This document shows, in pieces, positions 1 to 64,000 of a stretch of 64,000 nucleotides of DNA (positions within the stretch are counted from its first letter, which is position 1; each line of letters starts with the position of its first letter). Below the pieces are notes generated by a model. That model was not told where the DNA came from. It saw nothing but the letters and a program-made list of their open reading frames with translations, and did not search any database. Both the position numbers and the translations under genes were made by a program. The stretch is from Babesia bovis T2Bo (lineage: Eukaryota > Apicomplexa > Aconoidasida > Piroplasmida > Babesiidae). The stretch is from assembly GCF_000165395.2 (NCBI RefSeq), contig NC_010575.1, forward strand, positions 223,501 through 287,500. Direction: 5' to 3'.

Positions 1-3000
1 TAACGTCCACGTAAGCCAGTCTATGGCATCTTGGGGTGATTCTATAGCGCCTTGCACAATTTCAGCGTTGATCAGCTCTTCTATACGGTTTTCCAGGCAG
101 CTTTCCACGGGGAAGGCGTCTTCCAGTAGTTTATAGAGCTGCCTGCGCTTGCTGCTTTCGTAGAGTATTAGTGCCTGAGGCCTGTGGGCGGCGTCATCCG
201 ATACGTAGGCACAGGATAACATCCGGGTAAGATCAGTCTGCGGGTACATTGACTGCGATATTGGCCTATTGGTGGCCGACACGGTTATGTCGGCTATGAC
301 CACCACTGGCGCGTATATTGACATTGTCCATATAGCCGAGGCGGTACATATCAGTACCTTGATCACTCCTCGTTGGTACAGGTCCTGGATATACCGTATC
401 TCGGCGTCGCTGAAGCCTTCATGGCAGTATCCTACTCCAGCCTGTACCAAGGTACCCAGAGCACGTTCTCTGGTGGACAGACGCTCCCAGCATTCACCAG
501 TGAGTTGTTCTGCCACAGATAAGCTTTCCCCGGTATACTCCAGTGATAGTAGCATTTCCATGGCCATTAGCCTGGCAAACCTGCGATCGACCGTGAATAT
601 AATGGCACTCTGCTGATCGTCATCCAGGGTCCTGCAAGTGTTGATCACGAAGTTGCAAACGGTGTTGAACATGGCAAACCTGCGTGTTTCGTCATCCCAC
701 TGGTCAAATGACTGGATAGTGAATTTGGGTCCCACGGTACGGTGTGAGTTTGGCCTAAAGCTGAAGATGTTGTTACCGTTTGCACCTATCCACGCACCAA
801 GGTCCAGGGCGTTTGACACTGGTCCCCCGAGTCCCACTATGCGCGTATGGTATCCCAGCTGGGCTGACACAAACCTCATGCGGCTGATTGACACTTCAAT
901 CTCGGGGCCTACAGTAGGGTCCTCGATAAGTTCCAGGTTTTCCACGATTATTAGGTCCACTGACTGGAGGCAGCGTTTAGTCTTCCAGCGGCGTGATACA
1001 AAGTCCCACTGCCTGGGCGTGGCAACTACGATAGTTGATTGCGCTATTGTCACGAGATCGGTTTTAACATCACCCACTAGTGGCTTGACCTGGCATATAT
1101 CGCCAAATTTGTGGCGCAGGCGATTTAGACGCTGCTGCTGGACTGATTTGAATGGTGATATGACAACTACAGTGGCATTTTCAGTGGTGGACAGGCAGCG
1201 TACGATTGCGATCTCGGCGCAAGTAAACTTGCCACTGCGACTTGGGGCGCATAGCAGTACAGTGTCACTCTGGGAATATATTGACTCAAAAGTACGCGTC
1301 TGGATAGCATTAAAGTGGTGGTCTCCAAAGGCCTTGATGAAAAACTGCTTATTCAGGCGAATGCAGTTGCCGGGAAGATTAATCAAGGAGGACACGGGTC
1401 TAGGCTGCTGGTCTATCATTTCAGTAAACGGGTGTGCCTTCTCGGGGAGAATTAGCCGGCTGAAGCTGATAGATACCTTGCTTGAACTGCCAATCCAACG
1501 TTCTGAAAGTACCCTCAGGAAGTAGTGTGAACATAGCGGATGCGATATCTCGACAGTGAAGAACAGAGATGTTTCCTTTATCTCGTTCGAGGAGAACGCA
1601 GGTAGCACGAAACTTTGGCTGTGCAGTATTTTCTCGCCACTGCCGTCCTCAACAAAGAGCCAGAATCGCTCGTTGCTGCCGTGTAAGCGCTGGTCCCACT
1701 GGAAGTCCGGTGATATGCCCACCTCAACGCGGAGTACGTCGCGAGTCAGTGGCTGGACGAAGACCTGGAGCTCTAGGCGAGGTACCAGGTGAACCAACCG
1801 GTGCAAGGTCTTGCCGAGCTTGGGCTGACGGCAGAGCTCACCAAGCTCGACACTGCTGAGGTCGTAGTAACGGTCCCAGGTAAAGTCGTTACGCTCCAGC
1901 TTCAGGATCAGCTCCTCGGGCAACGATTTAAATTGGCGCAGCGGGAGCATCACGGACCACATGCGGCGCTCAACCATCTTGCAAAAGTCAAACAGACGCT
2001 GCGCCAACTGGCTCCAGGAGTTGGTCAGCGCGATTTCGTACAACGCACGTAGAATACGGCCTGCATTCTGGGTTATAAATGTCATTTCCGATACCAGGGC
2101 GTATCCCTCCAAATCGAAGCGTGATATGTAGCTCTGCAGGAGGACGGCAACTTTACTAGATGACTCCTGGCCGTGTCCCCTGATTGGGATGGGCACTTTC
2201 TCCATTAATCCAGATAACTCAACACGTTCCTCGTCACGCACTGGGATGTACCTGAACTCAGCACTTGCAGCAAATACCTTCAGCAAATCGGGATCTGACA
2301 AATCAGGCTTCAGGTTGTCGATATAGGTCTTTACCGAGGGCGGTTTAAGGTAGTACAGACTTGCGATCCTGCCTAACGGAGTTGCCTTTATAGCGCCACT
2401 GCGACGCTCGTACCGAATTAGTGCATGCTTGTCAAGTTCCAGCAAAGCACTGTGAGCAAGTGATTCCAGACGCGCACTGAACATGTCCTCAGTGGGCTCC
2501 GCATCGTCGTCGTCAGTGATCACACTGTATAACCGCGGCTCGCGACGCATCCTTATCGAGAAATAAGTGTCACCCAGCCATGTAACGGCGTCATTCCTGG
2601 TAGTAATGTTCCCGAGGACTATTTCAGCATTCAGGAGATCTGGTAGCGTAGTTACCAACTGGCTCTCAATGGGTAGCTGCTGGTTGTTCAGTGACAGGTA
2701 GAACTGTAACTTGCTGTGTGAAGTAATGATAATGCCCTTGCCCTCCTTGTCATACTGAGGCCTACCTGCACGACCCAGCATTTGCTGCACGGACAGCGGG
2801 CATAACTCAGTCCAGCATCCTTCCTCGGGGGAGTATACCTGAGTACCCTTGATAATTACTGTATGCGCCGGTAAATTGACACCCCAACTTAAAGTAGCAG
2901 TACTAATTAACAATTGTATGTGGCCATCAGAGAAGAGGTCCTCTACCAACTTGCGATCTGATCTAGGTAAACCTGCGTGGTGAATACCTAATCCGTACGG

Positions 3001-5403
3001 TAGCAGTTCCTTTAACTCAGTGGTCTTTATGGCCTCGGATTCAGTGGATAGAATCTCGCGGGATGCACTGTCACTATGGAGGAAGATGCCTAAATTGTCA
3101 GTTTTGAAGGCCATATCACGGATTAACTTGGCCGTGCGTGCAGTTTCCTTGCGGCTGTGCACGAATACAAGGACCTGGTTCTTACCGGCGTCTTCCATAA
3201 CACGTTCGTATACCAGCTCGTTCATTACATTGTAGCGTTTAACCGCCTTCTTTTCCTTTATACCGATGTAACGCTGCTCGAGTCCCACGGGACGATAGTG
3301 GTTCCCAAAGTAAAACAGGCCCTTTTCAGGGTCCACGCGAAGGAATTCAGCAATGTCGCCATAGTTTGGCATAGTGGCACTTAAACCGACTAACCGTGTC
3401 TTGGTCTTGTTGCGACGGTCGTTATGCATGGTCCTGGCTACAATGGCCTCGAGAACTGGGCCGCGACGATCGTGTAGAAGGTGGATCTCATCAATGATTA
3501 TCAGCTGGACTATGTTCTCCATGCCGCTCCTGCGAGTGACGACATCCCACTTCTCAGGGGTAACCACCAAAAGCTGGGTGTCCATCAACTGGTTACGAGT
3601 TAAACTCATGTCACCAGTCAATTCGCGAACTGATATGCCATAAGGCGCAAAACGCTGCGAAAATGATTGCGCCTGCTCCATAACCAGACTCTTCATGGGC
3701 GATATGTAGACAATCTTGAAGTCGTGGAGATTTAGGTTACCCGTTTCATCGCGATGCCGGTCAAGTACACTGAGCATGGCAAGCACGGCGACGTTGGTTT
3801 TGCCAGCGCCCGTGGGCGCGCAGACCAGCATGTTTTCCTCAAAGCAGTTGAATGCCACATCGGCAATCACCGATTGCACGGGATTCAAGGAATCCACACC
3901 GGGGAATGCCGCATGGGTCCATTCGGGGAGTGTCTTTATGCTGCGGCGCTCGAGGCCTGAAGGTCGCTCCAGAGGGTGAATTATGAGTTCATCATACGAC
4001 TGGTGTTCGATGCGCTCCGATTCAGGCGGTAGCACTACCTTCGTGTTAGTCATGTGCTGCGCACCGTCCTTGAATGCCAAAGAATCGAGATCAAGCACTT
4101 CAATGGGAGTGCTGACGTCTCCCGAAGTGGTGTTCTCCGGAACCAAGTCCTCGAGGTCCTGCAGAGCGCTGTCGTCAGGTTTAGCCGATTGACGAGCTAA
4201 GTTAGATGCTTCACGAGTTACATTGAGTGCCATTTTCTGGTCACGGTTGCGGCGAAGGTGGACTTCCTCAAGTTCCTGCAGGACTGCCGTGCCCTCAGGA
4301 GATTGACGCATCTCCTCGTATATGGACTCCTTCTCAGCATCGGTTTGAGCTTGTCCCAAACGAGTGCAGTACATGATCTTGTGACGGTTCCTTAGAACAA
4401 GCTTCGCAAACTCGAAATTCTCATATTTCAAAACGAGAACTAACTTGTTCTCACACTCCTGGACGTCAGGAATACCAAGTGATGATAATATCTCCTTCTC
4501 AGTAGCAACCGCGATGTTCGGGTCGTTGAATATAGAGTTCAGCTCACGCTGTAACCAGTGAGGGTCGATCTTGCTTATAGGTAAGTCATACTTGTCAACT
4601 TCATTGAAGTCGGCGTTTTCACGCCGTATAGTTTGAATGTGAGACTCGTCGTGGTCCTCATCAAGGTAGTCTTCATCAACACTGTTGACGTCGGATTCAG
4701 CATCCTCGTCCTCGTCAAACACAACCGCTATGCCCATAGGGTTGTCAGTGAACTCGTTAGTGCCAGGAGCAGCATCAGAGTCACCAAAGTCAACCAGGTC
4801 CTTAGAAGCATGATATAACCGATAAAACTGATCGTCAGTAATAGGGCCCAGAATCTCCTCACAAAGCTTACGACGGTCCTCAGATTTCAAGCCAGGTGAA
4901 CGTAAATGTGTCATGACCTCACCAAAAGCATCACGAAGAACGTCATGAGGCTGGTCAGTTAAACACTCCTGAAGGATACCTAGAATCTCTTCATACTTCA
5001 CACGAGTGGATACAGAAGATGGAGTATAGTGATTGACATCAGATATGTCCACAGTCAAGACAGAATCGCCCTTCTTCAAATCCTAAAGGATATAATGTGT
5101 CAAGAAATAAACCCACCAAGCGAGTCCTTCTATGCTTTAGGGGTAGAGAACTGGAATCAGACGCTTGTGAGCGCTTTTTAGCAGGGAGATCAGCAGGCTT
5201 GGAATGAACAACCCTGTCTCCCATCTTGTATTTCAGCCTATTGGCCAGAGATTCGGGCTCGCCCGAAGTGACAGCACCCTTTGATACATGGCCGTCATGC
5301 TGTAACACGAGGTTTGAATTCTGTAGGGAACATATATAATATAACCTATAGAACGTACCGTACGATATTCAAAACGTTTAAAACGCTCATATTGCTCCGC
5401 CAT
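1..5403 (-). CDS. BRR2: Brr2-type U5 snRNP RNA helicase (3' end outside window)
   Basis: This DExH helicase unwinds U4/U6 during spliceosome activation. The frame runs off the left edge, so the C-terminal Sec63 part is incomplete. I place exons at 5403-5359, 5320-5117 and 5082 to the edge, with introns of 38 nt (5321-5358) and 34 nt (5083-5116), both in phase 0. The start at 5403 gives MAEQYERFKRFEY, and splicing leads straight into NSNLVLQHDG, the usual Brr2 N-terminal block. Walker A (APTGAGKTNVA) lies near 3790-3825 and the DEIH box followed by LLHDRRGP near 3455-3500. The frame at the left edge (QDAIDWLTWTL) matches the second, pseudo-helicase cassette. About 1,777 residues are present of a usual 2,100-2,200. 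No other helicase family fits both the N-terminus and the DEIH motif. Confidence 0.93.
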
Positions 5404-5865
5404 AGTGTAACTATGCACAGAACATGCCACCCCGAGCTATACAGCCAACCGAGGTACAACAAAGACTTTGTACCGACCGTATGTGTTAAAATGTGTTTAA
5501 AATAACGGCTTGTAGGCGTGATTTAACGCCAGTTTTAAGCCTTTCTCTCCCCCACAGTCTGAGTCGATTGCAAGGATGCACTTGGCGTCGATTTGGTAGC
5601 GACTTCTATTATATTACTCACACACAACGAGTAATATGTATTACAAATCCGCTTCAATCTTTAAGGTACTGTCAGGAGACATTTGTTCAACTGATTTAGT
5701 GGCATGTTTATGGTATCACTGCTTACACCTGGGATGATTCCACTTTAAATGCCGTATATAGGCAAATGTGTATGCTACAACCGGGTATACATTGCGTCTT
5801 GTACCGTGATATACGAGTAAATATCACGAATAGACAATGATCATGGCAATAACACAGTAGACAAG
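5404..5865. promoter_or_regulatory. divergent intergenic region, BRR2 / RPC2
   Basis: These 462 bp separate two divergent start codons and so must carry both promoters and 5' UTRs. The sequence is AT-rich with no supported ORF or RNA gene. I can name no specific motif. Confidence 0.5.
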
Positions 5866-8800
5866 ATGGTGACTACTAAGAAGAGAAGTGATAACGCAGG
5901 AGTACAGTTCGCCGACGTACCCACGGTACATCACTATGATATCGCACGTGAAGCTGCACCGGTAGGTGATATAAAAGATAAATGGAAGATTCTACCGTGC
6001 TACATGGGCATGAGAGGTATAGCACGCCAGCATATCAACTCGTATAACAATTTCGTACTACGGGAAATCAAGGAAATTGTAAACGCACCAAGCAACAAAA
6101 TGCTAAAAAGCGATGCTTGCAAGAAGTTTTACATCGAGTTCATCGATATTAATGTGGGAGAGCCCACAATGTCAGAGAATAACAACAAGCCTATACTACT
6201 GACGCCACAGCTCTGTCGTATGCGCGATATTACCTATAGCGCGCCCATGTACGTAGACGTGGAGTACTACAACGGTGAGGGAGTAGCGTCAAAGCGAGTT
6301 GAAATTGGACGACTACCAGTAATGCTACGCAGCTGCGTATGTGCACTCTCAGGAGGTATGCGCGCCAATGGAAATGTGGATAATTTTGAATTATCATCAC
6401 GACTTGGAGAGTGCCCATACGATCCAGGAGGTTATTTCATCATTAAAGGAGTGGAAAAGGTAATATTGATGCAGGAACAGTTAAGCAAGTGTAGAGTCAT
6501 TGTGGAAACAGATGTTAAGAAAAATATATGCGCCACAGTGACTTCAGCAACAGCTGAGTCGAAAAGTAGAACGGCAGTAGTATACAAAAACCAAAAGTTA
6601 TACGTAAGACATAACAGCTTCACAGATGATGTGCCGCTGTGTATCATACTCAAAGCCATGGGTGTCACAACCGACGAAGAAATTGCACAACTTATCGGAA
6701 CAGCAGGTGCCAGGGAGTACCTACCAACAGGAGGTGATTATATACTATCCATAGAAGATCTGTATAACGAAGGGATCAATACAAGAATGGATGCACTCTT
6801 GTACGTAGGACGTAAAGTAAGACCCAGACCATTGGCTAAAGGGTTCTTCACAAGCTCAAAAGAACGATTACCAAAAACTAACCAGAACCTAATAGAAGAT
6901 ACACATGATATACTGACACGAGTGCTGCTGTCACATATACCAATGAGAAATTGCCGAGATTTTTCGGGAAAAATAAAAAGTCTGTGTCTAATGGCAAGGC
7001 GAGTGCTTTCCGTAGCCAGTGGCAAAGAACCGATGGACGATAAGGACCATTACGGTAATAAACGACTTGAACTTGCAGGACAGCTGATATCGATCCTCTT
7101 CGAAGATTTATTCAAGGCGTTCCTAGGTCAACTGAAGAAACAAATTGATGCTACACTCACAAGGCATTATGAAATTGTGTCAAACTGCCATGGAGGTGAA
7201 CAGGCAAAATATCCAGATTGCCTAGTTAGCCTGCCAACAGATATTATTACCAGAGGAATGCAAGCAACAATATCAACAGGGAATTGGAATATAAAAAGAT
7301 TCAGAATAGAACGAAGTGGAGTATCGCAAATATTGTCAAGGCTCTCTTATATATCGTGTCTAGGAATGATGACGAAAACAAATTCACAATTTGAAAAAGG
7401 ACGTAAAGTTAGTAAACCAAGGGCACTGCAACCCTCGCAACTAGGTTTAATATGCCCATGTGATACGCCAGAAGGTGAGAGTTGTGGACTAGTGAAAAAC
7501 CTAAGTTTAATGAACCACGTAACAACGGATGGCGATATCGAAAGGTTGGTAGAGTTGCTCTACTGGCTTGGAGTGGAGTCGGCAGACGCACTCTCAGCAA
7601 GAGATTGCTTCGACGATGATAGGAATGTAACAGTATTCCTGAATGGTATAATTATAGGAGTCCACCAAAATGGGAAACAGCTAATCAAAGATGTAGTGGC
7701 ATTAAGAAGAAGAGGCAAGATAAGTGCATTTGTCTCGGTGTTTGAGAATTATCAGCAACGAGAAGTGCACATATCGTCAGATGGAGGGAGATTATGTAGA
7801 CCCCTGATTGTAGTGGAAAATGGAAAACCACTACTTACACCAAAGGTACTGTCACAACTGGTAGAAGGACAAATACCACTCTCGAAACTATTTGCATCGG
7901 GGGTACTCGAATGGATAGATGTCAACGAGGAAAATAATACACTCATAGTCATGAGAGAAAGTGATATCACACCGAAAACCACGCATCTTGAAATTAGCCC
8001 TATGAGCATGCTGGGAGTAGTGGCAGGGTTAATACCGTTCCCAAACCATAACCAAAGCCCAAGAAATACATACCAATGCGCAATGGGAAAGCAATCTATA
8101 GGTAGTATAGGGTACAATCAATTGAATAGGTGCGATACCATACTGCATCTGATGGTATACCCGCAGAGACCACTGGTGACCACAAAAGCGATACAGCTGG
8201 TAAACTTCGATAAGCTGCCAGCAGGACAAAATGTTATAGTCGCAGTAATGAGCTACCAGGGATATGAAATCGAAGATGCAGTGGTGATCAACAAGGCGTC
8301 AAGCGAACGCGGATTCAGTAGGTGCTACTCACTGAGGAGGGTCACAGTTGAAATTGAGAAGTTAAACCACGCAGCAGAGAGGCCGGGTGGACTCAATAAC
8401 AGGCCGCAAATAACTAATGTAACACCAGTGGACGACCTAACTGGAGATAGTGTAATTGGAGTAGGACAAAAAGTGAAAAAAGATGATACGCTACTGAAAA
8501 AGCTGACGCAAACGTCAACGGGACAGATCAAGGTCACGGATATAAAGTATCAATTCAACCAGCCAGCATACGTAGATAGAGTCATGTGCATAACAACTAT
8601 CGCAGAAAGCGTTATGTATAAAATAATGCTAAGACAAGTGAGATTACCGGAAATAGGTGATAAATATAGCAGTAGACATGGACAAAAAGGGGTGGTAGGG
8701 CTCATAGAAAGCCAGGAAAATCTACCATTCAGCGAGCATGGATGGGTACCGGATCTTATAATGAACCCACATGGATTCCCATCACGAATGACAGTAGGCA

Positions 8801-9381
8801 AAATGCTAGAGCTGGTAGCAGCCAAAGCAGCTGTGCTCAACGGTATATTCGAAGACGGGACGCCGTTCGAAGCGGATTCACTGCCAGCGATTGAAAGAAG
8901 CCTTATAAAAAAGGGATTCCACCCAGCAGGAAAGGAAATACTGTACTCAGGTATCACGGGAGAACCCTTGGAAACACTTATATTCACAGGGCCAATGTAC
9001 TACCAGAAGCTGAAGCATATGGTATCAGATAAAATACACGCACGTGCTGTAGGACCTAGACAGTCACTAACCAGGCAACCAACAGAAGGACGCTCAAAAG
9101 ATGGTGGACTAAGACTAGGTGAAATGGAAAGAGACTGCCTTATCGCATACGGAGCAAGTGGACTGCTAGTAGAACGATTAATGCTAAGCAGTGATGTATT
9201 CCAAATGGATGTGTGCCACCAATGCGGATTCATAGGATACGATGGATGGTGCGCATACTGTAAACAAAGAGGACAAACAGCAACTGTAGCCATACCGTAC
9301 GCATGTAAACTGCTATTCCAAGAACTACAAGCAATGAATATACGGCCAAACGTTATACTCAAGGAAAGTACAGGCACATAG
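5866..9381 (+). CDS. RPC2: DNA-directed RNA polymerase III second-largest subunit
   Basis: This is the beta-like subunit of RNA polymerase III, a nuclear enzyme that makes tRNA, 5S rRNA and U6. The gene is a single exon of 1,171 residues, the usual RPC2 length. The N-terminal block (DKWKILPCYMGMRGIARQHI) is Pol III type rather than RPB2 or RPA2. Visible family motifs include DPGGYFIIKGVEKV in the lobe, CPCDTPEGESCGL in the fork region, GYEIEDAVVINK and GDKYSSRHGQKGV in the hybrid-binding domain, and a C-terminal zinc ribbon (CHQCGFIGYDGWCAYC). It is divergent from BRR2. The window also holds a TFIIIA-like gene about 14 kb away, which may be coincidence. Confidence 0.96.
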   Translation: MVTTKKRSDNAGVQFADVPTVHHYDIAREAAPVGDIKDKWKILPCYMGMRGIARQHINSYNNFVLREIKEIVNAPSNKMLKSDACKKFYIEFIDINVGEPTMSENNNKPILLTPQLCRMRDITYSAPMYVDVEYYNGEGVASKRVEIGRLPVMLRSCVCALSGGMRANGNVDNFELSSRLGECPYDPGGYFIIKGVEKVILMQEQLSKCRVIVETDVKKNICATVTSATAESKSRTAVVYKNQKLYVRHNSFTDDVPLCIILKAMGVTTDEEIAQLIGTAGAREYLPTGGDYILSIEDLYNEGINTRMDALLYVGRKVRPRPLAKGFFTSSKERLPKTNQNLIEDTHDILTRVLLSHIPMRNCRDFSGKIKSLCLMARRVLSVASGKEPMDDKDHYGNKRLELAGQLISILFEDLFKAFLGQLKKQIDATLTRHYEIVSNCHGGEQAKYPDCLVSLPTDIITRGMQATISTGNWNIKRFRIERSGVSQILSRLSYISCLGMMTKTNSQFEKGRKVSKPRALQPSQLGLICPCDTPEGESCGLVKNLSLMNHVTTDGDIERLVELLYWLGVESADALSARDCFDDDRNVTVFLNGIIIGVHQNGKQLIKDVVALRRRGKISAFVSVFENYQQREVHISSDGGRLCRPLIVVENGKPLLTPKVLSQLVEGQIPLSKLFASGVLEWIDVNEENNTLIVMRESDITPKTTHLEISPMSMLGVVAGLIPFPNHNQSPRNTYQCAMGKQSIGSIGYNQLNRCDTILHLMVYPQRPLVTTKAIQLVNFDKLPAGQNVIVAVMSYQGYEIEDAVVINKASSERGFSRCYSLRRVTVEIEKLNHAAERPGGLNNRPQITNVTPVDDLTGDSVIGVGQKVKKDDTLLKKLTQTSTGQIKVTDIKYQFNQPAYVDRVMCITTIAESVMYKIMLRQVRLPEIGDKYSSRHGQKGVVGLIESQENLPFSEHGWVPDLIMNPHGFPSRMTVGKMLELVAAKAAVLNGIFEDGTPFEADSLPAIERSLIKKGFHPAGKEILYSGITGEPLETLIFTGPMYYQKLKHMVSDKIHARAVGPRQSLTRQPTEGRSKDGGLRLGEMERDCLIAYGASGLLVERLMLSSDVFQMDVCHQCGFIGYDGWCAYCKQRGQTATVAIPYACKLLFQELQAMNIRPNVILKESTGT

Positions 9382-9865
9382 CGAACAACTGTTAATCATC
9401 ACACCGTTGACATTGTAACACATAACGCCGTACATCGCAGTGATAATAGATATAAACATTAATTACACGAGTACATATCTCGTGTAATCAATATTGTGTA
9501 TATACGGAATAATATACGACATCCAATACTAGCTACACAACGCGGTATGTTACAGTGATGAAACCGGACCAATCCTGCCCAAACGCGCTAGTATCGTCTG
9601 TAGGGTCCTATTAACGCTATAGAATAAAACTGTGTAAGGGAATAAAAAGGATTCAAGTATATAAACCAGGGTATGGGGACCAACCCAGCAAGGACCAGGG
9701 TAACCTCCCCATAGACAGTTAACAACACCTAAATCGACCTCTAACAAAAGGACCACTAGATAAAACAAAGGGATACAGTATATATCCAGAGGTATCCAAT
9801 ATATTGTAACGACAAGGCTTCAGTAACCGATTTGTTGACGTGGACCTGTAACGCGAGCATACAAA
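9382..9865. other. gene-free interval RPC2 - RPS23
   Basis: About 480 bp of AT-rich DNA holds the RPC2 3' UTR and the RPS23 promoter. I see no ORF, tRNA or repeat I can support. A short inverted pair (ACACGAGTACATATCTCGTGT) occurs near 9466-9486. Confidence 0.4.
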
Positions 9866-10536
9866 ATGGGTTCAGGTATGGATAAACGAACACTATTTAA
9901 ACATAATATATCACAGGTGTACCACGTGGAATGTTAGCTGCGCGGAAGCTAAAAAGCCGCAGAAGAAGCCAAAGATGGGCCGATAAAGCCTACAAGAAGG
10001 CACATTTGGGTACAAGATGGAAGTGCAACCCATTCAAAGGAAGCTCACACGCTAAGGGTATAGTCGTGGAAAAGATCGCTATCGAAGCTAAACAGGTATG
10101 TGTACTATCGTTAATAACAAAACCCAAATCGTGTTGCCCGCTGATAGTGCTACAATCAACGGGAGTCAATAAATTGGGTATAACATCGACAAAATGGTCA
10201 CAACGCAAAGCCTACGCTAAGTACCTTGGGCTTACTTGTTGCCTTTTGGTACAGCTATTCCCCTGTCCATCACTAATGCTCCTACAGCCAAACTCTGCCT
10301 ACCGTAAGAGTGTACGTGTACAACTCATCAAAAACGGTAAGAAGATTACCGCATTCGTACCAAGGGATGGTTGCCTTAACTACATCGATGAAAACGATGA
10401 AGTGCTAGTGGCAGGTTTCGGTCGTAGTGGACACTCCGTTGGTGATCTTCCCGGTGTGCGTTTCAAGGTAGTGAAGGTCGCTGGTGTCTCACTCCTTGCA
10501 CTCTACAAGGAGAAGAAGGAAAAGCCAAGGTCATAG
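9866..10536 (+). CDS. RPS23: 40S ribosomal protein S23 (uS12), three exons
   Basis: This is the decoding-centre protein of the small ribosomal subunit. Exons are 9866-9875, 9917-10095 and 10288-10536, giving 145 residues, the usual length. Exon 1 is only 10 nt (MGS plus one base), followed by a 41-nt intron, so a naive start at the later ATG (9931) loses the true N-terminus. After splicing, the frame runs from the basic N-terminus ([13 protein letters not shown]) through [17 protein letters not shown] to the family C-terminus KEKPRS. PNSA marks the conserved decoding loop. The second intron (10096-10287, 192 nt) is a multiple of three with no in-frame stop, so gene callers could wrongly read through it. 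Confidence 0.94.
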
Positions 10537-11363
10537 ACATAATGACTAATCGGTGTTTTAATCTGTTTAATACATATTAACCGTACCAGGCTATACGGTA
10601 GATAGCACTTCAACTGTATGACGTAACCAATATGGTCACGTTGTTGCGTAATAAAGTTAACAGGGTGTACAACGCCGTTGTATTTGAGTTGGTAAACAAC
10701 AGAGCAACTATACGCGTTACATGGTACATAGACCCAAAATATCACATACCGTAGAATGAATATACACCAAGGGACTGATTTAACAGCATAAATATAAAAG
10801 GTGTAACTACTAAGGGATATAGACGATAACACCCGAGGCCACTCGAGCTGCCACCCCACGTATAGCCATACAAGCATATATGCCACGGATTCTCAATATA
10901 TCACGAAGTTAACACGGCGCCCATCGTTCTTGGTAAGTTTTAACAATACATATGCACGCTTGTAACCCCGAGAATGGCCCTAGATATGAAATAAAACGCA
11001 TAACTGCTGTGTCCCACCGTCACAACGCGACCACCAACGTCGTTCCAAGGACCTAGTTTAAATCACCGCATCGCATATGGCACATATACACTATTGTGTA
11101 ATGTGTTACGCGATGCGAAGGTGTTTTAACGAATCCTTGAACGATTACTGGGGGATCTCATAGATCGCTCCCGCGCGTCGGCAACAGTTGGTACATTTTG
11201 CAAACTAAATGGGCTATTATGTTACTGCCACTAGTCATACTCGGTGCAATAGACTACTAGCTATATCAATTCAACTCATTGATATTTCAGGGTGATTTCA
11301 TTCAGTTAGACGCTGGAGTCGCTGGATTTATTTATCGTCTTATATACCTAGTATTCAGCAACG
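10537..11363. other. gene-free interval RPS23 - RPL7
   Basis: About 830 bp with no supported gene on either strand. It must include the RPL7 promoter. The ORFs present are short, compositionally random and lack family features. Confidence 0.4.
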
Positions 11364-12143
11364 ATGGTGCTTGAAAGGTTCCTCATTAAAAGCTTCCGCG
11401 GAATACCCAAGGAAAAGTGCAATGAAACACTATTGCGCAAAGTAGAACGCAATGAAGAATTGCGCCAACTACAACAACGCAAAGTGGCCAAGCACATGGA
11501 AAGACGCAGCAAACGCCTAGCTGGCCTAAAGAAACGCGCATTGTGCTACGCTAAGGAGTACCTTAGACGCGAACGCGAGTTGGTTGAGTTGCGCCGCCAA
11601 GCCAAGGCCGAAGGTGGATTCTACAAGGAAGCTGATGAAAAGGTTGTGTTCGTAGTGCGTATCAAAGGTATCAACAAGTTGACACCAAAACCAAGACTTA
11701 TCCTCAAGCTGTTCCGTCTACTACAGTTGCACAACGGTGTGTTCATCAAGATGAACAAAGCTACCATCGAAATGTTGAAGCTAATTGCACCATACGTTAC
11801 CTTCGGATACCCAACACTCGCAACCATCCGCAAGTTGCTATACAAAAGGGGATACGCAAAGGTAGGAAGACGTGGAGCATGGAGCAGGGTACGCATCAGC
11901 GATGACCAAATTATTGACGACAACCTTGGTAAACATGGAATCCACGGAATGGAGGACATCGTCCACCAAATCTACACGTGCGGACCCAAATTCAAGGAAG
12001 TCACCAACTTCCTGTGGCCATTCAAACTCAACCCGCCAAGAAAAGGATTCGTAGCCAAGAGACACGGCTTCACAGAAGCCAGAGGTGGTGACGCCGGAAA
12101 CCGTGAACACCTCATCAACGAGTTACTACTCAGAATGATTTAA
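11364..12143 (+). CDS. RPL7: 60S ribosomal protein L7 (uL30)
   Basis: This large-subunit ribosomal protein is an intronless 259-residue frame. A basic N-terminal extension (about residues 15-85, rich in Arg, Lys and Glu) precedes the L30 fold (VVFVVRIKGINKLTPKPR). The eukaryotic L7 tail includes EDIVHQIYTCGPKFKEV and ends INELLLRMI. The start at 11364 is the only in-frame ATG giving a normal length. Whether a short upstream coding exon exists, as in RPS23 and RPS17, cannot be excluded, but the N-terminus already matches family length. Confidence 0.95.
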   Translation: MVLERFLIKSFRGIPKEKCNETLLRKVERNEELRQLQQRKVAKHMERRSKRLAGLKKRALCYAKEYLRRERELVELRRQAKAEGGFYKEADEKVVFVVRIKGINKLTPKPRLILKLFRLLQLHNGVFIKMNKATIEMLKLIAPYVTFGYPTLATIRKLLYKRGYAKVGRRGAWSRVRISDDQIIDDNLGKHGIHGMEDIVHQIYTCGPKFKEVTNFLWPFKLNPPRKGFVAKRHGFTEARGGDAGNREHLINELLLRMI

Positions 12144-12486
12144 TCGGACTATTCTGTGGTCAATATCTTTACGTTAGCACTGCGTAAACATAAACAATAG
12201 TATCATTTCCACGCGACGGTCTGAAACGTACGTATATAACCCATATGCGCCACGCGCAACCATAAAAGTGTAAACTACCAATGTATACACACAGGTGTGT
12301 AGCATCCAGTGATATCCAAAAGAACCGCCAATGTCCATATAGACCTAAAGATAATACCAAAGTGTGTGGGGAATTCTATGAAATGTGTAAGCTATTCTAA
12401 CGGATCGTGATAATATATCTTGTCTACACATCGCAAGAACCTTGGAAGAAGGTGTAGGTAACACGTGGAATGTCCAAGATATAACA
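12144..12486. other. short gap RPL7 - EB1
   Basis: 343 bp of AT-rich sequence without a supported gene. It serves as the RPL7 terminator region and EB1 promoter. Confidence 0.35.
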
Positions 12487-13629
12487 ATGAATACACATCG
12501 AGGTGTAGAAACGACACAACTCTCAGGAAGAAGTGAATTGATATCATGGGTCAATACAACCATTGGTGTCAATATAGAACGTATAGAACAATGTAGCAAC
12601 GGAGCTATATACATACAGCTAATTGATTCAGTACACCCAGGGAAAGTACAACTAGCAAAAGTCAAATTCAATGCCGAACTAGAATACGAACTAATGGGAA
12701 ATTATAAAGTACTGCAATCGGCGTTCATTAAACTTGGAATCGAAAAGGTAATAGATGTGCAAAAACTAATCAAAGGAAGATACCAAGATAACCTAGAATT
12801 CTTACAGTGGATTAGAGGATATGTAAACTCAAAACGAACTGCTGAAACACATACATACGATGGAAATAGAAGAAGGGTAACCGCGGTTATTAGGAATTGT
12901 ATTACGAAAAAAGCAAACGCACACCTTAACCTAGGAACTGTTACAAGTGCACTGCCGGTATGGGCACATAATGGAGTTAATGTGGAACTTATCAAAGATT
13001 GCATCAATATCGTGAAAACAGGTAATGGCAACGGTAACAGTAGTGGAAGTAGCAATACACTTGCATCGAGCTTAGGGAGTAGCAGTACAGATAAGGGAAT
13101 AATGGACTCCATCCCACTAACTACTGAAATAAAGCCTGAATATGATGATAGAAAACGTAAATTGGATATTAAAAGGAATATTAATAACACTTGCTCAAGG
13201 TCATCAACTATTGATACACAGTTTAAAGATAGCACCGAGAACACGTACAAAGATGAACTGGATACTGCAAATAAAGATATAGAAAAACTGAAAATCATAC
13301 TAGAAGCAAGTGAACGTGAAGTAAATTCACTTAAAATGCAAATAGATGCACAAAATACCGAGATGAATGATATCAAGGAGCAGGTTAACAACTACAAGGT
13401 ACAAATAGATAAACTAGAAAATGATCTGAAAACACAAAAGGCACAAATTGAACAGTTGAAAATACAATTAGGACAAGCACAAGCAGAGAAACAGGTAGCC
13501 AAAATGAGTAAAGATTTCTATTATAACAAATTAAGGAAAATCGAAATCATGTGCCAGAAAAATGAAAATGGACACTGCGACGTCAACAAACTGTTCGACA
13601 TCATGTACGCAACAGATAGTGTACTCTAA
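12487..13629 (+). CDS. EB1: EB1-family microtubule plus-end-binding protein
   Basis: EB1 proteins bind growing microtubule ends in the spindle and cytoskeleton. The 380-residue frame has a calponin-homology domain at about residues 10-110 (ELISWVNTTIGVNIERIEQC, then FLQWIRGYVNSKR), a Ser/Gly/Asn-rich linker, a long coiled coil from about 255 to 350, and an EB1 homology end (KDFYYNKLRKIEIMCQ, then DIMYATDSVL). The start is the first ATG at 12487. The frame is open further upstream, but only from a TTG. The coiled coil is longer than in human EB1. The extreme C-terminus lacks the acidic EEY/F tail that recruits CAP-Gly partners in animals, as the protein ends at the EB domain. Confidence 0.93.
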   Translation: MNTHRGVETTQLSGRSELISWVNTTIGVNIERIEQCSNGAIYIQLIDSVHPGKVQLAKVKFNAELEYELMGNYKVLQSAFIKLGIEKVIDVQKLIKGRYQDNLEFLQWIRGYVNSKRTAETHTYDGNRRRVTAVIRNCITKKANAHLNLGTVTSALPVWAHNGVNVELIKDCINIVKTGNGNGNSSGSSNTLASSLGSSSTDKGIMDSIPLTTEIKPEYDDRKRKLDIKRNINNTCSRSSTIDTQFKDSTENTYKDELDTANKDIEKLKIILEASEREVNSLKMQIDAQNTEMNDIKEQVNNYKVQIDKLENDLKTQKAQIEQLKIQLGQAQAEKQVAKMSKDFYYNKLRKIEIMCQKNENGHCDVNKLFDIMYATDSVL

Positions 13630-13771
13630 ACAAACATAATCGCATCTCGCATATAAAAACGGGAAGTAATTTTTAACACGAAATATAGCAATAACAGTAC
13701 ATTAACGCCATGTTGAGTATACTCAATAGGAAAATATAATCATGATGTATGATAAAATGTAATTAAAATAT

Positions 13772-14644
13772 TCAACCCTGAATCAACAACTTGAACTCCT
13801 CAAATAATTTAGGGTTGCTTTCACCCAAAAGCTGCTGAGCAGCAGTTAACGCCTCGTCCTTAGTCTGCAATTGAGCGTTGAACTTGCGAATAATGGCAAC
13901 AATGGCATTCAAATCTTCAGGACTCAAAGTGGCACGAGCCATGTTCACAAAACTACGACCATCCACAGTACCCTTCTCAACAGTGCTACTGCAACCATGT
14001 ATATTAAGTACACCAAACCTACGTCAACTTAGTGGTAGGAGTGTTGTTGGCACTGTAAGGAGTCTTGCCCTTGTAGCGCTTCATAAAGGTGTCCATAGTG
14101 TCACCACCAGCAAGTTCTAGATCATATACAAAATAGATAGGACACACTAACCGATCATGGTACGAGGAGCAGTGCTGTGGAGCATGTCATCAGTGCTGTA
14201 ATACTTGTAGTCCTGGTCACTGTCACCGCGATCCTCCTGAATAGAGTGCAATACAGCACGTTTCAAGGATTCCAAGCGATCGATGTCACGCTGTAACTTC
14301 TTGATAGTAGCAACCAAGTTGCGGTTCTCATCGGCCAACTGGTTGCCACGCTGAGTGCACTCGATAAGCTGAACCTCCAAGCTGCTGTACTTCTTCTGAA
14401 ATGCAGCAAGCTGTGGTAAGTGTTAACAAAAGACAGAAAAAACTCACATGCTCAGCCTTTTCAGCAGCTGCTGCACGAACAGTACGAATCTCAGCCTCCA
14501 ATGAAGTTACCCTTGTCTTGTAAGCATTGGAAATGATCCTAAAGCCCAAAGCAAGCTGCTCTGCAAACAATGTGCGATTAAATAAACAAAGATACCGTCA
14601 GCATCAGAGGGAAGCCAACTAAGGTCCAATGATGAAATGTCCAT
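13772..14644 (-). CDS. conserved coiled-coil protein, At4g15545-like, five exons
   Basis: The function is unknown. Exons on the minus strand are 14644-14596, 14560-14448, 14410-14152, 14116-14029 and 13988-13772, giving 241 residues. The four introns are 35-40 nt, all GT-AG, and every junction keeps phase. The N-terminus (LALGFRIISNAYKTRVTSLE) starts a coiled coil that runs to about residue 140 (ATIKKLQRDIDRLESLKRAV). The C-terminal block begins DGRSFVNMARATLSPEDLNA and ends FEEFKLLIQG. That two-part arrangement is what I know from the plant At4g15545 family, which also occurs in apicomplexans. It is the best-fitting family, but the function is not established. Confidence 0.85.
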
Positions 14645-15192
14645 CTTTAAATATACAATATTTTTAAAATAACCCGAAAAAAAAGACGTAAATGAAAACT
14701 GCGTTGACGGACTTTGCCTAGAAAAAGATTTTGCTTTTCAAAATGTGTAGACAGTAAGCATAAGCGATCTGTGTAAATACACCTAACGTATATCAATGTT
14801 ACGCAACCAAAGAGTAGCGTAGAGTAATATACTTTTAGGTGCACCTATTTCCACTACTGGTTTAGCCAATGAAATAGCTATTAACAATGGATAAAATAGG
14901 GGACCCAGGAGCACAGATGCACAGGGATGCAGCCGTACACATAAGCGCAGATGACACGCCAATAGTAGTGTTTAGCCATATCACCCATTTTATCAAGGAT
15001 ATATGTAATGATCCATGTAATAAAAGATATTAATGTGCACTACACCCACCATACTTACGTAGCTGTATCCTCGATATCGTAAGCTACCAACTCATATAAT
15101 CAAAAAACTAACTCATTTTAACACACATAAAACATGTCTGATGCATCTAGTGTCTACATAATCTTAATGTGTAACGAATACTAACACATAGA
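14645..15192. promoter_or_regulatory. divergent intergenic region
   Basis: About 550 bp between two divergent genes, holding both promoters. It is AT-rich and I see no gene or repeat in it. Confidence 0.4.
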
Positions 15193-16737
15193 ATGGGTGT
15201 CATATCGATGCTACCTTCCTGGGTTAGCAAGGCACAATCTAGAATGTACAATGCTAAATCTATATATTCCATTCGTGTACAACCGTTCAGTAGTACTTAC
15301 GACCCAGATAAAATGATGAAACTATACCAAAATGTACATAGACCAGATGATGATATGGTAGATGCAGATATAATAGGACTTACGTCCTCTATAGCAGGTG
15401 CATGCTGGCACAAAGCAGCATTGACAGAATATGTTGATAGTGAATATAATAGACAAGATGATCCCAATGAGCAGGAATGTAATAGGATGCATAGCCCATA
15501 CAGTGGATTTCAACAGACAAAAGAAGAGTTGCTAAAGGAAATGCAATTACTCATGAAAAATGATAGAGAACAACAGAATAAGCTGAGATTAATGCTAGCA
15601 AAACAGCATAAATTGCAAATAGACCATGAACATCATATGAAAAAGGTTAATACAATGACACTATTGAAAATAGCAAAGCAAATAAGTACAAGAAAACCAG
15701 CGGAATATGGATTACCTACAGTAGCAAAAAGAAGACAAAGAGAACGTCAATATTATCGCAATCTACAAAGGGTAGATAATACAAAACCACCAGAAGATGA
15801 ATCGTTCTATAGAAAAGTGCATACGGATAGCAACGAACTTGTTAAAGTACTGGATGTTGATCGAATACCAGTAACACTACTGCATCACATGCTGTGCTAT
15901 ACACTGGTAAAACATACGCCAGCAGAAGCAGTACTTAGTATAGTGTCCAGAATAGCAGTACTCAGAGATAATAACAAACATACAGCGTACCAAAGCATAC
16001 TAAGAGATGTAGCACGATTAGTAGGACCGGTATCAAGAGCTGAAGTGGTGGCACTACTATCCAGATGCTACCAAAGTATAAGCATACCGTTCATGGTAGA
16101 CTACGTAAGGAGGTTTGGGACATTTTCACGGAAATTCATGGCAAAACTCATACAACAACAGGCAAATCCACTGCCGTTGGATTTCCTAAGGTATAAAGCA
16201 CACCAAAAAGCACCAAACCAACTAGTAACCAGACCTTGGGCACTATTCGGATACGTTAAAAAACTTAAAAAGTCATCGGCGAAAATGTACATGTACCATA
16301 ACCTGCTAGCCAGAGGATATGTACCAGATGAAAAAAAATTCGATGCATACCACGCATTCGGTACACTAGATACACAAATGGCAAACACAATACTCAACGC
16401 AGAAAGAATGCTTAACGATACCGTGGAATTCAATAAACAAAAGGAAGATCCACTGAGACCAAAAATAATAGATGATGTAATAGAAGCACAAATGCTAGGA
16501 ATACCATTGCAAGAAGTACAAGAAGAAACAAAATATGAAACACCAACTAAAACAAGCACACAATTGGTCAAAATACAAACACATATCGCACAAGAACATA
16601 GCAAACATACTACAGGATACCTAAACATAGATGATACAATCAAACCAGATAGAAGTCATATATCATGGACAGTACCTTGGGGAAGGAAACGTGATACATT
16701 CCACTTCAAAGGTAATACGCAACAGTTCAATACATAA
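15193..16737 (+). CDS. hypothetical protein, possibly mitochondrial
   Basis: I do not recognise this 514-residue protein. Its N-terminus (about residues 1-34) is rich in Ser, Arg and Lys without acidic residues up to the sequence QPFSSTYDPD, which fits a mitochondrial presequence. A helical charged stretch at about 110-160 (KEELLKEMQLLMKNDREQQN) may be a coiled coil. A central region (about 225-350) is helix-rich. The strongly basic, helix-rich make-up would suit a mitoribosomal or organellar RNA-associated protein, but no motif proves it. Start at the first in-frame ATG. Confidence 0.7.
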   Translation: MGVISMLPSWVSKAQSRMYNAKSIYSIRVQPFSSTYDPDKMMKLYQNVHRPDDDMVDADIIGLTSSIAGACWHKAALTEYVDSEYNRQDDPNEQECNRMHSPYSGFQQTKEELLKEMQLLMKNDREQQNKLRLMLAKQHKLQIDHEHHMKKVNTMTLLKIAKQISTRKPAEYGLPTVAKRRQRERQYYRNLQRVDNTKPPEDESFYRKVHTDSNELVKVLDVDRIPVTLLHHMLCYTLVKHTPAEAVLSIVSRIAVLRDNNKHTAYQSILRDVARLVGPVSRAEVVALLSRCYQSISIPFMVDYVRRFGTFSRKFMAKLIQQQANPLPLDFLRYKAHQKAPNQLVTRPWALFGYVKKLKKSSAKMYMYHNLLARGYVPDEKKFDAYHAFGTLDTQMANTILNAERMLNDTVEFNKQKEDPLRPKIIDDVIEAQMLGIPLQEVQEETKYETPTKTSTQLVKIQTHIAQEHSKHTTGYLNIDDTIKPDRSHISWTVPWGRKRDTFHFKGNTQQFNT

Positions 16738-16761
16738 TCATATACAGGCAAATCGTATCTA

Positions 16762-16917
16762 ATGGATACACAACAAGGATGGAAAATAATGAAAACACCA
16801 GTGAGAATACACTACTTCAAAAATGTACAAATGAATAAAAGAAAAAGATTCAGAAAGGCATTGAGAAAAAAAGCAAGCAAATTAGCAATAGACGCTATAG
16901 TAAAACAAAATAAGTAA
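16762..16917 (+). CDS. small basic ORF, 51 residues
   Basis: This short frame begins 24 bases after the preceding stop. It encodes a very basic peptide (13 Lys and 5 Arg; it contains FKNVQMNKRKRFRKALRKKA). The make-up resembles very small mitoribosomal proteins, but I cannot assign it. It could also be a 3' UTR chance frame. Confidence 0.35.
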   Translation: MDTQQGWKIMKTPVRIHYFKNVQMNKRKRFRKALRKKASKLAIDAIVKQNK

Positions 16918-16946
16918 ATAACATTAAGTTCAAGTTGCGATTTTAA

Positions 16947-17126
16947 TTAACGTTCCCTAGAGCCTGACGTACCGAAGTAACCAGAGTTGAAGAAAAAATA
17001 ACCAGAGACGTTCAGAGCAAACAAGCTAGTACCCCAAAATATAGCCGGCCATGGACGATATGACTTCCGAAGAACAAAACCCAAACCGCGAAATGCGGTA
17101 GAAATAGGTGACCTAGCAATAGCCAT
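16947..17126 (-). CDS. small single-pass membrane protein, 59 residues
   Basis: The minus-strand frame starts at an ATG at 17126. A basic amphipathic N-terminus (MAIARSPISTAFRGLGFVLR) is followed by an aromatic hydrophobic segment of about 20 residues (WPAIFWGTSLFALNVSGYFF) and a short tail. This layout is common among small inner-mitochondrial-membrane subunits of respiratory complexes. It converges on the preceding plus-strand ORF with 29 bp between stops. Family unassigned. Confidence 0.5.
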   Translation of the reverse strand: MAIARSPISTAFRGLGFVLRKSYRPWPAIFWGTSLFALNVSGYFFFNSGYFGTSGSRER

Positions 17127-17572
17127 TACTGCTTTCAAAAATAATCATCATATGAGATATATTAACCGAGGCACACCCCCATACACATCAATGTACACTT
17201 TATATGAAATCTAATGTACATTTATAACATGATCTTAACATATAAAGGTTTAATGGTGTCGTTGGTGGCCAAATTTCTACCTGTAAGCGTGTATGCACCA
17301 CGATCTCGTATCTACTACATACTATCTTCTTGAAACAGTGGTCAGTCCGTTGCCTTTGGGGGCCATTAAACATTTTTGTTCCTGGAACTATGTTGTTACA
17401 ATAGATAACAGTGCTAGAAATGTAATGCGTAGTTTTATATTCTGCTCGCATCTTTAATAGATACACTCACATGATATCTGTAACTACTGATGCAATGACA
17501 CCATTCTATCGATAACACAATATAAAAATCGTACTAAACAAATGACTTCCATTAATATAACGGGTTGTGACG
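17127..17572. other. gene-free interval
   Basis: About 445 bp without a supported gene. It lies between two minus-strand genes and would hold the promoter of the small membrane ORF and the 3' UTR of the RRM/S1 gene. Confidence 0.35.
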
Positions 17573-20128
17573 CTATTTGGCACTACTACGAGGTGAGCCG
17601 AACTCCTTCGATAAGGAATGTTGTACAATAGTACCAAAGTCACTAGTGGCACGCCCAGGAGCTACACCGAATGCACGGTTGTTAGCCTCAATGTCACGCA
17701 TTATAGACTTGAGGTCACTCTGCTCACCGTATATGCGAATGACAATAGTCCACTTAAGTGAATCCCAACGAGCATCCAAGTCTAAATTAGAGTCGATGTC
17801 ACCACCGTACATATCAACAAATGATTTCTTTACAGCCATATCAGGCTCCCAACGTAAAAAGTAACGTAATGCCTCCTCAGCCAACATGTGAAGTTCAGAT
17901 TTTGATGCAGTGTCCAAATCATCACGAGTAAACTTGCGACCAGTTAAGTGCTTCATCAACTCGATTATACGTTTCAATTTCTTCTTAGATTGGTTTAACT
18001 TGTATACGCCCTTCTCTATCAATGTACGCGCATCCAAACCGGTACCAAGACCGCGGTCACGTATAATGTCACACAGTAGTACACGGTTGGCGTAATCTGC
18101 ATTCGCTGATGTATCTTCTGATACATCAAAACGATGCAATAGTGATATTACATGGTGTGGAGCCAACTTGGGAACGTCACAACGCCGAAGAAGCCAATCG
18201 GTACCAGGAATCTTTATGCACTCATCAAATAGTGTTTGACGAGGAAATATGGTAAAGCTTTCCTCAACGGTCCGGCGACGAACGTCCTCTAATGGATTCA
18301 AATTACCTAACAACGCATCAGATTTGTCCAATGTCGTATCGGATTCTACTGTATACGTGTCCTCCGTAGGTGGTTCCGGAGCATTAACTTGCTCCGATAC
18401 AGGTGGTGCCATAGCTGTATCTGGTTTGACAGACGGTGCCCTAGAAGACACCGGAGACTTTATTTCAGGAGGTGAACCCCTAACAGATTTTAATGCAAAC
18501 TCAAGAGGTGGCTCATTATCACCAAAACCATGGTAATGAGTACCGTGACGATCAACGACAGAACCACGGAGAAATTCATTAACAAGCTGATTATAAGGAA
18601 TATCAGGCTCTGGTGAAGGATCGGTGCCCTCCATTTCCTCCAAGGCAAACCTAGAAGTGTAATGCATATTCCAGTCACCCATGACGGCTACCTTGCCAAC
18701 AACAACTTTAGCACGATCTACCTTAGGAAGAGGATCTAACCATGAAGTACTAAAGGAAACATGATCTAGCGTCTCGTGGTCCAGTTTAACAGGCTCTGCA
18801 ATAGAACCAACAACAGGATTGACTTTAGGTGCAACCACAGCTACTTTATCACGCTTAGACCCAGCATCGATAAGTGTAAACTTGGCATAAGAATCAAATA
18901 GACGACGCTCCCACCAAGCAACCTTGTCATCACTCACCGAAGAATCCATGGTCAAATAAACCATAGAACGAAGGGAAGTGCTCCCACTACGGTCAACAGA
19001 CTCAAATGGCTCACCCAAATGCTCACGCCATAAATCGCCATCAAATGAGGTCCTAGCTGATGTATAACGGATTTTCTCAACGTATAAATTCAGCTTTATA
19101 CCAGGAAATAAAACAAGGTCCTTATCACGAAGCCATTCACGATGCTGACCTGATAAACCAACATTACGAGCAAGACGATTACGTAATAAAACACAAAATA
19201 CACGCTCACGATAACCGTCAACCAATTCGTATATGCCGCAGTCTAATAAAAGACCATTGCGATAAATCTCATTCACAACGCCGCAAACACGAGAGCCGGT
19301 CTTGAGTACGCTGATGTCAGTGGACACAATCTCTACACCCTGCTTAGCAACCACATAACGTGGATGAATGTGATTACGCTTAGCAGGCTCACGACGATAA
19401 CCTACATGGTAGTACTCCATATAGGCAGACTCGGTTAAACGATATATTGGAATGTAACGTAAACCAAGATACTTCCCAGACATCTCACGATGTACACGGT
19501 CACGCTCCGATAAGGTACTACAACGAACATAGGCATCTCCAGTGAAACAACCCTCCTCGTTCTTTATCAAGATGACATCCACAATAGAATAAGATGAAAG
19601 CCAGTCAAGTATATCAGACTCAACACAATCGTACGGTAAACCCTTGAGATATAATAACGCATCGTAACTGGGATCACCAGGGTCACTCGGCAATGGCAAA
19701 CGCTTACGGCGTGGCTTAGCCTCAATACGAGATATGAACTCAATAAGACTCGCTGCACGCTGATCTTCACTGGTAGATCCCTGAGTGCCTAAAGTAGCAA
19801 GACCATGCATAGCGGAATGGTCACTCTCAAGCTTACGACGTGCTCTAGATACATGATCAACACGAGGTCGACTGCGACGCTTCTTCACCAATGATGGGTC
19901 AAATGGAAATGTTGAAACACCGAACAATGGACGACAACCATTACGTACAGGGTAAGATATAGAAATGAAGCCATCTACGTAACGTGAATTGGGAAAGTTA
20001 ATAACTCCATCGTGATATCCTAAATTAGATACACCACGATGAAATACTAATGTGTCCACCGGATATATAGAATACAGACAGTGCATCAAAACGAAGTAGA
20101 CACGCCATAGGAACAAATAAAACATCAT
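17573..20128 (-). CDS. signal-peptide protein with RRM-like and S1-like domains
   Basis: This 851-residue single-exon frame begins with a hydrophobic leader (residues 1-24, MMFYLFLWRVYFVLMHCLYS), a classical signal sequence. Residues about 155-230 look like an RRM of the hnRNP-H type: LYLKGLPYDCVESDILDWL as RNP2 and first helix, then GDAYVRC as an RNP1-like strand. Residues about 275-345 look like an S1 domain (TGSRVCGVVNEIYRNGLLLD). The middle (about 540-610) is Pro/Ser/Thr-rich and disordered. The C-terminal 250 residues are helical and unassigned. A secretory leader on an RNA-binding protein suggests apicoplast import in a piroplasm, since secreted RNA-binding proteins are otherwise unusual. 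Localisation is inferred only from the leader. Confidence 0.75.
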   Translation of the reverse strand: MMFYLFLWRVYFVLMHCLYSIYPVDTLVFHRGVSNLGYHDGVINFPNSRYVDGFISISYPVRNGCRPLFGVSTFPFDPSLVKKRRSRPRVDHVSRARRKLESDHSAMHGLATLGTQGSTSEDQRAASLIEFISRIEAKPRRKRLPLPSDPGDPSYDALLYLKGLPYDCVESDILDWLSSYSIVDVILIKNEEGCFTGDAYVRCSTLSERDRVHREMSGKYLGLRYIPIYRLTESAYMEYYHVGYRREPAKRNHIHPRYVVAKQGVEIVSTDISVLKTGSRVCGVVNEIYRNGLLLDCGIYELVDGYRERVFCVLLRNRLARNVGLSGQHREWLRDKDLVLFPGIKLNLYVEKIRYTSARTSFDGDLWREHLGEPFESVDRSGSTSLRSMVYLTMDSSVSDDKVAWWERRLFDSYAKFTLIDAGSKRDKVAVVAPKVNPVVGSIAEPVKLDHETLDHVSFSTSWLDPLPKVDRAKVVVGKVAVMGDWNMHYTSRFALEEMEGTDPSPEPDIPYNQLVNEFLRGSVVDRHGTHYHGFGDNEPPLEFALKSVRGSPPEIKSPVSSRAPSVKPDTAMAPPVSEQVNAPEPPTEDTYTVESDTTLDKSDALLGNLNPLEDVRRRTVEESFTIFPRQTLFDECIKIPGTDWLLRRCDVPKLAPHHVISLLHRFDVSEDTSANADYANRVLLCDIIRDRGLGTGLDARTLIEKGVYKLNQSKKKLKRIIELMKHLTGRKFTRDDLDTASKSELHMLAEEALRYFLRWEPDMAVKKSFVDMYGGDIDSNLDLDARWDSLKWTIVIRIYGEQSDLKSIMRDIEANNRAFGVAPGRATSDFGTIVQHSLSKEFGSPRSSAK

Positions 20129-20326
20129 GAAACCTAGGCGTGCTACCTATAAAAGACGCTTAAAATAGCGTAGCCTTCCATAGGCACTAATGTAACAAAA
20201 GGAAACACATAATAATATTATCAAAATACACACATATTAAATTATGTAAATATAGCGATATTGATATTAAGACTGCATAGTGAGTGACTGTTAAAGATAT
20301 ATCATACAAGGGATAAATATAAGAAT

Positions 20327-20651
20327 CTATACATCCCCAGCCTTCATAGAAGATGCCATGCCCTCAAGACGCTTAATAATAAAATATTGCGTCTCAATGT
20401 TACGCTGAGCACAACGCCAAAGACAAGTCTGCTGAGCACTGGTCAACGACTCACCAGGAGAAGAAACACAACGCTCAAAACAAACACCTAACATCTTTAA
20501 AGTCAACTTCTGCGATTGGACAGCCTTTTGTAATGTTAACAGGGCCTGTAAAGGTTTATAAAACAGATAGAATAATGAAATGTGTGCTTACACCTACCTC
20601 AGCCTTCTCCTTATCGCCCTGAGAACTTCCAACAGAACCAGATAAATCCAT
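20327..20651 (-). CDS. TIM8: small Tim chaperone, Tim8-like, two exons
   Basis: Small Tim proteins carry hydrophobic precursors across the mitochondrial intermembrane space. Exons are 20651-20598 and 20545-20327 with a 52-nt intron, giving 90 residues. The twin CX3C signature is complete: CFERC, then 15 residues between the two motifs, then CLWRC. The following helix (NIETQYFIIKRLE) is closer to Tim8 than to Tim9, 10 or 13. Start at the first ATG. The gene sits in a run of minus-strand mitochondrial genes with MPC2. Confidence 0.85.
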
Positions 20652-20903
20652 TATGTAAAATGAATGTTGTACTTAAAAGCCTAATTTTAGGCAAAATTAA
20701 TAAATGCGAAGTATATTGGTGCCATTGAAAACGTATAAGACACACTGTGGTGCCCACAACGCTTAACATATAGAGCACATAGCGACGTCGGAACACTATA
20801 TAGACGTGGCATTTTTCAAACATATCCACTTGCAGATGTCAGTTAACAATAGCATAAAGTAACCAGGAGTATATGCAGTAAGATCCAGCGGACATAACAC
20901 AGT

Positions 20904-21379
20904 CTACAAGTAACGGTCACGACAAATACGACTAATCTGATATAACCCAGTAAGAGCCATGGCAGCGTTGACTGTAGATATATGAATCAAACAATACGCC
21001 ACATACCAGCAAGTAAATTGTAGTTTACAGGGTTAATTACCATGCTGTACCTTGACCAAATCACACCAGTGCAGCTTACAGCTAAAGCAATGTGATATAA
21101 TGAACAAAGAACATACCAAGCTGCTGAGGAAGAGATATCTTGTCAGTAGGACGGTTAATATCCGATAAATTAGCAATAGAAATCCCCCATTTAAAAGTAG
21201 GAGCGTAGAAATGAATAGTCATAGGACCAGCAGGGTGTACTGTTAAACTATATACACAAATGTACATGAAACATACCTATAAAAGCCTTTAGACGGTCAG
21301 GTAAAGGTAAAGATAACAACTTAGCCTGTATCGCAGGAGCGATGCCAGGATAAAAGATCTTGTATATTAAACCAGACAT
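20904..21379 (-). CDS. MPC2: mitochondrial pyruvate carrier subunit 2, four exons
   Basis: MPC2 pairs with MPC1 in the inner mitochondrial membrane to import pyruvate. Exons are 21379-21277, 21239-21117, 21081-21007 and 20971-20904, giving 122 residues, close to family length. The three introns are 37, 35 and 35 nt, all in phase 1. The diagnostic block is VHPAGPMTIHFYAPTFKWGI, followed by GVIWSRYSMVINPVNYNLLA and a third hydrophobic helix ending QISRICRDRYL. The HPAG...APTFKWG motif separates it from MPC1. Individual exons are too short to be found as ORFs, so the gene is easily missed. Confidence 0.93.
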
Positions 21380-21467
21380 CTTAAAGTAACAAACTGTAAA
21401 AACAAAAATTGTATGATATCACATTGGAAAACACAAGAATACGAGTCATGGAACCACATTAGGTACA

Positions 21468-23050
21468 TCATGTGCACTCCAAACTCCACAACTTTATGTA
21501 CTCGTCGTCGCCAACGGAGAGAAATAAATTGCGAGTGTCATTGGTTTTCCAACATACACCATTCACATCAGAATTGTGAGCGCGGAACTGTCAAAGTGTG
21601 TGAGCATTTTAACATAACATTACCTCTATGCGTTGGCTAGAAGCATTACTACCAGGATACATTATACGAACCGTGTTGTCGCCACCGCCCTAGATATATA
21701 CGTTTAAATAGTCGTGTAAACCCACGGTAATAACAAACTTGCAAAAATTAACAGAATACAACGCACGTGAACTGTATGATTCTATAACCTGGAAAGGTTG
21801 CCAATCGTCTGCCAAAATGATGAGTCACTTTGTCGGTAAAAATACCTGCGATTAAAGGATTACTCAGCTGGTATGATGACACAGCCTGAGACCTTAAACT
21901 CAGCTCGTGAGATAAACGAGTGTCTAAAGGACTCAATTTCATAATGGCACTAGGACATGACACTTGACGTTGAGTGGCATTCAATTGTTCCAAATACGCA
22001 GCAGCCTTGGAACCTGAATAATAGACATTGACTGTGACAGACGATGGACCTACTCTTAAACAATGAAAGACTACGGTCAGCAGAAACCGCAGCGAACCTA
22101 GTACCATCAACATCAAAAGAAATTGACCATACAGTAGAAGCATGGATGTTAATAGTTTGTATGCATGACCTGACACAGATGAATAAGAATATAACAAACA
22201 TACCAATCCTGGCCCACTAAACCCCAAAGACGAATGCTGTTGTCATAAGAACCGCTGACCAACAACAATGCAGTGGGACTCCAACTGACGCATTTGACGT
22301 CTAACAAACAATAAAATAGATAAAACGAACGTTACATACCCTGACTGTGAGATGTCAATATCGCAGCACAATAAAAATCAATGGAACCCTCAGTGCCAGA
22401 TAATGAACGAACTATATCACTAGTGTCACCAGGAGTTGAACTGGATCGCTGGTGTATCCAAATGGTCTTATCACGACCACAGGTCGCAACGTATGTACCA
22501 GTACAATCAAAAGAAGCACATTTCACCTCATTCTCATGACCCTCAAGCACGCATACGCAGGACCACAAGTAGGCGATATTGGATGAACAGGAATTTATAA
22601 CGTCAGAACCACCGGATTTCTGTGGAACACGAGACCAAATGGTAGCAGTGCCATCAAAGGAAGCACATATTAAGTAAGCACCGTCATTACTAAAACGAAC
22701 ACTGCGCACAGTCTTCTTGAAATAATTATCAATACTGGCCTATTAAAGCATTAAGAAAATAGTGAAATACAAAACTATCTATATAAAGTCACCAGTATGA
22801 TCAATAGCTATACATGGAACAAAATAACACAAACCTCTAATTCTATGTTGTATTCAGAACAACATCCCGGATCATACGATGAACATAAATGACCTTTCTT
22901 AACATGTGAATTAGATGAACGAGTAATACGCCATATCTTCACGCTGCAGTCAGAGCTACAAGTTGCAAAAATGTCATCGACGGGACTCCAACATACTGAC
23001 CAAATACGCTCACTGTGCCCTTTCACGCAACTTAAGTGATGCACATCCAT
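21468..23050 (-). CDS. CIA1: cytosolic Fe-S assembly WD40 protein CIA1/CIAO1, eight exons
   Basis: CIA1 is the WD40 part of the complex that targets Fe-S clusters to cytosolic and nuclear enzymes. Exons on the minus strand are 23050-22835, 22739-22340, 22300-22204, 22169-22054, 22013-21846, 21808-21726, 21689-21624 and 21587-21468, giving 421 residues. Introns are 34-40 nt except the first (95 nt). All phases agree. Repeats seen in order include GHSERIWSVCWSPVDD, KTVRSVRFSNDGAYL, LEGHENEVKCASFDCTG with ATCGRDKTIWI, SHSQDVKCVSWSPTALLL, IHASTVWSISFDVDGTR, YSSRALYSVNFC and AHNSDVNGVCWK. GHENEVK with ATC.RDK is typical of CIA1. An insert of about 60 residues (exon 5) sits between repeats 5 and 6 and makes the protein longer than the 330-340 residues usual for the family. 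Confidence 0.9.
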
Positions 23051-23285
23051 CTAAAATATAATATCAATGTTGTGCAACGATAGAAGATGCAAGAATCCAG
23101 GCAATTGGCCACTAGAAACAATAAATAACTACGCCTCATAGAACCATTGGAGACTAGATGCCCAACTCAATATTTATAACAAATAAATGACCGAAATAAA
23201 ACGGTTATGCCATAGGAAAGCTCATATAACGAAGATGTGTTGACAGTAAGGTTATCAATGCCGCAGTGAGGCATGCCCCGCGGGG
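23051..23285. promoter_or_regulatory. compact divergent promoter CIA1 / TFIIIA-like
   Basis: Only 235 bp separate two divergent start codons, so both promoters share it. A GC-rich patch (GCCGCAGTGAGGCATGCCCC, near 23261-23280) stands out from the AT-rich surroundings directly before the zinc-finger start. Confidence 0.45.
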
Positions 23286-24370
23286 ATGAACATGCCTTTT
23301 ACGGAAAAATATAAGGTTACTGTGACCATGAAACACTTTCTTATATCAAACAAAATGCACGTACAAAGTAATATCTATTTGCAAAAAATGCGAAAGGTGG
23401 CAACCACGAAGAGCTGCAAAGACTGCGAACAACATTTCATAAATGCCATCGATCTTGTTAAGCATATGAAAGAATTTCATTTCGACTCCGTAAGTCCATA
23501 TATAACGTTTATAACGTGAATAGAGACCGTATGTATGCGCTATCTGTCAAGTCAGGTTCAAAAGAAAAGATCACCTAAAGAGGCACGAAGAAAGACATAA
23601 CGATGTTAAAATACGTTATAAGTGCAACGTAGATGGATGTAATAAAAGCTTTGCAACTGAAAGAACACTGGATGTACATCGATTCATACACCAATGTAAT
23701 GTCAACTCAAATGTTATGTACATCCTGGGACATTTAGTGAATATCAAAGAAGGTGGATCAATAATTACGTGCTCACATGAAGGATGTGGGAAGTCTTATG
23801 CATCCTATTCAGGAATGTGCAAACATATAAAAAGGGACCATATACAACCGATGCGTGCTAAAATACCACAACATAACACAGACGTCAATAATCAGAGTGA
23901 TATAGAAGCTAAATACGACAACAATATTGAACTAGAAATAAAACGAGCACTGGAAGTCGAATTGGAACCTACATTGGAACTTGCAGTCGATTTGGATACA
24001 AACACGCAACCAAATCAAATATGTGAACCAATGCGAAACCTAGAAACAGAACGAAAATCTAATGCAGTATTATATACACCAGAAATCAAGCAAACAAATA
24101 CGGAATCAACAGAACTCACTATGGACGAAGAGGACATCACAGGATACATGTGCCCATATGAAAAATGTGGGCGCGTGTTCTCAACGGTAAGTAAATATAC
24201 TTATAACAATGCAAAACTTTGCAATTACAAATTAATATCTTCCAAGAGGTCTAATAAACGCGCAGCGTAGCAACGTAGTGGCACATATCAAAAGGCAACA
24301 CAACGGTATGCCAATACACCCGAGCCAGCAACATACACACAACGCAAACTGTGGCTGTCCCATGCATTAA
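23286..24370 (+). CDS. C2H2 zinc-finger protein, TFIIIA-like
   Basis: The exons I propose are 23286-23489, 23524-24186 (perhaps with a further 42-nt intron at 23696-23737) and 24266-24370. Five C2H2 fingers are visible: CKDC...HMKEFH, CAIC...HEERH, CNVDGC...HRFIH, CSHEGC...HIKRDH and CPYEKC...HIKRQH. The last is completed only if the 79-nt intron 24187-24265 is removed, giving the standard 12-residue Cys-His spacing. A finger with short C-x2-C followed by C-x4-C fingers, and a Lys/Arg-rich linker-finger pattern (FKRKDHLKRHEERH), recall fingers 6-9 of TFIIIA, the 5S rRNA gene factor. A long acidic linker separates fingers 4 and 5. The N-terminal boundary is uncertain, and another nuclear zinc-finger role is possible. 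Confidence 0.65.
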
Positions 24371-24388
24371 ACCTAGAGGAAAACAACG

Positions 24389-24823
24389 TTAACCACGAGC
24401 AAGAAATGGATTTGCGATCTTTTCTGCACCCTCAACTGGGTGGATAACAGTAACCTGTTCATTTATCAATGCCTATCAAGGATGATAACAAAATAACTTA
24501 CAGAAGTGCCACGAGCAACCAGTAGGCCTAATTGACGAGTCTTATCAGTCACACGGTCGAGATCGTCAGGGTCTAACATCATGCTTGTGTCACAATAACT
24601 GTAACCTACCACGTAAAAACTCTTCAGTTTCATCCAATACTAAATTAGACATCACGTCATGACCCCGTAAAATACCCTGCACTGTAACAACCATAGAAGA
24701 TAGTATTTAGGTCAACACACCCTCACGACCACCGCTGAACTTCACGTAAACCTTCTTGTTCAAGTAAGCGTCGAGCTTTATCACGCTCTTCACGTCACGG
24801 AAGCTTTTGCTCGGCGCAGTCAT
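24389..24823 (-). CDS. LSM7: U6 snRNA-associated Sm-like protein LSm7, four exons
   Basis: LSm7 is part of the LSm2-8 ring that binds U6 snRNA and of the LSm1-7 decay ring. Exons are 24823-24721, 24681-24610, 24572-24502 and 24454-24389, giving 103 residues, the usual length. Introns are 37-47 nt. The Sm1 motif ends GGREVQGILRGHDVMSNLVL and the Sm2 motif contains QLGLLVARGTSVTVIHP. The DPDD insert between them is typical of LSm7. The gene converges on the zinc-finger gene with 18 bp between stop codons, so the two transcripts almost certainly overlap. Confidence 0.94.
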
Positions 24824-24939
24824 TGTACAAAGGGATTAAAAAACATATTATAGACAAAAAGGGACACTACATGTAGTGGAAAAGATATCAAAACACAACC
24901 AAATGTATCAGTGATAACCCAATCACACACTGACTATAA

Positions 24940-25722
24940 TTAATCCGCGACGCTTTTATCTTTAACACCGGTTTTAATAGCTGCCAACTCAGATTCTAAA
25001 TGCTTTAGCTTAGCATTCAACGTATCTAGACGCGTAAGCTGGATAATGCATTTTCAAGATACCACAGCGTTACTTACCTGAGACTCCGAAAGTGAACCAC
25101 CTCCTGATGCTCCAACACCTTGAATGTTACGAATTTTACGCTTGGTATGACGTATACTGAAACGAATTGTTAGAATCACTACATTGACCTACGCATTGAT
25201 GAGCTTACGGACAGAACCAGTGTCCAACAAGTTAGCACTGGAGTCAGTATTACTTAATGACTCAGTGTCATCAGTAATAGATACTCTGCCAGGGTTAGCA
25301 GTAGTTTTAGATCCAGAAGAACCCTGGTTAGCTGGAATCTTGTCGCAAGATGCTTTCACAGATGTTCTAGACACAGATTGTACAGACAGCCCCCTTTTCT
25401 CGGTAGAATCCTTTTTATCAGTCTCACACAACTCAGCAGGTTGTGATAATTCAGGAGAACGACGAAAACGTGGTACGTATACAGCACGCTCCTCCTATAG
25501 AATTAAGTGGAACATAAAATATATGAACCGTACCGGAGGAATATAACCAGGACGAACACGAATGTCACGTCGAAATGAACCGTCCTTACGACGAGAACCC
25601 TTTATGAAAACATCCTTACCAGAATCGCCTACAGTGTACGTCTCACCAAAACTTGAACTATAGGTGCCAGAAGGACTTAAAGATAGCCCTTCAATCGATT
25701 TTATAACATCATCCACAGTCAT
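24940..25722 (-). CDS. PYM: PYM homologue (exon-junction-complex disassembly), four exons
   Basis: PYM binds Mago-Y14 and, in animals, removes exon junction complexes at the ribosome. Exons are 25722-25534, 25494-25193, 25156-25078 and 25038-24940, giving 222 residues, near human length. Introns are 36-39 nt in phases 0, 2 and 0. The Mago-Y14-binding N-terminus is recognisable: FIKGSRRKDGSFRRDIRVRP followed by GYIPPEERAVYVPRFRRSPE. The C-terminus has a basic segment (IRHTKRKIRNIQ) and a short coiled coil (LTRLDTLNAKLKHLESELAA), matching the family's bipartite layout. The middle is disordered and Ser/Thr-rich. It lies 116 bp upstream of LSM7 on the same strand. Confidence 0.85.
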
Positions 25723-27485
25723 GGATGACTAAACACTTAATATCATAAAAGATAGTATCAATAGACAGGCGCACTATCACAATTAACATACGTCCAAATA
25801 ATGCTGTGTTACATTACAAACAAAAAACAGTCAAAACAGATTAGATCATAGCTAAAGTAATAATAATACACATAAAAGGTGAATATAACCTAATGTGTAC
25901 GTGCTAATCCATGTTGTAATTGGAATCCAGTAGCACATATCTGTGGAAACATTTTTGTCTTTATACAATGTCCTCAACTAAAACAACCATCTGAAATTGC
26001 TATAGTCTACAAAATTGTACCTTTGCACAACTAACGACTGCAAAATATGAATGCTTGAGGCAAACATGCCAAAATTGAGTATCGACGCACAAACGCAACG
26101 GCAGTGCAACAAAGGAACTTGGGATTTGCATATGCCATATAATCAACATAGTAATACTCAACAGTGACGTCGACCCTTTGTCCAAAAGAGATGATTTTGA
26201 CAACGCCCATGACACAAAGGGAACGTCTATTAAGCATTGATAGATACCAAACACAAGAAATTTAGAAACAAAAAATATATGTACAAAATCTAGAATCTAC
26301 TAAAGTAAAAAGGTAATACCACCAAAAGTTAATATGTACAATAAAGGAATACAGTAATGATGTTAAAAACAATAGAATATATTTATAATGATAGAGTATT
26401 AAAAACCAGTAAAAAATGAAGTGACAAAAATTAAACTATATAGCGTACATCAGAAAGAAGATTGAGAATAGGCATACATAAGCAAGAAGCCATACTACAA
26501 CGTAGCAAATTTTTAAATCAATATCACGAAACAACAGATAAACGAAACATTCAAAATATGTACAAATAATAAAGAACAATATACGGTAGACAAACATAAA
26601 ATATAACTACTCCACTGTGGTGGGCTTGTGTGGTACTCGCGTGTCCGGATGATGACAAACAACTTAACAAAAGAGACACTCACAACACTTCCACAACATA
26701 TATAAGCAACAGCTTCTTAAATCGACAACCATATATAAACGCGCCTACTTCAGGGCGGGCAATGGTGACCAATAACAAAACACTATCTACGACGCACAAG
26801 CGCTTGGTCCTCCGAACTTCAATGAAACTCAGAGGGAAAAATAAACAAAACAACGGTGATAAGTACATCTTATGGTAGCCGGTATGCACAGATGATGAGA
26901 CAGGAAACATCAAGAACTATAACCCACAAAAGGCAACAAAAAAACAAATATCAAATGGTTTGATGCAAGTCGCACGAGAATATTACGGGTACATCCAAAG
27001 AATATGGATTATTGAGCTCTAGAAACTGCTAACATTGAATAACCTTGCATACGCCAATACAATTTTAATGCATTCACACGCATGGGATTCAAAGGCGCAT
27101 TTACAGCGCTGACATACCAAGGGTTAACGAAAAAACAACCGTTCAACGATTTCGAACCATCTCACTAAGAGTACTCATGGTACTGGTGGAATGTTGGATG
27201 GTATAAGTAAAGCAAGACGTGGCTACCGCCAAATCCTATAATCCAAAAGTCTGGACATCTTTAAAGAAACAGTCAGCAGAACAAATCGACGAATTATTAT
27301 ACACCCTGCTAAGTATATATGTCCTTTCAAAAAAGAAGAAAACAGGAGGAATTTATCACAATATATGCAACAACTCTCTGAGGCATGCTAAGTATTTTTC
27401 AATCAATTGCTGATACTACAACAACGGGAAATTGGTGGCTGGATATTATCTCTATTCATATTGGGTAACGTTGCATTGATACAAA
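25723..27485. other. 1.8-kb region with no firm gene
   Basis: This is the largest gap in the housekeeping part. It is AT-rich, with only short ORFs lacking family features. Two ATGATGA boxes (26648-26654 and 26890-26896) resemble snoRNA box C, but I cannot pair them with a box D. Small frames at 27082-27168 (28 codons), 27219-27413 (start GTG) and 27388-27468 could be exons of a small gene just upstream of eIF5. I could not join them with convincing splice sites. It also holds the eIF5 and PYM promoters. Confidence 0.4.
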
Positions 27486-28625
27486 ATGTCGCTAGTTAAC
27501 ATTCCTCGCTACTGCGAGGATCCCAACTACAGGTACAAAATGCCTAAGTTGCAATCAAAAATAGAAGGAAGGGGTAATGGTATTAAAACAAACATTTCAA
27601 ACATGGGAGATATTGCAAGAGCTTTGAAACGACCACCAACATACGCAACCAAATTCTTTGGTTGTGAACTTGGTGCAATGTCAAAGTTCGAAGAGTCAGA
27701 GGAAAAGGCGTTAATTAACGGGGCCCATACAGAAAGAGCATTGACACAAATATTGGACAAATTTATTGAAATGTATGTACTCTGCGCAGAATGCCACCTG
27801 CCGGAAATTGAAGTATTAGTCAAAAGAGGAGCACTGTGCTCAAGATGCAATGCCTGTGGTTACAAGGGGGTACTGGACAACACGCATAAAGCAGCAGGAT
27901 ATATGCTTAAAAACCCAGCGTGCCTCACGGAAATGTCGAAGCATTCAAATAGAACTAAAAAAGAGAGCACGAAAGATGGAAATACGGAAAAGGATAAGGA
28001 CAAGGAAAAAGAAAAGAAGAAGAAAGATAAAAAGGAAAAGAAAAAACGCATTTCAGATGACGGACAGGAACTGATTAACGGCGGTGATGGAGCTACACAG
28101 ACAATGGAAATGGAAAAACTTACAATCGAAAGCCCGGAAATACAAGATGCTATCGAAAGAATCACATCATCACTCAAGGGAGGGAAGTTCCAACAACCCG
28201 CCGAGTTCGCAGAAGAATTACATATGCTGCAGCTCTCACAAGATTTCGATAACATATGCAAAGTATATGTCGCACTGTGCGCTATATTCAGCGATAAGTT
28301 CGACGTACAAGAACTAGAAGATAAAATCAACCTACTCATCCCACTATTAGAATATGGCGTACAACCCAAGGATGTGCTCACGTCAATGGCAGTATTTGTG
28401 GTCAAACTCTACCCACAACAACTGGATGATTACCCGTACATATGCCGCGCACTCTATGCAAGTGACCTCGCTGACGGAGGCGATATCTGCCGTTTCTACG
28501 CTAAAAGCACACGATTCGATGGATCACTGGCCGAAGCATACATACGCACCAAGGAAAAGGCCGAGCCTTTCGTCGCATGGCTACAAGAGGATGACGGCGA
28601 CGACGATGAAGATTCAGAAGAATAA
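27486..28625 (+). CDS. EIF5: translation initiation factor eIF5
   Basis: eIF5 is the GTPase-activating protein for eIF2 at the start codon. The single exon encodes 379 residues. The N-terminal domain (1-145) begins SLVNIPRYCEDPNYRYKMPK, with the catalytic-type Arg just before YKMP and the motif EGRGNGIKT, and it has a C4 zinc ribbon (CAEC...CNAC). A Lys-rich linker (about 160-180, nearly all KEKDK repeats) leads to a W2 domain (about 210-365) with the aromatic/acidic end EAYIRTKEKAEPFVAWLQED. The extreme C-terminus is acidic. It converges with the small membrane ORF on the minus strand. Confidence 0.96.
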   Translation: MSLVNIPRYCEDPNYRYKMPKLQSKIEGRGNGIKTNISNMGDIARALKRPPTYATKFFGCELGAMSKFEESEEKALINGAHTERALTQILDKFIEMYVLCAECHLPEIEVLVKRGALCSRCNACGYKGVLDNTHKAAGYMLKNPACLTEMSKHSNRTKKESTKDGNTEKDKDKEKEKKKKDKKEKKKRISDDGQELINGGDGATQTMEMEKLTIESPEIQDAIERITSSLKGGKFQQPAEFAEELHMLQLSQDFDNICKVYVALCAIFSDKFDVQELEDKINLLIPLLEYGVQPKDVLTSMAVFVVKLYPQQLDDYPYICRALYASDLADGGDICRFYAKSTRFDGSLAEAYIRTKEKAEPFVAWLQEDDGDDDEDSEE

Positions 28626-28655
28626 GCGTAATACACCCGTAAAGTTCGAAACACA

Positions 28656-28870
28656 TTAAAGATACAATTCATCTAATGTACCCTTGCCATCCATTGAATT
28701 AACCATACCAACAGCTCCATAGACGTAACGATAGACATTGGCAACTAAAGCTACTGTACACCATAATAGAGCCTAAATTAGGCCAAGAAATAGATAATAC
28801 AAATCAACGATAGTAGACGCGCCATTAGTTCCCCCACTGTGTGACCTACCTGCTTAATAGTGCTAAACAT
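28656..28870 (-). CDS. small membrane ORF, two exons, 45 residues
   Basis: Exon 1 (28870-28850, MFSTIKQ) joins exon 2 (28772-28656) across a 77-nt GT-AG intron in phase 0. A hydrophobic stretch (ALLWCTVALVANVYRYVYGA) forms one helix, followed by a short polar tail. A small tail-anchored or inner-membrane protein is possible. Family not recognised. Its stop lies 30 bp from the eIF5 stop on the other strand. Confidence 0.4.
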
Positions 28871-29343
28871 ATCATCATTTAAAGACTATTTGGTCAATAT
28901 TTGAAGCCGTATATATCCTAAAGGTAAGTGGGAGGTTTTATATAAGCAGTGGCCATGGAATAAACATTTTGTTACATGATATCTGACTACTGGGGATTCT
29001 ACACCCTAGTAGAATCCGCGCAAATCCCCGTTATAAATCATGTTACGATCGTAAATCTATATTAAAGTGGTTTGTATGTTAACAGCGGTTCTAGAAAGGG
29101 GTTTTTTGGTGACATGTCCAGTAGGTAACAGGCTATACCTAAATACATAGGCCACCCTGTCTATCAGCACCACGCCTCGTGATAGCTGGACCATAGGTCC
29201 GTGTTATATAGGTCATCATTATACGTCTGTGTGGTGTTATTTGCATACCTATGGCCTTACACATTGGCTATTTCCCATCCGGTGGTATTCTTCGTGGTCG
29301 TGTTGTCTGTGTAGCCGACATTATTAATCATTGTACAGATAAA
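28871..29343. promoter_or_regulatory. upstream region of RPS12
   Basis: About 470 bp between the divergent small membrane ORF and RPS12. An in-frame extension upstream of RPS12 (from 29251) ends in a TATTAATCATTGTACAG-like 3' splice site just before ATAAAATG, so a 5' UTR intron ending near 29339 is likely. Confidence 0.4.
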
Positions 29344-29754
29344 ATGTCGGACGACGAGAGAACTGATGCCGTTGAATCGGCTCCCGTTGCCGAAGAACCA
29401 CTACAAAGGCTTCTACACTTGGCCATGGCAAACGGATGCTTGTTACGTGGTATCCACCAAGTGACCAAGGCTATTGAGGCCAAAAATGCTAGAGCATGCG
29501 TAGTTTCTACACAAACAAGTGAAGAAGCTTACTTGAAGCTAATCAGAGCCCTGTGCAAGGAACACGGAGTGCCTTGCATAGAAACCGAATTCGACTCGGA
29601 AAAAATCGGAGAGTGGGCCGGACTCTGCAAATACGATATTGAAGGTGTCGCACGCAAAATCGTAGGGGCAACAAGTGTCGCAATTACAAACAACTTCGAC
29701 GAAAAAAGTGAAAGCGCCGAGGAAATGATAAGCCTAATCAAGTCATTGGCCTAA
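29344..29754 (+). CDS. RPS12: 40S ribosomal protein S12 (eS12)
   Basis: This small-subunit protein has an L7Ae-type fold. The frame is open from 29251, but I choose the ATG at 29344 (MSDDERTDAVESAPVAEEPL) because it gives 136 residues, the family length. The segment before it looks like intron. The core reads LHLAMANGCLLRGIHQVTKA and KEHGVPCIETEFDSEKIGEW, both diagnostic. Confidence 0.94.
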   Translation: MSDDERTDAVESAPVAEEPLQRLLHLAMANGCLLRGIHQVTKAIEAKNARACVVSTQTSEEAYLKLIRALCKEHGVPCIETEFDSEKIGEWAGLCKYDIEGVARKIVGATSVAITNNFDEKSESAEEMISLIKSLA

Positions 29755-29912
29755 AACACATACCTAATGCTATTGAGTGTCTGGTGTAACACGTAGTATA
29801 TGCAGCAGAGATGATGGTATTAAAATGTAATAATGACAATCTATAGCACACCACATATGAATACGTAAAAGTAGTACACTGATTGCAATATTATGGCACA
29901 AGTGCAATGAGA

Positions 29913-30428
29913 TCATGCGCTCTCCTTCTCCAACAAACTGCGAGTCAAATGACGGGCAAATTCGTTGACAATGTTGCAACCACGGCGCGATAGACGACGA
30001 CCCTTGTTGTCCTTGCTCTTCTCAAGGAAACCATTGGCCTCCAACTGCTGAACGATCGTCCTAATAATCTTGCCTGAAGCCGGGCAAGTGTGATTAGGAG
30101 CACAACCACGCCTCTTGCGAGATGCATATACACGCCTCAAACGACCAATACCCTCATCAGGGTGGAAGTACAAATGACGCAAAATAGCGGCACTGCGAAT
30201 GTAAAACCACTTGGGATCCTGAGGGGCCAATTCCTTAGCACAACTTGTCTTAACATAGTCAATCCACTTGGGAGGGTCAATGTAATTCTTCAACTCCATC
30301 TGCTGAGCGAAAGCAGCAATGAAAACATCAGGCTGACAGTCATTCAACGAAGTGTTGAAACGACGGTAAGGAACCTCAGCATCGTAGTGGCCAAGCCTAC
30401 GCATCTGCTTGTCCAAAGAAAGTTCCAT
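29913..30428 (-). CDS. RPS19: 40S ribosomal protein S19 (eS19)
   Basis: This small-subunit protein is needed for 18S rRNA maturation in other eukaryotes. The single exon encodes 171 residues. Diagnostic blocks are [35 protein letters not shown] and [20 protein letters not shown], ending with [16 protein letters not shown]. It has an N-terminal extension of about 25 residues compared with the human protein (about 145). It converges with RPS12 at 158 bp. Confidence 0.95.
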
Positions 30429-31475
30429 CTACAATATCATGTCAACCAACTTAAATAGCAACACAAACGACCATGTGTAACAACAACAAGCATCTGCCAC
30501 AGCAACAGTGCCCTCAAACAGATAAAATAGAATACAACAAACCCATAAAATTACGTACAATAGCCGAAGAATAGAAACGATCGTTAAAACTAGATAGGAT
30601 CGTACTACAATATGGTAAAGTTGGCTATATAAAAGCCAACAGGAGAAAAGAACACCACATAATACGGAACCCAGCGGACAAATTCATAAACAAACCATAC
30701 CCAACTTACCTTTAAAAACCGTTACGATAAACTCCAAAAATATAGGATATAAAGACCGGCTATAAACCACCGAACTTGACGACGCGACATTCATGGGGGT
30801 AAGGCCAACACGCCGAGGTGGGGAATACAGACCATAGATAGTGAATTAAACAAAGCGTAGAAACAAACTGGTAATAATTTATTTCAACTCTAGCTCATTG
30901 TTAAACCATAAGTACAAGTGTAAAACTTGTTGCAACACAGTAGGTCTGAGACTTTGTAACAAAGCGCTAATGTCAGATTCCAAGTATATGTGTGATTCGT
31001 TGGTTATATAAAGCTAGAATAGGTTTATTGTAGTATGTTAAATGGCTAATGATACACCAGCGCTGTCTACAAAAATATGTATACGGGCGGTGGGAATATA
31101 ACACATCGTTGCCAATGAAATGCAGTTACGCTTGGTATTACTTTTAGCGTAACACTGGCCCATGAATCAGGCTCATGGTCACCGTTGTTGCCATTGGAAA
31201 CCACCATTCAACGTCTTTATGTAAATATGCCAACACATGGTAAAAACATACACATTGTTCCCATTAAACAAACAATAGTTTTTATTATATTATATACACG
31301 TGAAATCTATCAATCTGTTTCATTATAGGGGTGCGTTCTAGTCACCACAACCATCACAGGTTGGCATCAGGAAGTACAGTTGAAACTATTTATTATAAAA
31401 TACAAAATCACGGCATCCAGCCGGATTGTAAACAAACCAGAACAATCAGGCACCGGTTTTTGGTATTATTTTAAA
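30429..31475. promoter_or_regulatory. 1.05-kb divergent region RPS19 / GDI
   Basis: A long upstream region shared by two divergent genes, AT-rich with short GC patches (for example GACGACGCGACATTCATGGG near 30778). No supported ORF or RNA gene. Confidence 0.4.
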
Positions 31476-33086
31476 ATGGATGCAGTCTACGATGTAAGTC
31501 ATACAATCGAATACAACAACACACCTAGGTATGTGTGTGTGGAACTGGCCTGAAGGAGAGTATCCTTAGTGGATTGCTTTCGCAAAGTGGTAGGTACATA
31601 ACAGGATACATACACAGTGTCTAGGGAAGAAGGTTCTGGTCATGGACAAGAATGGATACTACGGAGGAGAAGCAGCTTCACTCAATCTTACAAATCTTTA
31701 CAAACGTTTCCGACCAGGTAATTTAGAGATCACGGTTATGCATTAGCACTAAATTAGGAGAAGAACGGCCAGACAGCTATGGGCCAAATCGTGATTGGAA
31801 TGTAGATCTTATACCCAAGTTCGTACTAGCTGGAGGAACACTAGTTAAAATATTGAAGGCCACAGAAACATCACACTATCTCGAATGGCAAGTGCTAGAT
31901 GGCAGCTATGTATACCAACATCAAAAGGCGACATTATTTTACGATGAAAAGTTCATTCATAAAGTTCCAGCAACGGATAAGGAAGCCTTGCAGTCACCAT
32001 TAATGGGATTTTTCGAAAAGACTAGGTGTCATAATTTCTACAGATTTGTTGCACAATTTGATCATACTAACCCAGAAACATGGAAAGGACTCAACCCATT
32101 CAAGGACAGTATCAGGGCATACTATGACAAATATGGACTCGAAGAAAATACAGTAGATTTCCTGGGACATGCAGTCGCTCTACACACATGTGATGACTAT
32201 ATGAATGAACCAGCATATTTTAGCATCATGAAAATGAAGTTGTACATGAACTCATTGATGAGATTTGGGTCATCACCCTTCATATACCCCGTATACGGAC
32301 TAGGAGGTATACCGGAAGCATTCTCAAGAAGATGTGCCATCTACAACGGTACTTACATGCTCAATAAACCGATTAATGGATTTGAATTCGACGATGAAGG
32401 TAAAGTGTGTGCTGTAAAAACAGCCGAAGGAGAAGTAGCCAGATGCTCCATGGTCGTTTGTGATCCTACATACGTAGTTGACACATTGCCGCATAAGGTA
32501 AAAAGTGTAGGAAAAGTTATCAGGTATGTTTTCAATGGGACCGTAAAGCCGAGTTGTTACCTTTCAGTGCCAACATTACGCCCTATTGAGCGATCTGTAT
32601 ATTCTGATAACACTACGCAGGTGCATTTGTATACTTAGCCAACCCATACCCGGAACTAATGACGCATCGTCTTGCCAAGTTATCATCCCACAAAAGCAAC
32701 TCAATAGAAAACACGACATTTATATCACACTTGTCTCCCATTCACATGGCGTAGCAGCAAAGGGGAAATATATCGCTCTCATTTCGACAACAGTGGAAAC
32801 AGCTAACCCTGAAAGGGAAATACAGCCGGCACTAAAACTCATTGGAAACATAGACGAAAAGTTCGTCCAAGTATCCGAAATATACGTACCTACTGAAGAT
32901 GTGGTCAAAGATAACATATTCGTATCGGAGTCCTATGATGCAACTTCGCACTTTGAATCTGCGTCAAATGATGTGCTTAAGATGTAGGTTCTATTGAAAT
33001 AATATATGGTCACAATTAGGTATCGCGCTATTACAGGCAAGGAGCTGGACCTGAATTCTGTAGACAACGGAAACGATTCCGAATAG
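31476..33086 (+). CDS. GDI: Rab GDP dissociation inhibitor, six exons
   Basis: GDI extracts prenylated GDP-Rab from membranes and recycles it. Exons are 31476-31493, 31529-31589, 31625-31717, 31758-32523, 32621-32983 and 33020-33086, giving 455 residues, family length. Introns are 35, 35, 40, 97 and 36 nt, and all phases agree. The N-terminal dinucleotide-like motif reads CGTGLKESILSGLLSQSGKK followed by VLVMDKNGYYGGEAASL. Further family blocks are DWNVDLIPKFVLA, YPVYGLGGIPEAFSR and YNGTYMLNKPINGF, with SYDATSHFESASND near the C-terminus. GDI rather than Rab escort protein, because it lacks the REP insert. Confidence 0.95.
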
Positions 33087-33224
33087 GACGCAAACAATTC
33101 GTAAATGCAACTACTGTACCTATTATATGTCATTTTGTATGGCGAATCACATGATCTGCTCTATTGTGGATTATTATGTTTTAATGATTACGTCATAGCG
33201 GATCACACATAATGAGCCATCAAC

Positions 33225-33529
33225 ATGATAGCCGTGGGATCCACGGGTAACACTAATACCATATATCGTGCTTACAACAAAACTGGTTCTTCATCGTTTG
33301 AAAACGTCGGGATTTTAATAAATAATGAATCTGTACTTCCTGTAACGTCACCGCAAACACTATATATGGGTCTTGGCAATCAGTATACTGGCCTCGCAAT
33401 TGATCCATTAACTAAAAGTGGTTTGTGAGTCATTAGAAATTATACGCAATGTTTGTATTTTATGGTTTCTTAGACGTTAAAAGCTTGCTCATGATGATCG
33501 ACCATGCGATATTTCGCACCTACCAATGA
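33225..33529 (+). CDS. small two-exon ORF, perhaps longin-like
   Basis: Exon 1 (33225-33420) and exon 2 (33474-33529) join across a 53-nt intron in phase 1, giving 83 residues. Exon 1 starts MIAVGSTGNTNTIYRAYNKT and exon 2 adds DVKSLLMMIDHAIFRTYQ. A short beta-rich start, the LYMGL segment and a final helix vaguely recall sedlin/TRAPPC2L-type longin domains, which are longer (about 140). I hold this lightly. It could be an unrelated small protein or part of a larger gene. Confidence 0.4.
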
Positions 33530-34045
33530 AGCCATATAACTTCAGCAGTTTAAGAACCGTCAATTATAGAATAATATAACACTTTCTATGGCGTGTTGTG
33601 GTCGTCAGATAATGAGGAGGACTAATTAGTGTCGCATTATCACAAGATATTCATGCTGGCGTTACGTATGGGTTACCATATTAAGAAATATCTGTGCAAC
33701 GCTGGGACATTTAGCTGTCAATGAAGTGTGTTTTCCTTTTTCATACTCTTGTACAACCATGGAATCATTATTAAATGGATAGTGATTAATAAATAGAAAG
33801 AAGGATGTCATATGAAGCGTATATTCTTACGGTGATAGACAACAAAAACACAAAATAATTAATAGTTTTACTTACACATGAGACAAAATCGCAAATTTTG
33901 TAAAAGTACTGTTATTATACATGTGATGAAATTAATAATAAACTTTGTCTTGACCGTACACAGGGAACAAACCATCCACCCTTGAGATCCGACATATAAA
34001 ATCAAAGATGTTGTGCATACTTTACGATTATATGTCTATATAAGC
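33530..34045. other. gene-free interval
   Basis: About 515 bp of AT-rich sequence with no supported gene. It must carry the promoter of the next plus-strand gene. Confidence 0.35.
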
Positions 34046-34981
34046 ATGGCACGGACTGATTTAACAACTCTGCTGGCCGGTGGAACCAAGAGGGCATGGA
34101 GGAGTTCAATACACAGAGCAAAACTCGATATATTCGGTAGCACTAAAGGTATGAATTTCAAAATGGAATTGTTCTATTATTCAATATGAAGGTGACGTAT
34201 GATGAATATTTGCTCTGAAAGAAGGAATATCTGTTCTTTTCTGTCTAGCGTACAATGTTACCATTCCATTGCCTATACTGTAACATATCTTTATTGCGTC
34301 GTAGGTGCTCCAGGAGAAGAGGAATGGTCAAAACCGCTAAGAGGGCGTACCCGAAACCGCTGGTACTGGCCAAGCAAGTACCTACATGTGGACTTTAGCA
34401 TGAAACATTATCTGGCAATGCAACTCAGACGGTTACAGGCAAAAGGTCATCACCCATCGATTCAAAGTTTGTGGGACACTGTACAACTTTTTCATACCAA
34501 ACGGAATGTCATAGCTGCTTACCTGGGAAACGTAGACGAAGATAAACGCAAGAAGTCTGGCGTACTACAAGATGCACAAGACCTGTTGGACATGATAACA
34601 CAAAATATTGATGCAGCGGCGCAATATACCGATGGAAGTGCCACAACCAACGATGCAACATATGAACCTTTTGTAAAATATGCCCTTAGGAGAGTAGATG
34701 GGGGAAATCAATACGATGCAGAGACGAAGTTAGACAAAAGGGACTTGAAACGCATGGTTGAGACAGACCCCAAGATCAAGGAAGCACTGATCATTAGAAA
34801 TAGGTTTGCCGATGCGTTGTACTTTAGAAGGCGTGCGTATTATCTAGAGAAATTGGCAAGGAAAAAACCTGTCGGAGAGACTATACAAAGATATCGCAAA
34901 CACTTTACGGTACACCCAGATCATAAAGATATATGGCCCGATAATAAAGGTATATCGCAGCATAATTGGCCATCGAAGTAA
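34046..34981 (+). CDS. hypothetical protein, possibly mitochondrial, two exons
   Basis: I do not recognise this protein. Exon 1 (34046-34148) encodes a basic N-terminus (ARTDLTTLLAGGTKRAWRSS) like a mitochondrial presequence. After a 156-nt intron (34149-34304, phase 1), exon 2 (34305-34981) completes 259 residues. The body is highly basic and helical and ends with KKPVGETIQRYRKHFTVHPD. These traits would fit an organellar ribosomal or RNA-associated protein. It is the last housekeeping-type gene before the ves1 cluster. Confidence 0.7.
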
Positions 34982-35127
34982 TATCATCACAAAGATAATG
35001 TTATTAACAATGTTGCATATTATAATACGTTGTAACGTTTACCAATAGAGCCATCTAAGAAACTTAATGTGACATGTTATTTTGTCTCCAATCTTTCCAA
35101 AGATTTACATTTGTGCTAAATATAGTC

Positions 35128-35850
35128 TACCACCATCACAGCTCATAGAACAACCCATATGTACACCTGTATATTTTTATAGCATTAAATGTCCGATGTC
35201 AGCTTTAGAGGCGGGCGACCGTGACCTTCAGAAACGCTGGTGAACGCCCTCAGTATGCACGTTGGCAGTGATAACCTTTACGTTAGGTATGTTCAACTTG
35301 AGGAACGTCAACATGTCAGCGGTGTCCTGGTCAACCTGGATGAGAGGCACATCAACCTCGGAACGTTCGGGAACAAAGTCCATGCGGCGCTCACGCTCTT
35401 CCTCCTGAAGCTTCAATGAAATGCCACGCACAGGACCTTTTTGGATGCGGCGCATCAGATGTATGATGAAGCAAATCACCCAGGCAAGGGGTGTAAGGAT
35501 AGTGGTGGTAGAGATGCGTGTCACTGTAGTAGTGGCAGTGGCTGTCAGGGTGCTGGCAAATGCTGCAAGTGTTGTTGTAATAAAAAGTGTGGGAAGTGTA
35601 ATGAGGATGCCAAGTGTAGTTGTGTTAAAGAGGAGAAGGATAATAACACGAATAACCGTGGCCATCGTATATACAGGGACACGTATCAATCAGCGTATCC
35701 AACTTATATTAACGATCTTTTTTTGAAAATGGATATGTGGCATCGTGGAATGCATTAGTTAGGAATACTAGTCTATAGAGCACTGTTACTCACCGCCACC
35801 ACCTCCTGGCCCGGATTTTCCTAGGGTCAGTATGTCTCATCTGGAGTGGA
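35128..35850. repeat. 723-bp inverted repeat, left copy (A)
   Basis: This segment matches 41407-42129 in inverted orientation at almost every base. It holds the RPS17 3' end plus downstream flank fused to a ves1 Cys/Lys-rich segment. One edge is TACCACCATCAC at 35128. The other edge lies after TCATCTGGAGTGGA at 35850, where the two copies switch to different ves1 types. Confidence 0.9.
35228..35470 (-). pseudogene. RPS17 3' fragment (copy 1)
   Basis: The frame encodes the last ~79 residues of RPS17 (from [13 protein letters not shown] to the stop at 35228), identical to the intact gene at 62823. Upstream of the HLM codons the sequence switches at once to ves1. No start codon or N-terminal half is present, so this is a truncated copy. 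Confidence 0.9.
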
Positions 35851-38800
35851 CTCAGTCAGTTGGGGTTCCTAACTAAGGAGGGGAGTGGCGCTGAGACGAG
35901 GTGGAAGGACAGCACGCTGCACAGCATAGACGATGCCACCAATGCCGGCCTCGGATCATTCATGGCGGCCATGGGCTATGACCTGGATAGGTTGAATGCG
36001 AGTCCTCCAGGTAAGTACTGCCTAGGGTAGTCAGGTGGACTTATGGTGTGGTAGGTGGAGTAGATGTTAAGAAGGGACAGTTTGTGCAAACTTTGTTGAC
36101 GAAAGAGAAGGAAGGAGTACCTTGGAAAGAATTCCAAGGCGGTGCGAATCATAGTAAGTCCCACTTTCTCTGTAGTACCAATGTGACCCAGGTAGTGTAG
36201 CTGAGTACTACAGTAGTATCTATGGTGCAGCACAGAGTGCTGGCAAAGGCAGTACTGAGGACATTTGTACTAAGTACCCCCTATTGGTACTCCACATCCT
36301 GGCCAGTGGGTACTTCAGGGCAGGCAGTGCCGGGGCGAAGGGTATCATCCCGGCGCCGAAGGCGCCATCTAGTGATCCTAGGAAGCCTAGGACTATCCGG
36401 GAAATCCTCTACTGGCTAAGTGCATTGCCCTATAGTCAGGGATACAAGGCACTGGTAGAGAGGATGAAAGGGAAGTATCCCCCAAAAGATGGAGTACCAA
36501 ATGAAACAGTGGATAAAATAGAGATTCATGGACAAGGTAATGGTGACAAGACAGACCTCAAGAAAGACTGTATTACCCACTACCTACTGGCCGCCTGTGG
36601 CTACTGCCCACTGGTCCTCATCGGTATCCAGGGGACCATAGCTACCAGTGGCAATGGCACTGACAGTGCTCCTGCGACAGGTGAGTGACATAGACAGGGC
36701 TCTATAGGGGCGCCAGGGGCGCAACAGTGTCTCTAGGGGTAGTCATGTGGAGTAATAGTGTAGTAGGTAGTGCTCCAGCTGCTGCTGGTGCTGACCAGAA
36801 TAAGTGTCCCAAGCATAAGGATAACCGTAATAAGAGATGTGATCCTAAGGATATAGGAAAACAACAGGCAACGGGAGGTTCCGCCAACGGACAAGAACTC
36901 CAAGCCGGTCAAGTCTGCTACGGCGGGTACCACCTGGAAGTCTCCAAGTTTGGTAAGTACCCTAGTATACCACTACTAGTCACAGTGGTACCCACTAGTA
37001 CCACTCAGTCACTGTCTAACACTCCCTAACACTCTGTGTAGGCCCCCTCCATGGGATGTATGCCAATGGGCTATATGGGTTTGACATGGACCTTTCGGCC
37101 GCCCAGTGCCTGGACCAACTGAGGGTATATGTCTACCACTGCTTCTACCAACTCTATTTCCTAAGGAAGCAGTGTGGTACGGGCGCGATAGCGGCCGGAG
37201 GAGCAGGGGGAGCAGGATCAGGAGTAGTGCTGGGATGGAAGAGTTGTAGGTATGGTAACGGTGTAAGTACCACGAGTGCTAACAAGTGGATTTGTCAAGG
37301 TGAGTGACACTGGAGTATGTGTGCTATAGTCTAGAAGATAGTGATATGGATTAATAATGTAGTAGGTACGGGTAGCAATGGAAATGAACACAGCAAGAAT
37401 TGTGGATTGCAGAATGCAGCAGGTAGTGGTACTGGCTCAGGATCACCACTGATGGCATTTCTGTGTGATACAGTAACTGGGTTGCACTGTGGGAAAACGG
37501 TGGGAGTAGATCTGGGTAGCGGTAAACAGGGTTATCCCGAAATAGACGAACACATGAACTGTCCAGCAGGAACCCTTGGCCACTTTGGCGGTCCTCCAAA
37601 TCACTGTCCCGTACCAATGGGTTGGAGCAAGGATATCACAGGAAGTGGCGCCAATAGGGCAAACCACTTCAAAGGTAGGTCCCACTACCCTATAGTCCCA
37701 TTACTCTATATAATACCACTACCGTACATACCACCACTCTATGGTACCCCTAAAGCACTGTGTATATATTAGGGGCACCCCCTGGGCGCCACAGTAGCCC
37801 TAGTGACTAATAGTGACTCATGGTGTATATAGATTTAACCAAGACGCACAAGACAGCGGAACTAGAGCCTAAAGGTACGTCCCACAGTATATCACATGGA
37901 CTCATACTGTAGCAGGCCAGCAAAACAACACTTACCCTGCTCACTGCACTGGGAAGACACTGGCACATCTCCTGGAGTACTACTGTGACCCCGAAAAGTG
38001 CCATGGCACCCTAGTGGTACTCCTGAGACTACTGGCATGTATCACTCCCACGGTGCCACGGACTCTGGGTGACCTCTTTGGGTTCTATTACTATGTAGTC
38101 TATATTGGGGGAGAGAGTGCCAGTGGTGGTGGACAACAGGAAAGTGAAGTGAGGAAGAAATTGAAAGATATAGAAAAAGCGGTGTCTCTCAATATGGGCC
38201 GTGTTAATTATACTGATGGAGTCCTACAGGCAGTAAACAAGTGGAGTGTTGGAGATTGTAGTCAGCCTAGCAGCCACAGCACTGCTGAAGCCTCCCTAAA
38301 AACCCTATTTGGATGTGCTAAAGGCACCGACAAGTGCTGTCCATACCTCTCTCCTCTTAGTGGCCAGCAGTATGGCCAGTTGAGTCCCTTGATGGCCGGG
38401 ACCTACCTGTCATGGTTGGTCTATTTGATAGGGGAGTTCAAAGATGGGTTGGGAGAGTTAGAGAAGGCGTTCAAAGGGATTGAATGTAAGAATTCAGATT
38501 GTAAGGGTAGGTTCTAGTGCTATATAAGAACGCGCCAGTGGAGATAGGGGCGCCTTCGGCGCGACAGTGTAACAGGTGGCGCGCAACAGTAGTCATACGG
38601 ATTAATGGTGTAGTAGGTCAGGGAGCTGTTGGATGTGGTGGTAGTGGACAGTGCCGAGCAGGAACCCATGGAGATACGTGCCCTGCAGCTGGAGGATCCG
38701 GATCGGCTGGTAGTGCGGTGGCTGGTAAAGGTGGTAGTGGTGTTGCTAATCAGGGAGTCTGTGGGTGCGACTCCGTCGTATCATGTACCGGGGTACTACC

Positions 38801-38853
38801 GGTATTGTACAAGTATGGCTTTGGGTATGGTAATGTAGCGGAGCTGCACAAAG
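35470..38853 (+). pseudogene. ves1beta-like gene fragment, multi-exon, 5' and 3' truncated
   Basis: VESA1 is the heterodimeric variant antigen on Babesia-infected erythrocytes. A Cys/Lys-rich part (about 35471-35758) ends in two in-frame stops. Exons then follow: about 35782-36010, 36055-36153, 36201-36680, 36767-36952, 37042-37299, 37366-37674, 37833-37874, 37916-38506 and 38617-38853. Every intron is phase 1, 42-150 nt. Family blocks include GSVCLIWSGLSQLGF, SFMAAMGYDLDRL, PRTIREILYWLSALPYSQ, CPVPMGW and TLGDLFGFYYY. The N-terminus is lost at the RPS17 junction. The last donor (GTAAGT at 38854) leads to no transmembrane exon. The stops and missing ends argue for a non-functional donor copy. 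It converges on the ves1alpha fragment. Confidence 0.8.
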
Positions 38854-39873
38854 GTAAGTTGTAGTATAGTAGTATGGATAGTGTAGAGAGAGTCTTGGTG
38901 ACAGTGTAGTAGCAGTTTAGTAGCACTTTTGCTGGAAGTTTAGTATAAAAGTAGTAGCTGTTGGGGGTGGTATATGGATGAGATTACAGAGTGTATTGCT
39001 TGGATTTTCGTAGCAATGTTGGTAAGGTATCCATAGAGTTATAACGGTAATGTTGGTAAACGTTTCGTAGTGATTTAATTAAAATTTTTGTAGTATATTC
39101 AGTAAAAGTTTACCAATGGTTTTGGTAAATATTTGGTATTGCTATTGATGAAAGTTTCATAAAAGTTTGATGATACTTTTTATTTAAATTTTTCTAGGTG
39201 TTCAGGGTAGTGTAAAAGGTGTAGTAGTACGTTTTTGTGACCACTTAGTGAGTACATAGTGATTATAGAGTGTTGACAGCTTGTTGTTACCTTTGGTTAA
39301 TCAACACTCTCACTATAGAAATGTAGACAGTATTTAGATGGAAAAACACGTTCACCAGTCCACACAGCACTATATATCCTGTCCCCGCACAAAGGTCTGT
39401 TTAGTGGGGGCACTATTTGTGTTGGCGTTACCCTGGTGGGGTTTATAGGGTATGGGGGTGGTGTAGTGGTAGGGGTACTAGATAGTGTTTGAAAAGTAGG
39501 TTTGGCACTTGTTAGGTGGTATACTAATTATATTAAGTTGTTTTATTATACATTAGTTTTTCAACTAGTTTCTAGATAATGTCGTTTTGACATTCAGTAC
39601 ATTTTTATGCACCATTGATTTTCAATTGCTGTTGCACATTTTGTGCTAGTATAATGGCAAACAATATGTGCATATTTTCTGCTAGTACGGTGGCAATGAT
39701 TGCTTCACATTTTATATTGGACCGATTTAGATTTCACATTCAATTGCTTTACATTTCATGTGCAAAGGATTTACTTCCCTCCTTTAGTCCCTGTGCCAAG
39801 TGGTCTATCATTGCCCCTATAATATGCTTACCACTTCTTGTAGTACTAGTGTAATACTAACCATACGCCACCA
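38854..39873. other. low-complexity tract between convergent ves1 fragments
   Basis: No gene. The 38.9-39.3 kb part has degenerate repeats of TGGTAA and GTAGTA, and TTTCGTAG or AAAGTTT words. A short pair GAGTGTTGA / TCAACACTC (39268 / 39301) can form a hairpin. The expected transmembrane exon of ves1beta is not visible. Confidence 0.5.
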
Positions 39874-41816
39874 CTACCTCAATGCCACCCGCACCTTATG
39901 GATGAACTCACTGACCGTGTTCTTACCAGGATCTACCTGTAGAGATCCGTCGGAGACATTGATAAAATTCGATAGAGATTTTTGATCACCAACTAGTGCA
40001 TCCTACATATCCTTTAGTTTACCATTACCATCCTTTGACAGCGCCTCTAGTTTATCCTTAGCCTCCGTTAGCTCTTTCCCATTCAACCCATTCCTTAGAT
40101 TTTTCCTAGCCTCCTCTAGTCCTGTCTTAGCCTCCTTTAGTTTAACATCCAACCCCACCTCTATCTCTAGTCCATTATTAGCCTCCTCTAGTCCCGTCTT
40201 AGCCGTCCTTAGTTTCGCCTGTACCCCCTTGATCTCCTCCCCCTTCTTCCCTTCCAATGCCTCCTGGGCATTACCCAATTGTACCACTACTTCCCCAATA
40301 GCCTCTAGTACTTCCTTTACCTTCTCTGCTACATCCCCTTTCGTCATCCCCACTAACTCTTTCTTTACCTTCTCCACCCTATAATTCCTATCATGCTCCA
40401 TGGGGTCACACCCCAGGCACATCCAGCTGATTACCCCCTTAGAGACTACTCCATCCCCATATCTACATTCACGCCATTTCCCTCCACATGTAACCTTAAC
40501 TGCACATTGCTTCCTTAGGAAGTAGAGCTGGTAGAACAGAGCCCTAATGTAGTGGACCACCTGGTTGTATGCTTGGATGGGCACTGCTGGGTAGGTGAAG
40601 TTGCACTCTGTGTTGGCATAGAGGGAGTGTATGGCTGGAGTAGTGTTGTTGGTACTGTGTAATCCACCCTGGATACCTATGAGGACCAGTGGGCAGTACT
40701 GGGTCACTGCTTGGAAGTGGGCAAACAGGTTGAATTCATCAACTGTAATGGGAGCTGAACGGCCTTGTTGGAGAAAGGCAAGTGTTGGTGTCTCTTTGTC
40801 AGTGCCTTCGGGTTTCTTGAGTACTTCTTGTAGCCTTTCCTTGGCATGCTCCAGTAACTGCTTATATGCCTGACTATAGGGCAACGCACTTAGCCAGTAT
40901 AGGATCTCCCGAATGGTCTTAGGATTATTAGTGGTAGTACTGTGAGTAGTCTTCTTCTGCAATCCAGTAAAGTATGCACATGATAGAATATAGAGCTTGA
41001 AAATGGCACCGTTTTTGTGCTGGTTAGTATCACTGATTTGGCCAGTAGTACGAGAGGCATTGCCATTCGTAAAGACAGTAGCAGCATCGGTGTTGAATGA
41101 ATCCCTATGTGCAGTATGTACAAAACCGGCATAATTCATATCGTACGGTTGTTTTGCTGTAGTACCGTCACTGGAACCACTGCCGGGATGAGTAAACCCT
41201 AGAAACAGTTGTCCCATGAACCCATCCCATATAACCTGATCTAGTCTATTCTCTGGTCCACTATTATTAAGCATATCTCTAGGGAACCCTAAGGCCTGAA
41301 GCCATTGTGATAGTGTACCATCATCTAGACCGTTGCCATCCAAAATATGATTATTCCAATATGGTCTACTGTTGGTGTACTTCCCTGTCCAATGCATATA
41401 TGTCACTCCACTACAGATGAGACATATTGACCCTAGGAAAATCCGGGCCAGGAGGTGGTGGCGGTGAGTAACAGTGCTCTATAGACTAGTATTCCTAACT
41501 AATGCATTCCACGATGCCACATATCCATTTTCAAAAAAAGATCGTTAATATAAGTTGGATACGCTGATTGATACGTGTCCCTGTATATACGATGGCCACG
41601 GTTATTCGTGTTATTATCCTTCTCCTCTTTAACACAACTACACTTGGCATCCTCATTACACTTCCCACACTTTTTATTACAACAACACTTGCAGCATTTG
41701 CCAGCACCCTGACAGCCACTGCCACTACTACAGTGACACGCATCTCTACCACCACTATCCTTACACCCCTTGCCTGGGTGATTTGCTTCATCATACATCT
41801 GATGCGCCGCATCCAA
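39874..41816 (-). pseudogene. ves1alpha-like gene fragment, interrupted at several points
   Basis: The main frame (40003 to about 41480) is intronless VESA1 alpha type: MHWTGKYTNSRPYWNNHILD, SQWLQALGFPRDMLNNSG, PKTIREILYWLSALPYSQ and YNQVVHYIRALFYQLYFL, then a Lys/Glu coiled coil with repeated AKTGLEEA units. A TAG at 40003 is followed by 42 further codons in the same frame (to 39874), beginning DALVGDQKSLSNF. Upstream, two in-frame stops separate it from the Cys/Lys-rich part (41499-41792). The N-terminus is replaced by RPS17 sequence, and the C-terminal transmembrane region is absent. The breaks at both ends and the three stops make a functional product unlikely. Confidence 0.8.
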
Positions 41817-42129
41817 AAAGGTCCTGTGCGTGGCATTTCATTGAAGCTTCAGGAGGAAGAGCGTGAGCGCCGCATGGACTTTGTTCCCGAACGTTCCGAG
41901 GTTGATGTGCCTCTCATCCAGGTTGACCAGGACACCGCTGACATGTTGACGTTCCTCAAGTTGAACATACCTAACGTAAAGGTTATCACTGCCAACGTGC
42001 ATACTGAGGGCGTTCACCAGCGTTTCTGAAGGTCACGGTCGCCCGCCTCTAAAGCTGACATCGGACATTTAATGCTATAAAAATATACAGGTGTACATAT
42101 GGGTTGTTCTATGAGCTGTGATGGTGGTA
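41407..42129. repeat. 723-bp inverted repeat, right copy (A')
   Basis: Inverted partner of 35128-35850, with the same length and only scattered single-base differences (for example TCAGTATG versus TCAATATG in the ves1 part). Its RPS17 half also forms the outer end of the larger inverted repeat. Confidence 0.9.
41792..42029 (+). pseudogene. RPS17 3' fragment (copy 2)
   Basis: Plus-strand copy of the last ~79 codons of RPS17, fused at HLMRRI to ves1 sequence exactly as in copy 1. No start codon. It sits at the junction between the two nested inverted repeats. Confidence 0.9.
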
Positions 42130-42921
42130 AAGTAGTACTGCCCAATCGCTAAACGAAGTTAAGTTATCATTATCCAGACTCACAAAGCTATTGGTGTCCA
42201 TATAGTTGCTTATAGTCAAACGGTACATAGCAGTTTACATTAAGCAATAAAGGGTCCCAATATCAACGCTGTCTACTGCACTAGCAAGTTATGTAAGGAT
42301 AACGCTATTTTACAAGCGGTTCCACATGATGAGAGGTAGTGAACAGTATTGCTCATCATTCGATTATACTATGGTGTATCATACGTTTAAATCGTACTAG
42401 CCCGGTTATAATGCATACTAGTTAGTTAGATCAACGGAAATTATATGTTTAGTGAATTTGTCGCATGGAGATCCATGTCGCGCGTCATAATGGAAGGTAG
42501 TGTTCGCAAAGCCATACTCACATGTGTACTACATACTTTTGTAGTATCTTATACTTCATGTTCATACATTTAGTGCTATGGATAACTTCTATGAGGTTAT
42601 GTCGTGTTGAATGTAGATATACTTGCCGCACCAATCAATCCTTGATCACAGCATGGTAACCCAACCTGCTCTTGAATATAAGGTTGGATTTACATGATGT
42701 TAAAAACACCAACGCAAGGCGTGTATTGATAATTGCCCATTTGTTGCTTTGGTAAATGAAGATTCCACCGACATCGGTGAAGCCTTCTTAGTCTCAGACC
42801 ATCTGGGATTCCCCGTGTGTTCCTGTAAATGTAGTATTATATTGTAGATGTTATAATGCAGTTCGTGTAGCTCTTGGATTTCAACGTTAGCTAATCGTTG
42901 TATTCTCTGGAGGTTGCAAAT
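42030..42921. other. arm B flank between RPS17 fragment and repeat protein
   Basis: About 890 bp without a supported gene. It matches 61931-62822 inverted, with one diverged patch around 42320-42410. It includes the RPS17 3' flank and the presumed promoter of the repeat protein. Confidence 0.5.
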
Positions 42922-44043
42922 ATGGAGTTAAATCATAACTGCCGACGCGTTAACGGGTTCGGGAAGGTTACTAAATGGGTTGCCGGACTTGCTGTAGTAA
43001 CTTACTCAGCAGCTGGTAATGTCATATGCTGTACTTCACCTGGTACTGCTATACTCCAGGATACTGGTAATGGACCAACCACTGGATTGGAGCAGCACCA
43101 GCCTCTTGTCTTCCCAGTGAGACACGACGATGTGCAGTCTAGTGATTTCCAAAGCGACGATAATGCACCAATGCCCCTTAGGTCACCAAACCACCGCCGA
43201 CACAAGCCCAAACCCGTTACAGTTTATCGCAAAAAACTCGATACACTAAATGGTGAAACATATGAAAAGGATATTGCTGCTATTGATTTCACCACTATAA
43301 GTAAGGAGGATGGAAACCGAATGAAGATGCTCATAAGGCAGAAGCATATGGGATTGAGATTTGGTGATATACCCTACGATATCGCAAAAGAACTGGTTAA
43401 ATATGATGACATCGCGAAAGTGCCACAAAAAATGCGGAGCGAATTGATTAAATGTATGGTGAAGCACAGGACTGATGATCTTATATATAAATTCCCTGAG
43501 TCCATTGCATCCATGATTTTCCTATGCCGAAAATGTGGCGATCTACCGGGAAACATAGCATCCAGACTTAAGCAACCATTGACCAAACATGAATTTGGAA
43601 TGTTGCTTGATGAACTGCCTGAAAACCTTGCTTCAGAGGTTAGTAAGTTTGCGAAATATGAAGATATACCGCGTGATCTGGTTAACCGGTTACAAAGTCA
43701 CATGAGAAAGGAGCGTTTCTTGAATCAGCTATCATGTTTACCCAAAGTGCTTGCCAGAAGAATTTATTCATATGGGTCAATCGATGCCATTCCAACGAAG
43801 CTGCGTGAAGCAGTAAATAAGTATCTGGACATTCAACATTTTGACGACCTGGTGGCCAACCTCCCCAAGGAACTTTCTGACGAAGTTAAGCGGTGTGGAT
43901 CATTCGATAGAATTCATGACGAATTGAAGCATAAGATACGTGACCATTATAGTAAGCACTGTTTCGACGGTACCGAAGTGAAACATCATAAAAGGTTGTC
44001 TAAGAAGAGAACGTCAACTAGGCCACAAAGTGATCCGGAATGA
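42922..44043 (+). CDS. secreted protein with five 41-residue helical repeats (copy 1)
   Basis: I do not recognise this family. The frame is open from a TTG at 42898. The first ATG (42922) gives 373 residues. A hydrophobic core at about residues 18-37 (VTKWVAGLAVVTYSAAGNVI) after a polar N-terminus fits a signal sequence. A disordered Pro/His/Asp linker follows to about 125. Then five tandem repeats of 41 residues run to about 345. Typical units start LPENLASEVSKFAKYEDIP and LPKELSDEVKRCGSFDRI. The spacing suggests a two-helix solenoid unit. The C-terminus is basic. Its placement beside ves1 and mtm-like genes suggests an exported parasite protein. Confidence 0.75.
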   Translation: MELNHNCRRVNGFGKVTKWVAGLAVVTYSAAGNVICCTSPGTAILQDTGNGPTTGLEQHQPLVFPVRHDDVQSSDFQSDDNAPMPLRSPNHRRHKPKPVTVYRKKLDTLNGETYEKDIAAIDFTTISKEDGNRMKMLIRQKHMGLRFGDIPYDIAKELVKYDDIAKVPQKMRSELIKCMVKHRTDDLIYKFPESIASMIFLCRKCGDLPGNIASRLKQPLTKHEFGMLLDELPENLASEVSKFAKYEDIPRDLVNRLQSHMRKERFLNQLSCLPKVLARRIYSYGSIDAIPTKLREAVNKYLDIQHFDDLVANLPKELSDEVKRCGSFDRIHDELKHKIRDHYSKHCFDGTEVKHHKRLSKKRTSTRPQSDPE

Positions 44044-45209
44044 TATTGTAGCGCAATCGAGGTGACTAGGAAGGTTCAAATGAAGCCTATAAAGATCACA
44101 GACGCACTGGGAATCTGATTGTATTTCCGCATTGAATTGTTACGACACATTTGTAAAACAAATGTCGACTGCTTATAGTATCCGAACACAGGGCCATGAT
44201 TGTAGCAACTATCATAATGAAATAGTGTCGACCACGGTAATGCACAAATGCTATTGGATGCAATAGGACCACTGCGGTAAATCAGGAGTTATCATGCTAC
44301 AAATTAAGGTGAATGCGTATGGTTCTTCAATATCCTCGTGTTATACGAATGGAACAAATTTTGCAGCGGGGGACACGGATTGCATACCATGTAGCATCCT
44401 ATTTCATAACGTAGATTTGGTTTTGGCATACTTTGGTGTCTTTGAAGGTTTGGTCTATCAACTTAACATCTATGGTATAAGATATGTGTGTTCGCATTTT
44501 TTGTGGGCCACTTGACATCGATTGCTGCTTCACAACCGTTGACACCTCTTCCAGGTAAATCGCATATGTCCAAGAAACGTGAGTTTGTTGTGCTTACATA
44601 TGTCAGTAATGGCTAGAAGAGTCATGCAGAATGTGTTCTGTCATTTCAAAGTAATAATACAGGACGTCGGCGATTTATCAGGTCCAACCGTTTGGAGTAT
44701 TCCTTCGGGGATATAAAATTTTAATGTACATAGCTATGTTTGCGTATAAATCATGGAATCTACCGAATATATGAAGACACGGTGCCAATCTAGCGTTATT
44801 ATTCAGCCAGGAAATAATATGTTACAACACCATATACCAAGCTTCTAGGAAACATTCTACTGTATGGGTGATCATAGACAATCATTATTATATACCAACT
44901 AACGTGTATCTACGGCCAACAGCTTTGTTGGATTTCATTGACTGACTGATGAACGCTTCCATATAGTTGTACCTATGGTCGAAGAAAGAACATACCACTG
45001 GGAAATGGAACATTAAAGTGCAACTACACGGGATTATGTAAAACGTAAAATAGACCATTATGTCGCTGAGACGTTTTCTTTCCAACCATGGAATATTTAA
45101 CAAACACAGTTTGCATGAATCTGTCTCATTGGTTGGCTATTTACCGGGTTGTGCCATGAAGTTATGGTTTGGTAAAAGGCACTCTTCAAAAGGCATTAAT
45201 CAACCATGT
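44044..45209. other. interval between repeat protein and mtm-like gene, arm B
   Basis: About 1.17 kb. A plus-strand frame at 44294-44515 (73 codons) shares its first ~50 residues with a longer frame in the other arm and then diverges. A minus-strand frame at 44888-45103 (71 codons, starting MLNIPWLERKRLSDIMVYFT) is identical in both arms. Identity through recent duplication does not prove coding, so I leave both as possible small ORFs. Confidence 0.4.
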
Positions 45210-46724
45210 TCACGGCTTATCCGTGGTTCTCTTCAACTTAGGATTTTCCTTGTAGTACGTTCCAGCCTTGTCACTTATCCAATCGCCCCAAACTTCCAAA
45301 ATGTTGCATTTGTAGCCAAATGTTAGAAATGCTGCTATTACTACTAATAAGTATACAGCGAAAGGAACGTAATCTTTTACATCCGGAGGCTTATATGTTA
45401 GATATGATCCAGATGGACCCGAGTCTTTAATAATTGATCCTAGTTTGGCCCATCCACATCCCACAGCTGTTCCAACTAGTAGGATCACTAAGATCAATGC
45501 CAGTATTATAGCGGACAAGTAGTCGGCGGTGTAATATTTGTTGAAAGGCTTCTTTAGCTTTGTCAATACCAAAAGTTGAAAGGTTACATAAATATGGAGC
45601 CCGAGTAGTTGTTTTGAGGCTCCAACGCGTTCGATTTGTGGCTGTACTGGTGGTGTCGGCGGTTTGTTTTCATATTTCGCAAAAATGGTGGATACACTAC
45701 CTGCAATGCAGACAAGGGATTCCACTGTTATCACCACATATAGGACATCCCATGATGAGCCGCCTAGCAGCTCACCACCTTCGAATTGGGCAAGAGGCCT
45801 ATTTTGATGGGTAAGCATCAGCAAACCAACGGATATGATAACGTGGAGTGCCATCAGCGGGTAGACAACGTATTCGTGAACCTCTTTGCCATAAGCCGAA
45901 AAAGTGACTGCTACTAGCGTACCAACCATCAAACCACCTATACAGAGGAATGCAACGTCAACAGGAGTAAATCTTATGTGACAAATGGACACCTGGTAAG
46001 CACAGAGACAAAGTGCTACCTGCAATACGTAGGCAACTGGTGCAACGGTTTTATAATGGGTCCATCCTACAATTTTGTTGTCATGTAGGATTGACAGCAT
46101 TTTTTTATCATTATCATAGAATACCAAACATTCTAAGATGAACAGAGCACCGTAGAGTATGTTCAGAATTCCTACAATGTAAAATACTATTTTGCTCCTG
46201 GTGTAGCACCCTCCGAAGCAGTGAAGCTTGAAGCTTGCGATAATGAAACCAATCATGGCCAAGGCTTGTATTGACGTGAAGCAAAAGACAGCAGAACCTC
46301 TGAATTTGATATCAACACCCTCAGTCCATCCTACGACGAAAACGTTGAGGAAGCTGCAGAAAACTACAATCCCGGCACAAGCAATAAACCCTTTTTGGCA
46401 CTGACTCAAAGAGGCGCTAATCAATCCACATTTGTATCCAAAAACATGGATTAGTATATAACACAAAAGAATGCCAAGTGAGATCACGTTGAACGATGGG
46501 TCTAGGTCTCCATTTTGGAAACTACCATCAGGTTTATACTGTCTAGCTGTCCACGCGACACCATTTATTAACAAAGCTACACAACTACCAAGGCACAAGA
46601 TAATCAGACCGAAGAAGATAGCAGTGCTAGGACACAAATAGAATCCATCCTGTTCACAAGCTGACACGGTGGTTGCTTTGCCCAGAGTGCTCAACGGAAC
46701 CGGTGTTTCAGTCGTCATTTCCAT
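45210..46724 (-). CDS. multi-transmembrane (mtm-like) protein, copy 1
   Basis: A 504-residue single-exon frame with about 10-12 hydrophobic helices, for example STAIFFGLIILCLGSCVALL, VISLGILLCYILIHVFGYKC and YLSAIILALILVILLVGTAV. Cys-rich turns (KCGLISASLSQC) follow several helices. It resembles the B. bovis multi-transmembrane (mtm) family near ves1 loci, at least one member of which has been linked to altered infected-cell permeability or drug selection. I make that link by topology and neighbourhood, not by alignment. Its start overlaps a CCATGGAAATG context, the first ATG in the frame. The copy at 57971 differs mainly in loops. Confidence 0.75.
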   Translation of the reverse strand: MEMTTETPVPLSTLGKATTVSACEQDGFYLCPSTAIFFGLIILCLGSCVALLINGVAWTARQYKPDGSFQNGDLDPSFNVISLGILLCYILIHVFGYKCGLISASLSQCQKGFIACAGIVVFCSFLNVFVVGWTEGVDIKFRGSAVFCFTSIQALAMIGFIIASFKLHCFGGCYTRSKIVFYIVGILNILYGALFILECLVFYDNDKKMLSILHDNKIVGWTHYKTVAPVAYVLQVALCLCAYQVSICHIRFTPVDVAFLCIGGLMVGTLVAVTFSAYGKEVHEYVVYPLMALHVIISVGLLMLTHQNRPLAQFEGGELLGGSSWDVLYVVITVESLVCIAGSVSTIFAKYENKPPTPPVQPQIERVGASKQLLGLHIYVTFQLLVLTKLKKPFNKYYTADYLSAIILALILVILLVGTAVGCGWAKLGSIIKDSGPSGSYLTYKPPDVKDYVPFAVYLLVVIAAFLTFGYKCNILEVWGDWISDKAGTYYKENPKLKRTTDKP

Positions 46725-48514
46725 GGAATATTTTAACAGAAGGATTCCATGTGCATTGTGCCTTCTGACCTTTTTTCGCAGGTGTGTCTATCCCAAGACG
46801 TGCGGAAAATTGGGGCATGCGATTCCCATTTGGTGGTGAATATAGGTTCTCAGTTACCTGCCATAACACTCATTGCTGAACTCTGTAGTGTTTAATATTA
46901 GCGTCCTCATATATATTGCCTAATTCGAGAGGATTTACAACATATTAAGGTACACTGGCGGGTGACAATTGTTCGTAGCATTGGATTTCCATCTTGCAAC
47001 CGTTGTCACGCTACTTTTGGTTCTATGTTGATTGTTAGTAGCCAACTACATGGCCTTCAACTAGCTTCAGCCCTAGGTAATGAATTTTTTACTGAGTACC
47101 TTGAAGAAGGCAATTCACTGTTCGAAATGCTAGTTACACATATTCACTCGGATGATGTCTATAATTGTGTTTTGTTTTGATCATGTACATATTGTGGATG
47201 CTTTAAGAACTGTTTGACACTTCGTTACTGTCTCCGTTTATTTCTTACTTAATGGCATCGGTTGCATTTAAACTACGTCCGCTCTGTACATGTTGACAGT
47301 TATAATCTTTAATATGTCAACTCTGCCAGTATTGTTCATAATCCGTTATGTCTGGATCCTATTGTTCATTTGATGTCATATATTTCGGTTTTCTAGCCTG
47401 CCTTCTGATTGGCCACGTCTTGTCGTGAATCTCTAGGCTGGGCATTTTGCCAATGTTGTATTGTTAATCATTGTATAGCTATTATACCCGCGAATCGCTC
47501 GTGTGGATGTCTAACCTGTCAGAGGAAGCATTTAAAATACCAACGGGTGTGATTCACACTCTGATTAACCGCCGGTCCGTCTGGTATTAAATGGGCTATG
47601 AATGGTGAATAATCATTGTTCTAATATCTAATCGCCATGATACCCTTTGTTCTGCCTTATACGGATGAAACTACTAGAACATATTGTTATGTGCTGTCTG
47701 TAGTATGTACACTTGTAATTTTAACGCCAATTTAAAGGAACTCAATTTGGCGATATAAACTTATTGGATTTACATACTGCTCATATGTCAGTTGTGGTAC
47801 TCCAATTGGCATACCCGCTTTTTACACGTCTGTAACAACGAGAGGATCTCCATCAGCAGCCTGGTTTGTGGCTCCATTAAGCCAACATTCCATGAGTATA
47901 TGTACGTATAATGCATCGGATTATTAAGAGCAAGACCATTTGTTCTTTTACACGGCATGAACCCTTTTTATACAATATCCATATAAACACCATCACCAGA
48001 CGTTGTCTGTAGCTAGTAAAATCACTCAACAAAACAGCTCTGTAGGCCACAAGATAAGATTCAGTTTGTTACATATCATAGATACGCCATAATATAATAT
48101 GTTACATATGTTGTCACTGCTGTAGCAGCTGTAATTAGCACTTCACATAACAGGTGCTCTATAGAATACCACTGGACAGTGGCTTTTCCGGTAATCATAA
48201 CCACCAGGAACGTAGCATTCATGATAGATAGCACTATCTATGGTATGATAGACAAAAGGTTACTTCACCATGCGCTATACTATCCTGTTAACCATGACAT
48301 ACTGTTACTACATATACCAGTACAGCATCATAGGCACTTACGATATATTACTGTCCATTATGGACACATTGCAAGCTACATTCACAACGGAATATATATA
48401 TATATATCTAAGTTGTATCACACCATAAATAACGGTACAATGACATGTTAACCTATGAGCAATGTTGCCACGGAGTTACATTGTGCAGTCATTATGATTC
48501 ATTTATAGAGATGC
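46725..48514. other. upstream flank of mtm-like gene, arm B
   Basis: About 1.8 kb, nearly identical (inverted) to 56184-57970. Short frames at 46962-47180 and 48179-48451 begin with GTG and have no family features. An AT dinucleotide run near 48391-48407 is longer here than in the other arm. It holds the presumed mtm promoter. Confidence 0.45.
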
Positions 48515-48842
48515 CATGATGCATGTTGTGGTAGCGCTGCTTCACTGAGAATACATATATATATCTAGCTAACTTTGATATTAACGAATTAACGTGATGT
48601 ATCACATTAAAGTGTAGGTTATCATATCACTGTTAAAAGGTATATATCTAATAAATTTTATAGGTAATAATTACGCCTATTTACTGTATAGAAACGATGT
48701 CATTAGTGCTACGGATAGCTACACAAAGCTGTAGACCACGATACACTGACCAACATGTATCACTGTATTCTATTACACATGTCTATGTACTATGACATTA
48801 TGATAACTTTTCTCATCAATATACTATAAGGTTGTTGATTTA
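48515..48842. other. start of the spacer between arms
   Basis: About 330 bp of unique AT-rich DNA, with no gene seen. Two ATATATATCTA words (48555 and 48641 areas) echo the AT run inside the arms. Confidence 0.35.
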
Positions 48843-49268
48843 TTATTGGAAACCATGAGAAGATAGACGCTTTTCCAGTTGCTCTTTCGCACTCAATGAG
48901 AAAAAATTCCTAATTTCTTCTTCCAGTGCGGGGTCTAGCGGCTTGAGAGAGCGCACTGGGACTTTTGAGGCCAAATCATCTGGTAACAAATAAGTTAGAG
49001 CCATTCTGTTTTTGCGCCTGGGCAAGAGAAGCCATTCAAGAGAAAGGGCGGATGGTTTTGTTGTCTCTGTGCGTTCTTGAGACTCTCTATTATCTGCTTC
49101 CGTTACTTCAACAGTTTCAGTGTCAACTCCGTCCTTCTCAGAGAAGAATCCATTCTCCGATCCTTCCTGCGTGGGTTGGTCCTGGGCTACCTCAGTAGAC
49201 GAGGCAGTGGCAGACAGCCCGAATGCGACAACTACACAGAGCTTGGAGAAAGTGTTAAAGGCTACCAT
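48843..49268 (-). CDS. SmORF-like small secreted protein
   Basis: A 141-residue frame with a clear signal peptide (MVAFNTFSKLCVVVAFGLSA, cleavage likely after ATAS). An acidic Thr/Glu-rich segment (residues ~25-70) follows, then a more ordered tail that includes WLLLPRRKNRM and ends LEKRLSSHGFQ. Size, leader and a place beside ves1 genes match the B. bovis SmORF family, whose function is unknown. I assign it by these traits only. It lies in the unique spacer and has no copy in the arms. Confidence 0.65.
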   Translation of the reverse strand: MVAFNTFSKLCVVVAFGLSATASSTEVAQDQPTQEGSENGFFSEKDGVDTETVEVTEADNRESQERTETTKPSALSLEWLLLPRRKNRMALTYLLPDDLASKVPVRSLKPLDPALEEEIRNFFSLSAKEQLEKRLSSHGFQ

Positions 49269-50522
49269 CTTGGTTAAGTCAGTATAGAGTGAGATTCCTA
49301 ACTGTTGTACTCACAGCTGTTGTTATGCCCCAGGTATGGTACTAGTACCATGCAAGATACATGCGTTACTCCGGGATATACCACTTTACAATAATTGTCT
49401 TTCTATAATTACTGTTATCTAAGGTGATGTAGTCCACACGTCGATACTACAATAGACTCTGTTGCATTATACACTAGACACTACGCAAACATTACAATAG
49501 TCTCCATATAGTGATATGCTACTTTGCTATTGTATGATACCTATGGTTGTATTGACCACATTCGTTTCATTGATCATAGAAAACTACAGCAATCCAGCTG
49601 GTGTCGCATTATATACACAGCCAGCAGTAGTATACAAGTGGTTCCCCGTAGAGTACTCTGTACTACAATTAGTGTCCATTGCTGTATAGTAATACAAACA
49701 AATCATGATGTGCTAGTGGTGCTAATTCCTTAAGCATTGATGAATAACTAGTTACCATGTTACTAAACTACCCATGTCCACTGCAGTTACATGGCCATGG
49801 CATCTTGCGGTTATCCCCAAAGTCTTCAATTTATTCCAACATAACGTTATAGAGTGTCAATTCACAATCTACATAGCACCACGTGGCACTGTGGAGTACC
49901 TAACGTATTAACGGTATAGATTTACCCGCTATACTACCCCGAGCATCTAATACATTGTCACACTCTCACTAAAAATACACTAAACACTTGGCTAGTGTCC
50001 TGTCAAAAATTGTGTAGCTATGTATATCGATACCTGTCTACTGCTGTTGTCAATCTACAGTGCATCACTCTATTGCTACTGCAACACCATATATTCTATT
50101 ACACTATAATCCCCAGAAACACCACATTCCCTAAACCACTATTTACCCTACAACAGTACTCACCCCCGGAGACACCATAAACACCACATAACATAAACCC
50201 CAGATTTAATATACCCTACAACACTACATCCCCTCCAACACCACACTCATAAATTCCCTTCTATCAACCCATATATATACTATACCATGATCACTATATA
50301 TGCTCCATAGTACTATACAATCTACCGTCTCTCTAGAAGTACAGCAGTTGTACCCATAACAATAGATGTACTCCCTAGAGTATTCAATTACTAATGCTAG
50401 CATTGTACATATCCAGTACACTATATACCCAATGATTCTAGGAAGTACTGTCTCTATAATACACGGTAACTACAACATATTCAATTTACGTTGTTTGTAG
50501 GGTACATCATAGATGATGTACA
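49269..50522. other. gene-free part of the spacer
   Basis: About 1.25 kb. No supported gene on either strand. The 50.0-50.3 kb part is CA/AC-rich on the plus strand, with repeated CACCACA, CACTATA and ACACCA words, a low-complexity tract. It would include the SmORF upstream region. Confidence 0.4.
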
Positions 50523-50963
50523 TTAATCTACATTTTTAGGACTTATGTTCTTCAGAGAGTTTCCAAAACATTCTGACCAGCAACTATCTGTTATAAACTT
50601 GCAAAACGTCTGTCTTATGAACAATATTATAAGTAAGATCACCGCCACTGGTGTTCCTGTTATTATCCCATATATGAACAGCGGTAATAATATTACTACA
50701 TCCCAATCCCGATGAAAATTCCCACTTTTGTACACCAAATTTCAATCCTTACAATACTTCGTAAATCACCCTTCACAACCCGTAGGACTCTCCTTCTCTT
50801 CTACCTTCTCAACGCCATCTTCTCCAGTCACCTTCTCTGCCATGGCCCATGTAGTATCGTGGTAGTGGCAAGTCACTTGGATCAGTGAACCCAGTCTGGT
50901 AAGTGTACAATCCAGTGGCCATAGGGCACCGAAGGCTAGCACCAGGACTGGGTAGACCAACAT
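50523..50963 (-). CDS. putative membrane protein, two exons, 131 residues
   Basis: Exon 1 (50963-50770) begins with a hydrophobic leader (MLVYPVLVLAFGALWPLDCT), then an acidic segment. A 45-nt GT-AG intron (50725-50769, phase 2) leads to exon 2 (50724-50523) with a strong transmembrane stretch (VVILLPLFIYGIITGTPVAV followed by ILLIILFI) and a Cys-containing tail. Removing the intron bypasses the stop at 50766. The layout resembles the membrane-anchor end of a surface protein. Whether it is a ves1 tail or an independent gene cannot be said. Confidence 0.45.
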
Positions 50964-51232
50964 GGTTACGATGGTAGTGATGCAGTGGTAGGGAGTGGTG
51001 GTATAGTAATGTAGTGGTACTAGGTAATATTCACTATTACAACTATATATAGGCTACTGCTTTATTGCTATTGAATGTCTATTATTGCATAGGGTCAGCT
51101 AATTCAAAATACTACACTCTACGATATACATGTTAATAATTACGCTTTCACAGTAAGCATACCAGTTCATATTGGGCTATCCAAGGTTGGGCCATAAAGT
51201 CTAGCAGGTGGTAATGCTAGTACTCACTAGAA

Positions 51233-52537
51233 CTATTCCTTTGCTATACCACTGTCTGTGGTAGTGTTATCAGCAGTGTCAGGAGCCTTGAAATCCTTTT
51301 TCTTGGGGAGACAAGAATTCCATCTCCATGTAAGTAGACCGCATCGGTATGCATACCAGAATGTAGGTACCATCAGTAGAAATGAGTAGCCCAGAAGGGT
51401 AAATTCCATACCTTTAATTTCAGAGATGAATTGGGGATAATTTGCAATATAAATCACTATTACTATGTCTACCAATGCCAGCAGTATCACCGTTATTCCT
51501 AGTACCCCGAAGCACATGTAATCCTTGGACCAGTGGAACACCTTTTTATACTCCACACAGTACCAGGTAATTCCGAGGGACAGTAGGTGGACTGCTAGGA
51601 GGGGGTATGCTGTAGCACTGTCGAAACGCTCAATACTGCACATAACTATCAATGGCAATATGGAAGTGAGTGCCAGTGCCGATGCCAAAATGGTTACCAG
51701 TTGTGGAAGTGTATATGGTAACCTTAGTATAGTAATCCATAGCACTGCCATGGTATAGCACTGTGTAATGGGTAATATCACTTTACCAAGGCAACCAATA
51801 GTGTGCATCTTGGTTTCCCCTTCACTTTGATCAATTTGCTCACCCTCGTCATCGTCGCTTCCAGGAATCTTTGGCAGTGATGCTGTGACAGCCAGTACCA
51901 CGAGCACTGCTAGCACTACCACTATGGCACTACCATAGCAAACATACTGACTTTTGCAACATGGTCTACAGAACAGGTTACACTTCCAGCCGCAGTATAG
52001 GGTACCGGCGAGTATACCCAGCAGTACCACTGCAACACCGTAAATGGGATATGTCGATGTGATGGATAAATTAGCAAACAGACCCCAGCCATTTTGCTCC
52101 AAGACAACTGCCACTACCTGTAGTAATAGTAGTAGAACTAGTAGTACCCAATGGTACCAGGTCATTGGTTGTACTAGGTACCCAGCCTTCTTACATTGCC
52201 ATAGACATACTCCGATCAGTAGAGTGGATAGTGTATTGGTACTGTACAGTACTTCAGGAGAGCTGTATTCGCGTATAATGGCCAGAAACAAACCGAATGT
52301 ATTGCAGCACAGGGATAGCCACAGGAGCACCAGTACTACAGTACTACAGGTAGTAGTATCCATCATGCGATAGGAATCCAATGGGTAGTAGTCAGTAGTA
52401 GCGATATAATCATATAATACTGGGATTCCATGGTAGTACCGGGATGGTACCCAATAGTACCCGATAGTAGCGATGTCGTTATGGAGGAATGGGTTAGTCA
52501 AGATGAGGTAACCACAGAATACATTTAGAAGGGCCAT
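51233..52537 (-). CDS. divergent multi-transmembrane protein (mtm-like)
   Basis: A 434-residue frame from the first ATG (52537; the frame is open from a GTG at 52555). About nine to ten hydrophobic helices are visible, among them WVLLVLLLLLQVVAVVLEQN and SAIVVVLAVLVVLAVTASLP. An acidic loop (GSDDDEGEQIDQSEGETKMH) breaks the middle. WKCNLF and YRCGLL turns recall the KCNIL and KCGLI turns of the two mtm-like copies, as does the overall topology. Sequence identity is otherwise low, so it is either a distant member of the same family or a different membrane family at the same locus. Confidence 0.6.
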   Translation of the reverse strand: MALLNVFCGYLILTNPFLHNDIATIGYYWVPSRYYHGIPVLYDYIATTDYYPLDSYRMMDTTTCSTVVLVLLWLSLCCNTFGLFLAIIREYSSPEVLYSTNTLSTLLIGVCLWQCKKAGYLVQPMTWYHWVLLVLLLLLQVVAVVLEQNGWGLFANLSITSTYPIYGVAVVLLGILAGTLYCGWKCNLFCRPCCKSQYVCYGSAIVVVLAVLVVLAVTASLPKIPGSDDDEGEQIDQSEGETKMHTIGCLGKVILPITQCYTMAVLWITILRLPYTLPQLVTILASALALTSILPLIVMCSIERFDSATAYPLLAVHLLSLGITWYCVEYKKVFHWSKDYMCFGVLGITVILLALVDIVIVIYIANYPQFISEIKGMEFTLLGYSFLLMVPTFWYAYRCGLLTWRWNSCLPKKKDFKAPDTADNTTTDSGIAKE

Positions 52538-52780
52538 CCATTGGCATAAAGGCACTACAAAGTGTGGGGGTGGGAATCTTGAAGGGGAATGTAGTGTGGA
52601 AGGGAGGTGATGTGGAGAAGGTAGATTATAGGGTTGTGATCTGGACTAGTGGTGTATACGGTAGCAATGTAATAGTATTCAATAATACCACATAATTACC
52701 ATTATTAGCATCACTTCACTTATCTCCTGAAACATACTGTTTCTCATGTTGTCCATATGACTACCCTAGGCAGTACTCAC

Positions 52781-53387
52781 CTCCTGGAACACCTCCCTGA
52801 TTCAACCTATCCAGGTCATAGCCCATGGCCGCCATGAATGAGCCGAGACCGGCATCGGTACCATCTATCTTGTGCAAACTACTATTCTTCCACCTATTGT
52901 CCTTGCCACCACTCCCCTTTCCTGTTAGGAATCCCAACTGACTGAGTCCACTCCAGATGAGACATACTGATCCTAGGAAAATCCGGGCCAGGAGGTGGAC
53001 CTTAGTGCATTCACTGGATATGGAGGTCCAAAGGAAGAGATTTGTAGTGGAACTGCCACTATAAGAAGTATTCTTTTTGCAATAGGCCGAGAGGTAGCAT
53101 TTTCCGGCACCATTGATACCATTTTTACTCTCACCTTTACCACACGTTTCACACTCATGAGTAGCGCAATCAGTACCGCTTTTATTACAACATTGAGTAG
53201 CAGTACCACCTCGCTCACATCCTTTACCAATTCCTTTACTATCACCTATTTTCTTCTCCCCCTTAAGACAACAGGTATCCCCTTCTTGCCACCCAACCCA
53301 CTTCTGCAGTCCCAGTGCCAAGTGGTATATCAGTGTCCCTATGACCTCGGTACTGCCGGGGACAGTAGTGTTAGCATTGTCCGACAT
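52781..53387 (-). pseudogene. ves1beta-like 5' exon fragment
   Basis: A VESA1 beta-type exon: LIYHLALGLQKWVGWQEGDT, a Cys/Lys-rich segment, then HLLARIFLGSVCLIWSGLSQ and SFMAAMGYDLDRL, ending at a phase-1 donor (GTGAGT at 52780). It matches the second exon of the plus-strand ves1beta fragment closely. The next beta exon is absent. The mtm-like gene follows instead. The frame continues directly from the ves1alpha-like frame upstream, separated by one TGA and two codons. Confidence 0.75.
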
Positions 53388-53393
53388 AGGGTC

Positions 53394-55913
53394 TCAGTCA
53401 CACTCCATGCAACTAAACCCTGGCAGCCTATCCTCGAGGAATGCCTGGAGGGGGGAGGGGAAGCCGTCCATGTACTGTTGGTGGCATTTTTCACAGGTCC
53501 TCTGTTCTCCCCGTCGGCCGCACTTGGTGGCGTGATCTTTACATGTAGGGCACTTGGGAGAGCTGCAAAGGGAGAGGAGCTGGTTAATGGCTTTGAGGAA
53601 TGCCGAGTAATGTGCTTCCAGTTTAACATTACGCAAATTTACTTCATTTCCAACGCCTGTTATTTTCCCTAGATGTTCCAGTGCGCTTTTAGCTTGCTTT
53701 ATAATATCTTCTCCATCTTGCTCTGCCCACTGTTTAAATGCCTCCAATACCTTATGTAACCCATCGATACCAGCACTCACTGCATTCTTATCCTGATCAA
53801 TATCAGTACCACTACCACTCCCAGACTTCGTAGCAGCCGCCGTTAGTGCCGTCGTAGCCTTCGTAGCAGCATCCTTTAGTCCATTAACCGAATCTGACTC
53901 CTTCTCTAGTTTCTCCACCTTCTCCGTCTCCAATTTCCCTAGTACATCCTTTAGTACCTTGTTGAAATTATTCCCACTTGTCCCATTCTCATACACCCCT
54001 GAAAATACTCCATTTAGTGCCGTCTTCACTCCTGTTAGATCCTCCTTTCCCCTATCCAATACCTCCTGGGCATTACCCAATTGTACAACTAATTCACCTA
54101 TATCCTTCAATACGCTCACTAGAGACTTCATTAGTGTATCATTCTTCCCTGTTCCATTCGTTATCCCCACCAACTCTTTCTTTACCTTCCCCACCCTCCA
54201 TTTCCTATCATGTTCCATGGGGTTACACCCCAGGCACATCCAGCTAACCACACCTTTACCAAGCACTCCACTACCATACCTACATTCACGCCATTTGCCT
54301 CCACAAGTGACCTTCACTGCACACTGCTTCCTAAGGAAATAGAGTTGGTAGAACAGAGCCCTGATGTAGTGTACCACCTGGTTGTAAGCTTGAATATCAA
54401 CTGCTGGGTAGGTGAATCCACACTCCGTGTTGGCGTATAAGACGTGAATGGCAGGAGTAGTACTGTTAGTACTGTGTAATCCACCCTGGATACTTATGAG
54501 GACCAGTGGGCAGTACTGAGTCACTGCTTGGAAGTGAGCAAACAGGTTGAATTCATCAACTGTAATGGGAGCTGAACGGCCTTGTTGGAGAAAGGCAAGT
54601 GTTGGTGTCTCTTTGTCAGTGCCTTCGGGTTTCTTGAGTACTTCTTGTAGCCTTTCCTTGGCATGCTCCAGTAACTGCTTATATGCCTGACTATAGGGCA
54701 ACGCACTTAGCCAGTATAGGATCTCCCGAATGGTCTTAGGATTATTAGTGGTAGTACTGTGAGTAGTCTTCTTCTGCAATCCAGTAAAGTATGCACATGA
54801 TAGAATATAGAGCTTGAAAATGGCACCGTTTTTGTGCTGGTTAGTATCACTGATTTGGCCAGTAGTACGAGAGGCATTGCCATTCGTAAAGACAGTAGCA
54901 GCATCGGTGTTGAATGAATCCCTATGTGCAGTATGTACAAAACCGGCGTAATTCATAAGGTACGGTTGTTTTGCTGTAGTACCGTCACTCTGGCCGGGAT
55001 TAACACCCGTAGGGTGGGTAAACCCTAGAAACAGTTGTCCCATAAATCCATCCCATATAACCTGATCTAGTCTATTCTGTGGTCCACTATTATTAAGCAT
55101 ATCTCTAGGGAACCCTAAGGCCTGTAGCCATTGGGATAGGGTACCGTCATCTAGACTACTGCCGTCCAGGATGTGATTGTTCCAGTATGGGCTACCCTTG
55201 GCGTACTTTCCTGTCCAATGCATAGAGGTAACTTCACTCCAAATGAGACATACTGACCCTAGAAGAATTTGGTCACATTGGTGTCGACGTTGGGAAGAGG
55301 TCAATCCGTCCCCAATCTTAGTGGCACCAATTTCATCGCTATCAGTCAGATGTTTCCATGTAGGTGGCTCCTTCAATGCTTCAATCTCAGTCCAGAGGTA
55401 TGCATGAGTCAGTTTCATTGTGTACGTCGATCCATATCGCATAATGTAGTTACCATTATCACATCTACACTCATTCTTACACCCACTACAACTTGTACAA
55501 CAACACTTGCAGCATTTGCCCGCTAAAGCGCATTTACACTCCTCAGCAGGACCACTACTACAGTCACTAGCACAGCTACACCTATGCGTATTACCAGTAG
55601 TATCCATACACTTAGTACACCCCCTGCCCAGTTGTGCCCAATCTGTACCCGGGATCACTACATATTTCATACAGCCACAGTCCTGACACTTGTTGTCCGG
55701 CTGTACTTCCTCTAGATACTTGCACTCATTGCCACCGTGTGGACCGGAATTGACATCACTACCCTTATTGCCATTGCACTTGCCACCATTAGTACACTGC
55801 TCTATCTTACTCCACCCAACTAGTGCACTGAGTACCTGTGCCAGCTGGTCTATGTAGGTCCGTACTACAGGGGTACCACTATGGCAGTACCCCGAATATC
55901 CACCACTTCTTGA
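53394..55913 (-). pseudogene. ves1alpha-like frame, 5' and 3' truncated
   Basis: A VESA1 alpha-type frame of about 839 codons, open from 55913 (after a CACTTAG that could be a 3' splice site) to a TGA at 53394. The order is: the end of the N-terminal helical part (YIDQLAQVLSALVGWSK), a Cys/Lys-rich domain with CCKCCCTSCSGC, the central core (SQWLQALGFPRDMLNNSG, PKTIREILYWLSALPYSQ), a coiled coil of about 200 residues and a Cys cluster (CPTCKDHATKCG...CEKCH) ending PGFSCMECD. The usual N-terminal ~100 residues and the C-terminal transmembrane end are missing. It might be expressed if an unseen first exon exists, but more likely it is a donor copy. Confidence 0.75.
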
Positions 55914-56183
55914 CTAAGTGAGTTTCTAAACATCAATGAAACTTTTATTAACAATGCTACTATACTTTTATGGAACATTTGGTAATCATCTACTAAAAGT
56001 ATTGCTATACTCTCATCTACAGTGACACTACATGCATTATTACTACCAGACCCATTAGTGTATATGTTAGACTGTATTCAATTATTTAGTCATGTATAGT
56101 GCAAACGGTACTACCATCACTATCAATGACACAGCTACAAATGGTGCCATCGAGTAACCAACGTGACAATATCGTACATTATC
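55914..56183. other. junction between ves1alpha frame and arm B'
   Basis: About 270 bp of AT-rich unique DNA. The expected ves1alpha first exon is not found, so the gene's 5' end was probably lost at this breakpoint. Confidence 0.4.
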
Positions 56184-57970
56184 GCATCTCTATAAATGAA
56201 TCATAATGACTGCACAATGTAACTCCGTGGCAACATTGCTCATAGGTTAACATGTCATTGTACCGTTATTTATGGTGTGATACAACTTAGATATATATAT
56301 ATTCCGTTGTGAATGTAGCTTGCAATGTGTCCATAATGGACAGTAATATATCGTAAGTGCCTATGATGCTGTACTGGTATATGTAGTAACAGTATGTCAT
56401 GGTTAACAGGATAGTATAGCGCATGGTGAAGTAACCTTTTGTCTATCATACCATAGATAGTGCTATCTATCATGAATGCTACGTTCCTGGTGGTTATGAT
56501 TACCGGAAAAGCCACTGTCCAGTGGTATTCTATAGAGCACCTGTTATGTGAAGTGCTAATTACAGCTGCTACAGCAGTGACAACATATGTAACATATTAT
56601 ATTATGGGCGTATCTATGATATGTAACAAACTGAATCTTATCTTGTGGCCTACAGAGCTGTTTTGTTGAGTGATTTTACTAGCTACAGACAACGTCTGGT
56701 GATGGTGTTTATATGGATATTGTATAAAAAGGGTTCATGCCGTGTAAAAGAACAAATGGTCTTGCTCTTAATAATCCGATGCATTATACGTACATATACT
56801 CATGGAATGTTGGCTTAATGGAGCCACAAACCAGGCTGCTGATGGAGATCCTCTCGTTGTTACAGACGTGTAAAAAGCGGGTATGCCAATTGGAGTACCA
56901 CAACTGACATATGAGCAGTATGTAAATCCAATAAGTTTATATCGCCAAATTGAGTTCCTTTAAATTGGCGTTAAAATTACAAGTGTACATACTACAGACA
57001 GCACATAACAATATGTTCTAGTAGTTTCATCCGTATAAGGCAGAACAAAGGGTATCATGGCGATTAGATATTAGAACAATGATTATTCACCATTCATAGC
57101 CCATTTAATACCAGACGGACCGGCGGTTAATCAGAGTGTGAATCACACCCGTTGGTATTTTAAATGCTTCCTCTGACAGGTTAGACATCCACACGAGCGA
57201 TTCGCGGGTATAATAGCTATACAATGATTAACAATACAACATTGGCAAAATGCCCAGCCTAGAGATTCACGACAAGACGTGGCCAATCAGAAGGCAGGCT
57301 AGAAAACCGAAATATATGACATCAAATGAACAATAGGATCCAGACATAAAGGATTATGAACAATACTGGCAGAGTTGACATATTAAAGATTATAACTGTC
57401 AACATGTACAGAGCGGACGTAGTTTAAATGCAACCGATGCCATTAAGTAAGAAATAAACGGAGACAGTAACGAAGTGTCAAACAGTTCTTAAAGCATCCA
57501 CAATATGTACATGATCAAAACAAAACACAATTATAGACATCATCCGAGTGAATATGTGTAACTAGCATTTCGAACAGTGAATTGCCTTCTTCAAGGTACT
57601 CAGTAAAAAATTCATTACCTAGGGCTGAAGCTAGTTGAAGGCCATGTAGTTGGCTACTAACAATCAACATAGAACCAAAAGTAGCGTGACAACGGTTGCA
57701 AGATGGAAATCCAATGCTACGAACAATTGTCACCCGCCAGTGTACCTTAATATGTTGTAAATCCTCTCGAATTAGGCAATATATATGAGGACGCTAATAA
57801 TAAACACTACAGAGTTCAGCAATGAGTGTTATGGCAGGTAACTGAGAACCTATATTCACCACCAAATGGGAATCGCATGCCCCAATTTTCCGCACGTCTT
57901 GGGATAGACACACCTGCGAAAAAAGGTCAGAAGGCACAATGCACATGGAATCCTTCTGTTAAAATATTCC
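56184..57970. other. upstream flank of mtm-like gene, arm B'
   Basis: Inverted counterpart of 46725-48514 with few differences, including a shorter AT run near 56291-56303. No supported gene. Promoter of the mtm-like gene expected here. Confidence 0.45.
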
Positions 57971-59497
57971 ATGGAAATGACGACTGAAACACCGGTTCCG
58001 TTGAGCACTCTGGGCAAAGCAACCACCGTGTCAGCTTGTGAACAGGATGGATTCTATTTGTGTCCTAGCACTGCTATCTTCTTCGGTCTGATTATCTTGT
58101 GCCTTGGTAGTTGTGCAGCTTTGTTAATAAATGATGTAGTATGGACATCTACACAAGTTAAATATAAAAGTTATTTCCAAAATGGAGACCTAGACCCATC
58201 GTTCAACGTGATCTCACTTGGCATTCTTTTGTGTTATATACTAATCCATGTTTTTGGATACAAATGTGGATTGATTAGCGCCTCTTTGAGTCAGTGCCAA
58301 AAAGGGTTTATTGCTTGTGCCGGGATTGTAGTTTTCTGCAGCTTCCTCAACGTTTTCGTCGTAGGCTGGACTGAAGGTGTTGACATCCCATTCAGAGGTT
58401 TTACCGTCTTTTGCTTCACATCAATACAAGCCTTGGCTATGATTGGTTTCATTATCGCAAGCTTCAAGCTCCACTGCTTCGGAGGGTGCTACACCAGGAG
58501 CAAAGTAGTGTTTTACATTGTAGGAATTCTCAACATACTATACGGTGCCCTATATATCCTCGAATGCCTGGTATTTTATGATAGTAAGAAAAATTTCATA
58601 TTCCCAAATAAAAATAACATTTTAAGATGGACCCATTATAAAAACGTCGCACCAGTTGCCTACGTATTGCAGGTAGCACTTTGTCTCTGTGCTTACCAGG
58701 TGTCCATTTGTCACATAAGATTTACTCCTGTTGACGTTGCATTCCTCTGTATAGGTGGTTTGATGGTTGGTACGCTAGTAGCAGTCACTTTTTCGGCTTA
58801 TGGCAAAGAGGTTCACGAATACGTTGTCTACCCGCTGATGGCACTCCACGTTATCATATCCGTTGGTTTGCTGATTCTTACGCATCAAAATAGGCCCCTT
58901 GTCCAATTCGAAGGTGGTGAGCTGCTAGGCGGCTCATCATGGGATGTCCTATATGTGGTGATAACAGTGGAATCCCTTGTCTGCATTGCAGGTAGTGTAT
59001 CCACCATTTTTGCGAAATATGAAAACAAACCGCCGACACCACCACCATCACCACCTTCATCATCAATCGAACGCGTTGGAGCCTCAAAACAACTACTCGG
59101 GCTCCATATTTATGTAACCTTTCAACTTTTGGTATTGACAAAGCTAAAGAAGCCTTTCAACAAATATTACACCGCCGACTACTTGTCCGCTATAATACTG
59201 GCATTGATCTTAGTGATCCTACTAGTTGGAACAGCTGTGGGATGTGGCTGGGCCAAACTAGGATCACTTGTACTTAAAAACCCGGGTTCACCTGAGGTAC
59301 CGTACCTAACATATAAGGATCCGAACCTAGAAGATTACGTTCCTTTAGCTGTATACTTATTAGTAGTAATAGCAGCATTTCTAACATTTGGCTACAAATG
59401 CAACATTTTAGAAGTTTGGGGCGATTGGATAAGTGACAAGGCTGGAACGTACTACAAGGAAAATCCTAAGTTGAAGAGAACCACGGATAAGCCGTGA
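57971..59497 (+). CDS. multi-transmembrane (mtm-like) protein, copy 2
   Basis: A 508-residue frame, the partner of the gene at 45210. Helices are identical or nearly so. Differences sit in short patches: after helix 1 (NDVVWTSTQVKYKSYFQNG), after helix 5 (YDSKKNFIFPNKNNILRW), in a proline-rich loop (PPTPPPSPPSSSIERV) and before the last helix (KNPGSPEVPYLTYKDPNLED). The frame stays intact despite insertions and deletions, all multiples of three, which suggests the product matters. Start ATG at 57971. Confidence 0.75.
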   Translation: MEMTTETPVPLSTLGKATTVSACEQDGFYLCPSTAIFFGLIILCLGSCAALLINDVVWTSTQVKYKSYFQNGDLDPSFNVISLGILLCYILIHVFGYKCGLISASLSQCQKGFIACAGIVVFCSFLNVFVVGWTEGVDIPFRGFTVFCFTSIQALAMIGFIIASFKLHCFGGCYTRSKVVFYIVGILNILYGALYILECLVFYDSKKNFIFPNKNNILRWTHYKNVAPVAYVLQVALCLCAYQVSICHIRFTPVDVAFLCIGGLMVGTLVAVTFSAYGKEVHEYVVYPLMALHVIISVGLLILTHQNRPLVQFEGGELLGGSSWDVLYVVITVESLVCIAGSVSTIFAKYENKPPTPPPSPPSSSIERVGASKQLLGLHIYVTFQLLVLTKLKKPFNKYYTADYLSAIILALILVILLVGTAVGCGWAKLGSLVLKNPGSPEVPYLTYKDPNLEDYVPLAVYLLVVIAAFLTFGYKCNILEVWGDWISDKAGTYYKENPKLKRTTDKP

Positions 59498-60808
59498 ACA
59501 TGGTTGATTAATGCCTTTTGAAGAGTGCCTTTTACCAAACCATAACTTCATGGCACAACCCGGTAAATAGCCAACCAATGAGACAGATTCATGCAAACTG
59601 TGTTTGTTAAATATTCCATGGTTGGAAAGAAAACGTCTCAGCGACATAATGGTCTATTTTACGTTTTACATAATCCCGTGTAGTTGCACTTTAATGTTCC
59701 ATTTCCCAGTGGTATGTTCTTTCTTCGACCATAGGTACAACTATATGGAAGCGTTCATCAGTCAGTCAATGAAATCCAACAAAGCTGTTGGCCGTAGATA
59801 CACGTTAGTTGGTATATAATAATGATTGTCTATGATCACCCATACAGTAGAATGTTTCCTAGAAGCTTGGTATATGGTGTTGTAACATATTATTTCCTGG
59901 CTGAATAATAACGCTAGATTGGCACCGTGTCTTCATATATTCGGTAGATTCCATGATTTATACGCAAACATAGGTATGCAATTTATAGAAGGACCGTTAG
60001 TCACGATCCCTTGTTGATTGCACTGCGAGTGGGTTATGAACAGTGTTGAATGGCCAGTGAAATCGGATGGGTTTAGAGGCTGAATGCAGATCCTCTGGAT
60101 ATCATGTTAGGCGTTTTTCCATCGCTGGTAATGTACAATATGATCTATGCACGTTAACATCGTATCTCCCCGAAGGTATATTCCAAAGGGTTAGACATGG
60201 TGAATCGCCGACGTTGTGTCGTTCCACTTTGGACCGACAGAACACATGCTGCACCACTACTTTATATATTACCGTTACATACGAGCACAGCAAACTTACG
60301 ATTACTGGAAGAGGTGTCAACGGTTGTGAATCAGTAATGCATGTCACTTGTACGGAAAATGTGAACAGATATTTTATACAATCCATATTAGGTTGATGGT
60401 CCAAACCTTCAAAGACACCAAAGTATGCCAAAACCAAATCTACGTTATGAAATAGGATGCTACATGGTATGCAATCCGTGTCCCCCGCTGCAAAATTTGT
60501 TCCATTCGTATAACACGAGGATATTGAAGAACCATACGCATTCACCTTAATTTGTAGCATGATAACTCCTGATTTACCGCAGTGGTCCTATTGCATCCAA
60601 TAGCATTTGTGCATTACCGTGGTCGACACTATTTCATTATGATAGTTGCTACAATCATGGCCCTGCGCTCGGATACAATATGCAGTGGATACTAAAATTA
60701 CACGTGCCCTAACAATTCCATATGGAAATACAATCAGATTCCCAGTGCGTCTGTGATCTTTATAGGCTTCATTTGAACCTTCCTAGTCACCTCGATTGCG
60801 CTACAATA
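59498..60808. other. interval between mtm-like gene and repeat protein, arm B'
   Basis: About 1.3 kb. A minus-strand frame at 60102-60560 (152 codons, starting MLQIKVNAYGSSISSCYTNG) is twice as long as its counterpart at 44294. The plus-strand frame at 59604-59819 is identical to 44888-45103. The 59970-60400 part is clearly diverged from arm B. None of these small ORFs has a recognised family. Confidence 0.4.
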
Positions 60809-61930
60809 TCATTCCGGATCACTTTGTGGCCTAGTTGACGTTCTCTTCTTAGACAACCTTTTATGATGTTTCACTTCGGTACCGTCGAAACAGTGCTTAC
60901 TATAATGGTCACGTATCTTATGCTTCAATTCGTCATGAATTCTATCGAATGATCCACACCGCTTAACTTCGTCAGAAAGTTCCTTGGGGAGGTTGGCCAC
61001 CAGGTCGTCAAAATGTTGAATGTCCAGATACTTATTTACTTCCTTACGAAGCTTTGTTGGAATGGCATCGATTGACCCATATGAATAGATTTTTCTAGCA
61101 AGCACTTTGGGCAAACATGATAGCTGATTCAAGAAACGCTCCTTTCTCATATAATTTTGTAATCGGTTAACCAAATCACGTGGTATATCTTCATATTTCG
61201 CAAAATTACTAGCCTCTGAGGCAAGGTTTTCAGGTAGTTCATCAAGCAACATTCCAAATTCATGTTTGGTCAACGGTTGCTTAAGTCTGGATACCACGTT
61301 TCCCGGTAGATCTCCACATTTACGGCATAGGAAAACCATGGATGCAATAGACTCAGGGAATTTATATATAAGGTCATCATTCCTGTGCTTCACCATACAT
61401 TTAATCAATTCGCTCCGCATTTTTTGTGGCACTTTCGCGATGTCATCATATTTAACCAGTTCTTTTGCGATATCGTAGGGTATATCACCAAATCTCAATC
61501 CCATATGCTTCTGCCTTATGAGCATCTTCATTCGGTTTCCATCCTCCTTACTTATAGTGGTGAAATCAATAGCAGCAATATCCTTTTCATATGTTTCACC
61601 ATTTAGTGTATCGAGTTTTTTGCGATAAACTGTAACGGGTTTGGGCTTGTGTCGGCGGTGGTTTGGTGACCTAAGGGGCATTGGTGCATTATCGTCGCTT
61701 TGGAAATCACTAGACTGCACATCGTCGTGTCTCACTGGGAAGACAAGAGGCTGGTGCTGCTCCAATCCAGTGGTTGGTCCATTACCAGTATCCTGGAGTA
61801 TAGCAGTACCAGGTGAAGTACAGCATATGACATTACCAGCTGCTGAGTAAGTTACTACAGCAAGTCCGGCAACCCATTTAGTAACCTTCCTGAACCCGTT
61901 AACGCGTCGGCAGTTATGATTTAACTCCAT
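60809..61930 (-). CDS. secreted protein with five 41-residue helical repeats (copy 2)
   Basis: 373 residues from the ATG at 61930, the inverted duplicate of 42922-44043. About a dozen amino-acid differences lie mostly in repeats 2 to 4 (for example GNVVSRLKQ for GNIASRLKQ, SEASNFAKY for SEVSKFAKY, LQNYMRKER for LQSHMRKER, LRKEVNKYL for LREAVNKYL). The frame is intact and the leader differs at one position (GFRKV for GFGKV). The bias of changes to the repeats, with the Pro-rich linker unchanged, may be selection or a converted tract. Confidence 0.75.
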   Translation of the reverse strand: MELNHNCRRVNGFRKVTKWVAGLAVVTYSAAGNVICCTSPGTAILQDTGNGPTTGLEQHQPLVFPVRHDDVQSSDFQSDDNAPMPLRSPNHRRHKPKPVTVYRKKLDTLNGETYEKDIAAIDFTTISKEDGNRMKMLIRQKHMGLRFGDIPYDIAKELVKYDDIAKVPQKMRSELIKCMVKHRNDDLIYKFPESIASMVFLCRKCGDLPGNVVSRLKQPLTKHEFGMLLDELPENLASEASNFAKYEDIPRDLVNRLQNYMRKERFLNQLSCLPKVLARKIYSYGSIDAIPTKLRKEVNKYLDIQHFDDLVANLPKELSDEVKRCGSFDRIHDELKHKIRDHYSKHCFDGTEVKHHKRLSKKRTSTRPQSDPE

Positions 61931-62822
61931 ATTTGCAACCTCCAGAAAATACAACGATTAGCTAACGTTGAAATCCAAGAGCTACACGAACTGCATTATA
62001 ACATCTACAATATAATACTACATTTACAGGAACACACGGGGAATCCCAGATGGTCTGAGACTAAGAAGGCTTCACCGATGTCGGTGGAATCTTCATTTAC
62101 CAAAGCAACAAATGGGCAATTATCAATACACGCCTTGCGTTGGTGTTTTTAACATCATGTAAATCCAACCTTATATTCAAGAGCAGGTTGGGTTACCATG
62201 CTGTGATCAAGGATTGATTGGTGCGGCAAGTATATCTACATTCAACACGACATAACCTCATAGAAGTTATCCATAGCACTAAATGTATGAACATGAAGTA
62301 TAAGATACTACAAAAGTATGTAGTACACATGTGAGTATGGCTTTGCGAACACTACCTTCCATTATGACGCGCGACATGGATCTCCATGCGACAAATTCAC
62401 TAAACATATAATTTCCGTTGATCTAACTAACTAGTATGCATTATAACTAGACTAGGGCGACTTAAACGTATGATACAGCACAGTATAATCGAATTATAAG
62501 CAACACAGTTCATTACCTCTGATCATGTGGAACCGCTTGTAAAATAGCGTTATCCTTACATAACTTGCTAGTGCAGTAGACAACGTTGATATTGGGACCC
62601 TTTATTGCTTAATGTAAACTGCTATGTACCGTTTGACTATAAGCAACTATATGGACACCAATAGCTTTGTGAGTCTGGATAATGATAACTTAACTTCGTT
62701 TAGCGATTGGGCAGTACTACTTTACCACCATCACAGCTCATAGAACAACCCATATGTACACCTGTATATTTTTATAGCATTAAATGTCCGATGTCAGCTT
62801 TAGAGGCGGGCGACCGTGACCT
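61931..62822. other. arm B' flank between repeat protein and RPS17
   Basis: Inverted counterpart of 42030-42921. No supported gene. A diverged patch near 62445-62530 matches the patch at 42320-42410. Confidence 0.45.
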
Positions 62823-63375
62823 TCAGAAACGCTGGTGAACGCCCTCAGTATGCACGTTGGCAGTGATAACCTTTACGTTAGGTATGTTCAACTTGAGGAA
62901 CGTCAACATGTCAGCGGTGTCCTGGTCAACCTGGATGAGAGGCACATCAACCTCGGAACGTTCGGGAACAAAGTCCATGCGGCGCTCACGCTCTTCCTCC
63001 TGAAGCTTCAATGAAATGCCACGCACAGGACCTTTTTGGATGCGGCGCATCAGATGTGTGATGAAGCCAGCAACCTTATTGCGCATACGCTTTGATGGGA
63101 TTTGTGCTACCTCTTCAGCAACCTTCTTGTTGAAGTGGAAGTCCAAACTCAGCTTGGCATAATACTTCTCTACGATCTGGCGCGCAGCACGCTTGACGGT
63201 CTTAGTACGAACGCGACCCTGCGATATGATATAGTGATCAACACAAAGGGCAAAAGATACAAACGACACATTTCCCATGAACCAGAAGCGGGTTGCTCTA
63301 TATATTTACGCTCATCAACACATAAATTATACACAAAACCGGTAATAGCTATAAATAGAATCCAAAACATACCAT
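62823..63375 (-). CDS. RPS17: 40S ribosomal protein S17 (eS17), two exons, the intact copy
   Basis: Exon 1 is only the ATG codon (63375-63373). A 154-nt intron (63219-63372, GTATGT...CGCAG) leads to exon 2 (63218-62823), giving 132 residues, the usual length: [20 protein letters not shown], then [20 protein letters not shown] and [16 protein letters not shown]. The alternative in-frame start at 63278 lies within the intron and would add unrelated residues. The last ~79 codons are part of the inverted repeats and also occur at 35228 and 41792. The gene marks the right border of the accessory block. Confidence 0.93.
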
Positions 63376-64000
63376 GTTGATACCAGTTGGCCCGATGACA
63401 GCGGCGATATACACAATATGTTGCACAACCTAGGGTAAAAACACTTTCCAGTGACTGCAAAACAATAATACCAAATGTTGTGGCTAACAGAACGCGATTG
63501 TAGGCCACTAAATGGCCAATTTCTTGCGACACGACACTGTGGGGACGGCCTAGCCAGTTATGATACTAGGTCTTAAAGTGGCATATTATATTCAGATTCA
63601 TGAGCAATGTGGATGCCAGGTGGCACAGAATGTCTATTAAAGATCAATAGCATTCTTAGTCGTCATTGGACACGCATTAAGCGATATTTATAGGTCAATG
63701 AAAATATGGCTCTCCCGGTGTTTATTTATACTGATTTTTACGTGTTTAAGACTACACATTTGGTATTGTAGTGTTTATATGTTATCGCACTAAATATGTG
63801 TACCATTTTTTATTTACGGACAACTCTGTCGCACTGTATACATCTAGTATGTAATATATATCGTTCTTTTATGTAACTATGCTGGTGTAGGTGGTTGAAT
63901 TCCATGTTTTGTACTCAATGGTCAGCGCTTAGCAACGTAGTAGGTATCTTGAATTCAATGCAGTACATATGCTTCTTTGGGGAAACATCTCTAACCGTTA
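63376..64000. promoter_or_regulatory. upstream flank of RPS17
   Basis: 625 bp of AT-rich sequence up to the window end. It carries the RPS17 promoter. No other gene seen. Confidence 0.4.

Follow-up and report, generated by a model that had tools for sequence, protein, structure and literature searches.

Segmental gene conversion (SGC) of ves1 in Babesia bovis proceeds in tracts that average 109 bp in the wild type, and Rad51 is not essential (PMC7485966). The palindromes of mammalian sex chromosomes consist of large inverted arms around a spacer, which are kept alike by conversion at an arm identity above 99% (PMC8981503). In B. bovis, mtm genes sit beside ves1 and smorf (PMC7561165), and ves loci are found at breakpoints and sites of rearrangement between species (PMC4066756).

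Here, we describe a locus that resembles both systems. In the window, by which we mean the whole 64,000-nucleotide stretch analysed (C3:223501-287500, from a genome of 8,234,832 bp in 8 contigs), two inverted arms, A and B, enclose a spacer. As in ves1 SGC, short tracts appear to have passed between dispersed copies, and their sizes (9–340 bp) overlap those of ves1 tracts. Unlike ves1 SGC, in which the recipient is the transcribed ves1alpha, the patches here affect an mtm-like gene, a 373-aa gene and intergenic sequence, and conversion is read from the sequence rather than watched over time. Compared to the mammalian palindromes, the arms have an overall identity of 95–97% and contain patches that either escaped conversion or were imported, and a third copy, which is direct, participates too. 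The available portions of the papers on ves, smorf and mtm and on breakpoints (PMC7561165, PMC4066756) do not describe this palindrome, the RPS17 duplication or mtm conversion. The open Babesia literature, as represented by titles, starts of abstracts and passages (partly the best 10–20 of more), showed no report of this palindrome or of mtm-like conversion, and in this material we found no earlier report of copy-to-copy conversion in these genes.

An inverted pair within a three-copy set

The inverted duplication is real, and forms one pair of a three-copy set. Self-BLAST of the window gave two inverted blocks, 41785-44733 against 63067-60145 (94.9% identity) and 44729-48521 against 59978-56177 (97.0%), between which arm B is longer by about 165 bp. 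An earlier note on this DNA had placed the outer ends at 41792..63068, within 7 bp of the 41785..63067 found here, and its arms of ~6.8 kb around a 7.7-kb spacer measured 6,737 bp (A), 6,891 bp (B) and 7,655 bp (spacer). The mirror order that it described for the 373-aa and mtm-like ORFs is seen in the features of the locus:

35128..35850, minus strand: inverted 723-bp copy of the outer end of arm A (RPS17 3' fragment and ves1 5' sequence)
41785..48521, plus strand: arm A, with RPS17 3' fragment, 373-aa gene and mtm-like gene; inverted match to 56177-63067
41785..42129, plus strand: RPS17 3' fragment of arm A, fused to ves1 5' sequence at 41785
42922..44043, plus strand: 373-aa gene, copy A; Microp_apicomplexa_15 (Pfam E 3.2e-11); 97% to copy B
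45210..46724, minus strand: copy A of the mtm-like gene; encodes 504 aa with 12 hydrophobic segments
48522..56176: spacer, carrying ves1 genes plus one SmORF-like and one multi-membrane gene
56177..63067, minus strand: arm B, with mtm-like gene, 373-aa gene and the 3' part of a complete RPS17
57971..59497, plus strand: copy B of the mtm-like gene; encodes 508 aa with 12 hydrophobic segments
60809..61930, minus strand: 373-aa gene, copy B; Microp_apicomplexa_15 (Pfam E 7.4e-12)
62823..63375, minus strand: complete RPS17 (copy B); Ribosomal_S17e, E 2.2e-56

The third copy, C, occupies 90528-97743 in coordinates extended beyond the window (C3:314028-321243). It runs in the same direction as B, begins 27.5 kb past the end of B at an offset of about 34.5 kb, and is 82–90% identical to B and 81–90% identical to A. 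The homology between B and C continues past the palindrome, to 63614 and 97743, respectively, and larger units at 51.0–63.6 and 82.4–97.7 kb have matching order. Searches of the genome, whose counts are lower bounds, found at least 19 matches to the 373-aa gene (three of them close copies; of the 16 weak ones, 13 lie at C3:1.2–1.41 Mb), at least 24 to the mtm-like gene (three close copies and 21 at 22–33% identity) and at least four to RPS17 (full in B and C, 3' fragments in A and the 35-kb piece). For comparison between strains and species, two protein searches, the first of which scored the 7,998 candidates sharing most words, gave 2 and 1 proteins, apparently all from the window's own genome.

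RPS17 is full-length in B and C, with a first exon of a single codon, followed by a GT..AG intron and the remainder (in B, exon 63375-63373, intron, exon 63218-62823), the splicing being read from the sequence. The description of the palindrome as made of RPS17 3' DNA needs correcting here: the 3' part stands alone in arm A and the 35-kb piece, and the gene is complete in B and C. The piece at 35128-35850 differs from 41407-42129, inverted, at two of 723 bp (99.7% identity), and its RPS17 part differs from the RPS17 of copy B at one of 345 positions. Since the RPS17/ves1 junction is repeated inverted in this piece, the ves1 sequences at 35.8–41.4 kb are flanked by a 723-bp inverted repeat.

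The spacer, which the earlier note called unique, is so relative to the arms and not elsewhere: its ves1 gene at 54040-55268 shares 88% identity with 40238-41442, immediately beyond arm A, and other stretches have matches of 65–74% at 77–90 kb (extended coordinates). The SmORF-like gene matches Pfam Microp_apicomplexa_5; we take it to be a SmORF, a label that the Pfam family does not carry. The multi-membrane gene at 51233-52537 has eight hydrophobic segments. It had been named mtm, an assignment to which two pairwise comparisons gave no support (E 0.018 and 0.017); its alignment with the mtm-like protein of the arms (26% over 125 aa, E 0.018) is not significant. The view that the palindrome is not a transposon agrees with a Pfam scan of arm ORFs of 150 aa and up, which were Ribosomal_S17e, Microp_apicomplexa_15 or without a family above cut-off. 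A DNA transposon was rejected, as neither these ORFs nor the two large spacer ORFs had a transposase match.

Two mtm members have ten membrane segments by TMHMM, and an RxL motif is placed at residues 24–27 of Bb60-mtm and Bb11920-mtm in the available text of PMC7561165. A simple hydropathy scan of the arm protein gave 12 hydrophobic segments in each of A, B and C, two of them overlapping, in line with the expected "about ten membrane segments". However, the residues at 24–27 are EQDG in both arms and EQNG in copy C, and we call the gene mtm-like because the RxL motif is missing there. None of the 21 further matches listed could be linked to a named mtm gene.

Copies A, B and C and the 35-kb piece all lie inside a ves1 cluster of ~62.6 kb (about 35.1 to 97.7 kb, extended coordinates) or at its margins. 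The window has a VESA1_N match (Pfam E 2.3e-140), which, together with the Microp_apicomplexa_5 match of the SmORF-like gene and the size of the genome, marks the parasite as almost certainly B. bovis. To the left are housekeeping genes identified by Pfam: RNA polymerase second subunit (5.9 kb), an eIF5-type gene (27.5 kb), an L7Ae-type gene (29.3 kb) and GDI (32.0 kb). To the right, in extended coordinates (>64000), the RPS17 of copy C is followed by an AAA ATPase at 105.2 kb. A 7.5-kb stretch of N (64001-71500) adjoins the window. One 49-bp tandem array, inside ves1, was found in 40000-64000, and no RNA genes were found by Rfam over 34000-64000 or by a tRNA scan of the window. A single 30-kb control ves cluster (C2:540001-570000) contains a 3.6-kb direct repeat with 99.2% identity, so near-identity alone is not special in this genome. 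Inverted matches >500 bp in this control cluster are only 72.6–78.0% identical, and none of its inverted pairs is comparable to A/B.

The two-state mosaic

In the joint alignment of A, B and C, 7,002 columns long, 221 substitutions and 11 gap openings (232 events) separate A from B. Taking as a patch any group of at least four A–B events with neighbours no more than 60 columns apart, ten patches hold 221 of the 232 events within 1,246 of the 7,002 columns. Outside the patches, A and B differ at only 9 of 5,503 bp (0.16%), and this divergence is evenly low. Inside, they differ at 212 of 1,201 bp (18%), roughly the distance of either arm from C, although this value is inflated because patches were picked on A–B differences. 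The near-zero divergence outside the patches is the firmer half of the mosaic.

Five patches lie in the mtm-like gene and one in the 373-aa gene; the other four are non-coding, and one of these covers the join of the two BLAST blocks. They include the following (coordinates in arm A):

42331..42404: non-coding; 60/74 identical to B
43472..43811: 373-aa gene; C matches A, not B, at 29/29 A–B differing sites
44129..44188: non-coding; 41/58 identical to B
44454..44725: non-coding; 187/248 identical to B; no C counterpart in the alignment
45360..45453: mtm-like gene; 75/94 identical to B
46044..46329: mtm-like gene, the largest there; 241/283 identical to B 58366-58648
46522..46579: mtm-like gene; 41/58 identical to B

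The confinement of the arm divergence to ten short patches, the third copy and the 35-kb piece had all been overlooked in the earlier note.

Outside the patches, coding sequence diverges by about 7.6%, and non-coding sequence by about 17.5%, in both the A–C and the B–C comparison. Inside them, leaving aside the patch where A equals C, A and B differ at 88 of 473 coding positions (18.6%) and 95 of 388 non-coding positions (24.5%). Non-coding patches where all three copies are present give 24% (A–B), 20% (A–C) and 18% (B–C). In the coding patches, again without the A=C patch, B–C divergence is 13% and that of A from either is 19%, as if A represented an older split and B and C a direct duplication; the matching order of the larger units likewise points to this history.

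Among 923 variable sites, A and B share the state at 770, A and C at 66, and B and C at 72, while 15 have three states. The longest pair-sharing runs (263, 29 and 8 sites for AB, AC and BC, respectively) compare with maxima of 75, 6 and 6 in 10,000 shuffles, which treat sites as exchangeable. Runs of at least 150 bp free of A–B differences total 5,160 bp, against a mean of 1,045 bp and a maximum of 2,206 bp in 2,000 shuffles matched to the local divergence from C, and a mean of 249 bp and a maximum of 1,080 bp in plain shuffles. The mosaic of A, B and C was unmatched by any shuffle, in keeping with the suggestion that such arms feed gene conversion, although arm-to-arm overwriting and duplication followed by imports both fit.

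The A=C patch lies in a run of 455 identical bp (43455-43909), the longest common to A and C. In the B protein, the mtm-like patches correspond to residues 49–68, 132–226, 302–311, 359–365 and 426–459, mostly between the hydrophobic segments of the simple hydropathy scan, though 132–226 covers two of these. The 158 codons touching patches contain 23 silent and 43 amino-acid differences; the 342 codons compared outside contain one silent difference and no amino-acid difference. A–B changes in the 373-aa gene are mostly silent per site (pS 0.073, pN 0.014).

Origin of the mosaic

Copy-to-copy conversion in some form is highly probable. Under the explanation that we favour, to which we give an even chance of being right, an old three-copy segment would have been recently and patchily homogenised between A and B by non-allelic gene conversion, leaving the patches as relics. 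An ancestral segment comprising the mtm-like gene, the 373-aa repeat-protein gene and RPS17 would have come to exist in three copies, A inverted and B and C direct, which first diverged by ~8% in coding and ~17% in non-coding sequence. Recent overwriting of A from B or of B from A, in many tracts, would then have spared short unconverted patches that keep the old divergence. In addition, A and C may have swapped one tract within the 373-aa gene, and one of the two, arm A or the 35-kb locus, may have received the RPS17/ves1 junction from the other. We infer that relics outnumber imports among the patches, and likewise the direction of each conversion and the identity of the machinery with ves1 segmental conversion.

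The main rival is serious and only somewhat less probable. It holds that A and B were identical when they arose, in one recent inverted duplication, and that patches were later imported from C and from donors absent from this genome, such as alleles of other parasite lineages encountered in the tick. The even, very low divergence outside the patches fits it, and counts against the relic reading in that it suits one recent event equally well. Copy C as exact partner of one patch also agrees with import, as do the patch sizes, which fall within the range reported for ves1 tracts (mean 109 bp in the available text of PMC7485966). Against it, the divergence in the non-coding patches resembles the old divergence among the three copies. 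Furthermore, donor searches for two of the ten patches, in this one genome with its 7.5-kb N stretch beside the window, found A, B and C alone for 46030-46345 and A and B alone for 44440-44740. One patch of ten has an exact partner, and for the two others searched no donor was found beyond A, B and C. Whether the patches are relics or imports, the A=C tract shows exchange between copies, and this A–C exchange is the firmest case of sequence exchange at the locus.

An assembly artefact, in which one arm was filled with reads of the other or two haplotypes were placed as arms, is unlikely. This assembly is presumably that of T2Bo, built from short Sanger reads. T2Bo has been described as non-clonal (PMC6630957, in its available portions), and 46580-48514, with four A–B differences alone, has too few to exclude a collapse. 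In the mtm-like gene, however, identical tracts of 142–227 bp alternate with arm-specific patches, so that reads of a few hundred bases would anchor to one arm, and the third copy is clearly distinct; an assembly error is thus unlikely to lie behind the mosaic there. Selection alone, acting on fast-evolving mtm loops and a few other sites after a recent duplication and without conversion, would suit the 43 codons with amino-acid changes and the position of the mtm-like patches, but it is very improbable: four of the ten patches are non-coding, silent changes in the mtm-like gene also concentrate in patches (23 versus 1), which makes amino-acid selection alone insufficient, and the patch in the 373-aa gene has C as the exact partner of A in a gene whose changes are mostly silent.

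Possible consequences for the ves1 region

A wider interpretation may be offered tentatively, as one that we consider rather doubtful. The short-tract machinery of ves1 may also act outside ves1, and inverted and direct copies in ves clusters may serve as private exchange partners, through which most of an mtm-like gene would be kept alike while its loops are reshuffled. RPS17 at the cluster edge may have supplied the homology for both the palindrome and the 35-kb ves1 pair.

Surface variation in B. bovis comes about through segmental conversion of ves1. Should tracts of matching size be present in the adjoining mtm-like genes and intergenic DNA, the process would be regional rather than specific to ves1. 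Inversion of the spacer by crossing over between the arms is possible in principle; arms like these can turn the intervening genes around, a point that merits checking in any assembly.

RPS17 and the 373-aa gene

Two complete RPS17 genes were found in the genome among the matches listed:

window 62823-63375, minus strand, complete RPS17, arm B side of the inverted pair
C3:320457-320885, complete RPS17, copy C (the third copy of the arm)

Copy C of the 373-aa repeat-protein gene (C3:318446-319168) may lack the usual start, since the longest ATG-started ORF among those listed encodes 240 aa, although residues 15-371 are open.

Open frame at the RPS17/ves1 junctions

The same open frame of 145 codons, composed of the ves1 reverse strand and the 3' part of RPS17, crosses both junctions, where it probably arose by chance:

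window 35228-35665, minus strand, junction open frame
window 41592-42029, plus strand, junction open frame

A conserved ves1 stretch and a repeat in a ves cluster

A 52-bp ves1 stretch (window 41407-41458) has matches of 94-96% at at least 27 further places in the genome, among the matches listed, and is a conserved element inside otherwise variable ves1 genes. The control ves cluster contains a 3.6-kb direct repeat (L058-L060) with 99.2% identity between its two units:

C2:544896-548507 and C2:558405-562014, direct orientation

This repeat is a further segment that was recently copied or converted.
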